Assembly: GCA_963920705.1 (NCBI GenBank)
Contig: OY987239.1
Coordinates: 11,291,004-11,355,003, forward strand
Length of the DNA: 64,000 bases
Reading direction: 5' to 3'
Origin: Odiellus spinosus
Taxonomy: Eukaryota; Arthropoda; Arachnida; Opiliones; Phalangiidae
Below, in pieces: positions 1-64,000 of this stretch. Positions within the stretch are counted from its first letter, which is position 1; every line of letters starts with the position of its first letter. Below the pieces are notes generated by a model that was not told the origin of the DNA, did not search any database, and saw only the letters and a program-made list of their open reading frames with translations. The translations under genes were made by a program, and so were the position numbers.

Positions 1-1660
1 AACACCTTTAACGAGTGGCGAAACAGAATTTTATGATCTTCAAATAATCTAGGGAATGTCTACTTTCTAATGGTGCAATCGGTTTATGCCTAGGAGGTCG
101 TGGAAAAAAGTTACGGCCATTTGAATTTTAATCTAGGGCTCATTTTTGGACTTTTGCTCGATTTTGATCGAGTGGCGAAACAACTTTTATGAGTGGCGAA
201 GCAATATTTTATGATCTTAAAATAATATACGGAATGTCTACTTTCTAATGGTGCAATCGGTTTATGTCTAGGAGGTCGTGGAGAAACGTTACGGTCATTT
301 TAAGATAGGGGTCATTTTTGGAAATTTTGCTATATTTATATCGAGTGGCGAAACACCTTTAACGAGTGGCGAAACAGAATTTTATGATCTTCAAATAATC
401 TATGGAATGTCTACTTTCTAATGGTGCAATCGGTTTATGTCTAGAAGGTCGTGGAGAAAAGTTACGGCTATTTTAAGATAGGGGTCATTTTTGGAAATTT
501 TGCTCGATTTTTATCGAGTGGCGAAACATCTTTAACGAGTGGCGAAACAGAATTTTATGATCTTCAAATAACCTAGGGAATGTCTACTTTCTAATGATGC
601 AATCGGTTTATGTCTAGGAGGTCGTGGAGAAACGTTACGGCCATTTTAAGACAGGGGTCATTTTTGGAAATTTTGCTCGATTTTTATCGAGTGGCGAAAC
701 ACCTTTAACGAGTGGCGAAACAGAATTTTATGATCTTAAAATAATCTAGGGAATGTCTACTTTCTAATGGTGCAATCGGTTTATGCCTAGGAGGTCGTGG
801 AGAAAAGTTACGGTAATTTTAAGATAGGGGTCATTTTTGGAAATTTTGCTCGATTTATATCGAGTGGCGAAACACCTTTAACGAGTGGCGAAACAGAATT
901 TTATGATCTTAAAATAATCTAGGGAATGTCTACTTTCTAATGGTGCAATCGGTTTATGCCTACGAGGTCGTGGAGAAAAGTTACGGCCATTTTAAGATAG
1001 GGGTCATTTTTGGAAATTTTGCTCGATTTTTATCGAGTGGCGAAACATCTTTAACGAGTGGCGAAACAGAATTTTATGATCTTCAAATAATCTAAGGAAT
1101 GTCTTCTTTCTAATGGTGCAATCGGTTTATGTCTAGGTGGTCGTAAAGAAAATTTACGGCCATTTTAAGACAGGGGTCATTTTTGGAAATTTTGCTCGAT
1201 TTTTATCGAGTGGCGAAACACCTTTTTCGAGTTGAGAAACAGAATTTTATGATCTTCAAATAATCTAAGGAATGTCTACTTTCTAATGGTGCAATTGGTT
1301 TATGCCTAGGAGGTCATAGAGAAAAGTTGCGGCCATTTTAAGATAGGGGTCATTTTTGGAAATTTTGCTCGATTTATATCGAGTGGCGAAACACCTTTTT
1401 CGAGTGGCGAAACAGAATTTTATGATCTTCAAATAATCTAGGGAATGTCTACTTTCTAATGGTGCAATTGGTTTATGCCTAGGAGGTCGTGGAAAAAAGT
1501 TACGGTCATTTTAAGATAGGGGTCATTTTTGGAAATTTTGCTCGATTTATATCGAGTGGCGAAACAGAATTTTATGATCTTCAAATAATCTACGGAATGT
1601 CTACTTTCTAATGGTGCAATCGGTTTATGCCTAGGAGGTCAAGGAGAAAAATTTCGACCA
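1..1660. repeat. 173-bp satellite array, about 9.5 copies, open to the left
   Basis: The landmark ending in GAGTGGCGAAACAGAATTTTA recurs near 361, 534, 707, 880 and 1053, exactly 173 bp apart, and continues with slightly varied spacing to about 1555. Each unit carries a short internal duplication of GAGTGGCGAAAC. The last copy lacks one of these and is about 156 bp. Copies differ by scattered substitutions. The array starts before the window, so its full size is unknown. No coding potential is seen. Confidence 0.95.
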
Positions 1661-2145
1661 TTTGAAACTCAAAAATTAGCAAAGTTACACATATTAGCAG
1701 CAGATTTATAAACTTTTTTTTTGCGGGTGTCATTGACAAAGTTGCGACAAATTTGCCTCCCAAAAATATGGAATTATAAGTCATTTAATATCGAAAAATC
1801 AAGGGTCTAGTAGTACTCAGCTTTGAGCCTTAAGCCTTGGCGCGTTTGTTCCGGAATTTGATCGAATGTCACGTGTCTAATACAGGAAGCTAGTCCCATC
1901 AATTTTTCGCATTTCCTACTCGCTTACATTTTCACGAAATTCCTTTTCAAGAAAACCCAAAATGTAATTTCTCTACTAGTAGAAATGACAACGTCAAAAA
2001 TAGAGCGATTAGTCAGTGATATCACGTCCAGCGGGTAGCGCCCCTTTCGATCAAACCCTATAGCTACCCTAAAAAAGTCGTTTTTCCGCTTTTACAGACA
2101 AAATCAGTTTAAAGGAATAGTTCCTGCTAAACCGGGAAAAAAAGT
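1661..2145. other. intergenic, no recognised feature
   Basis: Unique-looking AT-rich sequence between the 173-bp satellite and a palindromic MITE. No ORF, splice-site pair or repeat of note was seen. Confidence 0.5.
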
Positions 2146-2498
2146 CGCGTTCATATTACGCCTTGAAATCGATTTAACACTTTCAAAACGTTTCCCTAGT
2201 GGGAAATCGATTTGATTTCTATAAACTGCTTCGGGAACCAGTTTCATACCGATATATAAAAGCTACTAGTATTACGAAATCGATTTGAAACGGTAAAATC
2301 AAACCAGGAATCGTTTTAAGCGTGTGTTCACGCCTTATCTTTATAAATCGATTTATCGTAGCTTCATCTATCGGTTGTTGAAAACGAATCGGTACGAAAC
2401 TGGTTCCCGAAGCAGTTTCGAGAAATCTCATCAAATCGATTTGAGAAAAGACTCTAGTGAAACGTTTTAAATCGATTTCAAGGCTTAGTATGAACGCG
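2146..2498. mobile_element. palindromic MITE with CGCGTTCATA termini
   Basis: The left end (CGCGTTCATATTACGCCTTG, then AAATCGATTT) is matched by the reverse complement of the right end (AAATCGATTTCAAGGCTTAG then TATGAACGCG). The inner part is also largely self-complementary, for example GGGAACCAGTTTC near 2235 against GAAACTGGTTCCC near 2395. There is no coding capacity. The 71-codon minus-strand ORF inside it is a product of the palindrome. Confidence 0.75.
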
Positions 2499-2512
2499 GC
2501 CCGCCTAATTTA

Positions 2513-2665
2513 CGTATCTCTCCCCGACTCAAAATATCAAAAATCGAGGAAGAGTCCAAACCACTCAAGCAAGACAGGGGTGGTGACTTTTTTGTCTATT
2601 TTTAAGTGATGGGCTATGAAACAAATCTGTAGGGGGACCTTTGCTGATAGTATTGAAGCTACGGA
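2513..2665. repeat. dispersed repeat K, copy 1
   Basis: Sequence with AAAAATCGAGGAAGAGTCC, AGACAGGGGTGGTGACTTTT and TTTGCTGATAGTATT is shared, with substitutions, with 46470-46598. Its ends are not defined. It lies between two palindromic elements. Confidence 0.6.
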
Positions 2666-2683
2666 GCGATGCTTACTTTTATA

Positions 2684-2853
2684 GCTACGTTCACACTTGG
2701 CACTTTTCAAACCGTTTCGAATGTTCAAATCGACTTTTCAAGATATTTATTTGGTTTCTTGGTCAAAGATCTACACTGATAACCTCAAAATTTTATAATT
2801 TGACCTTTCCAAAACGGTTAAAAACCATTTCGAAGTCTGAAGTGTGAACGCGG
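2684..2853. mobile_element. small inverted-repeat MITE
   Basis: CGTTCACACTTGGCACTTTT at the left is matched imperfectly by the reverse complement of the right end (GAAGTCTGAAGTGTGAACGCG). The GTTCA and GAACG termini recall the element at 2146-2498. A related fragment (GGAAAGGTCAAATTATGAAA) lies near 20085. Confidence 0.5.
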
Positions 2854-2887
2854 CTTATATAATAAAATAATACACTTTTGATAAAAC

Positions 2888-3224
2888 CAGAAACCAATGA
2901 AACCCTCCTTTGAAGTCTATTACTCCCGGGTCTTGTCTACCCCTCTCTGTATGGGTTAGTTTCAAAAAGCGCGATTCGTACGCCTCCTAACGGTAGATAT
3001 TTTCGGAGCGGGAGTTCGTCGAGCGAATATCTCTAGCAGCCTCGGAGTTCGTCAAAAAAACGTCGTCGTTTGTGGAGAGAGAGAATTTCCAATTTTCCGT
3101 AGACAGGGGGGATGAAGTAGGACCCCTTCTAACTCGTAAAATTGTGAATTTTACCCATACAGAGAGGAGCGCTATATGGAACATTAGAATAGTAGACTTC
3201 AAAGGAGGGTTTCATCGGCTTCTG
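2888..3224. mobile_element. MITE family A, copy 1
   Basis: A 337-bp element with long terminal inverted repeats (CAGAAACCAATGAAACCCTC, then CTTTGAAGTCTA; mirrored at the right as TTCAAAGGAGGGTTTCATCG, then GCTTCTG). It starts with CAG and ends with CTG. The flanks ATAAAAC and ATAAACC form a 7-bp target duplication with one mismatch. ORFs in it recur in every copy because the sequence is repetitive. No transposase is encoded. Confidence 0.9.
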
Positions 3225-3774
3225 ATAAACCCAAATGTTTCCTAAGATTTTCCCTTTCGTGAACCAAGGCCTTCGAGTAACGTGCATTAAGTATTTTAAC
3301 ATCAAAGGAGATTATCGCGACACTTTGAAGTAAATATTTAAATTCATCGCTTTTGATTCAAATTTCAAGCTATTCAGGAATTGGAGCTTAATTTATGTAT
3401 ATAATTATCCAATTATTAAATATTAGATCTATAATTTATGATTGGGTTCATTAGGAAATTGTATGATATCAAACAGATTTCTGCTGAATAATATATCACA
3501 TATCTTATATCGCCTCGCTTTTAAAGATATCCCTATGCAATAATATTGGAGGTAACAGTTGACTTGATCAACACCTAACTGTTAATGAGTATTATAGTTT
3601 GAAAAAGGGTATGATATAAGTATTTTTCCAACACCTTTATGTGACCAAATGGTTAATAAAATCAGGTTTTGCCATGGAAATTGGCTATGATACGCATTTG
3701 GTTGAAAAAAGTTACAGTATTCTATTGTTTTGCGTGAAAATTTGACACATAATGTAAAATGGAAGTCCATAGCA
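3225..3774. other. intergenic, no recognised feature
   Basis: AT-rich sequence between MITE A copy 1 and the 32-bp minisatellite. I see no gene, repeat or regulatory site that I can support. Confidence 0.5.
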
Positions 3775-4671
3775 CCGATTTCCCTGAAATTTCCACGTTT
3801 TTCCACAAATATTTCCCTGAAATTTCCACGTTTTCCACAAATATTTCCCTGAAATTTCCACGTTTTCCACAAATATTTCCCTGAAATTTCCACGTTTTCC
3901 ACAAATATTTCCCTGAAATTTCCACGTTTTGCCACAAATATTTCCCTGAAATTTCCACGTTTTCCACAATTTCCCTGAAATTTCCACGTTTTCCACAATT
4001 TCCCTGAAATTTCCACGTTTTTCCACAAATATTTCCCTGAAATTTCCACGTTTTCCACAATTTCAATTAAATTTTCACGTTTTCCACAATTTCCCTGAAA
4101 TTTCCACGTTTTCCACAAATATTTCCCTGAAATTTCCACGTTTTCCCACAAATATTTCAATGAAATTTCAACGTTTTTCACAAATATTTCCCTGAAATTT
4201 CCACGTTTTCCCACAAATATTTCCCTGAAATTTCAAGGTTTTCCACAAATATTTCCCTGAAATTTTCACGTTTTCCACAAATATTTCCCTGAAATTTCCA
4301 CGTTTTCCACAATTTCCCTGAAATTTCCACGTTTTCCACAAATATGTCCCTGAAATTTCCACGTTTTCCACAAATATTTCCCTGAAATTTCCACGTTTTC
4401 CACAAATATTTCCCTGAAATTTCCACGTTTTCCACAAATATTTCCCTGAAATTTCCACGTTTTCCACAAATATTTCAATGAAATTTCCACGTTTTCCACA
4501 AATATATCCCTGAAATTTCCACGTTTTCCACAAATATTTCCCTGAAATTTCCACGTTTTCCACAAATATTTCCCTGAAATTTCCACGTTTTCCACAAATA
4601 TTTCCCTGAAATTTCCACGTTTTCCACAAATATTTCCCTGAAATTTCCACGTTTTCCCACAAATATTTCAA
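3775..4671. repeat. 32-bp minisatellite with 29-bp variants, about 28 copies
   Basis: The unit core is CCCTGAAATTTCCACGTTTT, then CCACAAATATTT. Spacing is 32 bp, with some units 3 bp shorter (CCACAATTT in place of CCACAAATATTT). Because 32 is not a multiple of 3 and units rarely contain stops on the minus strand, several long overlapping minus-strand ORFs appear here. They are periodic artefacts, not genes. Confidence 0.95.
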
Positions 4672-5935
4672 TGAAATTTATTTTCCCACCTTGGTTTTAA
4701 TTATCATTCATTATGGCATTCGTAATGACTAATAACCAAACTTTACTAATTTAGGTTAATTAGGAAGCCTAATAAATATATTTTAAATTTTTCAATTAAA
4801 GCCTCGATATTATTTTTTGTTTAAAAATAATAGATCTGATTTAAAAGCTTTATAAAGTTATAACAAAATTAATAAAAGCGAATTCAACAGCTATAGAACA
4901 ATAGATATAACTCCGAGAGTGAGATTAATTAATCCTAATTAATTTTGCCCTTACTCGATAATTTATAATAGTTAGGTAACTTTAGGGTAACTTTGTACCA
5001 GAAATTAATAATATAAAACCATCTAAGGTGTGTTTAGATTAAGATTAAGATTATCAATCAATAATTAAAATTGTACTTACAGGTTTTGAAGTTCTAGAAG
5101 TAATCCATTATTTTTCTTGAAATTAACGCGAAAGTTAAATTAATCTGGATATTCTAAGCCTAAACCTTACACTTAATTACAATTAAATCATTAAAAAATT
5201 AGCACCGTTAATAATTAATATTATCTACGATTTAATTTGTTAAAATACTAAACTTACCATAATCAAAAATATGGTTATTATATTTGGGATTTAGCAGGGT
5301 GTTCAATAATCCATAATATATTCAACTTCATCATACTGGCTTCAAAATCCATCCATTCTTATTAGACGGTTAGAATATCCCGCCCATTCTGATAATTGGA
5401 GATCGAACTTATTTTAACTCCTTCCGAAATAATTACGTGATTTTCACCGTGATTTATTGTTGAATCACTAAGTAGATAACTTAAACTAACTCGTTGATAT
5501 AAATTTAGATAGTTAACTCGAAATATTTACATCTTTTCAATCAAATAAAGTCACAGCAACAAAATTTGTCTCACTTAACGGTAAAACGCCGGTCGACTAC
5601 TAACGGAAAAATTTTCACGCCAGTCCAACGACGAAGCCAATAGGTATTGCGTTATTTTAAACTTATGGATATCTTTAAAATAATGCGTCGTCTGCCACCA
5701 ATTTTTGTAATTAAGTTTGAATGTATGATTTACACTTATTAGTTGAATTAACACTTCAAAAGTAATTAATTTATTTATGCAAACACTAATTAGCCTTTCT
5801 AATGTTGATTAGAAATGTTCTGTACCTTCCATGACCGTCAGTAACTCAATGTCAAGTCATCCAATCAGAACATAAGTGTATATTAAAATGTAAATAGACC
5901 ATCATTATTGCTAAGCCTTTGCAAAAAAATTTTTT
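4672..5935. other. AT-rich intergenic DNA
   Basis: 1.26 kb of AT-rich sequence with many TTAAT and AATTAA runs and no ORF, exon-like stretch or tandem repeat that I can support. Confidence 0.5.
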
Positions 5936-6213
5936 CATAAGAATATGGGAGGGCCACGATTCAATAACCATCCTCCCAAACTTTGTATCAAAAGTTCGTC
6001 CGCTTCGAATCGATTTTTCAAGTAAATCGCTCCTGAAATCTATTATTAACCCGCGCCACTAACGACCTTGACATAATATTTTGGGTAATAAAAATGGAGC
6101 CGACCGAAAAAAGATCTAAGCGTACAAATGTCGCGAAAATTGCGGACGAAGTTTTGTTACAAAGTTTGGGAGGATGGTACCAGAGGCTAAAGCTATGCTC
6201 CCATATTCTTATG
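5936..6213. mobile_element. palindromic MITE with CATAAGAATATGGGAG termini
   Basis: CATAAGAATATGGGAG at 5936 is the exact reverse complement of the end at 6213. Internal segments also pair: CCATCCTCCCAAACTTTGTA near 5970 with TACAAAGTTTGGGAGGATGG near 6158. The element is a near-complete foldback of 278 bp. Superfamily is uncertain. No coding capacity. Confidence 0.75.
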
Positions 6214-6957
6214 GAACCTGAATGGATTCTTGGTATCATGATAATATTTCGGCATATTAGTCTAATGTAATACGATAAACGCCTACACGGTTAACCAAGG
6301 CTTAAAAAGATTGGATATAAACCAACGTATGAAAACGTCAATTACTTTTCTTCACGGTTGATTTCGCTTCCAACGCCTTAGCCGCGAACCAAATGGAATC
6401 CTCGCTCGAAATTAAGTAAGGACAGTTAGATCAGAGCCTACCCACCCCTAGCTGGACCACAAGTTCAAGAGCGTAGGCATCTATTAATTTAAAGATTAAA
6501 AATAATCTAGTTGTTAACGAACACGTATTTGGGTCTGGGAAAAAACTCCGATAGGTGGTCAAAGAAATACTTTAGGTCTTGGTCCAGCAGATGGGTAATC
6601 TCTTATCTTAGCTATCCCCGAAAATGAACATCATTCCGTCGGTTCATTGGAGAGCTAGCTGCGATAGTGATCACAGAAACTCTTACGTGTGAAATCGCGC
6701 CTTTAGATTTGGTCAAAAAGTTGATCGAGCCAAGCTGTTTATCGGTGACCAGGGAAAGTTAATTTAAGTGTTAGGTATCGCTTGGATAAATTCGTACTCT
6801 CTCGCGGGTTTCTTTCTCCGACTCTCATCTTGTCTTTCTGGACGATATGTTTGATGTGCTTCCTCTTACCAACACATACAGGGTGTTTACCTAATATTAC
6901 TTAGTAGCTTCGAATAGTTAATTTCTTTTTATTAACTATTAGTACTTTATCTGAATT
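6214..6957. other. intergenic, no recognised feature
   Basis: Mixed-composition sequence between a MITE and the family D element. No supported gene or repeat. Confidence 0.4.
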
Positions 6958-8605
6958 AAGTACTTTTACTAGAAAGACAGCGCGAAAGTGATCTTATCAC
7001 TGCAGGTGCCATAACTTACAAAAATAAATTGTAACTCTAACATCATTTAAATCACGCGACCATAATGATGACGTGGATTGCGGGGAATTTTTATTTTAAA
7101 ACATTTCGAAAATGGGTGATTATAAAATATGAATTTTTACTGTCGTGGTAATTAGGGTCGTATCTTCTCCGTGTCTTTTCCTAAAGTGTTGAAGCTGTGT
7201 TCCTCGTATAGCCCCATTCTTAATCTACAAAATGAGCTCTTCCATCTTTAAATAGACCCAACCAAAGTTAAGTTATACATTTTTAAATGAAAGTGTTCAC
7301 AAATAGAAGCGTTCAGATTTAGGAGTAAATGGGTGATTATAAAATATGTATTTTTACTGTCTCGGTAATTAGGGTCCTATCTTCTCCGTGTCTTTTCCTA
7401 GAGTGTTGAAGCTGTGTTTAACGAATAGCCCCATTCTTAATCTACAAAATGAGCCCTTCCATCTTTAAATAGACCCAACCAAAGTTAAGTTATACATTTT
7501 TAAATGAAAGTGTTCACAAATAGAAGCGTCCGTTCAGATTTAGAAGGAAAATGGGTGATTATAAAATATGTATTTTTACTGTCTCGGTAATTAGGGTCGT
7601 ATCTTCTCCGTGTCTTTTCCTAGAGTGTTGAAGCTGTGTTTAACGAATAGCCCCATTCTTAATCTACAAAATGAGCCCTTCCATCTTTAAATAGACCCAA
7701 CCAAAGTTAAGTTATACATTTTTAAATGAAAGTGTTCACAAATAGAAGCGTCCGTTCAGATTTAGAAGGAAAATGGGTGATTATAAAATATGTATTTTTA
7801 CTGTCTCGGTAATTAGGGTCGTATCTTCTCCGGGTTTTTTCCTAAAGTGTTGAAGCTGTGTTCCCCGTATAGCCCCATTCTTAATCTACAAAATGAGCTC
7901 TTCCATCTTTAAATAGACCCAACCAAAGTTAAGTTATACATTTTTAAATGAAAGTGTTCACAAATAGAAGCGTGCGTTCAGATTTAGGAGAAAAATGGGT
8001 GATTATAAAATATGTATTTTTACTGTCGCGGTAATTAGGGTCGTATCTTCTCCGGGTTTTTTCCTAAAGTGTTGAAGCTGTGTTTAACGAATAGCCCCAT
8101 TCTTAATCTACAAAATGAGCTCTTCAATCTTTAAATAGACCCAACCAAAGTTAAGTTATACATTTTTAAATGAAAGTGTTCACAAATAGAAGCGTCCGTT
8201 CAGATTTAGAAGGAAAATGGGTGATTATAAAATATGTATTTTTACTGTCTCGGTAATTAGGGTCGTATCTTCTCCGTGTCTTTTCCTAGAGTGTTGAAGC
8301 TGTGTTTAACGAATAGCCCCATTATTAATCTACAAAATGAGCTCTTCCATCTTTAAATCGACCCAACCAAAGTTAAGTTATACATTTTTAAATGAAAGTG
8401 TTCACAAATAGAAGCGTTCAGATTTAGGAGTAAATGGAGATTATTAAAAATGTATTTTTACTGTCACTGTAATTTTGTTCTATGACATATGTATATATAT
8501 TTTGAATCGTTTTTTAATGATCTTTCCAAAAATCTGACTCAATTTCCATTTGGAGTTCATGAAAAATAGTGAGAGCTTCGCTTTAAAGGCCAACACGGGG
8601 GGGGG
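6958..8605 (+). mobile_element. dispersed element D, copy 1, expanded by an internal 222-bp array
   Basis: The left end AAGTACTTTTAC and the following segment (GCGAAAGTGATCTTATCACT) match, in reverse, 28440-28503. The segment with GATGACGTGGATTGCGGGGA, then ATTTTTATTTTAAAA, and the right part (TGACATATGTATATATATTT, then TGAATCGTTTTTTAA) match copies at 27.8-28.5 kb, 52.7-53.0 kb and 54.2 kb. In this copy, about 1.3 kb of tandem units replaces what is one short segment elsewhere. Clear terminal inverted repeats are not evident, so this is not an ordinary MITE. Confidence 0.7.
7112..8434. repeat. 222-bp tandem array inside element D, 6 units
   Basis: Units begin with ATGGGTGATTATAAAATATG at 7112, 7329, 7551, 7773, 7995 and 8217, and a decayed start lies at 8434, giving periods of 217, 222, 222, 222, 222 and 217 bp. 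Copies are nearly identical, which suggests recent amplification. About 35 bp of each unit is element-D sequence. The remaining ~187 bp (with AATTAGGGTCGTATCTTCTC) is absent from the other D copies in this window. Confidence 0.93.
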
Positions 8606-8609
8606 GGGG
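8597..8609. repeat. poly-G run of 13
   Basis: Thirteen consecutive G residues in otherwise AT-rich DNA, right at the end of element D. The exact length is likely to vary and is error-prone in sequencing. Confidence 0.9.
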
Positions 8610-9082
8610 AATAAATGCCGTCATTTTTGACGTGTAATAGCTAGTAAATTATTATAATTCAGGTTTAAAATACGTATTTTTCCAGTTTAAGAGTTCAAAT
8701 CGATTTAGATCATGCAAATTTTCTATTGTTACGAAGCCCCAAAATATTTTGGGAAACCAAAAATGAAAAATAGAAAAATTTGAAAGCGGTTTTGTCCGAG
8801 ATTAGAATAGATCTGATTTTTTTTCAACGGAAAGCTTCCCTATTAATATTTATGAAAACTCAAAATATGAAAGAAAAAAATTCGTTTTGTGACTCCATTT
8901 CTTCGCTCATGTTCAAGGGAAGTGTTCACAGACTACTTTTTATCTTATGAGGTTTAACGTTTTGTATAAATCGACCTTAGATTTGATTATTATACAAACT
9001 CAAATTGAATAAGTGTAAATTCAGAATTCAAACACAAACAAAAACTTTGTGTCGAGAATTTAAAATTTTTAAAACCCCTTGT
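8610..9082. other. intergenic, no recognised feature
   Basis: AT-rich sequence between element D and the 42-bp satellite, with nothing I can support as a gene or element. Confidence 0.4.
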
Positions 9083-11764
9083 ACAACTTTAATTAATTGG
9101 ATAAATCTACTGAATTAAATTCAGATAACTTTAATTAATTGGATAAATATACTGAATTAAATTCAGATAACTTTAATTAATTGGATAAATCTACTGAATT
9201 AAATTCAGATACCTTAAATTAATTGGATAAATCTACTGAATTAAATTCAGATAACTTTAATTAATTGGATAAATCTACTGAATTAAATTCAGATACCTTA
9301 AATTAATTGGATAAATCAACTGAATTAAATTCAGATAACTTTAATTAATTGGATAAATCTACTGAATTAAATTCAGATAACTTTAATTAATTGGATAAAT
9401 ATACTGAATTAAATTCAGATAACTTTAATTAATACGATAAATCTACTGAATTAAATTCAGATACCTTTAATTAATTGGATAAATCTACTGAAATAAATTC
9501 AGATAACTTTAATTAATACGATAAATCTACTGAATTAAATTCAGATACCTTAAATTAATTAGATAAATCTACTGAATTAAATTCAGATACCTTAAATTAA
9601 TTGGATAAATCTACTGAAATAAATTCAGATACCTTAAATTAATTGGATAAATCTACTGAATTAAATTCAGATAACTTTAATTAATTGGATAAATCTACTG
9701 AATTAAATTCAGATACCTTAAATTAATACGATAAATCTACTGAATTAAATTCAGATACCTTTAATTAATTGGATAAATCTACTGAAATAAATTCAGATAA
9801 CTTTAATTAATTGGATAAATCTACTGAATTAAATTCAGATAACTTTAATTAATTGGATAAATCTACTGAATTAAATTCAGATAACTTTAATTAATTGGAT
9901 AAATCTACTGAATTAAATTCAGATAACTTTAATTAATACGATAAATCTACTGAATTAAATTCAGATACCTTTAATTAATTGGATAAATCTACTGAAATAA
10001 ATTCAGATAACTTTAATTAATACGATAAATCTACTGAATTAAATTCAGATACCTTTAATTAATTGGATAAATCTACTGAAATAAATTCAGATAACTTTAA
10101 TTAATACGATAAATCTACTGAATTAAATTCAGATAACTTAAATTAATTGGATAAATCTACTGAATTAAATTCAGATACCTTAAATTAATTGAATAAATCT
10201 ACTGAATTAAATTCAGATAACTTTAATTAATTGGATAAATCTACTGAATTAAATTCAGATACCTTAAATTAATTGGATAAATCTACTGAATTAAATTCAG
10301 ATACCTTAAATTAATTGGATAAATCTACTGAATTAAATTCAGATACATTAAGTTAATTGGATAAATCAACTGAATTAAATTCAGATACCTTAAATTAATT
10401 GGATAAATCTACTGAATTAAATTCAGATAACTTAAATAAATTGGATAAATCTACTGAATTAAATTCAGATACCTTAAATTAATTGAATAAATCTACTGAA
10501 TTAAATTCAGATAACTTTAATTAATTGGATAAATCTACTGAATTAAATTCAGATACCTTAAATTAATTGGATAAATCTACTGAATTAAATTTAGATACCT
10601 TAAATTAATTGGATAAATCAACTGAATTAAATTCAGATAACTTAAATTAATTGGATAAATATATTGAAATTCAGATAAAATTGTAATTAATTGGATAAAT
10701 CTATTGAATTAAATTCAGATAAAATTGTAATTAATTGGATAAATCTAATGAATTAAATTCGAATAAAATTGTAATTAATTGGATAAATCTATTGAATTAA
10801 ATTCGAATAAAATTGTAATTAATTGGATAAACCAACTGAATTAAATTCAGATAACTTTAATTAATTGGATAAATCAACTGAATTAAATTCAGATAACTTT
10901 AATTAATTGGATAAATCTACTGAAATAAATTCAGATAACTTTAATTAATTGGATAAATATATTGAAATTCTGATAAAATTGTAATTAATTGGATAAATCT
11001 ACTGAATTAAATTCAGATAACTTTAATTAATTGGATAAATATATTGAAATTCTGATAAAATTGTAATTAATTGGATAAATCTACTGAATTAAATTCAGAT
11101 ACCTTAAATTAATTGGATAAATCTACTGAATTAAATTCAGATACCTTAAATTAATTGGATAAATCTACTGAATTAAATTTAGATACCTTAAATTAATTGG
11201 ATAAATCAACTGAATTAAATTCAGATAACTTAAATTAATTGGATAAATATATTGAAATTCAGATAAAATTGTAATTAATTGGATAAATCTATTGAATTAA
11301 ATTCAGATAAAATTGTAATTAATTGGATAAATCTAATGAATTAAATTCGAATAAAATTGTAATTAATTGGATAAATCTATTGAATTAAATTCGAATAAAA
11401 TTGTAATTAATTGGATAAATCAACTGAATTAAATTCAGATAACTTTAATTAATTGGATAAATCAACTGAATTAAATTCAGATAACTTTAATTAATTGGAT
11501 AAATCTACTGAAATAAATTCAGATAACTTTAATTAATTGGATAAATATATTGAAATTCTGATAAAATTGTAATTAATTGGATAAATCTACTGAATTAAAT
11601 TCAGATAACTTTAATTAATTGGATAAATATATTGAAATTCTGATAAAATTGTAATTAATTGGATAAATCTACTGAATTAAATTCAGATACCTTAAATTAA
11701 TTGGATAAATCTACTGAATTAAATTCAGATAACTTTAATTAATTGGATAAATATACTGAATTAA
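9083..11764. repeat. 42-bp AT-rich satellite, about 64 copies, with higher-order structure
   Basis: Unit core: TTAATTAATTGGATAAATCT, then ACTGAATTAAATTCAG. Spacing is 42 bp, for example 9121 to 9163. The CTGAATTAAATTCAG part is almost a perfect palindrome. Variants (AATACGATAA, TAAAATTGTAATT, a shortened ATATTGAAATTC unit) recur in a fixed order. The block with AATTTAGATACC at about 10591 reappears at about 11179, 588 bp later (14 x 42). This shows segmental amplification of multi-unit blocks. Confidence 0.95.
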
Positions 11765-11767
11765 TCT

Positions 11768-11863
11768 GGCAATGTCTGATATTTTTTTAAAATGTCCGAT
11801 AACTTCGAATTTGGACAAATGTCCACTAAGAAAATAGTCTTATTTCCGTCCCTTGGTTCAAAT
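11768..11863 (-). mobile_element. truncated hAT-type MITE fragment
   Basis: The stretch ending in CTTATTTCCGTCCCT and containing AATGTCCGATAACTT matches one end of the complete element at 21400-21638. The other end is missing. It abuts the 42-bp satellite directly. Confidence 0.6.
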
Positions 11864-12129
11864 CAATAAAACAATGTGAACTTTTTTTTTGGAACGAGAA
11901 GAGAATGAAGAAAAAACTTGCTAGTGGTTGCGGAAAACAAGTCACACAGTCTTTAGATATCTATGGATCATTTAACACTATAAAACCCCCAAAATAAATT
12001 CTCTTTTGTTTTCTAAGACCATTTTTTGGTCGCAAGGTTCGCTGCCTCAGTATTTGTTCGTACAACCGCGTGGTTATTGAACCATGGTTTACCAAATCCC
12101 CATCCTAATGCCATAAAAAGGGAGAATGC

Positions 12130-12540
12130 AAACGTAATCCATATCCGTTTTTATCCAAAAATGGCCTTATCTTAGAATATTATCCGCGTTATACGTTCGG
12201 ATAAAAAACATTCAAAATTTATTTTCCGTGAAAAATAACGAATAAAAAGATGATTTAAAATCTTAGTTTCGTCGTTTTATTTATATTCTTCGAATTAAAA
12301 GTCAATTTGAAATTTTTTTCTTATATTTTAGACTCTGGAAACGCGAATTATCCATCGTTATACGTTTGAAAACGAGTAATTTGTAGGTAGATAAAGCGGC
12401 GAAGGCTTATCTTCGGGTAAACCTTTTAACAATTATACGAATATAGAAATTTCATTGTTTTAGTTACAATTTATCCGAAAATAAAATATCTGAAAATATA
12501 CGAATAACGGAAGATAATGGATCGATCCGATTAGGAGCTC
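12130..12540 (-). mobile_element. MITE family B, copy 1 (partial, reverse)
   Basis: Reverse complement of the element at 26963-27505. Landmarks are AGATGATTTAAAATCTTAGT, AACGCGAATTATCCATCGTT, GGCTTATCTTCGGGTAAACC and the terminal GATCGATCCGATTAGGAGCT. It lacks one terminus. Confidence 0.8.
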
Positions 12541-12984
12541 AATTTTTACACTATCCCTTTCAAGTCATATGAGAGCTAGCGTCGAAATAAATGATGGGCC
12601 TAAATGAGTAGTAAACTGGGTCAAAAGTTTCGGAAGAAGCCGAGAGAAACGAATTAACCCAAATGTCAAAAAGTGGGGAGAAATCGGGCTTTCGTTTTGA
12701 CGATGTCTCCAATTAAAGCGAAATTCCTTTACGAAAAAGGCTCCAAAAACGTCATAATCCAAACACAAAGTCGCGTGCCATGCGTAACTATGTAGAGAGG
12801 CAACCATTCAACCTTTTAACATTTAATTTCCTTTTAGGGGTCGCGAAAATCAGATTACCACGGAGAAAATATCATAGAGAGAGACAGATCTGAGAAAATG
12901 AGTTCATATGCAAATATAATTAATTTTAAAGAACTCGAAATCGGATAAAGAATAACTTATGATATCCATTAATAACTAGGCTTA

Positions 12985-13275
12985 TTTTCAGATATTTTAA
13001 TCTCGGATAAATTAATATAATTAATATAAAACCGCAAATTATATAGACGCGTATCAAATGCTGGATACGAATTAGACCCGGAGATAAAATTTTAATTAAT
13101 AAACAAATTACGCGTTTATTCGAACGGATAATGACAATTAAAGATAAAAATATCTTGTTTCTCGAAATCCGTGTAGAATGAAATATAATAATTATATTAT
13201 TTCATCTAAATTGAAAGGAACAGCGACTAAATAATTCTAGCTTCGAGATCTCAATTTTGGGTTAAAATCGGGGAA
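12985..13275 (+). repeat. dispersed repeat G, copy 1
   Basis: Matches the reverse complement of 50435-50700 over about 280 bp, including ATATAGACGCGTATCAAATG, ATTAGACCCGGAGATAAAAT and CGAGATCTCAATTTTGGGTT. Some segments (GATATTTTAATCTCGGATAA) recall family B. Ends are not defined. The rest of 12541-13713 has no supported feature. Confidence 0.7.
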
Positions 13276-13713
13276 GAAACTCGAAAGGTTTCGAATGTTT
13301 CTTATCGGCGAATGAATAACTCGAATAATGTATATCGTAATTCGCCTTTGGATATTTGATCTTTATGGAAGAATCGTGGGTTGCTAACTTTTCGTAATTG
13401 CCTACGGGTTTCATTATGGGTTTGCGGATATCTTGTTTCTAAGATGTATTGTCAATCAGGCTATTAATAGAAATAAAGAAGGAATAGGATCCGGAAAAAT
13501 GGCATCGTCTCCCCATTTTGGGGGCTTCGGCTTTCATTTCCCGTTTAATTTCCGTTTTGATTAAATTTATTTTAATTTTAAATAGTAATGGCGTTCGTTT
13601 TCAGCTCCCGGCAATGATTGGGGTGAAAGTTTTCTAAAACTTTTAATGAAAAGAATATTAGAAAAACTAGAAAATATTTTCAAAAAAAAAACCTGCAGGC
13701 AATTAAAACTCTA

Positions 13714-14545
13714 CAATCGGATCGATCCATTATCTTCCGTTATTCGTATATTTTCAGATATTTTATTTTCGGATAAATTGTAACTAAAACAATGAAATTT
13801 CTATATTCGTATAATTGTTAAAAGGTTTACCCGAAGATAAGCCTTCGCCGCTTTATCTATCTACAAATTAACTCGTTTTCAACACGTATAACGATGGATA
13901 ATTCGCGTTTCCAGAGTCTAAAATATAAGAAAAAATTTCAAATTGACTTTTAATTCGAAGAATATAAAAAAAACGACGAAACTAAGATTTTAAATCATCT
14001 TTTTATTCGTTATTTTTCACGGAAAATAAATTTTGAATGTTTTTTATCCGAACGTATAACGCATCGGATAATATTCTAAGATAAGGTCATTTTTGGATAA
14101 AAACGGATATGGATTACGTTTTTTAACTTTATCTTCGTATAAGTTAACTCGAATGAAGTCTATTTTTATATTCGTATAATTGTTAAAAGGTTTACCCCGA
14201 AGATAAGCCTTCGCCGCTTTATCTACCTACAAATTACTCGTTTTCAAACGTATAACGATGGATAATTCGCGTTTCCAGCCAGAATTAGTCTAAAATATAA
14301 GGAAAAATTTCAAATTGACTTTTAATTCGAAGAATATAAATAAAACGACGAAACTAAGATTTTAAATCATCTTTTTATTCGTTATTTTTCACGGAAAATA
14401 AATTTTGAATGTTTTTTATCCGAACGTATAACGCATCGGATAATATTCTAAAATAAGTTGCCATTTTTGTTGGATAATAAAAACGGATATGGATTACGTT
14501 TTTTTACTTATTCTTCGAATAAAGTTAACTCGAATAGTTTCTTAG
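13714..14545 (+). mobile_element. MITE family B, copies 2 and 3 (tandem, partial)
   Basis: A copy starting AATCGGATCGATCCATTATC at about 13715 runs to about 14155. A second begins in mid-element (TATATTCGTATAATTGTTAA near 14168) and runs to about 14545. The repetition of the same internal segments in the same order shows a tandem or recombinant arrangement. There are small insertions, for example near 14280. Confidence 0.75.
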
Positions 14546-14859
14546 TCCCTTTAAGACGAAAAATCTCGAAGATCAATTTTTCGGGGTATCGGGGTAAAAA
14601 AAATCTGACCTCTCACTAGCGCATCACGGACGGACGGTATACTCATTCTTATCCACGCGTATCTTTAGCCATTAATCTCTAAAGGCTAGGATTATTGACT
14701 AAAGGCAGCGAATAAAAGCGTGAAAAGAAAATTAACTCCCCTATCTAAAGATAAACACAGCGTAATATTTTTTATCTTACGTCAAACTTTTTGATTATCG
14801 GAAGAAACTCAGCTGAAACCTTAATTAATAAATCTAATTATATTGAAAATAGATCATAG

Positions 14860-15198
14860 CAGAAGCCGATGAAACCCTCCTTTGAAGTCTACTACTCTAA
14901 TGTTCGATAAAGCGCTCCTCTCTGTATGGGTGAAATTCCCAATTTTACGAGATCGGAGGGGTCCTACTTCATACCCCCCTGTCTACGGAAAATTGGAAAT
15001 TCTCTCTCTCCATAAACGACGACGTTTTTTAGACGAACTCCGAGGGTTGCTAGAGATATTCGCTGGACGAACTCCCGCTCCGAAAATATCTACCGTTAGG
15101 AGGCGTACGAATCGCGCTTTTTGAAACTAACCCATACAGAGAGGGGTAGACAAGACCAGGGAGTAATATACTTCAAAGGAGGGTTTCATCGGCTTCTG
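14860..15198 (+). mobile_element. MITE family A, copy 2
   Basis: CAGAAGCCGATGAAACCCTC at the left and its inverted match GAGGGTTTCATCGGCTTCTG at the right. The flanks (TCATAGC and ACAAGTT) do not form a duplication, so the site was rearranged or the element is old. The plus-strand ORF of 80 codons inside it is a family-wide artefact. Confidence 0.88.
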
Positions 15199-15441
15199 AC
15201 AAGTTTTAGGTGTATATACTTTTAAAGGTTAAGTAGAAGGCAACTAGAGGTATATGACAGTTGTTAGAGAGAAATTGTCTCTGTAAAAAAAAACTAACTT
15301 AATTGGTCCAGAAGAAGAAGTAAAAAATAACGAGACCTTTAAGAAATAGAAATGTTTTTGTGACACCTGTCAAAACTTTAATCGTGTCCTTGAAAAGATA
15401 ATATTTTTTTTTAGAGTTCATTTAAAAGGGATTTAAAGAAA

Positions 15442-15597
15442 TCGTTATACGTTTGAAAACGAGTTATTTGTAGGTAGATAAAGCGACGAAGGCTTATCTT
15501 CGGGTAAACCATTTAACAATTATACGAATATAGAAATTTCATGGTTTTAGTTACAATTTATCCGAAAATAAAATATCTGAAAATATACGAATAACAA
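15442..15597 (-). mobile_element. MITE family B, copy 4 (fragment)
   Basis: Contains CGTTATACGTTTGAAAACGA, GGCTTATCTTCGGGTAAACC and TATCTGAAAATATACGAATA, the reverse complement of one half of family B. The flanking intervals 15199-15441 and 15598-15973 have no supported feature. Confidence 0.75.
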
Positions 15598-15973
15598 AAT
15601 GGTGACAGCATCACTTTTATTGATTGTCTGTTCGTTAAATTGAACTATTGGTTTTAAAGTCACGTTTCCCTTCTCAGCGCTAATAAGTCTATTTTTTTCC
15701 CCAATATTTTACGTCCATAGTACACCATTAGAATTGTTTTCGGAAAAATAAATTTTTACACGTATAACGAATATGAGGGGTCCTTTGAGGTTTATTTCGG
15801 GAGCTTTTAAACAATTAAACTATGGTTGCCGGGTTTATTTTAGGCTGACAACGGGACTCTCTGAAGCAAGTTCCTAAGAGCAACTCTAAGTGCATATATT
15901 TAAAGAAGATTTTTCACCGTTTCCCAGAGAAACAGGCAAATGAATCAATAATAATAGAAAAGAGGTGTCTAAA

Positions 15974-16358
15974 GCTACAAATTACTCGTTTTCAAACGTA
16001 TAACGATGGATAATTCGCGTTTCCAGAATAAAATATAAGAAAAGAATTTCAAAATTAACTTTTAATTCGAAGAATATAAATAAAACGACGAAACTAAGAT
16101 TTTAAATCATCTTTTTATTCGTTATTTTACACGAAAATAAATTTTGAATGTTTTTTTATCCGAACGTATAACGCATCGGATAATATTCTAAGATAAGTTG
16201 CCATTTTTGTTGGATAATAAAAACGGATATGGATTAGGTTTTTTTTACTTTATCTTGGAATAAGTTAACTCGAATGAAGTCTATTTTTAATCAAACAGAT
16301 AATATACATCAGAATTTAGTAGATTTTATCCAATTAATAAAAATTATACGAATAATTA
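15974..16358 (+). mobile_element. MITE family B, copy 5 (partial)
   Basis: Contains ACGATGGATAATTCGCGTTT, ACGACGAAACTAAGATTTTA and TAAAAACGGATATGGATTAG, and ends near TTATACGAATAATTAAA. Its left half is missing. This and copy 4 (reverse) may be parts of one inverted pair. The interval 16359-16967 that follows has no supported feature. Confidence 0.75.
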
Positions 16359-16967
16359 AATAGTTTCATTATCACTTTAACCCTTTAAATGAGGGAACAG
16401 TCACCCTAATTACTTAGATATCGACTGAATTTCAAACCCTCCGAAATTAAAGCGCGTGTACTTGGAATTCCTTTAACAATTTAAATTAGGCCTTTGTTTG
16501 CTTTCTTAATGACCCTAGAATTTTGGTTTTCAACCGACAGATAATCAAAACCAAGATTGAAGCAAATAACCGCGAGGCAATAAAACAAAATATGATGATA
16601 GAGTCAAAGTTGGCTTGTTCTAACATTGAAAACTAACTAACAAACACGTTAAAGTAACTAAATATAGGCTACTCTAATTACGTACTCAGTTACGTCATTT
16701 TATAGTACAGTTAAACCTACAGGCTTGTACATAGATTACTTGAAATCCTCCAAATCATACAAATATGGATTGGAATTTATGTGATGTTAAAGAAATATAA
16801 AGCTCACCCAAAAACACCCGACAGGCTTAAAGAAGTTATCTTGACCACTTGAAGAAGGTGTTCCAGTCTTAATTCAAGCTTATTTCGTCTTGATTTGCAT
16901 AATTTAACATGTTATTTATTCACTTCACACGATTAGTAAACGACTAAACTCGCCACGAAACCCGAGT

Positions 16968-17180
16968 AACCACGACTAACAGATAAATTCTCTCGTTTCG
17001 AATTAAAATATGTAAATTACGAACCATTTTCACGTTAAATTAAACTTAATAACCTTTATATTTAACTATAAATACTTAAATCACGAAAACTTTAAATATT
17101 TAATAAGTTATAAAGCAGGCAAATTGCGATCTACATTACCGGCCGAGTCGCGGTTTCCCGCCCGTTAGGCTTAATATTAA
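16968..17180 (+). repeat. dispersed repeat H, copy 1
   Basis: Matches 24108-24312 in reverse orientation. Shared marks are the GC-rich CGGTTTCCCGCCCGTTAGGC end, TTTAAATATTTAATA-like runs and CTCGTTTCGAATTA. It lies directly before the foldback element upstream of the GPCR gene. Confidence 0.65.
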
Positions 17181-17193
17181 ATCTATTTTCTTA

Positions 17194-17805
17194 GTTCTCC
17201 GCTAGATGGCGAGCGTGCGCCCGTTTCAACTCTAAAATTCTCTTAAAGGGAGGATGCAACCTAACAACAAGTGATTTTTTATCGATTCCTTATTGTTTAA
17301 ATAGGCCTAATCCACTATTTAAAAAATTTACAAACAAATATTAAACTAGAAATAAATTTAAAACTTACCCTGAAAATAGGCTTAGTGGGATTCATGGAGC
17401 TCCTGATTTCCTCGCGTGTAAGGTCTAGCGACCAATCGCGCGCGACGTAAGTCTCGCGGAGATCTCGCGTGAACGACGGGCCTTCGCTCATTGGTCGCTA
17501 GACCTGACACGGACGCGATTCAGGATCTCCACGAATCCCCCTAAGCCTATTTTCAGGGTAAGTTTTAAATTTATTTCTAGTTTAATATTTGTATTGTAAA
17601 CTTTTTATCGGTGGATTAGGCCTATTTAAACGATAAGGAATCGATAAAAAATCACTTGTAATTAGGTTGCATTCTCCCTTTAAAAGAATAAATTTTAGAG
17701 TTGAAAAGGGCGCACGCTCGCCATCTAGCGGTAAATTTTTTCTCTTTAGAGAATAAAATTATTTTAGAGTTGAAAAGGGCGCACGCTCGCCATCTAGCGG
17801 AGAAC
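17194..17805. mobile_element. large foldback element, about 612 bp
   Basis: The left end GTTCTCCGCTAGATGGCGAG at 17194 is inverted at the right end near 17805. Pairing continues through AAATCACTTG, CCTAATCCAC, TAAATTTATTTCTAGTTTAA and TCAGGGTAAGTTTTAAATTT into the centre, where GGTCTAGCGACCAAT near 17426 pairs with ATTGGTCGCTAGACC near 17490. The right end is duplicated: AGGGCGCACGCTCGCCATCT occurs twice about 72 bp apart. Part of one arm (AACCTAACAACAAGTGA) is also found alone near 61419. It ends 281 bp before the GPCR start codon. Confidence 0.85.
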
Positions 17806-17990
17806 AAAGGTTCCATTCTCCTCATTATAATTCCAAGTTATTAATCTGATATTTTCGACTCTTAGTATAATTTTCAAGGTTTCTATGAGAGGACTATATA
17901 AAAATGTAGATAATAAACTAGGTCACTTTCGGGCAGTCTTTTTGATAAAAGTACTTAACCTATAAAATCAAATACCATTCGTATGTTTTG

Positions 17991-18000
17991 TCTTTTCAGA
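17991..18000 (+). promoter_or_regulatory. 3' splice acceptor-like site upstream of GPCR start
   Basis: GTCTTTTCAG is a good acceptor sequence 86 nt before the ATG at 18087. It could end a 5' UTR intron or receive a spliced leader. No upstream non-coding exon was identified with confidence. Confidence 0.4.
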
Positions 18001-18086
18001 TCTAATCATGTTGCGAGGAATTTGGACCAATCCAAACTAAAAAAAAGGCCACGAAATTGATATCTAGTGACAATTAAACACCAGGA

Positions 18087-19199
18087 ATGGAAAACTCAAG
18101 CATTTGGCCAGCTTCTTTGTACAACAACGACCGTTACAACATCTCAAATGATTCGGTATTAACGACGGTGGATATTTTGGGACCCCAGTACCATCGGACA
18201 GCGCGCGTAATCATAATTATCACCATGATTATCCTTTCAATTGTTGGTAATTCCATCGTGTGTTCAAGAATTACGTGTCAACGCGGTCGTCTGACGAAAC
18301 CAAAGGTTTTGTTTCTAAATTTAGCCTTGGCTGACTTAGGAGTTACTCTAGTAACCATGACCTCTCAGTTGGTATGGGAGCTAATGGGTCGTTTATGGAT
18401 AGCCGGTGACGCTTTTTGTCGAATTTTTAAAGTTTTGCAAACGTTTGCGTTGGTTAGTTCTACCTACATGTTAGTGGCCATCGCCATAGATCGGTATTTC
18501 GCCATTGTCCGACCATTAAGACCAAGTCCTAGGCCTTGGCGATTAGCCCAAGGAGCTTGGTTCGCGTCCTTACTACCATCTCTACCTAATCTTTACGTTT
18601 TCCACGAATGGGAGAACACTTCCGGTAACCGTTATTGTTCGTCAATATTCTACACGACGTCATATCCTCCCAGTCATCGACAAATTTATATGGCGTACGT
18701 GTTTCTATCTATATTTATTGTACCATTTAGTCTACTAGTTGGACTGTACGTTCGAATTTTGGCGCGAATTTGGAAACAATCGTCTGCTATAGATCAAAGA
18801 AGCGGTTCATCCTTACCGAAAGCGAAAGTTAAAACTCTTAAATTAGCTGTGGTTATTTTTACCGCGTTCATGATCACTAATCTACCGTATGTCGTTCAAG
18901 AAATGATTCTAGCTTTCGGTCATTCTGATATCTTGGACACGAACTGCGTGGCCCTATTCGGGGTCATTTCGGCTAGTAATAGTGCCTTGAACCCTTACAT
19001 ATTTTTGGCGTTTCAATCTAAATTGGGTTTTTCCGCCCGTTGGAGGGCGCTGGTTAAAAGTCTAAGGTCTTCTAGTAGTAATATATCGAGAATGGGCGAG
19101 AGATTAAGTTTGACCTTGCGGACATCACGCTCTATTCAAGCGGGGCGTACGTCAATAACATCAGCCTCAACTGTGCGCTCCCCGAGGCTTGAAGACTGA
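18087..19199 (+). CDS. rhodopsin-family (class A) peptide-type GPCR, intronless coding region
   Basis: A 370-residue seven-transmembrane receptor at the plasma membrane. Seen: N-glycosylation sequons at N3, N18, N21 and N177; TM1 with GNSIV (N55); TM2 with LNLALADLG (D83); TM3 from C111 to the DRY motif D135-R136-Y137; C184 in the second extracellular loop, likely disulfide-bonded to C111; TM6 with P267; TM7 with NPYIF (N302-F306). The TM2-TM3 segment resembles the vasopressin/oxytocin, GnRH and CCAP/neuropeptide S receptor group, so a peptide ligand is likely. The ligand is not assignable here. Odd points: TM6 has ITNLP in place of the usual CWxP, and TM7 has NPxxF in place of NPxxY. The C-tail is Ser/Arg/Thr-rich, suited to phosphorylation. 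No AATAAA is seen before MITE A copy 3, which begins 54 nt after the stop. Confidence 0.93.
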   Translation: MENSSIWPASLYNNDRYNISNDSVLTTVDILGPQYHRTARVIIIITMIILSIVGNSIVCSRITCQRGRLTKPKVLFLNLALADLGVTLVTMTSQLVWELMGRLWIAGDAFCRIFKVLQTFALVSSTYMLVAIAIDRYFAIVRPLRPSPRPWRLAQGAWFASLLPSLPNLYVFHEWENTSGNRYCSSIFYTTSYPPSHRQIYMAYVFLSIFIVPFSLLVGLYVRILARIWKQSSAIDQRSGSSLPKAKVKTLKLAVVIFTAFMITNLPYVVQEMILAFGHSDILDTNCVALFGVISASNSALNPYIFLAFQSKLGFSARWRALVKSLRSSSSNISRMGERLSLTLRTSRSIQAGRTSITSASTVRSPRLED

Positions 19200-19252
19200 A
19201 CTAAGACACTGACTGTGTATCTTTCTAACTATGATTTTTAATCGCGTAACGA

Positions 19253-19583
19253 CAGAAGCCGATGAAACCCTCCTTTGAAGTCTATTACTCCCGGGTCTTG
19301 TCTACCCCTCTCTGTAAGGGTTAGTTTCAAAAAGCGCGATTCGTTCGCCTCCTAACGGTAGATATTTTCGGAGCGGGAGTTCGTCGAGCGAATATCTCTA
19401 GCAGCCTCGGAGTTCGTCAAAAAAACGTCGTCGTTTGTGGAGAGAGAGAATTTCCAATTTTCCGTAGACAGGGGGGTATGAAGTAGGACCCCTCCGATCT
19501 CGTAAAATTGTGAATTTTACCCATACAGAGAGGAGCGCTATATGGAAGTAGTAGACTTCAAAGGAGGGTTTCATCGGCTTCTG
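19253..19583 (-). mobile_element. MITE family A, copy 3
   Basis: CAG...CTG element with the family's terminal repeats, flanked by an exact 7-bp duplication, GTAACGA (19246-19252 and 19584-19590). It lies 54 nt after the GPCR stop codon and may be transcribed as part of that gene's 3' UTR. Confidence 0.93.
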
Positions 19584-21035
19584 GTAACGAGTGTCTAACC
19601 ATTTTTCAGACCAAAGAAGTTCTAATTATTCTCTTAATTTGGCAAACCTGCCGATATTTGTTCAGACTCTTGTTACAATTTACTATATAAAGTGTCTACC
19701 TTCTCCTAATATTTCTTTCTGCTGTTATTTAGTGTCTCTATAGATGTTATATAACTGATTGCTTTTTCCCAAGAGCTAAAAATCAATGAAAGAAGATTTT
19801 GCTCGCTAAATCGTGTTTCAAATTCACAAATTTTACCCTATTGTAAATTTAAATTTCATTTTGAGAGACGGTTTCCAAATAAAGTTAAAACAATCGTTTT
19901 CATTTGGGGCTTTACGATGTCAAAGTGTCATTTTGTGTTTCTAGGCAAGTTAATTCATTTAACTTCAGAGTGAAGACTAAATTTCAAAATAACTTTGGTG
20001 AAATTTAGAGGCAAAGTCATGGAATTGGAAAAGGTACGTTTGATTTCCTAAACTCTATAGCTTTGAAACCTTTTTGGAAAGGTCAAATTATGAAATTTTG
20101 GGGTCACCCCTGATTTATTCGTAGCTTGCCTTAGGTATAACACCTTTATGACAGCTAGATGAAGAACCCTGGCCTATTTTTACAAAATTATATCTTCCTA
20201 CTGACCTTTAACCCATATTATATAGAAATTAGAGTCATAATAATAGTAAAATATAGATTTTTAAGCCTAAATAACTTGGATAAGTTTAAAACCCTAGTTA
20301 ATTTATCCAAGATAGAAATGTTCGAATTATAATAATCGGAAAACAAGCTCACCATAGTATTGAAGCCATCAAAATCCGATAAGATGAAATTAATCCAGTG
20401 GAGAATTGTTGATTTTCATCCAGTTTTGAAACGTACACACATAAATTAATCCCCGGTTTTCATTAAAGTCGTATAAGTCTTGTCGTTACTTTCAAGTTTG
20501 TTTTTTTGTTTTAGACATTCAGCTCCAATTAATATGAAACAGTTCGGAGCAAGCAGCGAGTTCATCCATATCCGTCGTTATAACACGATATTAAATCCAT
20601 ATTTGCTTACCTAATCCTGGTCTTATTCTTCATATTGAATTCTTATCATTATTATTATTAATATTATACCGATAAACTACTTGTTTTGAAGACGTAACAT
20701 TCAAGTAGGAAGAAGAAAGGTAGGCCACTTGAGGTGACACGACTTCAAGAGGACAAAAGCCGCCAAAATTAAGCCTAGGCCCTAAGCCGTATATTTTTTG
20801 ACTGATTTAAAAAAACGATTAACCAATGAATGTAGACATTTTAAAAGCAGACGACAGTCCGCATTGTTTGAATGTGAGGAGGAATACACTTCGTTTGAAA
20901 ACATTTCATTATTCAATATTTGAAAGTTTAAGTTTTGAAACTACAAATTGTGTTGTCTGTAGGTCCGCGTCATTGAGAGCCAATTTATTATCTGTGATTC
21001 TAATAGCACATACTCATTGATCGGTTTATTTATAT
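19584..21035. other. intergenic region between GPCR and DCP2
   Basis: Mostly unassigned sequence. An AATAAA near 19879 (TTCCAAATAAAGTT) could serve the GPCR transcript. A fragment near 20060-20110 resembles the small MITE at 2684-2853. No supported exon. Confidence 0.4.
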
Positions 21036-21316
21036 CAAGGAGGATTAGACAAGGAGAAGAAATGTGGGGACGGCGCGGTTCCTACTGCGTCGGCCTAAAC
21101 TCCCACTCTGGGAGAACGGGGGTAGAGACGTTTCGTGGTAAAATGTTGTCGCGTGGGTAAAACGAATCCTTTATGAGACGCGCTAGCTAGCGACCACGTG
21201 ACAACAGTTTACCTCGAGAATTTCCTATCCCCCCTTTCCACCCGAGTGGGAGGTTGGCTCTTCTCTCTCTAACTCAACGCAGCCCCACATTTCCTCTCCT
21301 TGTCTAATCCTCCTTG
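21036..21316 (+). mobile_element. MITE family E, copy 1
   Basis: Starts CAAGGAGGATTAGACAAGGA and ends with its inverted match TCCTTGTCTAATCCTCCTTG. It is flanked by an exact 7-bp duplication TTTATAT (21029-21035 and 21317-21323). The interior is also largely self-complementary, for example around CCACGTGACAACAGTTTACC. No coding capacity. Confidence 0.95.
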
Positions 21317-21399
21317 TTTATATCAGGCCCGGGATTAATGGATTATGGGTTAACCTAAAAAATAAATATTTCCCTCCCTGGACCTACTCAACTCCTAAC

Positions 21400-21638
21400 C
21401 AGGGACGGAAATAAGAAATTTTTCTTATTGGACAATTGTCCAGTAACCCCCCTTAAAAATTCAAAAGTTATCGGACATTTAACAAAATTACCGGACAATG
21501 CTACATTTCTTGTATTGAAAAGTACTTTTTTTTTATCGGACATTTGTCCAGTGACCCCCTCTTAAAAATTAAAAGTTATCGGACATTTGGAAAATTTATC
21601 GGACAATGACCAGTGACTTGTGCTTATTTCCGTCCCTG
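21400..21638 (+). mobile_element. hAT-type MITE, 239 bp
   Basis: Terminal inverted repeats CAGGGACGGAAATAAG and CTTATTTCCGTCCCTG, flanked by an exact 8-bp duplication CTCCTAAC (21392-21399 and 21639-21646). CAGGG termini and 8-bp duplications are typical of the hAT superfamily. Inside, GTTATCGGACATTT-type segments are repeated. Related fragments lie at 11768-11863 and ending at 40837. Confidence 0.92.
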
Positions 21639-21815
21639 CTCCTAACCCGAAGAAATGGATTCTGGTCTTGAAAAGTTGAACTGTTGAACTTAAGTTTACC
21701 TTGGGTCAGACAATCAAGCTCCGCTATTTAACTAATCTTTTGTGGTAGTATTAAAAAAATTATGTTTAATTTATTTAGCAACTGTAAATTTATAGATTGA
21801 GAAGTACAACCAACA

Positions 21816-23606
21816 ATGGAAACGACCCAGATTCCTTCAGATATTTTAGATGATCTTTGCAGGTAATCTTCCACCCAAAGTCCCAATTCAAGAGTGGAAA
21901 GATCTTAAAACTTTTTCATTGAAAGAAAACAATATTTCTTACAGCCGATTTATTATAAACGTTCCTCAAGAAGAAAGGAAAGAGCTGGTTAGAATATGTT
22001 TCCAAATTGAGCTGGCTCATTGGTTTTACTTGGACTTTTATTGCTCCGAAAACGCTAGTTTATGGCAATGTTCCATGAAGGATTTCATTCGCATTAGTAT
22101 CCTTTAGATCGGAATGTTACTTATCATACTTTATATAAGTAATTAAACTTAACTAGGGTATCTTTAAGTCTTCAACCACATACCGTATTTGCGTCAATAC
22201 GTCGGAGACTGTGATAAAGTTTACGAAGAATGGCGGATGTACAAACAAGCCGTGCCAACGTACGGAGCTATACTTCTCGATGAAACCAAGAAATTCGTAA
22301 GTTATTCTAATCATATCTTGTTAACAAGTCTACTAACGAAGTTTTTAGGTCTTACTCGTACAAGGTTATTGGGCTAAAGCAAGTTGGGGATTTCCGAAAG
22401 GTAAAGTTAATAAAGAAGAAGAAGCTTCCGACTGCGCTATCAGAGAAGTAAGTTTGTAATTTTATGATCAAATCAACGAATATGACTTAACAATGCCCTT
22501 AAAAATAGGTTTTGGAAGAAACGGGTTTCGATATAAGTCCCCTTATCGATAAAAATGAGTATTTAGAACATACTTTTAACGATCAACTCATTCGGCTGTA
22601 CGTTATCACTAACGTTCCGAAGCTAACAAAGTTTCAGCCGAGAACGAGAAAAGAGATAAAGTGCATCGAATGGTTCGCTATTTCTGATTTGCCTCAACAT
22701 AAAAAAGATCAGACACCGAAGATAAATTTAAATCTAGGTCCTAATTCATTTTTCATGGTCATTCCATTTATTAAGTAAGTTACTTTTACCAAAAAACTTT
22801 ACAGTTAACCGTAAAATTTGTTTATAAAGAAAGCGTCAATGTTGAGGTAAGTTTTTTTACATTTTCTAGGCAGTTAAGGAAGTGGATTAGCGGAAAACAA
22901 TCGCAGACTAGGAAAAACACTTCTAGGGGTGCGAATAACGTTTCTCAACCTTCTACGAGCGATGCGGAAAAATTGAGACAAAACCAACAACAACAGCAGC
23001 AACATTTGTCCCAATTATATCAGGTAAGGCTTAATATTTCATTTCCAAAGTAAAAACTTGCCCGCAAGTGATGTTTTAAAGTTGATACGCAACCTGATTC
23101 GATTCGCTAAGCCTTGGCTCGAGAAATTTAAAAATCCCTAGGCTGTTTTAACGTTGGTTCGACTTTTCATTTAACAGGATCTCTACAGTGGTATGTTTAA
23201 TCGTAACGCCGCCGTTAATTCAGTTAGTCCTAAAACAATGAGTCCCACGAAACAAAACCGAAAACAAACGTCGAGAAAAATGTCTGAAAAGATGGAACAA
23301 GAAATTTTGAACCCAATTGTTCGTAAATCTCCGAATACGAATGAAAAACGACCTTCGGTTTCTCCTCATTTGAAGAAATCTGCGGACAATACCAGTATAA
23401 CGATAAGATTATACGATTACTTATCTAAGGATCTTGGAAGTAACGTTCTGAAAAACTTTGCAGAAACTTTTTCCAAGACTCCGTTAAGGAAACCAAAAGC
23501 GATTACGCAAAAATCTGAATACGAATTTTCTTGTTCGTTGTGGGAGAACTTTACTTTGAATCGTGAAAAGGTTATGAACGGTGTTTTTTCGCATTTTAAA
23601 ACCTAG
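21816..23606 (+). CDS. DCP2: mRNA-decapping enzyme DCP2
   Basis: The Nudix hydrolase that removes the m7G cap in 5'-3' mRNA decay, acting in the cytoplasm with DCP1. Exons: 21816-21862, 21945-22096, 22169-22296, 22349-22447, 22509-22774, 22870-23023 and 23178-23606. All junctions are GT-AG, phases agree and the product is about 424 aa. The N-terminal regulatory domain (residues ~5-95) contains [15 protein letters not shown]. The Nudix domain follows, with the complete Nudix box at ~127-149 (GKVNKEE...REVLEETGF; E142, E145 and E146 are metal-binding candidates) split between exons 4 and 5, then the Box B region ending [12 protein letters not shown] Gln-rich stretch (QNQQQQQQ) closes exon 6. 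The C-terminal third is basic, Ser-rich and probably disordered. Introns are 52-154 nt. The start matches the family N-terminus ([10 protein letters not shown]). Confidence 0.96.
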
Positions 23607-23787
23607 TGAGTCTGCGAAATTATTTTATAATGAATGTTATTTGGGGACTTTCGTTCTTACCTTTGGTTGTGTCGCGGCAATCTTATTTTTAGGCTTTGTC
23701 TATAAAGAATCGGTAAGTCAAGAACTCGATAACCAATTATACATTCATTGTTAAATTAATTTATGGTAAAAGTATTTTATAATTAAC

Positions 23788-23883
23788 AATAAAGTCATTG
23801 TCTATTTTCAAAAATAACTGGTGTAAATTTTCAAGGACATTCAAAGTATATTTTTTGTGTTGCGTTTGAATTTTTGAAATAAA
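23788..23883 (+). terminator. polyadenylation signals for DCP2
   Basis: AATAAA occurs at 23788-23793 and again at 23878-23883, about 180 and 270 nt after the DCP2 stop codon, in T-rich surroundings. Either could be used. Confidence 0.5.
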
Positions 23884-24107
23884 GATTCAATTCAATATTT
23901 AATAAAAAGAGTTATTTACTTATTTTCATTTGTTCCAAAGTGATTTAGTTTTGAACATTAAAAACTAAGAGTTATGTAACAATTACTCTAATTAAAAGTA
24001 TTTTTCAAAGTTGAACTCGAAAATATTAGGTTTAGCATGAGAAATAAGACGGGTTCATAGGTCAAATGATCACTTTAAAAACTGTCTGCTCTAGTTTGTG
24101 TTAAGCG

Positions 24108-24312
24108 AAGCGTTAAGCCTAACGGGCGGCGGGAAACCGTCTGCTACTCAGTCGGTAATATAGATTGCCATTTGCCGGCTTTAAAACGGATTAAACATTT
24201 AAAGTTTTCGAGTTTTAAGTATTTAAAGTTAAATTTAAAGGTTCTTAAGTTTAATTTAACGTAATAATGTCTCTTAATTTACTAATCATAATTCGAAACG
24301 AGTACTTTATAT
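24108..24312 (-). repeat. dispersed repeat H, copy 2
   Basis: Inverted relative to 16968-17180. It starts GCCTAACGGGCGGCGGGAAA and ends near AATTCGAAACGAG. Together the two copies flank the GPCR-DCP2 region in opposite orientation. Confidence 0.65.
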
Positions 24313-24506
24313 TTCTTTAACATCCCATACATTTCAATCCATATTTGTACAATTTGGAGTATTTAAAAATTAAAACGGTACTTATTTATTTACTTAAATG
24401 TTAGTACTTAAAATAAAAAGAACATTAAGTGTCCGTAAAGATAAACGTACCACTATGCGTAAACTTTAGTGACCCTTCGTAAAAAGAGGCTAAGGATCGT
24501 TGAGTC

Positions 24507-24786
24507 AAGGAGGATTAGACAAGGAGAGGAAATGTGGGGCTGCGTTGAGTTAGAGAGAGAAGAGCCAACCTCCCACTCGGGTGGAAAGGGGGGATAGGAA
24601 ATTCTCGAGGTAAACTGTTGTCACGTGGTCGCTAGCTAGCGCGTCTCATAAAGGATTCGTTTTACCCACGTGACAACATTTTACCACGAAACGTCTCTAC
24701 CCCCGTTCTCCCAGAGTGGGAGTTTAGGCCGACGCAGTAGGAACCGCGCCGTCCCCACATTTCTTCTCCTTGTCTAATCCTCCTTG
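24507..24786 (-). mobile_element. MITE family E, copy 2
   Basis: CAAGGAGG...CCTCCTTG element, flanked by an exact 7-bp duplication GTTGAGT (24500-24506 and 24787-24793). It is inverted relative to copy 1. Confidence 0.95.
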
Positions 24787-24820
24787 GTTGAGTTCATTAA
24801 GGCAAACACGGAAATAGAAC

Positions 24821-24960
24821 GCCACTGCAAAAGGGGGAACATTCATAAAGGTGTGGGAAAGTTTCGAATTAGATGTTGAATTACGTCAAAGCCACTACAA
24901 AAGGGGGAGCATTCATAAAGGTGTGGGAAAGTTTCGAATTAGATGTTGAATTACGTCGAA
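24821..24960. repeat. 70-bp direct duplication
   Basis: GCCACTGCAAAAGGGGGAAC at 24821 and GCCACTACAAAAGGGGGAGC at 24891 start two nearly identical 70-bp copies. A 75-codon ORF beginning in the first copy has no recognisable similarity and is probably not a gene. Confidence 0.85.
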
Positions 24961-25037
24961 TTAAAACGATACTACACGAAAAACCTTCTCAATACCTTGA
25001 TAATCGTAAAATTTTACTATATTTTACCCTGATTACG

Positions 25038-25660
25038 TTCGTAATTATAACTAGATCGTTTAAATGTCTTTTGACGAGAAAAAAACCCAGTTATAATTAA
25101 CCAAATACTCCAAATAATACCTTATTGAAACCCTATGGAAATTAACATTGGCAAATCTGGATTTTAAATATAGTTTCGAATCTGGAACTTTTTTTGGAGG
25201 ATTTCGGTTCCTTTTGGGGTCCTATTTCCATTAAAGCGAGTTGAGTCCGATCCGTTAATTAGTTTTGTCAAAACAGGGGCGTCGGAAGCGGGGAGGCAGG
25301 GTGGGCTCAAGCCCCCTCGACCGTCGGATCTGGGGTAACTGAGCCCCATATAATTTGACCTTAGCCAACTTGTTCAGCCCACCCACTTAGTAATAACTTC
25401 CGACGCCCCTGTGTCAAAATAAAATATTTAAAATCCAAATTGCCATGCTAATCCCCATAGGGCGCCGATAAGGTATTATTTGGAGTATTTCGTTGATTCT
25501 GACCTGGTTTTTCCTCGTAATTAGTTACATAAATTATAATTATACCGTTTAAATGTCTTTAGACGAGAATAAGGTATTATTTGGAGTATTTGGTTGATTC
25601 TGACCTGGTTTTTCCTCGTAATTAGTTATGTAACATGATTTAAATGTCTTTAAAGTCTCT
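25038..25660. mobile_element. degenerate inverted-repeat element with nested hAT MITE
   Basis: AACCAAATACTCCAAATAAT at about 25100 is inverted at about 25474 (TATTATTTGGAGTATTT) and again at 25570. The stretch GTTTAAATGTCTTT...GACGAGAA also occurs on both sides (25060 and 25548). The element was probably interrupted by the hAT MITE at 25274 and partly duplicated at its right end. Confidence 0.6.
25274..25411 (+). mobile_element. hAT-type MITE, 138 bp
   Basis: Inverted termini CAGGGGCGTCGGAAG and CTTCCGACGCCCCTG, flanked by an exact 8-bp duplication TGTCAAAA (25266-25273 and 25412-25419). Both features are diagnostic of hAT elements. It is far too short to encode a transposase. Confidence 0.95.
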
Positions 25661-25968
25661 AATCTGTAACTTTTTGGTTGATTTCGGTTTCATTTGTGGG
25701 AGTAAGCTTTCGACCACTTTGGTTAAAAATTCTCTTGTCTTCATTATCCCTTTAAGGATAAGAAATCCACTACATTGAACGCTAAGGCGAGACATTTTAC
25801 ACCCCCCACATTAAGATATATTATCGGGATAAAAGAGGCTGATTAGGTACGGGTCTAGCCGGTTTAGAGATAATTCTGGTATCCTCATATATGTCTCTTG
25901 CTAAACACTTTCTGCGAAATATATTTGGAACCAACCATTCGCGTTTCAAAACGTCAATAAAATAAAAT

Positions 25969-26931
25969 ATGCCTGTAAAGTTCACGAAACGTTTGCCTGG
26001 GTATCATCTTAGAATCCCCCGTTATTTTGATACGGATACGTTTCTGCGTAGCTTGAAATACAAACCACAAAGCGACGACATATTTATTGACACGTATCCG
26101 AAATGCGGCACGACATGGACGCAACATATTGTTCAAATAATTCATCGACGTGGACAGCCATTGACTGAAGCGAAAGATTTTTTTAATTACTCACCGTTTT
26201 TGGAAATGGCTGGTTCTGAAACGGTTGAAACTCGACCCAAACCGAGTTCCATTAAGACTCACTTACCATTCGAACTGATTCCATTTTCGAAGGAGGCCAA
26301 ATATATTTACGTCGCTCGTAACCCGAAAGACGCTTGCGTTTCTTTTTACTATCATCACAAAACATTCGCCGAAGGTTATCAGTTTCAAGACGGTACAATG
26401 GACATTTTCTTCGAAGAGTTTATCAAAGGTAGAGTCGATTACGGCGATTATTTCGATCATCTAATTTCGTGGCACGAACAACGACACGGAAGGAATATCC
26501 TATTCCTCACCTACGAAGATATGAAGAAAGACCCAGCGAAGAATATTCTACAAATTGCAAATTTCATGAGTTCGGAATACGGACAACTTATGGAACAAGA
26601 TCCACAGTTTTTGCGTAACGTTATAAAATATAGCGATGTCAATTACATGAAGAAACACACGACCCAATTTGTCGAAGAGTTTTTAATTCAAACGGCTGAA
26701 AACTCAGCTTCTTCTTCACAGTTTTCAAAAGGTGCCTTGGAAGGTTTCAAAGGCTTAAGGTTGTCGGAAAATAGTAATAGAGATTTTAACTTCGTTCGAA
26801 AAGGTTTGATTGGTGATTGGAAGAATTATTTAACCCCGGAACAATCGAAAAGGATCGAAGAAAGGTTTGATCAGAAAACGATTGATACGGATATTCCACA
26901 ATTGTGGATCAACTCCGATTGGAGGGATTAA
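25969..26931 (+). CDS. cytosolic sulfotransferase (SULT family), intronless
   Basis: A 320-residue enzyme that transfers sulfate from PAPS to hydroxyl or amine acceptors in the cytosol. Visible motifs: the 5'-phosphosulfate loop TYPKCGTTW (42-50), the catalytic base H98 in KTHLP, the 3'-phosphate site YVARNPKDACVSFYYH (114-129, with R117 and S125) and the C-terminal RKGLIGDWK (277-285). Length is slightly above the usual ~295 residues; residues 236-262 form an extra Ser-rich region. A Cys replaces the Ser or Ala usual in the first loop. The substrate cannot be predicted. The whole coding region lies in one exon, so a retrocopy origin is possible, but the frame is intact and all motifs are kept. 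MITE family B copy 6 begins 32 nt after the stop. Confidence 0.94.
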   Translation: MPVKFTKRLPGYHLRIPRYFDTDTFLRSLKYKPQSDDIFIDTYPKCGTTWTQHIVQIIHRRGQPLTEAKDFFNYSPFLEMAGSETVETRPKPSSIKTHLPFELIPFSKEAKYIYVARNPKDACVSFYYHHKTFAEGYQFQDGTMDIFFEEFIKGRVDYGDYFDHLISWHEQRHGRNILFLTYEDMKKDPAKNILQIANFMSSEYGQLMEQDPQFLRNVIKYSDVNYMKKHTTQFVEEFLIQTAENSASSSQFSKGALEGFKGLRLSENSNRDFNFVRKGLIGDWKNYLTPEQSKRIEERFDQKTIDTDIPQLWINSDWRD

Positions 26932-26962
26932 TTAAATATACAATTATGTCGTGATTAATTAC

Positions 26963-27505
26963 TAGAGCTCGGAATCGGATCGATCCATTATCTTCCGTTA
27001 TTCGTATATTTTCAGATATTTTATTTTCGGATAAATTGTAACTAAAACAATGAAATTTCTATATTCGTATAATTGTTAAATGGTTTACCCGAAGATAAGC
27101 CTTCGCCGCTTTATCTATCTACAAATTACTCGTTTTCAAACGTATAACGATGGATAATTCGCGTTTCCAGAATAAAATATAAGAAAAAAATTTCAAATTG
27201 ACTTTTAATTCGAAGAATATAAATAAAACGACGAAACTAAGATTTTAAATCATCTTTTTATTCGTTAATTTTCACGAAAATAAATTTTGAATGTTTTTTA
27301 TCCGAACGTATAACGCATTGGATAATATTCTAAGATAAGTTGCCATTTTTGTTGGATAATAAAAACGGATATGGATTAGGTTTTTTTACTTTATCTTGGA
27401 ATAAGTTAACTCGAATGAAGTCTATTTTTAATCAAACGGATAATATACATCAGAATTTAGTAGATTTTATCCAATTAATAAAAATTATACGAATTCCGAG
27501 CTCTA
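26963..27505 (+). mobile_element. MITE family B, copy 6 (complete reference copy)
   Basis: A 543-bp element with short inverted termini TAGAGCTCGGAAT and ATTCCGAGCTCTA, including a TA at each end that fits a TA target duplication as in Tc1/mariner elements. AT-rich interior without a transposase. It starts 32 nt after the sulfotransferase stop and supplies AATAAA at 27222-27227 and 27477-27482, so it may provide that gene's 3' end. Confidence 0.88.
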
Positions 27506-27779
27506 TTAATTTCTACCTCCATTTTTAACATAAAATTGAGTAAACAGTATCAGGTTAAATTGCAGCTAGATGAGGCTTATGTTGTTTCTCTAACCCTAGT
27601 ATTGAGATTAGTATTTCTAGGCTTACATTAATTCATTCAACTTGTGTAAGAAAAATATCTACTCACGTTAAAATTAATAATTGTTGTATTAAAACAAAGG
27701 AAGGATTAATTTCAACATCATTTATTATATCAAATAAATATTAACTGTACAATTGTAAAATATATATATAACTTCTGTT

Positions 27780-28503
27780 TAAAGCGGCACTGTTACTGAC
27801 TTTTCATGAACTCCAAATGAAAATTGAGTGATATTTTCGGGTTAATCGTTAAAAAACGATTCAAAATATATATACATATGTCATAGAACAAAATTACAGG
27901 GACAGGAAAAATACATATTTTCAGAGGTATATAATAACTCCCTTCGGGGGGAAGTATGAAAGCCCCTATACTACCAATGCTAAAAATCACGAACAACGAG
28001 AGCCCCCTGCTGACTATCTAGGCCACTAGCTCGCGCTGGACTTCTCAATGTCGCTACTCTAGTAAATGGTCTTTGTATAAACAAGACGGCTCGATTTGTG
28101 TTTAGAACTTCCTGTCTCGGGAGTCAGGCTGTCTGTTAAATTGGAGTCGAAGGTTGACTTCAGCTCGCGAGTTCCGGAAGCGCGCGTAGGGAAAATTTAG
28201 TCAGGTTCAAAATGGTGTAACTATTTTTTGGGAGTAAAGCGGCGTGTCGATCCGCCGCGATTTACGCCGGGCACTCGTTGTTCGTCGATTTTGCCTACCT
28301 TTCATACTTCCACCCGAAGGGGGTTATTATATACCTCTGATATTTTATAATCGCCCATTTTCGAAATTTTTAAAATTTAAATTCCCCGCAATCTACGTCA
28401 TCACTATGGTCACGTGTTTCGATATTTTATAGATTCTCGCGCGTAATTATGGCACCAGTGATAAGGTCACTTTCGCGCCGTCTTCTTCGTAAAAGTACTT
28501 TAT
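27780..28503 (-). mobile_element. dispersed element D, copy 2, split by a family C MITE
   Basis: Reads in reverse relative to copy 1: TTAAAAAACGATTCAAAATA, then ACATATGTCATAGAACAAAA before the insertion, and CCCATTTTCGAAATTTTTAA, GCAATCTACGTCATCACTAT and GTAAAAGTACTT after it. MITE C copy 1 interrupts it at 27922-28339. The uninterrupted copy at 52.7-53.0 kb confirms continuity. Confidence 0.85.
27922..28339 (-). mobile_element. MITE family C, copy 1, nested in element D
   Basis: A 418-bp CAGAGGTATA...TATACCTCTG element, flanked by an exact 7-bp duplication ATATTTT (27915-27921 and 28340-28346). Near each end is a small hairpin region with CCCTTCGGGGGG or its variant. Copy 3 of D (near 52885) reads ACATATTTTATAATC, with a single ATATTTT and no insertion. 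This is a natural empty site. Confidence 0.96.
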
Positions 28504-28542
28504 CCACAAAGAAACTGACAGCCCCTTTTTTAAAACAAGTTT

Positions 28543-32442
<3,900 letters not shown>

Positions 32443-32530
32443 AATTTTGATCTGAAAATTAAAAAAATATATGCTAATTTATTCAGCATTTAAAAAGATG
32501 ACGAGTAGCTATTGTTGAAAAAGCTTTATG

Positions 32531-32610
32531 GCGCCAATATGACTCAATTTCAATTTGGAGATCGTGATAAATCCGTGTCATCCTCACTTTAGGTCCAATT
32601 TATAACCATG
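32531..32610 (+). mobile_element. element D terminal fragment
   Basis: ATGACTCAATTTCAATTTGG, then AGATCGTGA...CTCACTTTAGG, resembles the right end of D copy 1 (8530-8605) and the start of copies 2 and 3. Confidence 0.5.
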
Positions 32611-32933
32611 TAACCCTTTTTTTTTTCAAGAGTTTTATATGACAATACAGTTGTGAAAGTAGGTATAATTGGCACATATTTTATGATTATGAGTGCTAAC
32701 GGGAAAACCGTAAAGGAAATCTTAAGAGAGATAAAACAATTGAGTAGCCATATGTTCAGCAATCATATCATTAGACGCGTATAATGGTATCAGAAGTACA
32801 TAACAACCTTAACCCGTGGGTAATTTATTCAAAACGCTCAGACAATATAATAATAATGTTTTAAATTTGGTGCATTTTCAAACACTATTAAATTGTAATG
32901 TCTGTACGTGCGTACGTTCGTAATGTTTCACCG

Positions 32934-33170
32934 AAGGTTCCAGAAAAGTCTGGAGGGGTCTAGAAAATTCTGGAAAGGGCTTGAAATTTCTAGAAAACTC
33001 TGTAAAATTCTGGGAAGTGCTTGAAAGTTCTAGAAAATTCTGGGAAGTGCTTGAAAGTTCTAGAAAATTCTGGGAAGTGCTTGAAAGTTCTAGAAAACTC
33101 TGGGAAGTGCTTCAAAGCTCTAGAAAACTCTGTAAAATTCTGGAAAGTGCTTGAAAGATCTAGAAAACAG
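32934..33170. repeat. 30-bp imperfect minisatellite, about 7 copies
   Basis: Core GGGAAGTGCTTGAAAGTTCT, then AGAAAATTCT, repeated at 30-bp spacing with decaying edges. The 63-codon minus-strand ORF across it is periodic and not a gene. Confidence 0.9.
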
Positions 33171-33192
33171 TAGTTGCGCAATTAGATGTGGC

Positions 33193-33529
33193 CAGAAGCC
33201 GATGAAACCCTCCTTTGAAGTCTACTACTCCATTGTTCCATATAGCGCTCCTCTCTGTATGGGTAAAATTCCCAATTTTACGAGTTAGAAGGGGTCCTAC
33301 TTCTTCCCCCCTGTCTACGGAAAATTGTAAATTCTCTCTCTCCACAAACGACGACGTTTTTTTGACGAACTCCGAGGCTGCTAGAGATATTCGCTCGACG
33401 AGCTCCCGCTCCGAAAACATCTACCGTTAGGAGGCGTACGAATCGCGCCTTTTGAGAATAACCCATACAGAGAGGGGTAGACAAGACCCGGGAGTAATAG
33501 ACTTTAAAGGAGGGTTTCATCGGCTTCTG
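33193..33529 (+). mobile_element. MITE family A, copy 6
   Basis: Exact 7-bp duplication ATGTGGC (33186-33192 and 33530-33536). It lies upstream of the GGT coding region. The terminal repeats are typical of the family. Confidence 0.95.
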
Positions 33530-33624
33530 ATGTGGCTAAAAAGAAACCATTTGGCTCCTTGGGAAATGAAGAATTCGGTAGAGTGGGTACTTCAATTCTC
33601 ATAGACATCTGGTTATCTAATACT

Positions 33625-33628
<4 letters not shown>

Positions 33629-33661
<33 letters not shown>
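33629..33661. repeat. (TA)n microsatellite
   Basis: An uninterrupted TA run of about 33 bp. Confidence 0.95.
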
Positions 33662-33665
<4 letters not shown>

Positions 33666-35013
33666 CTTATCTTCTTAGCGCCCTTAAAACTCGAAATAAA
33701 CTTAAGAATAGAAAGGGTTTTTGAAGAATGACTTGTAATATTTTAAGTTATAATATTTATAGATAAGAATACACCTTATTCACGAAACGTGCGATTTTTC
33801 CCACTTATTACTTCGAAAAGAATTTACGTTAAATATTTTAGATTTGATATGAAATTAAGCATTGTGTATCAATCAACATCATGAATGATCATGTTGAAGG
33901 GAGGGTAAAGAGGAAAATCATGTGTTTTTTATTAATTGATTCTTCTACTAATTATAAGACATATCCGCTTAATTAATTCAATTAATTAATCATTAATTTT
34001 AAAAATCAAAATAGACCAATAGACCCAGATTTCATTGATCATTCCCTCAAACCAATCGTGTACCGCCCTGCCTTCCAACGAAGAGCTGTTGAACGCTGAT
34101 TGGCCCGAATTTATAATTTACCAAACTCTAGAAATTAATTAAAACGCCAAAAACTTATTTTAAAATTGTTTGAATAGGCAAATAAACCTACAGTTAATTT
34201 TTCGCGCGTCCTGGCACGTCATAAGGTAGCTTTCGCGCGGTGTTTTTAGTAAAAGTACTTGATACAGATCAAGTCAACTATCTTTCGTATGAAAATTAGG
34301 GTTAATTATGTTCCAGAAATAATCTACGTCATATATTGGGACAAAACTTATCTATATTTTAGTCATTTTTATTTTCTTAAGAACTAATTTTGATAATGGC
34401 GTGTTAATAATAGATTTAACTTAAATATGATCTAGTAATATTCACGTTTCTCGTAATATTATTCATATAGAAAAGGCATTACTTACATGATAGCCATTTT
34501 TAATTTATTTAAGTTATTCGGTATACAAGAAGTCCAAAGAATTATAATGACATCAAGAGCTTAATTTCCTAATTAAGTTGTTGAAATAAAGGTGCAGACG
34601 ACAAGTTATACACGAGAGACACGTTCTCGGATCCAGAAACCAAAGTTCGACTTGCCGCAAATTCTGCTCTCCGCGTAAAGGATTATTATCTAACCATTGG
34701 CGGTGCGTTTGAGCATAATTTATTTATTGAGGGAGAAGTATAATTTGATATACATTTAAGGCACACGGCATGACGGGAAAAAACTGTTTTCAAGGTCTCA
34801 AATTAAGTGTTTTTCGTCACTAGGAGTACCCGTGAGAATTACATTGTAGCCATTCATATAATACAGATCATTTAAAGGGTTACAGTTTCGTTTTAACAGG
34901 GTTCTTATACAACCTAGAAAAGTTAGGGAATTTGGATATTGGCCAATAAGATTAAGGGAAAAGTCAGGGAATTTGAAAATGTCCAAAAAACGTGGGATTG
35001 CCATAAGAATCAT
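33662..35013. other. intergenic region between GGT and MITE B copy 7
   Basis: AT-rich. A fragment of element D's terminus lies at 34200-34265 (TCATAAGGTAGCTTTCGCGC...GTAAAAGTACTT). A candidate exon at 34592-34702 is listed separately. A fragment with AAAGTCAGGGAATTTGAAAA near 34963 belongs to the same repeat as the arrays at 51 kb. Confidence 0.45.
34592..34702 (+). CDS. candidate orphan exon, unknown product
   Basis: Between an acceptor-like AAATAAAG and a donor-like GTGCGT, one frame is open and reads ADDKLYTRDTFSDPETKVRL then AANSALRVKDYYLTIGG. The composition is mixed and protein-like, unlike the AT-rich surroundings. No family was recognised and no partner exon was found within a few kb. 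The acceptor has only a weak pyrimidine tract. It could be a relic exon or a chance ORF. Confidence 0.25.
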
Positions 35014-35475
35014 ATATTTTATTTTCGGATAAATTGTTTGTAACTAAAACAATGAAATTTCTATATTCGTATAATTGTTAAATGGTTTACCCGAAGATAA
35101 GCCTTCGCCGCTTTATCTACCAACAAATTACTCGTTTTCAAACGTATAACGATGGATAATTCGCGTTTCCAGAGTCTAAAATATAAGAAAATATTTTCAA
35201 ATTGACTTTTAATTCGAAGAATATAAATAAAACGACGAAACTAAGATTTTAAATCATCATTTTATTCGTTATTTTTCACGGAAAATAAATTTTGAATGTT
35301 TTTTATCCGAACCTATAACGCATCGGATAATATTCTAAGATAAGTCGCCATTTTTGGATAAAAACGGATATGGATTAGGTTTCGTTACTTTATCTTGGAA
35401 TAAGTTAACTCGAATGAAGTCTATTTATAATCAAACGGATAATATACGTCAGAATTTAGTAGATTTTATCCGAGC
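35014..35475 (+). mobile_element. MITE family B, copy 7 (partial)
   Basis: Begins inside the left part (ATTTTATTTTCGGATAAATT) and ends near AGATTTTATCCGAGC, so both TAGAGCTCGG termini are damaged. The remaining interval 35476-35914 has no supported feature. Confidence 0.8.
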
Positions 35476-35914
35476 TATAGAAAAAATAATTTTCTCATTA
35501 AATTTAAATGTATTATATTTTCCTGTCCCTAACCCTTGAAACACGGTTTCCTTGGTAACTTAGGCGCGTGTCAAAACTAGCAAATGGGATAAAATTCGGT
35601 ACGGTAGATCCTAGATCATATAAACTAAACTCAATTTGTGTTCCCTTTTATACAAGTGCATTTTGATATAAGTGTAATGTTTGTACAGGCGCATTAAAAA
35701 TTGTTCGAAGCCCTAATTTTAAGCCAAATGCCTACGTAAAACGAAGCAATACTTAATTATTTATTACAGTGAGACTCTGAAGGAATTCTTATCAGAGGGA
35801 ATTAAGGCTTGCTCATAAATCATTGGATTTTGTAATTACTTTATTAGGAAAACAAAGTTATTTGTAACGAAATGGTTTCTGGGACTACAATAGTTACGCA
35901 ACAGTTGTTATTAT

Positions 35915-36332
35915 CAGAGGTATATAATAACCCCCTTCGGGGGGAAGTATGAAAGGTAGGCAAAATCGACGAACAACGAGTGCCCGGCGTAAATCGCGGC
36001 GGATCGACACACCGCTTTACTCCCAAAAAATAGTTACACCATTTTGAACCTGACTAAATTTTCCCTACGCGCGCTTCCGGAACTCGCGAGCCGAAGTCAA
36101 CCTTCGACTCCATTTTAACAGACAGCCTAACTCCCGAGACAGGAAGTTCTAAACACAAATCGAGCCGTCTTGTTTATACAAAGACCATTTACTAGAGTAG
36201 CGACATTGAGAAGTCCAGCGCGAGCTAGTGGCCTAGATAGTCAGCAGCGGGCTCTCGTTGTTCGTGATTTTTAGCATTGGTAGTATAGGGGCTTTCATAC
36301 TTCCCCCCGAAGGAGGCTATTATATACCTCTG
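35915..36332 (+). mobile_element. MITE family C, copy 3
   Basis: A 418-bp copy with an exact 7-bp duplication TTATTAT (35908-35914 and 36333-36339). Confidence 0.95.
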
Positions 36333-36504
36333 TTATTATTTAAAAGCGCGGCCAAAGTTGAAAATAAGTTTAAAAAAAGGTTTTTGGAGTTAAGATGTTT
36401 TTGCCTTAACAACCAACAACAAACGACAAATTAACCTGTTAATGAACGGAAGCGTAAAATTTCAATAAATTAGCTAATTTTACTGATAGCCGTTTTAAAG
36501 AAAT

Positions 36505-36605
36505 TATCTGCGAAAGGCCCCTTTAAAGTCGACTTATTTGCTAGCTTAGCAGACGACGTTAACCATAACAAATTGTACAGTTTAAGCAAGGCTATTTGCA
36601 TAAAT
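36505..36605 (+). repeat. dispersed repeat J, copy 1
   Basis: GCCCCTTTAAAGTCG followed by CTAGCTTAGCAGACGACGTT is shared with 40575-40665 in the same orientation. The two copies bracket RIOK2. Confidence 0.7.
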
Positions 36606-36851
36606 AAGATCATTTTAAAAGGTAAACTTTCAGATATGACCCTTAGATTTTTAATTAAGAAACTGATCAAAGCAATTAATAAACTTATTGACTTCTGTTA
36701 TTTTTAGGCCTCGTTGGAACCGGTAGACCGATACTAGTCTGTTTAGGAAAATAAATATTTCCCACCCCTTGACCCCATTTTCTAGTCGTCTGCTCGTTCT
36801 CTTGACTCATGTCTCGGAAATCATAACAGGCGTGCAAAAACTTTTTAAATA

Positions 36852-40247
<3,396 letters not shown>

Positions 40248-40574
40248 ATATTTTGGAATGTATTTAAGCCTTTATGTAATTAAAAATGATTTCTATTTGA
40301 TTTTTTCCTATTTTTTAGTCATGATTTAGTCAATTTCTCCTTCAAAAGCAGTGTTTCCACTCTGCTGTCGGAATTTTCCCCCATTTTAGGAGGAAAAACT
40401 CTGTTTTCGCCCATCCTATAGTAGTTTTTTCCTGTCCCATAGTAGTTTTTCCCCCAAAAATTTCCCCTTTATATAATTTTTACCGCTTTTGCTGATTTAT
40501 TTTCGCCATTAGGGATTTACAGTACATGCCCTCATTTAGGCCTATTTTCAGAAGTTTTTGTAGTGAATAGAGCC

Positions 40575-40837
40575 TTTAAATGGAAAGCCCCTTTAAAGTC
40601 GCCTTCATTTCTAGCTTAGCAGACGACGTTGACCATAAATTTGTACAGTAAACCAGTAAACCTAGGCTGTAACGCTGGTGACTAACGGAATAGGATTTTA
40701 AAGTAGGAAATTTCATAGCAGATAAGGCCTTTAAATTAAGATCATCATATGACTTGTGCTGGGCAAACAATTTCCCACTACACGTCGTTATTTTCCCAAA
40801 AAAATGACACAATGTTCAGTACTTATTTCCGTCCCTG
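40575..40837 (+). mobile_element. repeat J copy 2 ending in a hAT-like terminus
   Basis: Starts with the J segment (GCCCCTTTAAAGTCGCC...TAGCTTAGCAGACGACGTT) and ends ACTTATTTCCGTCCCTG, the same terminus as the hAT MITE at 21400. A matching left terminus was not found, so the element is probably truncated. The interval 40248-40574 is the RIOK2 3' flank, with no other supported feature. Confidence 0.5.
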
Positions 40838-40901
40838 TACGAAATTTGTAATGAGAAATTGAATCCGAAGTTCCGAACTAGTAGTGAACCGAGCTGAGTG
40901 A

Positions 40902-41238
40902 ACTCTTCCGAACTCCTCTCTAGTAAGATCATCGTCTATCGTTTCACAGCGTCTGTGGAACAATCAGACAGGTAAATCAGTTTCAATCAATTTTAGAGGC
41001 TATTTTTAATGTATAAATATAATTAAAAATTTAATTATAGGTTATATTAAAGATCTAAGCCAGGCTATTTTGTAGAATTCTTTAACCAGTTTAAAAATAA
41101 TTTAATTATTCTCGGGTGACTCTGGTCTAGTTTCACGCTATGGCCAAGGCTTAGAAACTAACGCGTGTTGATATCATTCTCTCATAGAGCGAATGTTTTT
41201 TATTTGGTAAATACTAATTCTTTACGTTATTTAAATAG
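40902..41238 (+). promoter_or_regulatory. RPL32 5' non-coding exon and 5' UTR intron
   Basis: A donor CAGACAG|GTAAAT at 40971/40972 pairs with an acceptor TTAAATAG ending at 41238, five nt before the RPL32 ATG. This fits a first non-coding exon ending at 40971. A pyrimidine-rich stretch (CTCTTCC, CTCCTCTC near 40902-40921) could contain a 5' TOP transcription start, as expected of ribosomal protein genes. The start site itself is inferred. Confidence 0.5.
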
Positions 41239-41243
41239 AAAAA

Positions 41244-41832
41244 ATGGCAATTCAACCACTCAAACGAGTCAAGGTTGTTAAGAAGAGAGTAAAGAAGTTC
41301 ATTCGCCATCAATCTGATCGCTATAAGAAGCTAAGAGTAAGTTTTATCTTTTCTGTTATGCTAATTTAAAGCTGGTCTTCAAGCTTAGTTCAGCTTACAT
41401 GTTGTCTAATTTTTGGTACATCTGGCCTTTCAATAATATGATATTTCTTTCTTTGTTTAGCCTAACTGGAGAAGACCCAAAGGTATCGATAATCGTGCCA
41501 GGCGTAGGTTTAAGGGTCAAATTCTCCTCCCTAATATCGGTTACGGATCTAAAAAGGCTACTCGTCATATCCTACCCAATGGATTCAAGAAGGTCGTCGT
41601 ATGTAATATGAGAGTAAGTACCGAACTCTTTAAAATGTATATTTCGAAATAATAAACTCTCAATTTCTGAAAGGAATTGGAGATGTTGATGATGCAAAAC
41701 AGACGCTTTTGCGCTGAAATTCATCACGGTGTTTCTAGCAAGAAACGTAAAGTTTTAGTTGAAAGAGCGAAACAACTAGCGATAAGAGTAACAAACGCAT
41801 CTGCTCGAATCCGCGCTGAGGAACACGAATAA
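41244..41832 (+). CDS. RPL32: 60S ribosomal protein L32 (eL32)
   Basis: A structural protein of the large ribosomal subunit. Coding exons 41244-41336, 41461-41613 and 41674-41832, all GT-AG, give 134 aa (135 in human). Conserved blocks are seen throughout: [76 protein letters not shown] and [20 protein letters not shown]. The start is the only in-frame ATG and matches the family N-terminus. The acceptor lies five nt upstream of the ATG. The stop codon lies inside an AATAAA (41828-41833), and another AATAAA follows at 41847-41852. Confidence 0.98.
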
Positions 41833-41846
41833 AATATATCTTGTTT

Positions 41847-41852
41847 AATAAA
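41847..41852 (+). terminator. polyadenylation signal for RPL32
   Basis: AATAAA 15 nt after the stop codon, followed by an A/T-rich stretch. The AATAAA overlapping the stop is probably too close to be the main signal. Confidence 0.6.
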
Positions 41853-44611
41853 AAAAATTCAAAAATTAATCTATATTTTGCTTTATTTTTTTCATATAAA
41901 AATTACTTCATCTTAGAATGCAAATATTAATATTCGGCCAAGGCCTAACGAAAAAACATTTTAGGGAGTCCTTGAAGGGGGTCATTAGTCTCCACTGATT
42001 CCTGAAACTTGATTGACTTCTACTTTACATTTATTCGAATTTAGTTAATTAATAACGGGTTTTTAATTATTAAAAGTTGGTCTAAATTCATTTCAGTATC
42101 CTAGCGACACGCGTTCCGACTCGCCATTGGCTGAAGTCTTGGGACTCCCTCACCCCTGACCTGAAACTTGATGGATATTACGGGGTGACATCTGTAGGTG
42201 TACTTATTTTAATTGTAATTAAATTTTACTTAAACTTTAAATTAATTTGAATCTAGTAAAAATATATTTTAATTGCTAACGGGTTTTTAATTATTAAAAG
42301 TTAGTTTAAATTCATTTCAGTAGGTATATTTCAAAATTATTCTATAGATTGGAAATATTAATCAACGTAAGATTGGAGCGGTCGTAAGCTTCTAGTTTTA
42401 ATGATATCTCCTATTTAATATCGTTGATATAGTTTAGAGTGGTTTTCTACACGCTATACTCTTAGGGTGATTTTTTAATTAAGTATCAATATGATAAATC
42501 AGAGATAGCGTTCACCACATTTAATCTTAGAACAAGATTTAGCCGTTTATTAGAATTTCAAAACCAAAAAAAAAATTGTAATTCATATTTTTAGACTTAA
42601 TTAACTTTATTAAATAATTACGTTAATTTTTAAACGTAATAAATATTAGAAATATTTATTTTTTAAATCTTGACATTCGTAAACTTGATAAAGGTCCTTA
42701 ATTAAAGCGATAATTAGTGTTAAATTAAAAGATTTTGTCGCAAACTGATGTAAATTTTTACCAAAATTTATCTATAAATATGTTTAAGCGTAAATTATAT
42801 CGTAATATCTTTGTAATTAAAGTTAATTGATAAAATCAAGTTAATTAAAATATTTTTTCGCTTTTTGAGGTTAAAAACGGCTAATTTCGTTATATAAACA
42901 TGTGAGGAGTGTTTTTAAGCGCTTATATATTCTTAATCAAGTTTAATCGCGATTAAAATTAATCTTAATTAAAATTAAAATTGCTCGTACGTTCTCAAAA
43001 ATATTTTTATCGGATAGCCCGTGTCCTAAAACCTAAGAATACGTATTTTTATTTTTAATTTATCTTAATTAGGGCCCGTAATTAATTTAAAACTAAATTA
43101 AAATCGCGTTTAAAACTAACTAAAATCAGATCTATAAAAATCCTATGGAAAAGTATCTCGTCTTGAAAGTTTCGTTTTGAGAAAAAAGTTTTCGAACGAG
43201 TCGCTTCGCTAAAACCTAAATATTTGGCTTAATTTTAACTAAATTTAAATCCTAAACTATGTATTCTGATAGATTTGAATACGAGGAATCCGCTCGTGTT
43301 ATTAAAATTAACGTAAGACTAATAGTTAATTAGTTATTCAATTAGAAAGTTAAGCCTAACTCATTTTTCAGTTAAAAAAATTGAATTAACGCTTATAATT
43401 AGATTAAATATCGATTATATTTAAACAAACCATACTTAATCTAGTTAATTAACGCGCGAGAAACTCAAAAAAGTTAATTTCATTATCCTGGGATAAGCGG
43501 TTAATTAGTTACGTAATTAAGTTCAACGATTTTGACCAAACTTTTTTGTTTCGAAGTTTTTAAATAATTTTTCCCGCCTTTAAATTAAGTCGCATTTAAA
43601 TACGATATACGTAAAAAAGTCAATTAAGATACGGAGAATAAAATAAAATTAGTCTCATTATCCTACGACGATCCGTTAATTAATTATCTAAGAAAGTTTG
43701 GGACTAATTAAGCAATTTTCTCGATTACCAAATGTTTATAAGGTCACTACGGCTTTAAAAACAATTATAATTAAGAAAATTAAACGTGTTTCCATAGATT
43801 GGCACGAGGGAATCTCAAAAATGTTAATTTCGAGGCTCAAAATTAAGTATTTAATTTAATATTTAATTAAAATCAAACCCCCTCCGAGTTTTCTTCCATT
43901 TTTTGGTTCACGGAGCTCATTGTAATAGAGGGGAGCCTATAACTGAGGAGGAAAGCGTTTCTTTACTCCATAGCTCCATTCGCTTTCTTCCATGAACGAT
44001 AGAAATTACTAGTGTTTGCGCTAAAGATCGAATAGAGTCAGAACTAAATTAAGGGGAAACCTTAGCCTGTTTTTTTCCCTTTAGTTTAAATAAACTTCAT
44101 TCGGTTTTTTGGGTAAACGGAGGTAAAGGGGGGCTGAACGTAAGAGGGAAATGAAATTCCCGGGGAATCTGGGCGCGCGCGGAGTCAGCTTTCTTTTCAG
44201 CGGGAGAATAATAAACCGTAACATTTTTCCGTAGAAAACACTGTGCAAATTCCGGCTGATCTTAGCTCCAAAACGTTTTACATTAGAAGACGTAAAACAT
44301 TAGCCAAAAATCGTCTGGATTATTCCATTTTAGAAAATTGAGGGGTTCGATTTTTCTATATATATTTGTACAGCCCGAATACGCTACGGATATAACTCAA
44401 CTTCCAACGAAAGATTAATATAATAGGTAGGAAAACTCCGATTGGTAGAAGTTACAATTTAAATAATTAGGCTAAATTAACGGATTTAATTCTATTTAAA
44501 CGAATGAATATTATTCTAGGTATTATTAAGCGTCGGGTAGGCGTTTAAATGTTCTATTACGGCTTGAATTAATGTTATAGAAATTAAATAAATTAATAAT
44601 GAATTTAAAAA
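41853..44611. other. AT-rich intergenic region
   Basis: 2.7 kb dominated by TTAATTAAAATTAA-type sequence. A direct repeat is present: TAACGGGTTTTTAATTATTA followed by AAAGTT...AATTCATTTCAGTA occurs near 42056 and 42280. No ORF or exon-like stretch was seen up to the TATA box at 44612. Confidence 0.5.
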
Positions 44612-44703
44612 TATATATAAAAGGGAGGAGTCCTTTTTCCTAAGTTGAGCCTCGACGTCACCCGTGACGTTTCTTGTACGGAAACACGGCGCCCGCAGTC
44701 AGA
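44612..44703 (+). promoter_or_regulatory. candidate core promoter: TATA box and CRE-like sites
   Basis: TATATATAAAAG at 44612-44623 is followed by GAGCCTCGACGTCACCCGTG with two TGACG/CGTCA motifs near 44650-44670. An ORF starts about 85 nt downstream of the TATA. The GC content rises sharply here compared with the AT-rich upstream region. Confidence 0.45.
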
Positions 44704-44793
44704 ATGACAAAATTCTTAAGATCTCTAGTTTTACTCTCAAGCTTAACTGCTGCTTTCTCCGCGCCCGCGTTCTTTTTACATCCGGAACTCTAG
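44704..44793 (+). CDS. 29-codon ORF consisting of a signal-peptide-like sequence
   Basis: ATG to TAG encodes 29 residues: MTKFLRSLVLLSSLTAAFSA, then PAFFLHPEL. The first 20 have the charged start, hydrophobic core and small-residue A-x-A end of a classical secretion signal. Only nine residues follow the predicted cleavage site. No GT donor lies before the stop, so a spliced continuation in this frame is not visible. It may encode a tiny secreted peptide, or be the relic first exon of a secreted protein broken by a stop. MITE C copy 4 lies 72 nt downstream. Confidence 0.35.
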   Translation: MTKFLRSLVLLSSLTAAFSAPAFFLHPEL

Positions 44794-44865
44794 GGGAAGA
44801 GTGACGTCTACATTGACGCGGCCGCTAAACTAACAAGTTGAGCTTTTTATATATTTACCTAATAG

Positions 44866-45283
44866 CAGAGGTATATAATAACCCCCTTCGGGGGGAAGTA
44901 TGAAAGCCCCTATACTACCAATGCTAAAAATCACGAACAACGAGAGCCCGCTGCTGACTATCTAGGCCACTAGCTCGCGCTGGACTTCTCAATGTCGCTA
45001 CTCTAGTAAATGGTCTTTGTATAAACAAGACGGCTCGATTTGTGTTTAGAACTTCCTGTCTCGGGAGTCAGGCTGTCTGTTAAAATGGAGTCGAAGGTTG
45101 ACTTCGGCTCGTAAGTTCCGGAAGCGCGCGTAGGGAAAATTTAGTGAGGTTCAAAATGGTGTAACTATTTTTTGGGAGTAAAGCGGTGTGTCGATCCGCC
45201 GCGATTTACACCGGGCAATCGTTGTTCGTCGATTTTGCCTACCTTTCATACTTCCCCCCGAAGGGGGTTATTATATACCTCTG
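44866..45283 (-). mobile_element. MITE family C, copy 4
   Basis: A full-length 418-bp copy. The 7-bp flanks (CTAATAG and ATGTTAC) do not match, so the site has been rearranged since insertion. The interval 45284-45607 has no supported feature. Confidence 0.93.
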
Positions 45284-45607
45284 ATGTTACTTATGCTACT
45301 TGTGAGTTAAAAATCATGAAAAAATTACAAAAATCAGACTTTTTTTCTAATTTGATTTATTTAATTTAATATTATAAATATATTTGTATGTACAGCTTTA
45401 GTTGATCACGTTTTTTGTTCATGATAAATTATTATTTCGCGACATTGATCATAAAAGGCAAATCCACTATATCATAAGTTAATTACTACCTTCCTGTAAG
45501 TTAGACAATCGTATTCAAATAGTGTAACCAGTAATTTCTTCCTTTCCTTAAAAATTATGTATTTTATCACGCTCTTGATGTTCATGCTCCTGGGAATCGT
45601 GTTTAAC

Positions 45608-45945
45608 CAGAAGTAGATGAAACCCTCCTTTGAAGTCTACTACTCTAATGTTCCATATAGCGCTCCTCTCTGTATGGGTAAAATTCCCAATTTTACGAGA
45701 TCGGAGGGGTCCAACTTCATACCCCCCTGTCTACGGAAAATTGGAAATTCTCTCTCTCCACAAACGACGACGTTTTTTTGACGAACTCCGAGGCTGCTAG
45801 AGATATTCGCTCGACGAACTCCCGCTCCGAAAATATCTACCGTTAGGAGGCGTACGAATCGCGCTTTTTGAAACTAACCCATACAGAGAGGGGTAGACAA
45901 GACCCGGGAGTAATATACTTCAAAGGAGGGTTTCATCGGCTTCTG
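45608..45945 (+). mobile_element. MITE family A, copy 7
   Basis: Exact 7-bp duplication GTTTAAC (45601-45607 and 45946-45952). The left end has GTAGATG where most copies have GCCGATG. Confidence 0.95.
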
Positions 45946-46469
45946 GTTTAACCAATAGAAAATGTTCACTAGAACTGTTTGGGCGTCAAAAATTAAGAAA
46001 AGAAATTGCTGGCTACACTATTGAATACCACTTATGATTATTTCAAGATTAACGTGTTTGAATTCAGTGGCTGAAGGCGATGATCCTTGAAACCTTGAAA
46101 AACTTTCTACAAAATAGCTAAAAGTGAAAATTCCTTTCTATAAGTATAGGCAGTTATATTATACCTAATTATATTTATATTCTTAGATCATTATGCTTTA
46201 TATATATATATGTACAATCAACCGGGTTCCAGTCCCTCTGACTCGTCGGAACACTAGCAAAAATACCCTCTATTAAAAGGAACTAACCCAATAACTATAT
46301 CAACTTATAAAAATCAATGCCTATACTATCATTTTAGGGTTTTTTTTCAGCAAAGAAGTAGATTTAATGATATGTTACTTATTCATTGTCAATTCTGGAT
46401 ATTAACAAAAGTATATAACTTTATTTCATAGAAGTAATCACGCCCCGTAGCTTAATACTATTAGCGCGG

Positions 46470-46598
46470 CCCTCCCGACTCGTAATATCGAGGAAAAGTC
46501 CAAATCACTCGAGGCAGACAGGGGTGATGACTTTTTTATCTATTTTTAAGTGATTGGCGATGACGTAAAACTCTAACTTTGCTGACAGTATTAAGCTT
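46470..46598 (+). repeat. dispersed repeat K, copy 2
   Basis: Shares CCCGACTC...AAAAGTCCAAATCACTCGAG and TATTTTTAAGTGATTGGCGA with 2513-2665. MITE E copy 3 sits just to its right. The interval 45953-46469 has no supported feature. Confidence 0.6.
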
Positions 46599-46613
46599 GT
46601 TGTTTACTTTTAT

Positions 46614-46904
46614 CAAGAAGGATCAGACAAGGAGAGGAAAAGTGGGGACGGCGCAGTTCCTACTGCGTCGGCCTAAACTCCAACTCTGGGAGAACGGGGG
46701 TAGAGATGTTTCGTGGTAAAATGTTGTCACGTGGTTAAAACGGATCCTTTATCAGCTTCGTAGTAGCCAAGGACGCTAGTGACCACGTGACAACAGTTTA
46801 CCTCGAGAATTTCCTATCCCCCTTTCCACCCGAGTGGGAGGTTGGCTCTTCTCTCTCTAACTCAACGCAGCCCTACTTTTCCTCTCCTTGTCTGATCCTT
46901 CTTG
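46614..46904 (+). mobile_element. MITE family E, copy 3
   Basis: CAAGAAGGATCAGACAAGGA...TTGTCTGATCCTTCTTG, with an exact 7-bp duplication CTTTTAT (46607-46613 and 46905-46911). The terminal variant (AAGAAGGATC) is shared with copy 4 and defines a subfamily. Confidence 0.95.
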
Positions 46905-47016
46905 CTTTTATGGTAGACTTTGGAAATGACTAATTAGTTTTTGTACGTAAAATGATTGGTCAAAGGGACTGGAAACGATAAATAGTTTCATTATATAATT
47001 AATTAGGAATTTAGTA

Positions 47017-48311
47017 CTATCTTTGAGATTTTTCTAAATCGTATAGGCACGCCGATTCTTGGTTATTGGAAGAAACCAATTTTCGTTGTCGTTCGCGAAG
47101 TTTTTCCGTGTAAGGCAACTCAGCTGTGGCTAACCGATAACAAATATCAGCCAATCGCGCGTCTTTCTTTAGAACGAACGAATACACATTATCGCTGAAA
47201 GTTCGCGCTCTGTCCGATAAACTGGGACTTCCGCTGACTTCAACCCTCTGGACACAATGGTCGTAGAACAATTTGTTCCAGATTCGCAAATTGGCTACCT
47301 CTTCTTTCATTCTGTCGCCACCGAACTCGTCGATGGCTCGTCTCATCTTCTGTAAAAAGTAATTATAGAGAATGGTATCGGCGCTGTTGTACTCAGCCAG
47401 TTTGACCCTGATAGTTTCGGACAAATTGACCACAGTAGCTCGCGTTCTTTGATTTTGGGCGAAATAAATGATGTCCTCCGTGCTCCAACACAAACGATTC
47501 TTCAAGAGTATCAGAGACTCGTCGAATAGTTCGGCGATCATTACCAGATGAAAGTTCTTCTCAACTTCCGGGATTATCTCGAAACGAAGCCGAGTTGAGT
47601 TTGACCAATCCGTCTCTTCGAAACCCAGATCGAAAAGCATTTGATTGACGCCAATTCGTTCACCGAAACGATGCGTTCGAAGATTTTCCTTCGATGACGA
47701 GTCCGATTCAAGGGCAAATTCTTCAAGAGTCTTGCCAATGTGTTTCTCCATTTCGTAATAACCGTACAAGGACTCGAAGAGGCTGATGGGATTTCGGAGA
47801 ATCGTCACGAAAACTGCGTCCGATGGTAGGACGGAACGAATTTCTTCTCTGTCGAAACTAAAAAGAGGAAACAGATTTAATATGGCATAAATAAATAGTC
47901 AGTGAAGTTGACAACGGAGGATAGCCAAGGCTTAGCATCAAACATAGGGAAATCTCGCTAGTTTACAGCGTTGTCTTTGCTTCTCCTAAATATCCGTGGG
48001 CGGTGCATGGTCCTAGGAATGTGTGTTTAGTGTTTTCTCAAGGATCTATTTAAACTTACCGGGTATGGTGACAGAAGATATTGAAGCCGATGGCTGGCGT
48101 CATTTCTTCTGACAACAGAGAAATTGAAAACGGCTGAGGATGTCCGATGTAATTGTGTCGATGTGGAAGTAAGAAAGACAAGTTTCGAGTATCCCCAAAG
48201 CGCATCAGGATATTCTGGACGGTAGAACTGGCGCACTTATGAGTCTTGAGAAAGAAGACGTTCGTAGCCGGGGGACAATATCCTTCCATCGATTTCTGGG
48301 GAGCTGGATAC
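47017..48311 (-). CDS. galactose-3-O-sulfotransferase-like (Gal3ST family), 5' end incomplete
   Basis: A Golgi-type sulfotransferase that would place sulfate on galactose of glycolipids or glycans, using PAPS. Minus-strand exons: 48311-48060 and 47857-47017, joined by a 202-nt GT-AG intron with matching phase. From the ATG at 48289 the product is 356 aa. Seen: the 5'-PAPS motif FLKTHKCASSTVQNIL (residues ~13-28), FNIFCHHTRFD, the 3' site FVTILRNPISLFES (~93-106), and FHLVMIAELFDESLILLKNR followed by LCWSTEDIIYF, hallmarks of this family. An acceptor (TTATTCCAG) precedes 48311, so an upstream exon with the usual membrane anchor should exist but was not recognised. A phase-compatible candidate (48476-48355) lacks a hydrophobic segment. 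The exact acceptor substrate cannot be told. Confidence 0.9.
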
Positions 48312-48354
48312 CTGGAATAACGAATAATATTTTATAACCTGACCAAGTTTTTAC

Positions 48355-48476
48355 CTAACTCTATAAATAACCCCTTCTCCCTTTAAATAAACTCTTATCT
48401 CCACCACAACGTGACAAGTTTCCTCGAAACATTTCAAACAAACTGTAAATTCAAGTTTACATATTTTACGCGCCAT
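48355..48476 (-). CDS. possible upstream exon of the Gal3ST-like gene
   Basis: An ATG at 48476 opens a frame (MARKICKLEFTVCLKC...) that ends at a donor TTAG|GTAAAA in the right phase for the exon starting at 48311. The intron would be only 43 nt, shorter than any other here. The segment has no clear transmembrane helix and stays open further upstream, so it may be chance. Confidence 0.25.
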
Positions 48477-49160
48477 ACTTTTAGACTTAGATTGACAATA
48501 TACAGAAGTATAAAGAGTTTGTGAAGGACACTAATGAGAATTGGGACCACGAAACCACGCCCCCGCCTCTTATTGGTTCATTATACTATTCATAGGTAAC
48601 TATTTTTCTCTAGGACAAGGTATGAAAACGTATATTGAAAACCTTGACAAGTAAACCCAACTAGACACACGTCGAAACACCCGTTAACGAGGCCAAACGA
48701 GAAAAAAATACACTTTTCCTACTGTAGTTACGTCACTTTAACGTCAAGGTATATCGCAGCCTTTAACAGTACTATTCAGTCCTGCATTATTACCTAGACG
48801 TTAAGGTGACGTCAAGGAAAATGGTCCATAGATACATACAATAGAGTTAAAGCTAGGGGGAAAGAGATACGTGAAATCACATCATTTGCGTTTAAATCTT
48901 TTTTCCTGGCATTTGACTCTTATTTCATCTATGGACGGACGGACAGACTTTGTAGAAAAATGAAAGCGACGAGATAAAAACGGAAAACTGCCCCATTTGG
49001 GGGCCAAAAAATGACATCGCGTCCAATTTAAAAGAAGAAACAGACATTATTTCGAAGAGGGAATTTTTATCTGTTCCGAATTTCAAAAAAAACATCAAAA
49101 TAAAAATGTAATTCACTCAATTTCTGTATTGAATTTCGAGGCATTTTTTTCGAAAACTTT
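48477..49160. other. intergenic region upstream of the Gal3ST-like gene
   Basis: Contains no exon or repeat that I can support. The missing 5' exon and promoter of the Gal3ST-like gene would be expected here or beyond. Confidence 0.35.
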
Positions 49161-49166
49161 ATCAAG

Positions 49167-49358
49167 AGCTTGTTCACACGATGTAGCTTTTGGACTAGAC
49201 ATAAGTCTATTAAAACCTCCATTGGTGGTAAGGCTACTAACACGCGAGTTTCAATGAATAAACAGAAAGTACCTGCATCTGCTGGAAAAGACACGCGTAA
49301 CAACGGTCAATTGTTGTTGCACGATGGTCATTCTAAAAAGAGACAGAGAAAAAATTAA
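49167..49358 (+). CDS. possible terminal exon encoding a basic tail, unknown product
   Basis: An open frame without a convincing ATG ends in TAA at 49356-49358. It reads RCSFWTRHKSIKTSIGGKAT, then NTRVSMNKQKVPASAGKDTR, and closes GHSKKRQRKN, a strongly basic C-terminus. Base use is more coding-like than the surroundings. An AG near 49166 could be an acceptor. AATAAA follows near 49433, inside the hairpin GCTCATTTATTAATAAATGAGC. No family recognised. It could be a last exon whose partners are lost, a processed pseudogene tail, or chance. Confidence 0.3.
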   Translation, partial: SLFTRCSFWTRHKSIKTSIGGKATNTRVSMNKQKVPASAGKDTRNNGQLLLHDGHSKKRQRKN

Positions 49359-50068
49359 GCTTTCAAACTTAATTTCACATTATTTGAAGCCGGTTGCTTC
49401 GGTATATGCGCAATTTCGCTCATCATTTATTAATAAATGAGCCTTTTTTATGATTTTACACATTCATTATTCATAGAACAGTAATATGTAGCAGAAGACG
49501 AATTTTAGAAAAAGTACCGAAAGTTTAGGCCGTTTCCTTATCAAAGTTCTGTCACCGAACACAGCCTAAATTAATGCATCGAAAATGACGTTCCATAAAT
49601 CTACAATAAGTTCATAGTAGAAGAGTCCGTCGTTGGTCTAGCGTCAAAATTCTTTGAACTCAGTTTCTAACGGCCGGTGACAGTGAAGCAGCGTTGTGGT
49701 ATGTGGTCAGTTAATTTGATTATAAATATCGATATATTTCGTGCTAACTATCAGAGTTCTTAAGAATATGTTAGTTAAAGATGCCTAATATCGTATTCTC
49801 ATCATTAAATCCGTTAACTATGCTGTAATTTTGTCGAACGAGGTTAAAATAAGTTCAACACTGACCAATGAGAATGAGACTACCGAACTAAGAATGGGTG
49901 GATTGTGTATACGGTACAGATAAGACAAATATACTATGTAAAAAACCCAACTCGTGTACCAAGTCATCATTGTGTCTTGCATGAATAATGGATTCTTCTT
50001 GCTATCAATGACTTTATCAAGTTTATTTGGCGTTCTGATACGAGAGCAACTTTGCAACAAGGAACGAC

Positions 50069-50137
50069 ATGACTTTACCGCGTTTTTGTGTTAAATTTCA
50101 AGACCCAAATTGGATTACTTCGAGACCTTCAAACCAT
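50069..50137 (+). CDS. candidate first coding exon, unknown product
   Basis: An ATG in a C/A-rich context opens 23 codons (MTLPRFCVKFQDPNWITSRP, then SNH) that end exactly at a strong donor, CAT|GTAAGT. The downstream introns and exons were not found in the window, which soon becomes repeat-rich. Weak evidence; the donor and the protein-like composition are the only support. The neighbouring intervals 49359-50068 and 50138-50434 hold nothing else that I can support. Confidence 0.25.
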
Positions 50138-50434
50138 GTAAGTACAAATATTGATGCAATTGCATTCAAAATGTCTATTTTCCCCTTTTTTGGCGGGAGT
50201 TTTATGAAGAAAGTTCACATAGTAACCTTCATCTACTAAACTAAGCTAATAGCGGACCATTAATATTACATTCTGGCAAGTTAATGGCTAGTTCAAGATA
50301 AGAAAAATATTGGATATAAATCAATACATAAAATATATACCCATTATTGAAGACCATAAAAAAAGCAATCAGGTTTAATATAGGGCCCTAAGATTTAAAG
50401 TAGTAAGGTTTTCATGGGTTTTTCTTCCCCGATT

Positions 50435-50700
50435 TTAACCCTTAAATTGAGATCTCGAAGCTAGAATTATTTAGTCGCTGTTCCTTTCAATTTAGATGAA
50501 AAAATATAATTATTATATTTCATTCTACACGGATTTCGAGAAACAAGATATTTTTATCTTTAATTGACATTATCCGTTCGAATAAACGCGTAATTTGTTT
50601 ATTAATTAAAATTTTATCTCCGGGTCTAATTCATATCCAGCATTTGATACGCGTCTAATTATATAATTTGTGGTTTTATATTAATTCTTAAAATTTAATA
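50435..50700 (-). repeat. dispersed repeat G, copy 2
   Basis: Reverse complement of 12985-13275. Landmarks are GAGATCTCGAAGCTAGAATT, TCTACACGGATTTCGAGAAA and ATTTTATCTCCGGGTCTAAT. Confidence 0.7.
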
Positions 50701-50984
50701 ATTAGATTAAATAGATTAAATTATGAAATTACCTGAGAAAACTAACGCAGGTTAGGAATAGAAGCAAAATCACCAAGGAAATATTCCACCGTCGGGATAA
50801 AGACAGCTTTTTAATTATACAAGATTAACAAAGATAATTAGTAAGGAAATTTGGAATTGTGGATAGCTAAATTGTTACGCTAATTAGTTATAATCTGTTA
50901 GAATTAAAGCTCGGAGTTAGTCTATACATTTTATTAGTTAGTTAAAATTGTAGCCTGCAAAAGTTTTTGAAAATTACTTCAGAG

Positions 50985-51265
50985 GTCAGGGAATTTGAAA
51001 ATGACCCCAAAGGGTCAGGGAAAAAATCAGGAAAGTTGAAAATTGATCCGAAATATTAGGGAAAAGTCAGATAATTTCAAAATTCACCCAAAAGGTCAGG
51101 GAAAAGTCAGGGAATTTGAAAATTGTACCAAAAGGTCAGGGAAAAATCAGGAAATTTGAAAATTACCCCTAAAAGGTCAGGGAAAAGTCAGTGAATTTGA
51201 AAATTGCCCCAAAAGGTCAGGGAAAAGTCAGAAAATTTGAAAATGAGCCCAAAATGTCAGAGAAA
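50985..51265. repeat. GTCAGGGAA minisatellite, about 38-bp units, 7 copies
   Basis: Units of the form AAAAGGTCAGGGAAAAGTCA, then GGGAATTTGAAAATT(G/A)CCCC, with point differences. The same core occurs singly near 34963 and 59010, and in shorter units at 52196-52310. Confidence 0.85.
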
Positions 51266-51687
51266 TTAAATATTTTGGTTCGTTTCAAGAAACCGTTTAT
51301 GATTGGTTGACATAATTATTATAAACTTTAAATATTTGCTCAAAAATTACTCATATTCTGAGTAAACTATCAGCTGATTCTTATTGATAAAATACATCAA
51401 ATAAAAAGAGAATTGCCATTAAGCTCGTTCGTTAAAATAAATTGAGTAAGTAAGATTATGGTCATGGAAAACGTTTCCAATCATTAATTAAAAATTGAAC
51501 AAGATATTTACCCATTCATTGCATCGCCAGACACGACAACAACCACTCATAATTTTAACGACAATGTTAGCTTACACTCTCAAATTCGATTCTCTCTAAC
51601 ACTCGACGCCCCATAAATTGAACTTAATTCGTTTTAAAGTACACAGACAAACAAGGAGACAACTCTCTTTTTCCATGCAACCCGCAT

Positions 51688-51989
51688 CAAGAAGGATCAG
51701 ACAAGGAGAGGAAAAGTGGGAACGGCGCGGTTCCTACTGCGTCGGCCTAAACTCCCACTCTGGGAGAACGGGGGACAGACGCGGGTAGAGTTGCTTCGTG
51801 GTAAATTGTTGTCACGTGGGTAAAACGGATCCTTTATGAGACGCGTAGTAGCCGACGACGCTAGCGACCACGTGACAACAGTTTACCTCGAGAATTTCCT
51901 ATCCACCTTTCCAACCGAGTGGGAGGTTGGCTCTTCTCTCTCTAACTCAACGCAGCCCCACTTTTCCTCTCCTTGTCTGATCCTTCTTG
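51688..51989 (+). mobile_element. MITE family E, copy 4
   Basis: AAGAAGGATC-type subfamily, with an exact 7-bp duplication CCCGCAT (51681-51687 and 51990-51996). A small internal insertion near 51775 (ACAGACGCGGGTAG) is absent from copy 1. Confidence 0.95.
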
Positions 51990-52195
51990 CCCGCATCTTC
52001 GTACACAAATGAAAGATACTCTCCCGTCTCCTTCGCGTCTGAACAACTCATTATTCAATTTGTTTTAATTAGTTTGCTGGTACTTGTTAAATTTTTAAAA
52101 AAAATTCAAAGCTAATTTTAAAGCTTATAATGTTAAGGAATTAAGCCGCCTTTGTTGAACTTTAGAGATTAGTTTAAATTAACATTAAATTTAAA

Positions 52196-52310
52196 TACGA
52201 AAGTCAGGGAATTTTAAGGGATTTTAAAAAGTCAGGGAATTTTAAGGGATTTTAAAAAGTCAGGGAATTTTAAGGGTTTTTAAAATGTCAGGGAATTTAA
52301 AGATCTTTCA
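52196..52310. repeat. 27-bp GTCAGGGAATTTTAAGGG minisatellite, 4 copies
   Basis: AAGTCAGGGAATTTTAAGGG, then ATTTTAAA, repeated four times. Near 52465 the related GTCAGGGAATTTGAATCTGA is followed by GTGGCAACCCTG, a possible transposon end. The rest of 51990-52744 has no supported gene. Confidence 0.85.
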
Positions 52311-52744
52311 AGAAGCCAGGAAATTACAATCATTATCTGCGGATAAGATTCTCAGCTGACGGCGTGTCAGTTGTATAGATTAGAACAAAGATACGCCTGC
52401 AATACATTTGGCGAACGCGATTATATAAAAAATAAAAGGTTAAAAAAATGTGTAGTATTAGCTGTCAGGGAATTTGAATCTGAAAAAACTGTGGCAACCC
52501 TGTAAATAATCGTAAAACAAGTCTTACCACAACGACTTTCCAGGAAGGCTTTCGTCCATTGGTCTGAGCCATAGCTACGTCATTTCCAGACTATCTCACT
52601 AACCCTATGATATATAAAAACAAACATGAGTAATCCATATTATAGTTAAACCACGTGATCTGTATTAATCAATGAAATAAAGCTCTTCTTCGGAAACGAC
52701 ACCCATATATTAACTACTATAGGAAAAATATACCTATATTATGT

Positions 52745-53045
52745 TTAAAGTGAGGGTGTCACGTATTTTAACGAACTCCAAATAGAAATTGAGTGATATT
52801 TTCGGGTTGATCGTTAAAAAACGATTCAAAATATATATACATATGTCAGAGAACAAAATTACAATGACTGTAAAAATACATATTTTATAATCACCCATTT
52901 TCGAAATATTTAAAATAAAAATTCCCCGCAATCTACGTCATCACTATGGTCACGTGATTACCCTATTGTATAGAGCTTCTTACAGTTAATTCTCGACCTG
53001 GCACCAATGATAAGGTCGTTTTCTACCTTTCGTTGTACTACAAGT
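52745..53045 (-). mobile_element. dispersed element D, copy 3 (uninterrupted)
   Basis: Same order as copy 2 but without the family C insertion and without the 222-bp array. Contains AAAAACGATTCAAAATATAT, GTAAAAATACATATTTTATA and GCAATCTACGTCATCACTAT. Its terminus is decayed (GATAAGGTCGTTTTCTACC). It serves as the empty-site reference. Confidence 0.8.
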
Positions 53046-53112
53046 TCAATATTTGTTTATAATTTTTAATTTAATAATTAAAAAAAAAAAAATCTATTTT
53101 TATTAGGTTTCA

Positions 53113-53331
53113 TTATCCCTTTAAGAAAACATAATCTCTTTTAAGAGCGAAGCTGGAGTACCGGTATAGATAATCCTCATATGTATACATAGGTTGGCCA
53201 TTGTCCAAGACGAAAAATATTAGGCCTAAGCGTGGAACTACGTAATAAGGAAGTGCAAATGATTTTGAAATTGAGAAGCCGCCGCTCTTTCGGCTAACCC
53301 ACCTAATAACAAGAGGGGTTTTATATTCTAT
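53113..53331 (-). CDS. candidate orphan last exon, unknown product
   Basis: On the minus strand a frame is open to a stop at 53113. It reads EYKTPLVIRWVSRKSGGFSI...PYYVVPRLGLIFFVL, then DNGQPMYTYEDYLYRYSSF, a protein-like composition. MITE A copy 8 sits at its 5' edge. If the element and one target duplication are removed, the sequence before the frame is a long T tract followed by CATAG, an excellent acceptor. No family was recognised and no other exon was found. It may be an intact terminal exon or a relic. Confidence 0.35.
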   Translation of the reverse strand: MEYKTPLVIRWVSRKSGGFSISKSFALPYYVVPRLGLIFFVLDNGQPMYTYEDYLYRYSSFALKRDYVFLKG

Positions 53332-53669
53332 CAGAAGCCGATGAAACCCTCCTTTGAAGTCTATTACTCCCTGGTCTTGTCTACCCCTCTCTGTATGGGT
53401 TATTCTCAAAAGGCGCGATCCGTACGCCTCCTAACGGTAGATGTTTTCGGAGCGGGAGTTCGTCGAGCGAATATCTCTAGCAGCCTCGGAGTTCGTCCAA
53501 AAAACGTCGTCGTTTGTGGAGAGAGAGAATTTCCAATTTTTCGTAGACAGGGGGGGATGAAGTAGGACCCCTTCTAACTCGTAAAATTGTGAATTTTACC
53601 CATACAGAGAGGAGCGCTATATGGAACATTGGAGTAGTAGACTTCAAAGGAGGGTTTCATCGGCTTCTG
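53332..53669 (-). mobile_element. MITE family A, copy 8
   Basis: Exact 7-bp duplication ATTCTAT (53325-53331 and 53670-53676). It is inserted between a poly-A/T tract (53677-53696) and the candidate exon to its left. Confidence 0.95.
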
Positions 53670-53882
53670 ATTCTATGAAAAAAAAAAAAAAAAATCCGAA
53701 TTTAACTCGAGTGATAAAGCGTGTGTCCTGATTGAACTGACAGTATTTGCAGAGCGGAAACTTTCAAGTTTTATCCATAACATTAGAATAAATTATAAAT
53801 AATATAGAAAGTTTTCACTAAAGGGGGGTAAATGCCGTTCCCCCCAGTGTTGCCAACCATTTGTGAGTGCAATCAGTTCAGT

Positions 53883-54220
53883 CAGAAGTAGATGAAACCC
53901 TCCTTTGAAGTCTACAACTCTAATGTTCCATATAGCGCTCCTCTCTGTATGGGTAAAATTCCCAATTTTCCGAGATCAGAGGGGTCCTACTTCATACCCC
54001 CCTGTCTACGGAAAATTGGAAATTCTCTCTCTCCACAAACGACGACGTTTGGTTGACGAACTCAAAGGTTGCTAGAAATATTCGCTGGACGAACTCCCGC
54101 TCCGAAAATATCTACCGTTAGGAGGCGTACGAATCGCGCTTTTTGAAACTAACCCATACAGAGAGGGGTAGACAAGACCAGGGAGTAATAGACTTCAAAG
54201 GAGGGTTTCATCGGCTTCTG
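53883..54220 (+). mobile_element. MITE family A, copy 9
   Basis: GTAGATG-type left end like copy 7. The flanks (GTTCAGT and ATATATA) do not match. It lies 213 bp from copy 8. Confidence 0.9.
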
Positions 54221-54230
54221 ATATATACAA

Positions 54231-54335
54231 TAGTGAAATCACGTGATGACGTAGATTGAGGGGAATTTTTATTTTAAACCATTTCGAAAATGGGCGATTA
54301 TTAAAAATGTATTTTTACTGTATATTCGAGTGGTT
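54231..54335 (+). mobile_element. element D fragment, copy 4
   Basis: CACGTGATGACGTAGATTGA, then GGGGAATTTTTATTTTAAA and TTCGAAAATGGGCGATTATT. This covers only the segment up to the point where the 222-bp array starts in copy 1. The interval 54336-54778 has no supported feature. Confidence 0.7.
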
Positions 54336-54778
54336 TCAGATTGCGCAATCTTTGTGGTATTAAGGCAAACTCAATTTCAAAACTTCCCCTACCAATATCG
54401 ATCCAATTAATATCAATATAATCGAAATTTTATTAAATATTAATACGAAGAGTATAGGAAAGAGTTTTATGTAGTTTTTAGAACATTATAAAGGTCATAT
54501 CCATTTTTTTAAAATTGAAAATCTATTCAAATTAGATTCCACTAATTTATGAAACTCGAGGATATTGGATATCTCAAAAATCGGATATCTCGGATTATTT
54601 TCTTCTGTAACAAATGTGTAAGTACCATGACAATTTTGTTGCCATTGTAGCATGGCTATTTTCTTTTAAATTTTTGTGTTCGCGTCGGGAAAAAATAATT
54701 TACGGGAAGAAACGCGATGGTTATAAAATTAAATACGAACAGTTAAATTAATTTTAATTGGAGGATTGAAAACGGATT

Positions 54779-57110
54779 TCCCACCATTCGGTCGAACGCG
54801 TAACCTCGAAAGAATTTTCTAAAACCATTCCGTCGAACGCGTAACCTCGAAAGAATTTTCTGCAACCATTCCGTCGAACGCGTAACCTCGAAAGAATTTT
54901 CTGCAACCATTCCGTCGAACGCGTAACCTCGAAAGAAGTTTCTAAAACCATTCCGTCGAACGCGTAACCTCGAATGAATTTTCTAAAACCATTCCGTCGA
55001 ACGCGTAACCTCGAAAGAATTTTCTAAAACCATTCCGTCGAACGCGTAACCTCGAAACAATTTTCTAAAACCATTCCGTCGAACGCGTAACCTCGAAAGA
55101 ATTTTCTAAAACCATTCCGTCGAACGCGTAACCTCGAAAGAATTTTCTAAAACCATTCCGTCGAACGCGTAACCTCGAAAGAAGTTTCTAAAACCATTCC
55201 GTCGAACGCGTAACCTCGAAAGAAGTTTCTAAAACCATTCCGTCGAACGCGTAACCTCGAAAGAATTTTCTAAAACCATTCCGTCGAACGCGTAACCTCG
55301 GAAGAAGTTTCTAAAACCATTCCGTCGAACGCGTAACCTCGAAAGAAGTTTCTAAAACCATTCCGTCGAACGCGTAACCTCGAAAGAAGTTTCTAAAACC
55401 ATTCCGTCGAACGCGTAACCTCGAAAAAATTTTATAAAACCATTCCGTCGAACGCGTAACCTCGAAATAATTTTCTAAAACCATTCCGTCGAACGGGTAA
55501 CCTCGAAAGAATTTTCTAAAACCATTCCGTCGAACGCGTAACCTCGAAAGAATTTTCTAAAACCATTCCGTCGAACGCGTAACCTCGAAAGAATTTTCTA
55601 AAACCATTCCGTCGAACGCGTAACCTCGAAATAATTTTCTAAAACCATTCCGTCGAACGCGTAACCTCGAAAGAATTTTCTAAAACCATTCCGTCGAACG
55701 CGTAACCTCGAAAGAATTTTCTAAAACCATTCCGTCGAACGCGTAACCTCGAAAGAAGTTTCTAAAACCATTCCGTCGAACGCGTAACCTCGAAAGAAGT
55801 TTCTAAAACCATTCCGTCGAACGCGTAACCTCGAAAGAATTTTCTAAAACCATTCCGTCGAACGCGTAACCTCGAAAGAATTTTCTAAAACCATTCCGTC
55901 GAACGCGTAACCTCGAAAGAAGTTTCTAAAACCATTCCGTCGAACGCGTAACCTCGAAAGAAGTTTCTAAAACCATTCCGTCGAACGCGTAACCTCGAAA
56001 AAATTTTATAAAACCATTCCGTCGAACGCGTAACCTCGAAATAATTTTCTAAAACCATTCCGTCGAACGGGTAACCTCGAAAGAATTTTCTAAAACCATT
56101 CCGTCGAACGCGTAACCTCGAAAGAATTTTCTAAAACCATTCCGTCGAACGCGTAACCTCGAAAGAATTTTCTAAAACCATTCCGTCGAACGCGTAACCT
56201 CGAAAGAAGTTTCTAAAACCATTCCGTCGAACGCGTAACCTCGAAAGAAGTTTCTAAAACCATTCCGTCGAACGCGTAACCTCGAAAGAATTTTCTAAAA
56301 CCATTCCGTCGAACGCGTAACCTCGGAAGAAGTTTCTAAAACCATTCCGTCGAACGCGTAACCTCGAAAGAAGTTTCTAAAACCATTCCGTCGAACGCGT
56401 AACCTCGAAAGAAGTTTCTAAAACCATTCCGTCGAACGCGTAACCTCGAAATAATTTTCTAAAACCATTCCGTCGAACGGGTAACCTCGAAAGAATTTTC
56501 TAAAACCATTCCGTCGAACGCGTAACCTCGAAAGAATTTTCTAAAACCATTCCGTCGAACGCGTAACCTCGAAAGAATTTTCTAAAACCATTCCGTCGAA
56601 CGCGTAACCTCGAAAGAAGTTTCTAAAACCATTCCGTCGAACGCGTAACCTCGAAAGAAGTTTCTAAAACCATTCCGTCGAACGCGTAACCTCGAAAGAA
56701 GTTTCTAAAACCATTCCGTCGAACGCGTAACCTCGAAAGAAGTTTCTAAAACCATTCCGTCGAACGCGTAACCTCGAAAAAAATTTATAAAACCATTCCG
56801 TCGAACGCGTAACCTCGAAAGAAGTTTCTAAAACCATTCCGTCGAACGCGTAACCTCGAAAAAAATTTATAAAACCATTCCGTCGAACGCGTAACCTCGA
56901 AAGAAGTTTCTAAAACCATTCCGTCGAACGCGTAACCTCGAAATTTTTTTCTAAAACCATTCCGTCGAACGCGTAACCTCGAAAGAAGTTTCTAAAACCA
57001 TTCCGTCGAACGCGTAACCTCGAAAGAATTTTCTAAAACCATTCCGTCGAACGCGTAACCTCGAAAGAAGTTTCTAAAACCATTCTGTCGAACGCGTAAC
57101 CTCGAAAGAA
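54779..57110. repeat. 41-bp satellite, about 57 copies, with higher-order structure
   Basis: Unit: CCATTCCGTCGAACGCGTAA, then CCTCGAAAGAATTTTCTAAA plus A, spaced 41 bp (55081 to 55122). Variants GAAGTTTC, ATAATTTTC and AAAATTTTATA mark units. The block around 55421-55491 (AAAAATTTTATA unit, ATAATTTT unit, then a GAACGGGTAA unit) recurs 574 bp later (55995-56065), which is 14 units, and its last part recurs at 56475, 10 units further. The 65-codon minus-strand ORF at the left edge is periodic. CpG-containing units (TCGAACGCG) are notable in AT-rich DNA. Confidence 0.96.
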
Positions 57111-57871
57111 CTCTTTATAACCATTCCGTAACCTCGAAAGAACCTCTTAACCATTCCTAAGAAAACGCAATCGGAAAAGCGTACAAGATCTACAATCGCG
57201 ATTCGGTCAAGAGATACTAACCTAATCAATGCCTATACTTTCCTACTCATACTTTACACGTAGTTAATGGCCTTTTGCCAACACTCTCTTAATTACCAAA
57301 CCCAAGTTATCGGGGTCAAACGAGCGCTACGAATCAATAGGGGGTTCAAGGTCGCGACATTATCAAGCATTTTCGCTCTTGACCCTGATTATTTTATTTT
57401 TCCTACAACCCTTCACTGTTTTCAGCAATATTAATTAATTTTAATCTATCTTGCGCTTGCGCATTACGAGTGCGGAGTTATTAGCCACGTTTGGGAAAGA
57501 ACGTAGGTCATTCGGAAAGTTAGGCACTTGTGACCGACTCGAACGTATCTCTCCCGGTCGCAGGACCTTTGACCCTTAGAGAAATGTGGTTCATTAACTC
57601 TGCCGGGTCATCAAGGACCCCGTAAGTTTGGCGATGCGCTGCTGATGTCCGTTTCTGGGTTGGAGCTCGCGAAGAGTCACTTAGGGACTGTTAGGACCCG
57701 TGGGATTTGGATTTTAGGTTAAGAACCCTACTTCGCGTTGCTGTTTTTGTGATTTTCAGCTACTTGGAGGACCAGACTTTGTTGTCTCGATACTTCGTGT
57801 CTAACTTTGATCATAAAGTAATTGATGGTTGAACGCGTTTGAAATTATTGTATCATAAGGATTCGGGGGTG
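57111..57871. other. sequence between two satellites, no supported gene
   Basis: The first 50 bp is decayed 41-bp repeat. The remainder is the most GC-balanced non-repetitive stretch in the right half of the window, but I find no ORF or splice-bounded exon that I can support. Confidence 0.4.
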
Positions 57872-58985
57872 GGATGATAAACTAATTGTATGAATTCGAC
57901 ATTTGATAAACTAATTGTATGAATTCGACATTTGATAAACTAATTATCAGGATTCGACATTTGATAAACTAATTATCAGGATTCGACATTTGATAAACTA
58001 ATTATCAGGATTCGACATTTGATAAACTAATTATCAGGATTCGACATTTGATAAACTAATTATCAGGATTCGACATTTGATAAACTAATTGTAAGGATTC
58101 GACATTTGATAAACTAATTCTCAGGATTCGACATTTGATAAACTAATTATCAGGATTCGACATTTGATAAACTAATCGTAAGGATTCGACATTTGATAAT
58201 CTAATTGTCAGGATTCGACATTTGATAAAGTAATTGTCAGGATTCGACATTTGATAAACTAATTGTAAGGATTCGACATTTGATAAACTAATTATCAGGA
58301 TTCGACATTTGATAAACTAATTGTTAGGATTCGACATTTGATAAACTAATTGTAAGGATTCGACATTTGATAAACTAATTGTAAGGATTCGTCATTTGAT
58401 AAACTAATTATCAGGATTCGACATTTGATAAACTAGTTGTAAGGATTCGACATTTGATAAACTAATCGTAAGGATTCGACATTTGATAAACTAGTTGTAA
58501 GGATTCGACATTTGATAAACTAATTATCAGGATTCGACATTTGATAAACTAATTGTAAGGATTCGACATTTGATAAACTAATTATCAGGATTCGACATTT
58601 GATAAACTAATTATCAGGGTTCGACATTTGATAAACTAATTGTAAGGATTCGACATTCGATAAACTAATTGTAAGGATTCGACATTCGATAAACTAATTG
58701 TAAGGATTCGACATTTGATAAACTAATCGTAAGGATTCGACATTTGATAAACTAATCGTAAGGATTCGACATTTGATAAACTAGTTGTAAGGATTCGACA
58801 TTTGATAAACTAATTATCAGGATTCGACATTTGATAAACTAATTATCAGGATTCGACATTTGATAAACTAATTGTAAGGATTCGACATTTGATAAACTAA
58901 TTGTAAGGATTCGACATTTGATAAACTAATTATCAGGATTCGACATTTGATAAACTAATTGCAATGATTCGACATTTGAAAATTG
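57872..58985. repeat. 29-bp satellite, about 38 copies
   Basis: Unit TTTGATAAACTAATTGTAAG, then GATTCGACA, spaced 29 bp (57961 to 57990). Two main variants, ATTGTAAGG and ATTATCAGG, alternate in runs. It ends in a GTCAGGGAAAA-type fragment near 59010-59070. Confidence 0.95.
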
Positions 58986-59398
58986 GGTAGTATTAGCTAA
59001 AACGTCCAGGGAAAATCGTTGGAAAAGGTCAGGGAAAAACCAGGAAAAGTCAGGGAATTTGAATCTGAAAAAACTGTACCTTTCCTGATATTATTTAACT
59101 ACGTGCGTTGTTTACTTTTATGTAATTATTAATTATTTTTATTTTTAAGTAATTTGCTCATTACGTATTTAAGTTTAAAGTAATTAAGGTAATCTAAATC
59201 ATGGCTAAATGTAAAGACTTCACGGTACCATAATTACAGTTTTTTTTTTACCTCAAATTTGATACAGAACCACACCCTTTTCATAAATCTTTTTTTTATT
59301 TATAAAAAATCTAATTTTCTTGGCGGGAGATCTAAGACCTAAGCTGTCAGCTGAGTATTTCTTGATAAAAATTGCTCCTATTAAAGGAAAAATATTAG

Positions 59399-59931
59399 TA
59401 TAGCTCGGAATCTTCTGTTATTCGTATATTTTCAGATATTTTATTTTCGGATAAATTGTTCGTAACTAAAACATGAAATTTCTATATTCGTATAATTGTT
59501 AAATGGTTTACCCGAAGATAAGCCTTCGCCGCTTTATCTACCTACAAATTACTCGTTTTCAAACGTATAACGATGGATAATTCGCGTTTCCAGAGTCTAA
59601 AATATAAGAAAAATATTTCAAAATTGACTTTTAATTCGAAGAATATAAATAAAACGACGAAACTAAGATTTTAAATCATCTTTTTATTCGTTATTTTTCA
59701 CGAAAATCAATTTTGAATGTTTTTTATCCGAACGTATAACGCGGATAGTATTCTAAGATAAGTTGCCATTTTTGTTGGATAATAAAAACGGATATGGATT
59801 AGGTTTTTGTTACTTTATCTTGGAATAAGTTAACTCGAATGAAAAATAGTCTATTTTTAATCAGATTGATTTACATCAGAATTTAGTAGATTTTATCCAA
59901 TTAATAAAAATGATACGAATTCCGAGCTCTA
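59399..59931 (+). mobile_element. MITE family B, copy 8 (nearly complete)
   Basis: Starts TATAGCTCGGAAT with a small deletion of the GATCGATCC segment, and ends ACGAATTCCGAGCTCTA. TA lies at both ends. Internal segments match copy 6. Confidence 0.88.
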
Positions 59932-60284
59932 ATAATGGGTATGAAAATGTAGCCGTTTTGCGAGCGGCTAGTTCAATGAAGGTCCAAATTAATCGAAGGC
60001 CTCTGGTTCAGGAGGGAAGATTATTGGGTGTGGCTCCGAAGGGCATTTATGTATAACGGATCCCTGAATATTACAGTGTCCAGTCAATAGCGGGCTTTTC
60101 CTTCTAATAATTAATTAAAACATGAAAAAAAGGTAGCTACTACATAGACGAATAATTGATCCATAGGAGAATGTTAAAGTTTTCGTCATTTTTGACCGAC
60201 AAACAAACCACATATTAAATTAACTATTAAACAAACAAATCATAAATTAAATTAATTACTAAACAAATACACCACAACTTAAAT

Positions 60285-60985
60285 TTATCTATTTAATAAA
60301 CAAATTATAAATTGATTTATTTAATAAATAAACTATAAATTGATTTATTTAATAAATAAACTATAAATTGATTTATTTAATAAATAAACTATAAATTGAT
60401 TTATTTAATAAATAAACTATAAATTGATTTATTTAATAAATAAACTATAAATTGATTTATTTAATAAATAAACTATAAATTGATTTATTTAATAAATAAA
60501 CTATAAATTGATTTATTTAATAAATAAACTATAAATTGATTTATTTAATAAATAAACTATAAATTGATTTATTTAATAAATAAACTATAAATTTATTTAT
60601 TTAATAAATAAACTATAAATTTATCCATTTAATAAACTATAAATTTATCCATTTAATAAACTATAAATTTATCCATTTAATAAACTATAAATTTATCCAT
60701 TTAATAAATAAACTATAAATTTATCCATTTAATAAATAAACTATAAATTTATCCATTTAATGAATAAACTATAAATTTATCCTTTTAATAAATAAACTAT
60801 AAATTTATTTATTTAATAAATAAACTATAAATTTATTTATTTAATAAATAAACTATAAATTTATTTATTTAATAAATAAACTATAAATTGATTTATTTAA
60901 TAAATAAACTATAAATTGATTTATTTAATAAATAAACTATAAATTGATTTATTTAATAAATAAACTATAAATTTATTTATTTAAT
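60285..60985. repeat. 28-bp AT-only satellite, about 25 copies
   Basis: Unit TTGATTTATTTAATAAATAA, then ACTATAAA, spaced 28 bp (60361 to 60389), with a CCATTTAATAAA variant block in the middle. TTTATTTAATAAATA is nearly palindromic. Apart from isolated G or C it is pure A/T. Confidence 0.95.
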
Positions 60986-61641
60986 TAAAACCAACCCTAT
61001 CTAGCTTAAAAGCCTTAATACACGCATTACGCTAATTATATAAGGGAAGAAACATAATGAATGACCCAATTAAATTCTTTTTCAATAGAAACATTGTATA
61101 AATATTAGACAACACAGAAGAAAATGCTACCTTTGTTTTTTTTACGAGCGGTGGCTAAAACACAAGACCCAACCTTATTGATCTTTCACATAATACAAAG
61201 TCTACTAAATTCCCGCCCTTTTCCGACATACGACAGAGTTAATTACATCCTTGATGGATCATGAACACTTTATTTAAGCAGAAACAGATTAAAAATGAAA
61301 TATCTTCCACTAATCTAAGCAATTATAACGCGACCCTTTTATCTAGAACCAAAAAACTCTGACATTGTAAATAAATTATCCCATAGTTTATCATTATTCA
61401 CCTTAAAGGTAGAAACAACCTAACAACAAGTGACTTTTTAAATAGATTCCTTAAGGGGGGAAGTAAAAGGTTTTGTGTTTTGAGACTGTGACGTCAAATT
61501 TCATAATTAGTGTTACTCGTCCTACTGATTTTTTACTCCAGGGGGTGATTATTCTCTGGTATGATTATATTATAATATATTAACCAGGAAAGACACGGAA
61601 AAAGATCATTAAATAATCACAAAAATGACTCTTCTTTGAAT
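60986..61641. other. intergenic, one foldback-arm fragment
   Basis: AACAACCTAACAACAAGTGA followed by CTTTTTAAATAGATTCCTTA near 61416-61455 matches part of one arm of the foldback at 17194-17805. Nothing else is supported. Confidence 0.5.
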
Positions 61642-61922
61642 CAAGGAGGATCAGAGAAGGAGAGGAAATGTGGGGCTGCGTTGAGTTAGAGAGAGAAGAG
61701 CCAACCTCCCACTCGGGTGGAAAGGGGGGATAGGAAATTCTCGAGGTAAACTGTTGTCACGTGGTCGCTAGCTAGCGCGTCTCATAAAGGATTCGTTTTA
61801 CCCACGCGACAACATTTTACCACGAAACGTCTCTACCCCCGTTCTCCCAGAGTGGGAGTTTAGGCCGACGCAGTAGGAACCGCGCCGTCCCCACATTTCC
61901 TCTCCTTCTCTGATCCTCCTTG
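61642..61922 (-). mobile_element. MITE family E, copy 5
   Basis: CAAGGAGGATCAGAGAAGGA...TTCTCTGATCCTCCTTG, with an exact 7-bp duplication TTTGAAT (61635-61641 and 61923-61929). The interval 61930-62418 holds no supported feature. Confidence 0.95.
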
Positions 61923-62425
61923 TTTGAATTAAGGTTTAGACCAGTATCGCTCTTAATATTTCCCTCTGGTCACGTGATAAAATAAGTAGTAAAGGGTTAT
62001 TTTAGTACGATAAAAAACACGAGATGGCGCTGATTTTGCATAATATCTGTTTGATTGTTTGATTTCCCAGTCTACTTATCTCTCTCTCTTACCTCTTTCC
62101 CCAGTATCCCGCCTCTCGTTGCGGGTGGGCACACTGTAGGCCAGACGGTGACTTTATTGTGGCGATATAAACACCGTTATAATAAACGTTTCTAAATTCT
62201 ACCACGAACTAGGTAGGTTCGAATATTACCATTTCGTTGGAAGTAAAGTTCTAGCGATATTAGAACGCGAGGGATAAAATTTCAATTAAGTTTATTTTTA
62301 AACAAGATTCGATATAATCTCAGACGTTATAATTATCAAAATTATGTCGTGAACTAAAGAAGATTTCAATTTAAATTTAAGTGAAAATTGGGGACTGATC
62401 GCGTTTGTGGTTCGATTGATAATAG

Positions 62426-62844
62426 CAGAGGTATATAATAATCCCCTTCGTGGGGAAGTATGAAAGCCCCTATACTACCAATGCTAAAAATCACGAACAA
62501 CGAGAGCCCGCTGCTAACTATCTAGGCCACTAGCTCGCGCTGGACTTCTCAATGTCGCTACTCTAGTAAATGGTCTTTGTATAAACAAGACCGCTCGATT
62601 TGTGTTTAGAACTTCCTGTCTCGGGAGTCAGGCTGTCTGTTAAAATGGAGTCGAAGGTTGACTTCGGCTCGCGAGTTCCGGAAGCGCGTGTAAGGAAAAT
62701 TTAGTGAGGTTCAAAATGGTGCAACTATTTTTTTGGGAGTAAAGCGGTGTGTCGATCCGCCGCGATTTAGGCCGGGTACTCGTTGTTCGTCGATTTTGCC
62801 TACCTTTCATACTTCCCTCCGAAGGGGGTTATTATATACCTCTG
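62426..62844 (-). mobile_element. MITE family C, copy 5
   Basis: A 419-bp copy with an exact 7-bp duplication ATAATAG (62419-62425 and 62845-62851). Confidence 0.95.
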
Positions 62845-63715
62845 ATAATAGGTACCCTTTTAAGTGAGTTACCTATTGACTACCGCCTTATAATCATTCA
62901 CCTGTATCTCAATTTGTCATGTTTCCAATAACAATTTCGTTTTGGGCTCGTCTCTATGATTTCCTCGCTTGACTCATTCCATATCGGGTCAAAGTTGACT
63001 GAACACAATTCACTTAACCTAATTGTTTACACACGATTACAACGTTCAGAGATATTTGTTTATTTACGCAGTCTGATCTGCGGACGTTATTCGTGTGTTA
63101 TCTATCCTAACCAAAGATCATGAGCTGTTTTCCATATCTCTTAGGCAACTTCAAGACCAGATCTCTTAGGCAACTCTTAGGCAACTTCAAGACCAGATCT
63201 TCATGTCGTAAGACAACTTGAAGCCATATCTTTTAAGCAACTAAAATAACCTAATCTGGTGAAGGACACTAGGGTTATTTTCACTTTGTTCAAATCCTAG
63301 CTATAGTGTAACTAGTCAACCAATCCCATGTCCAAATGTTGGTTAATCTTAACATTAGCCCTACCACTGACTCATTAACCGTTTAACATATCAACCGTTA
63401 ATTTTTAACTGAAATTAAAATTAAAGACACTCACCTGGTTAGTTAAAAAAAACGTCCGGCACGTTTCAAAAACGAAAGTAATTGTCCTATCCCAATTGTC
63501 GACCGGTAACTGAAGAACTCACGCGCTGATGGCTTCAGAGACCTCAAGCGTGATGCTTTCGCTTCGATGTTCCCCCGAAAAAGACACCCATACAGAGACT
63601 TACATTTTTATTTCCCCTCGTGCAGGTAACTTTATCACGTGGTTGGACCTTTTTAGCCACACCCCCTTAGGGGGAGGTGTAAGCTACTATATGGTATCAC
63701 CATTTTCTTTGTAGA
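62845..63715. other. intergenic; short imperfect repeats near 63140-63240
   Basis: TCTTAGGCAACTTCAAGACC recurs three times in slightly different form between about 63140 and 63240. No gene that I can support. The 61-codon plus-strand ORF near 63529 has no recognisable features. Confidence 0.4.
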
Positions 63716-64000
63716 TAGAGCTCGGAATCGGATCGATCCATTATCTTCCGTTATTCGTATATTTTCAGATATTTTATTTTCGGATAAATTGTAACTAAAA
63801 CAATGAAATTTCTATATTCGTATAATTGTTAAAAGGTTTACCCGAAGATAAGCCTTCGCCGCTTTATCTACCTACAAATTACTCAGTTTTCAAACGTATA
63901 ACGATGGATAATTCGCGTTTCCAGAGTCTAAAATATAAGAAAAATATTTCAAATTAACTTTTAATTCGAAGAATATAAATAAAACGACGAAACTAAGATT
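63716..64000 (+). mobile_element. MITE family B, copy 9 (runs off the window)
   Basis: Starts TAGAGCTCGGAATCGGATCG, as copy 6 does, and follows it closely to the window end (ACGACGAAACTAAGATT). Confidence 0.9.

Follow-up and report, generated by a model that had tools for sequence, protein, structure and literature searches.

Three families of MITEs, A, C and E, in a 64 kb stretch of DNA (the window, meaning the whole stretch that was analysed) are best explained as non-autonomous cut-and-paste elements moved by the P-superfamily (THAP-domain, RNase-H-fold) transposases of the host, with a 7 bp stagger and a preference for a palindromic target. We put the probability of this reading at about 0.83. 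Family E consists of the joined ends of a P-type element, and it has 7 bp target duplications and a target motif in common with A and C. A P origin is likely for A and C, and each of the three families probably depends on a P subfamily of its own.

Three MITE families in the window

Self-comparison of the window recovered nine elements with inverted repeats belonging to family A, five to family C and five to family E (Table 1). The ends were read directly and all 19 copies start with CA and end with TG. The A elements are 331–339 bp long, and their TIRs, judged by eye, span about 38 bp and begin CAGAAGCCGATGAAACCCTCCTTTGAAG; the C elements are 418–419 bp long with TIRs of about 41 bp that begin CAGAGGTATATAATAACCCCC; and the E elements are 281–302 bp long and fall into two subtypes, CAAGGAGGATTAGACAAGGAG and CAAGAAGGATCAGACAAGGAG. 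Comparison of the families by BLAST gave short words only, of 8–12 bp and with E values of 0.3 or worse. The three families are mutually unrelated, and in this, as in the copy numbers and the CA/TG ends, the initial annotation was right. With lengths of 281–419 bp, TIRs, high copy number and target duplications, all three have the properties of MITEs.

Table 1. Copies of families A, C and E in the window and the empty site that corresponds to C copy 1
Feature	Position	Strand	Target duplication	Remarks
MITE A copy 1	2888..3224	+	ataaaac/ataaacc	7 bp with one mismatch
MITE A copy 2	14860..15198	-	none	
MITE A copy 3	19253..19583	+	gtaacga	
MITE A copy 4	29574..29910	-	none	
MITE A copy 5	31806..32142	+	tttactt	
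MITE A copy 6	33193..33529	-	gccacat (on - strand)	
MITE A copy 7	45608..45945	-	gttaaac (on - strand)	
MITE A copy 8	53332..53669	+	attctat	
MITE A copy 9	53883..54220	-	none	
MITE C copy 1	27922..28339	+	atatttt	Sits within another repeat
MITE C copy 2	30371..30788	-	ctgtaat (on - strand)	
MITE C copy 3	35915..36332	-	ataataa (on - strand)	
MITE C copy 4	44866..45283	+	none	
MITE C copy 5	62426..62844	+	ataatag	
MITE E copy 1	21036..21316	+	tttatat	CAAGGAGG subtype
MITE E copy 2	24506..24786	-	actcaac (on - strand)	CAAGGAGG subtype
MITE E copy 3	46614..46904	+	cttttat	CAAGAAGG subtype
MITE E copy 4	51688..51989	+	cccgcat	CAAGAAGG subtype; 1-144 and 146-296 match the ends of L069
MITE E copy 5	61642..61922	-	attcaaa (on - strand)	CAAGGAGG subtype
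Empty paralogous site of C copy 1	52861..52925	+		7 bp present once, at 52880-52886

Among the open reading frames of the window are those of a rhodopsin-type receptor, a sulfotransferase, a galactose-3-O-sulfotransferase and a gamma-glutamyltranspeptidase stretch, a set that suggests an animal genome. The end of C copy 2 overlaps an open frame that runs on into the gamma-glutamyltranspeptidase-like stretch.

The window lies on contig C17 of a genome of 443 Mb in 286 contigs. Searching this genome for TIR ends gave 25,557 matches for A (28 bp, up to two mismatches), 9,012 for E (27 bp, up to one mismatch) and 3,721 for C (41 bp, up to two mismatches), and the same patterns read backwards gave no match for any of the three families. 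Halving the number of ends, which assumes two ends per copy, leads to estimates of roughly 12,800 copies of A, 4,500 of E and 1,900 of C. By TIR count the three families together therefore have roughly 19,000 copies.

Target duplications and target motif

Exact 7 bp duplications flank 14 of the 19 copies in the window, and these are precisely the copies for which they had been claimed: A copies 3, 5, 6, 7 and 8, C copies 1, 2, 3 and 5, and all five E copies. An exact duplication is absent at A copies 1, 2, 4 and 9 and at C copy 4. Agreement over 7 bp arose by chance in 0.27 % of 200,000 draws of random pairs of window sites 280–420 bp apart. The repeat that hosts C copy 1 has an unoccupied paralogue at 52861-52925 in which the 7 bp is present once, showing that the duplications are real.

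Copies outside the window were sampled on contig C1 only, in listing order, from loci picked for intact TIRs (for A, a perfect left 28 bp was required; for C and E, no mismatch to the pattern at either end was allowed). Thirty A loci were taken and the right end was located in 28, of which 20 have an exact 7 bp duplication, four have one mismatch at 7 bp and four have none. Exact 7 bp duplications were found at nine of 10 sampled C copies, with one mismatch at the tenth, and at all 10 E copies. One further A copy (L137), which is outside these figures, also has an exact 7 bp duplication. Lengths of up to 12 bp were tested and no other longest exact duplication length was found in the window or among the sampled copies. 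The flanking duplications vary from copy to copy in both sets. The consistent 7 bp described in the initial annotation therefore holds in the C1 sample, which is a sample and not a tally of all genomic copies, with no mixture of lengths. P-superfamily elements make duplications of 7 or 8 bp, and an exact 7 bp in 14/19 window copies and in 39/48 complete copies sampled outside the window agrees with this.

The 53 exact sites (25 A, 13 C and 15 E) were used to compute a target motif. They give the palindrome TNN[NTNNNAN]NNA, in which the brackets enclose the duplicated 7 bp. T occupies position 2 of the duplication in 37/50 half-sites for A, 22/26 for C and 21/30 for E (binomial probabilities against the base composition of the window 3e-9, 7e-8 and 3e-5, respectively), and G occupies it in none of the 106 half-sites. 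The base at -3 is T in 31/50 half-sites for A, 23/26 for C and 16/30 for E, the weakest of the three (2e-5, 6e-9 and 0.016 by the same measure). T at position 2, A at position 6 and T at -3 are common to A, C and E, and a palindromic target motif of this kind is another property of the P superfamily.

P-type transposases of the genome and the origin of family E

The host genome encodes P-type transposases. The P RNase-H model PF21787 gave 150 scored places out of 386 candidates in this genome and matched none of 14 control genomes. A Mutator-type search of the genome gave two matches of 29 bits.

Three P-type elements could be bounded, each with an exact 7 bp duplication: L063 (1106-6775; 5,670 bp; TIR sequence CATAGACTAAG, CATAGACTAAGAACGGG; duplication GTCTGTC), L064 (1010-4786; 3,777 bp; TIR sequence CGGTGCCTCC, CGGTGCCTCCGAG; duplication TTTGAAG) and L070 (1041-5621; 4,581 bp; TIR sequence CGTTGCCTAC, CGTTGCCTACG; duplication GTTTATA). 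Within each of these elements the two TIRs are identical over the first 16 bases, and the ORFs of all three have THAP, RNase H and GTP-binding matches, which in L070 are spread over two ORFs. A 5 bp reading of the L063 duplication was set aside; it is contained in the 7 bp one. The other rows of the TIR scan had 3–4 mismatches in 16 bases, were mostly AT-rich and were taken as chance, as were four such rows in joined loci. There was no convincing TIR pair at L065, L066 or L067, and a long inverted match at L068 is not a TIR but two THAP-coding stretches lying face to face (by eye).

The L063 protein matches the Drosophila P transposase 6p5a at 5.4e-19. Identity between the L064 and L070 proteins is 53 % over 572 aa, and the L063 protein is 27–29 % identical to these two. 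Taken together, these data show that 7 bp duplications occur in divergent P groups of this genome. One of the three elements has CA/TG ends and two begin with CG. The CA/TG ends to which attention had been drawn are present in all 19 window copies and are no rule for the P-type elements here. The target sites of these elements number three, too few for a motif by themselves.

Another locus positive for PF21787, L069 (C2:22244500-22251500), links family E to the P superfamily. It contains a THAP ORF (1562-1927) and an ORF of 786 aa with TNP-like RNase H and GTP-binding domains, and its protein is 29 % identical to that of L063 and 22–25 % identical to those of L064 and L070. Positions 1–144 of E copy 4 match one end of L069 and positions 146–296 match the other; the two matches are inverted, lie in order and flank the ORFs. 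E copy 3 matches the same ends at 1–133 and 135–285. Family E thus has its ends in common with an element that carries a P-type transposase, as a P-superfamily MITE should, and derives from a P-superfamily transposon by an internal deletion, in which the two ends have been joined and about 5.5 kb, including the transposase, has been lost. L069 is the sole transposase-bearing copy with E ends that was read. Its outer ends are not flanked by a duplication and there is a rearrangement at the left tip, and we therefore regard it as a transposase-bearing relative that need not be active.

Partners of families A and C and alternative readings

The loci read represent 39 of the 150 P places listed, and in many cases they take in just one side of the element. 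BLAST and profile searches of these loci for transposase-bearing partners gave a truncated MITE in L070 as the sole match to A and no match to C. L048, which has an A end without a partner, contains a truncated A copy, and no frame resembling a transposase was seen in the part that was read. Pairing TIRs 3–6 kb apart among the matches listed gave two candidates for full-length elements, neither of which was accepted. One of these, C1:17192963-17196504, considered as a full-length C, is an inverted duplication that takes in the flanks as well and has C ends. The other, C1:7977381-7982816, considered as a full-length E, carries one and the same E end type on each side, and no frame in the 1.7 kb that was read looked like a transposase (by eye); it is probably two separate MITEs. 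The search for autonomous partners that had been proposed has thus given a transposase-bearing relative, L069, for E and none for A or C at the loci read. Partners from different superfamilies, which would have divided the three families, were not found either, with the partners of A and C themselves missing from those loci.

A and C are nevertheless likely to be P-type, because they have the 7 bp duplication and the palindromic target motif in common with E. The alternative that best survives, although an improbable one, is a hAT origin for A, for C or for both, from a lineage with 7 bp duplications, so that only E would be P-type. hAT elements often start with CAG, as A and C do, and hAT transposases are abundant in this genome (150 scored of 220 candidates). 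The lack of A and C partners at the P loci read would also fit. However, hAT elements make 8 bp target duplications, and in every examined A or C copy with an exact duplication this is 7 bp. In addition, the target motif of A and C resembles that of E, for which the P link is direct. In hAT elements too, the 8 bp site has T close to its start and A close to its end, so that the motif alone does not set A and C apart from hAT; the 7 bp length speaks against hAT more strongly than the motif does. An unpaired A end about 4 kb from a hAT match turned out to belong to an A MITE of the usual kind, in which the left TIR is mismatched and the 7 bp duplication is exact.

The Dada-like superfamily makes duplications of 6–7 bp, and by duplication length alone the families could have been moved by it or by another superfamily with such duplications. 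This is very unlikely, since E has P-type ends and a P-type transposase, three P-type elements of this genome make 7 bp duplications and the flanks vary between copies, unlike insertion into one gene class. Least probable of all is that L069 is a P element nested in an E MITE, which would leave the link of E to P unproven: the missing outer duplication and the single copy read would suit nesting, but the E halves abut on L069 at 144/146 with no 7 bp overlap and no inner inverted repeat with a 5–9 bp duplication turned up when L069 was scanned (the corresponding split of copy 3 adds nothing on this point, since every E copy would divide there when aligned to L069).

Discussion

The initial annotation had named P-type transposases among the nearest possibilities, and the data bear this out for E and make it likely for A and C. 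In the P-superfamily reading, a host P-type transposase would excise the MITE at its CA...TG ends, and the excised MITE would be inserted with a 7 bp stagger in the target strands. The TIRs and subterminal sequences of A, C and E are unrelated, which suggests that separate P subfamilies serve the three families. The proposal that one transposase type mobilises all of them can be kept in the sense of one superfamily; a single enzyme seems less likely, given the unrelated TIRs and the many divergent P lineages.

The link of one abundant MITE family to a transposase superfamily known mainly from flies is thus firm, and that of two more is probable; overall, A, C and E look like P-element hitch-hikers that are numerous but not out of the ordinary. 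Divergent P groups of this genome, with CA or CG ends and with transposases 22–29 % identical between groups, would all use a 7 bp stagger. This raises the possibility, which we offer tentatively and with some doubt, that 7 bp is the usual condition across much of the P superfamily and that the 8 bp of P proper is one variant. If this is true, thousands of MITE insertions could serve to work out which region of the transposase determines the spacing. A single genome in which divergent P groups uniformly make 7 bp duplications is natural material for the question of 7 versus 8 bp.

A literature search turned up no account that we recognised of families A, C and E in the portions of the sources available, a weak result from a search without the species name or Repbase. 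Duplications of 7 bp had been called unusual. For the P superfamily they are not, and are already known from Galileo of Drosophila, for which mostly 7 bp duplications (consensus GTANTAC) and a target motif that is palindromic have been described (PMC4168063). The resemblance extends to the P-type transposase, T at position 2, A at position 6 and the palindrome (PMC4168063). Galileo differs in its TIRs, which are reported to be long and internally repetitive (PMC3573991), whereas here TIRs of about 30–40 bp bound MITEs of 281–419 bp.

The P-MITEs described from Anopheles gambiae carry both the 5' and the 3' P-element ends and form several families tied to particular P subfamilies (PMC1562414). 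They are like the families described here in being MITEs with P ends and in the presence of several families per genome. They differ in having 8 bp duplications and a centre reported as unrelated to P (PMC1562414), whereas E consists of two P ends directly joined and has 7 bp duplications. The Drosophila P element and zebrafish Pdre2 are also reported to make 8 bp duplications (PMC7776569, PMC10983969), in contrast with the 7 bp found here. Both, however, have a P/THAP9-type transposase, and Pdre2 has the TIR CATACCTGTCAAC (PMC10983969), and thus the same CA/TG ends as families A, C and E.

MITE C and the distribution of transposase matches

One end of the second window copy of MITE C, a family with CA/TG ends and 7-bp target duplications, lies within an open frame on the reverse strand, and a gamma-glutamyltranspeptidase-like stretch continues this frame. 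This copy is perhaps an intron insertion near an exon. On contig C1 of the same genome, outside the window, there are no perfect MITE C ends between 3.13 and 16.43 Mb among the C1 matches listed, but many P and hAT transposase matches among those listed fall in this interval. Regions rich in transposases and poor in MITEs may differ.

Other repeats and element tips

An additional dispersed family in the window is AT-rich and varies in length between copies, some of which have GAGCTCGG-like ends; by eye, no 7-bp duplication was evident at its window copies. Tandem arrays, with repeat units of 20 to 222 bp, are numerous within this single 64-kb window, and a long palindromic element there has arms of 200 bp that are 88% complementary.

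Features of the window
Feature	Position	Strand
MITE C copy 2	30371-30788	
Open frame	30048-30506	-
Palindromic element	17237-17689	
Tandem array(s)	1-1566	
Tandem array(s)	3778-4679	
Tandem array(s)	7108-8474	
Tandem array(s)	9085-11764	
Tandem array(s)	38028-39390	
Tandem array(s)	54783-57129	
Tandem array(s)	57875-58979	
Tandem array(s)	60276-60985	
AT-rich family copy	12130-12540	
AT-rich family copy	13715-14535	
AT-rich family copy	15441-16353	
AT-rich family copy	26963-27510	
AT-rich family copy	35010-35471	
AT-rich family copy	59410-59936	
AT-rich family copy	63715-64000	

Elsewhere in the genome, the P-type element L063 carries internally (4505-4574) two short palindromes built from its own terminal sequence. 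At L069, a P-type transposase locus with ends matching MITE E, the left tip of the element (about 837-858) has, adjoining the end, an inverted copy of the element's first 7 bases, as if the tip were the product of hairpin misrepair.
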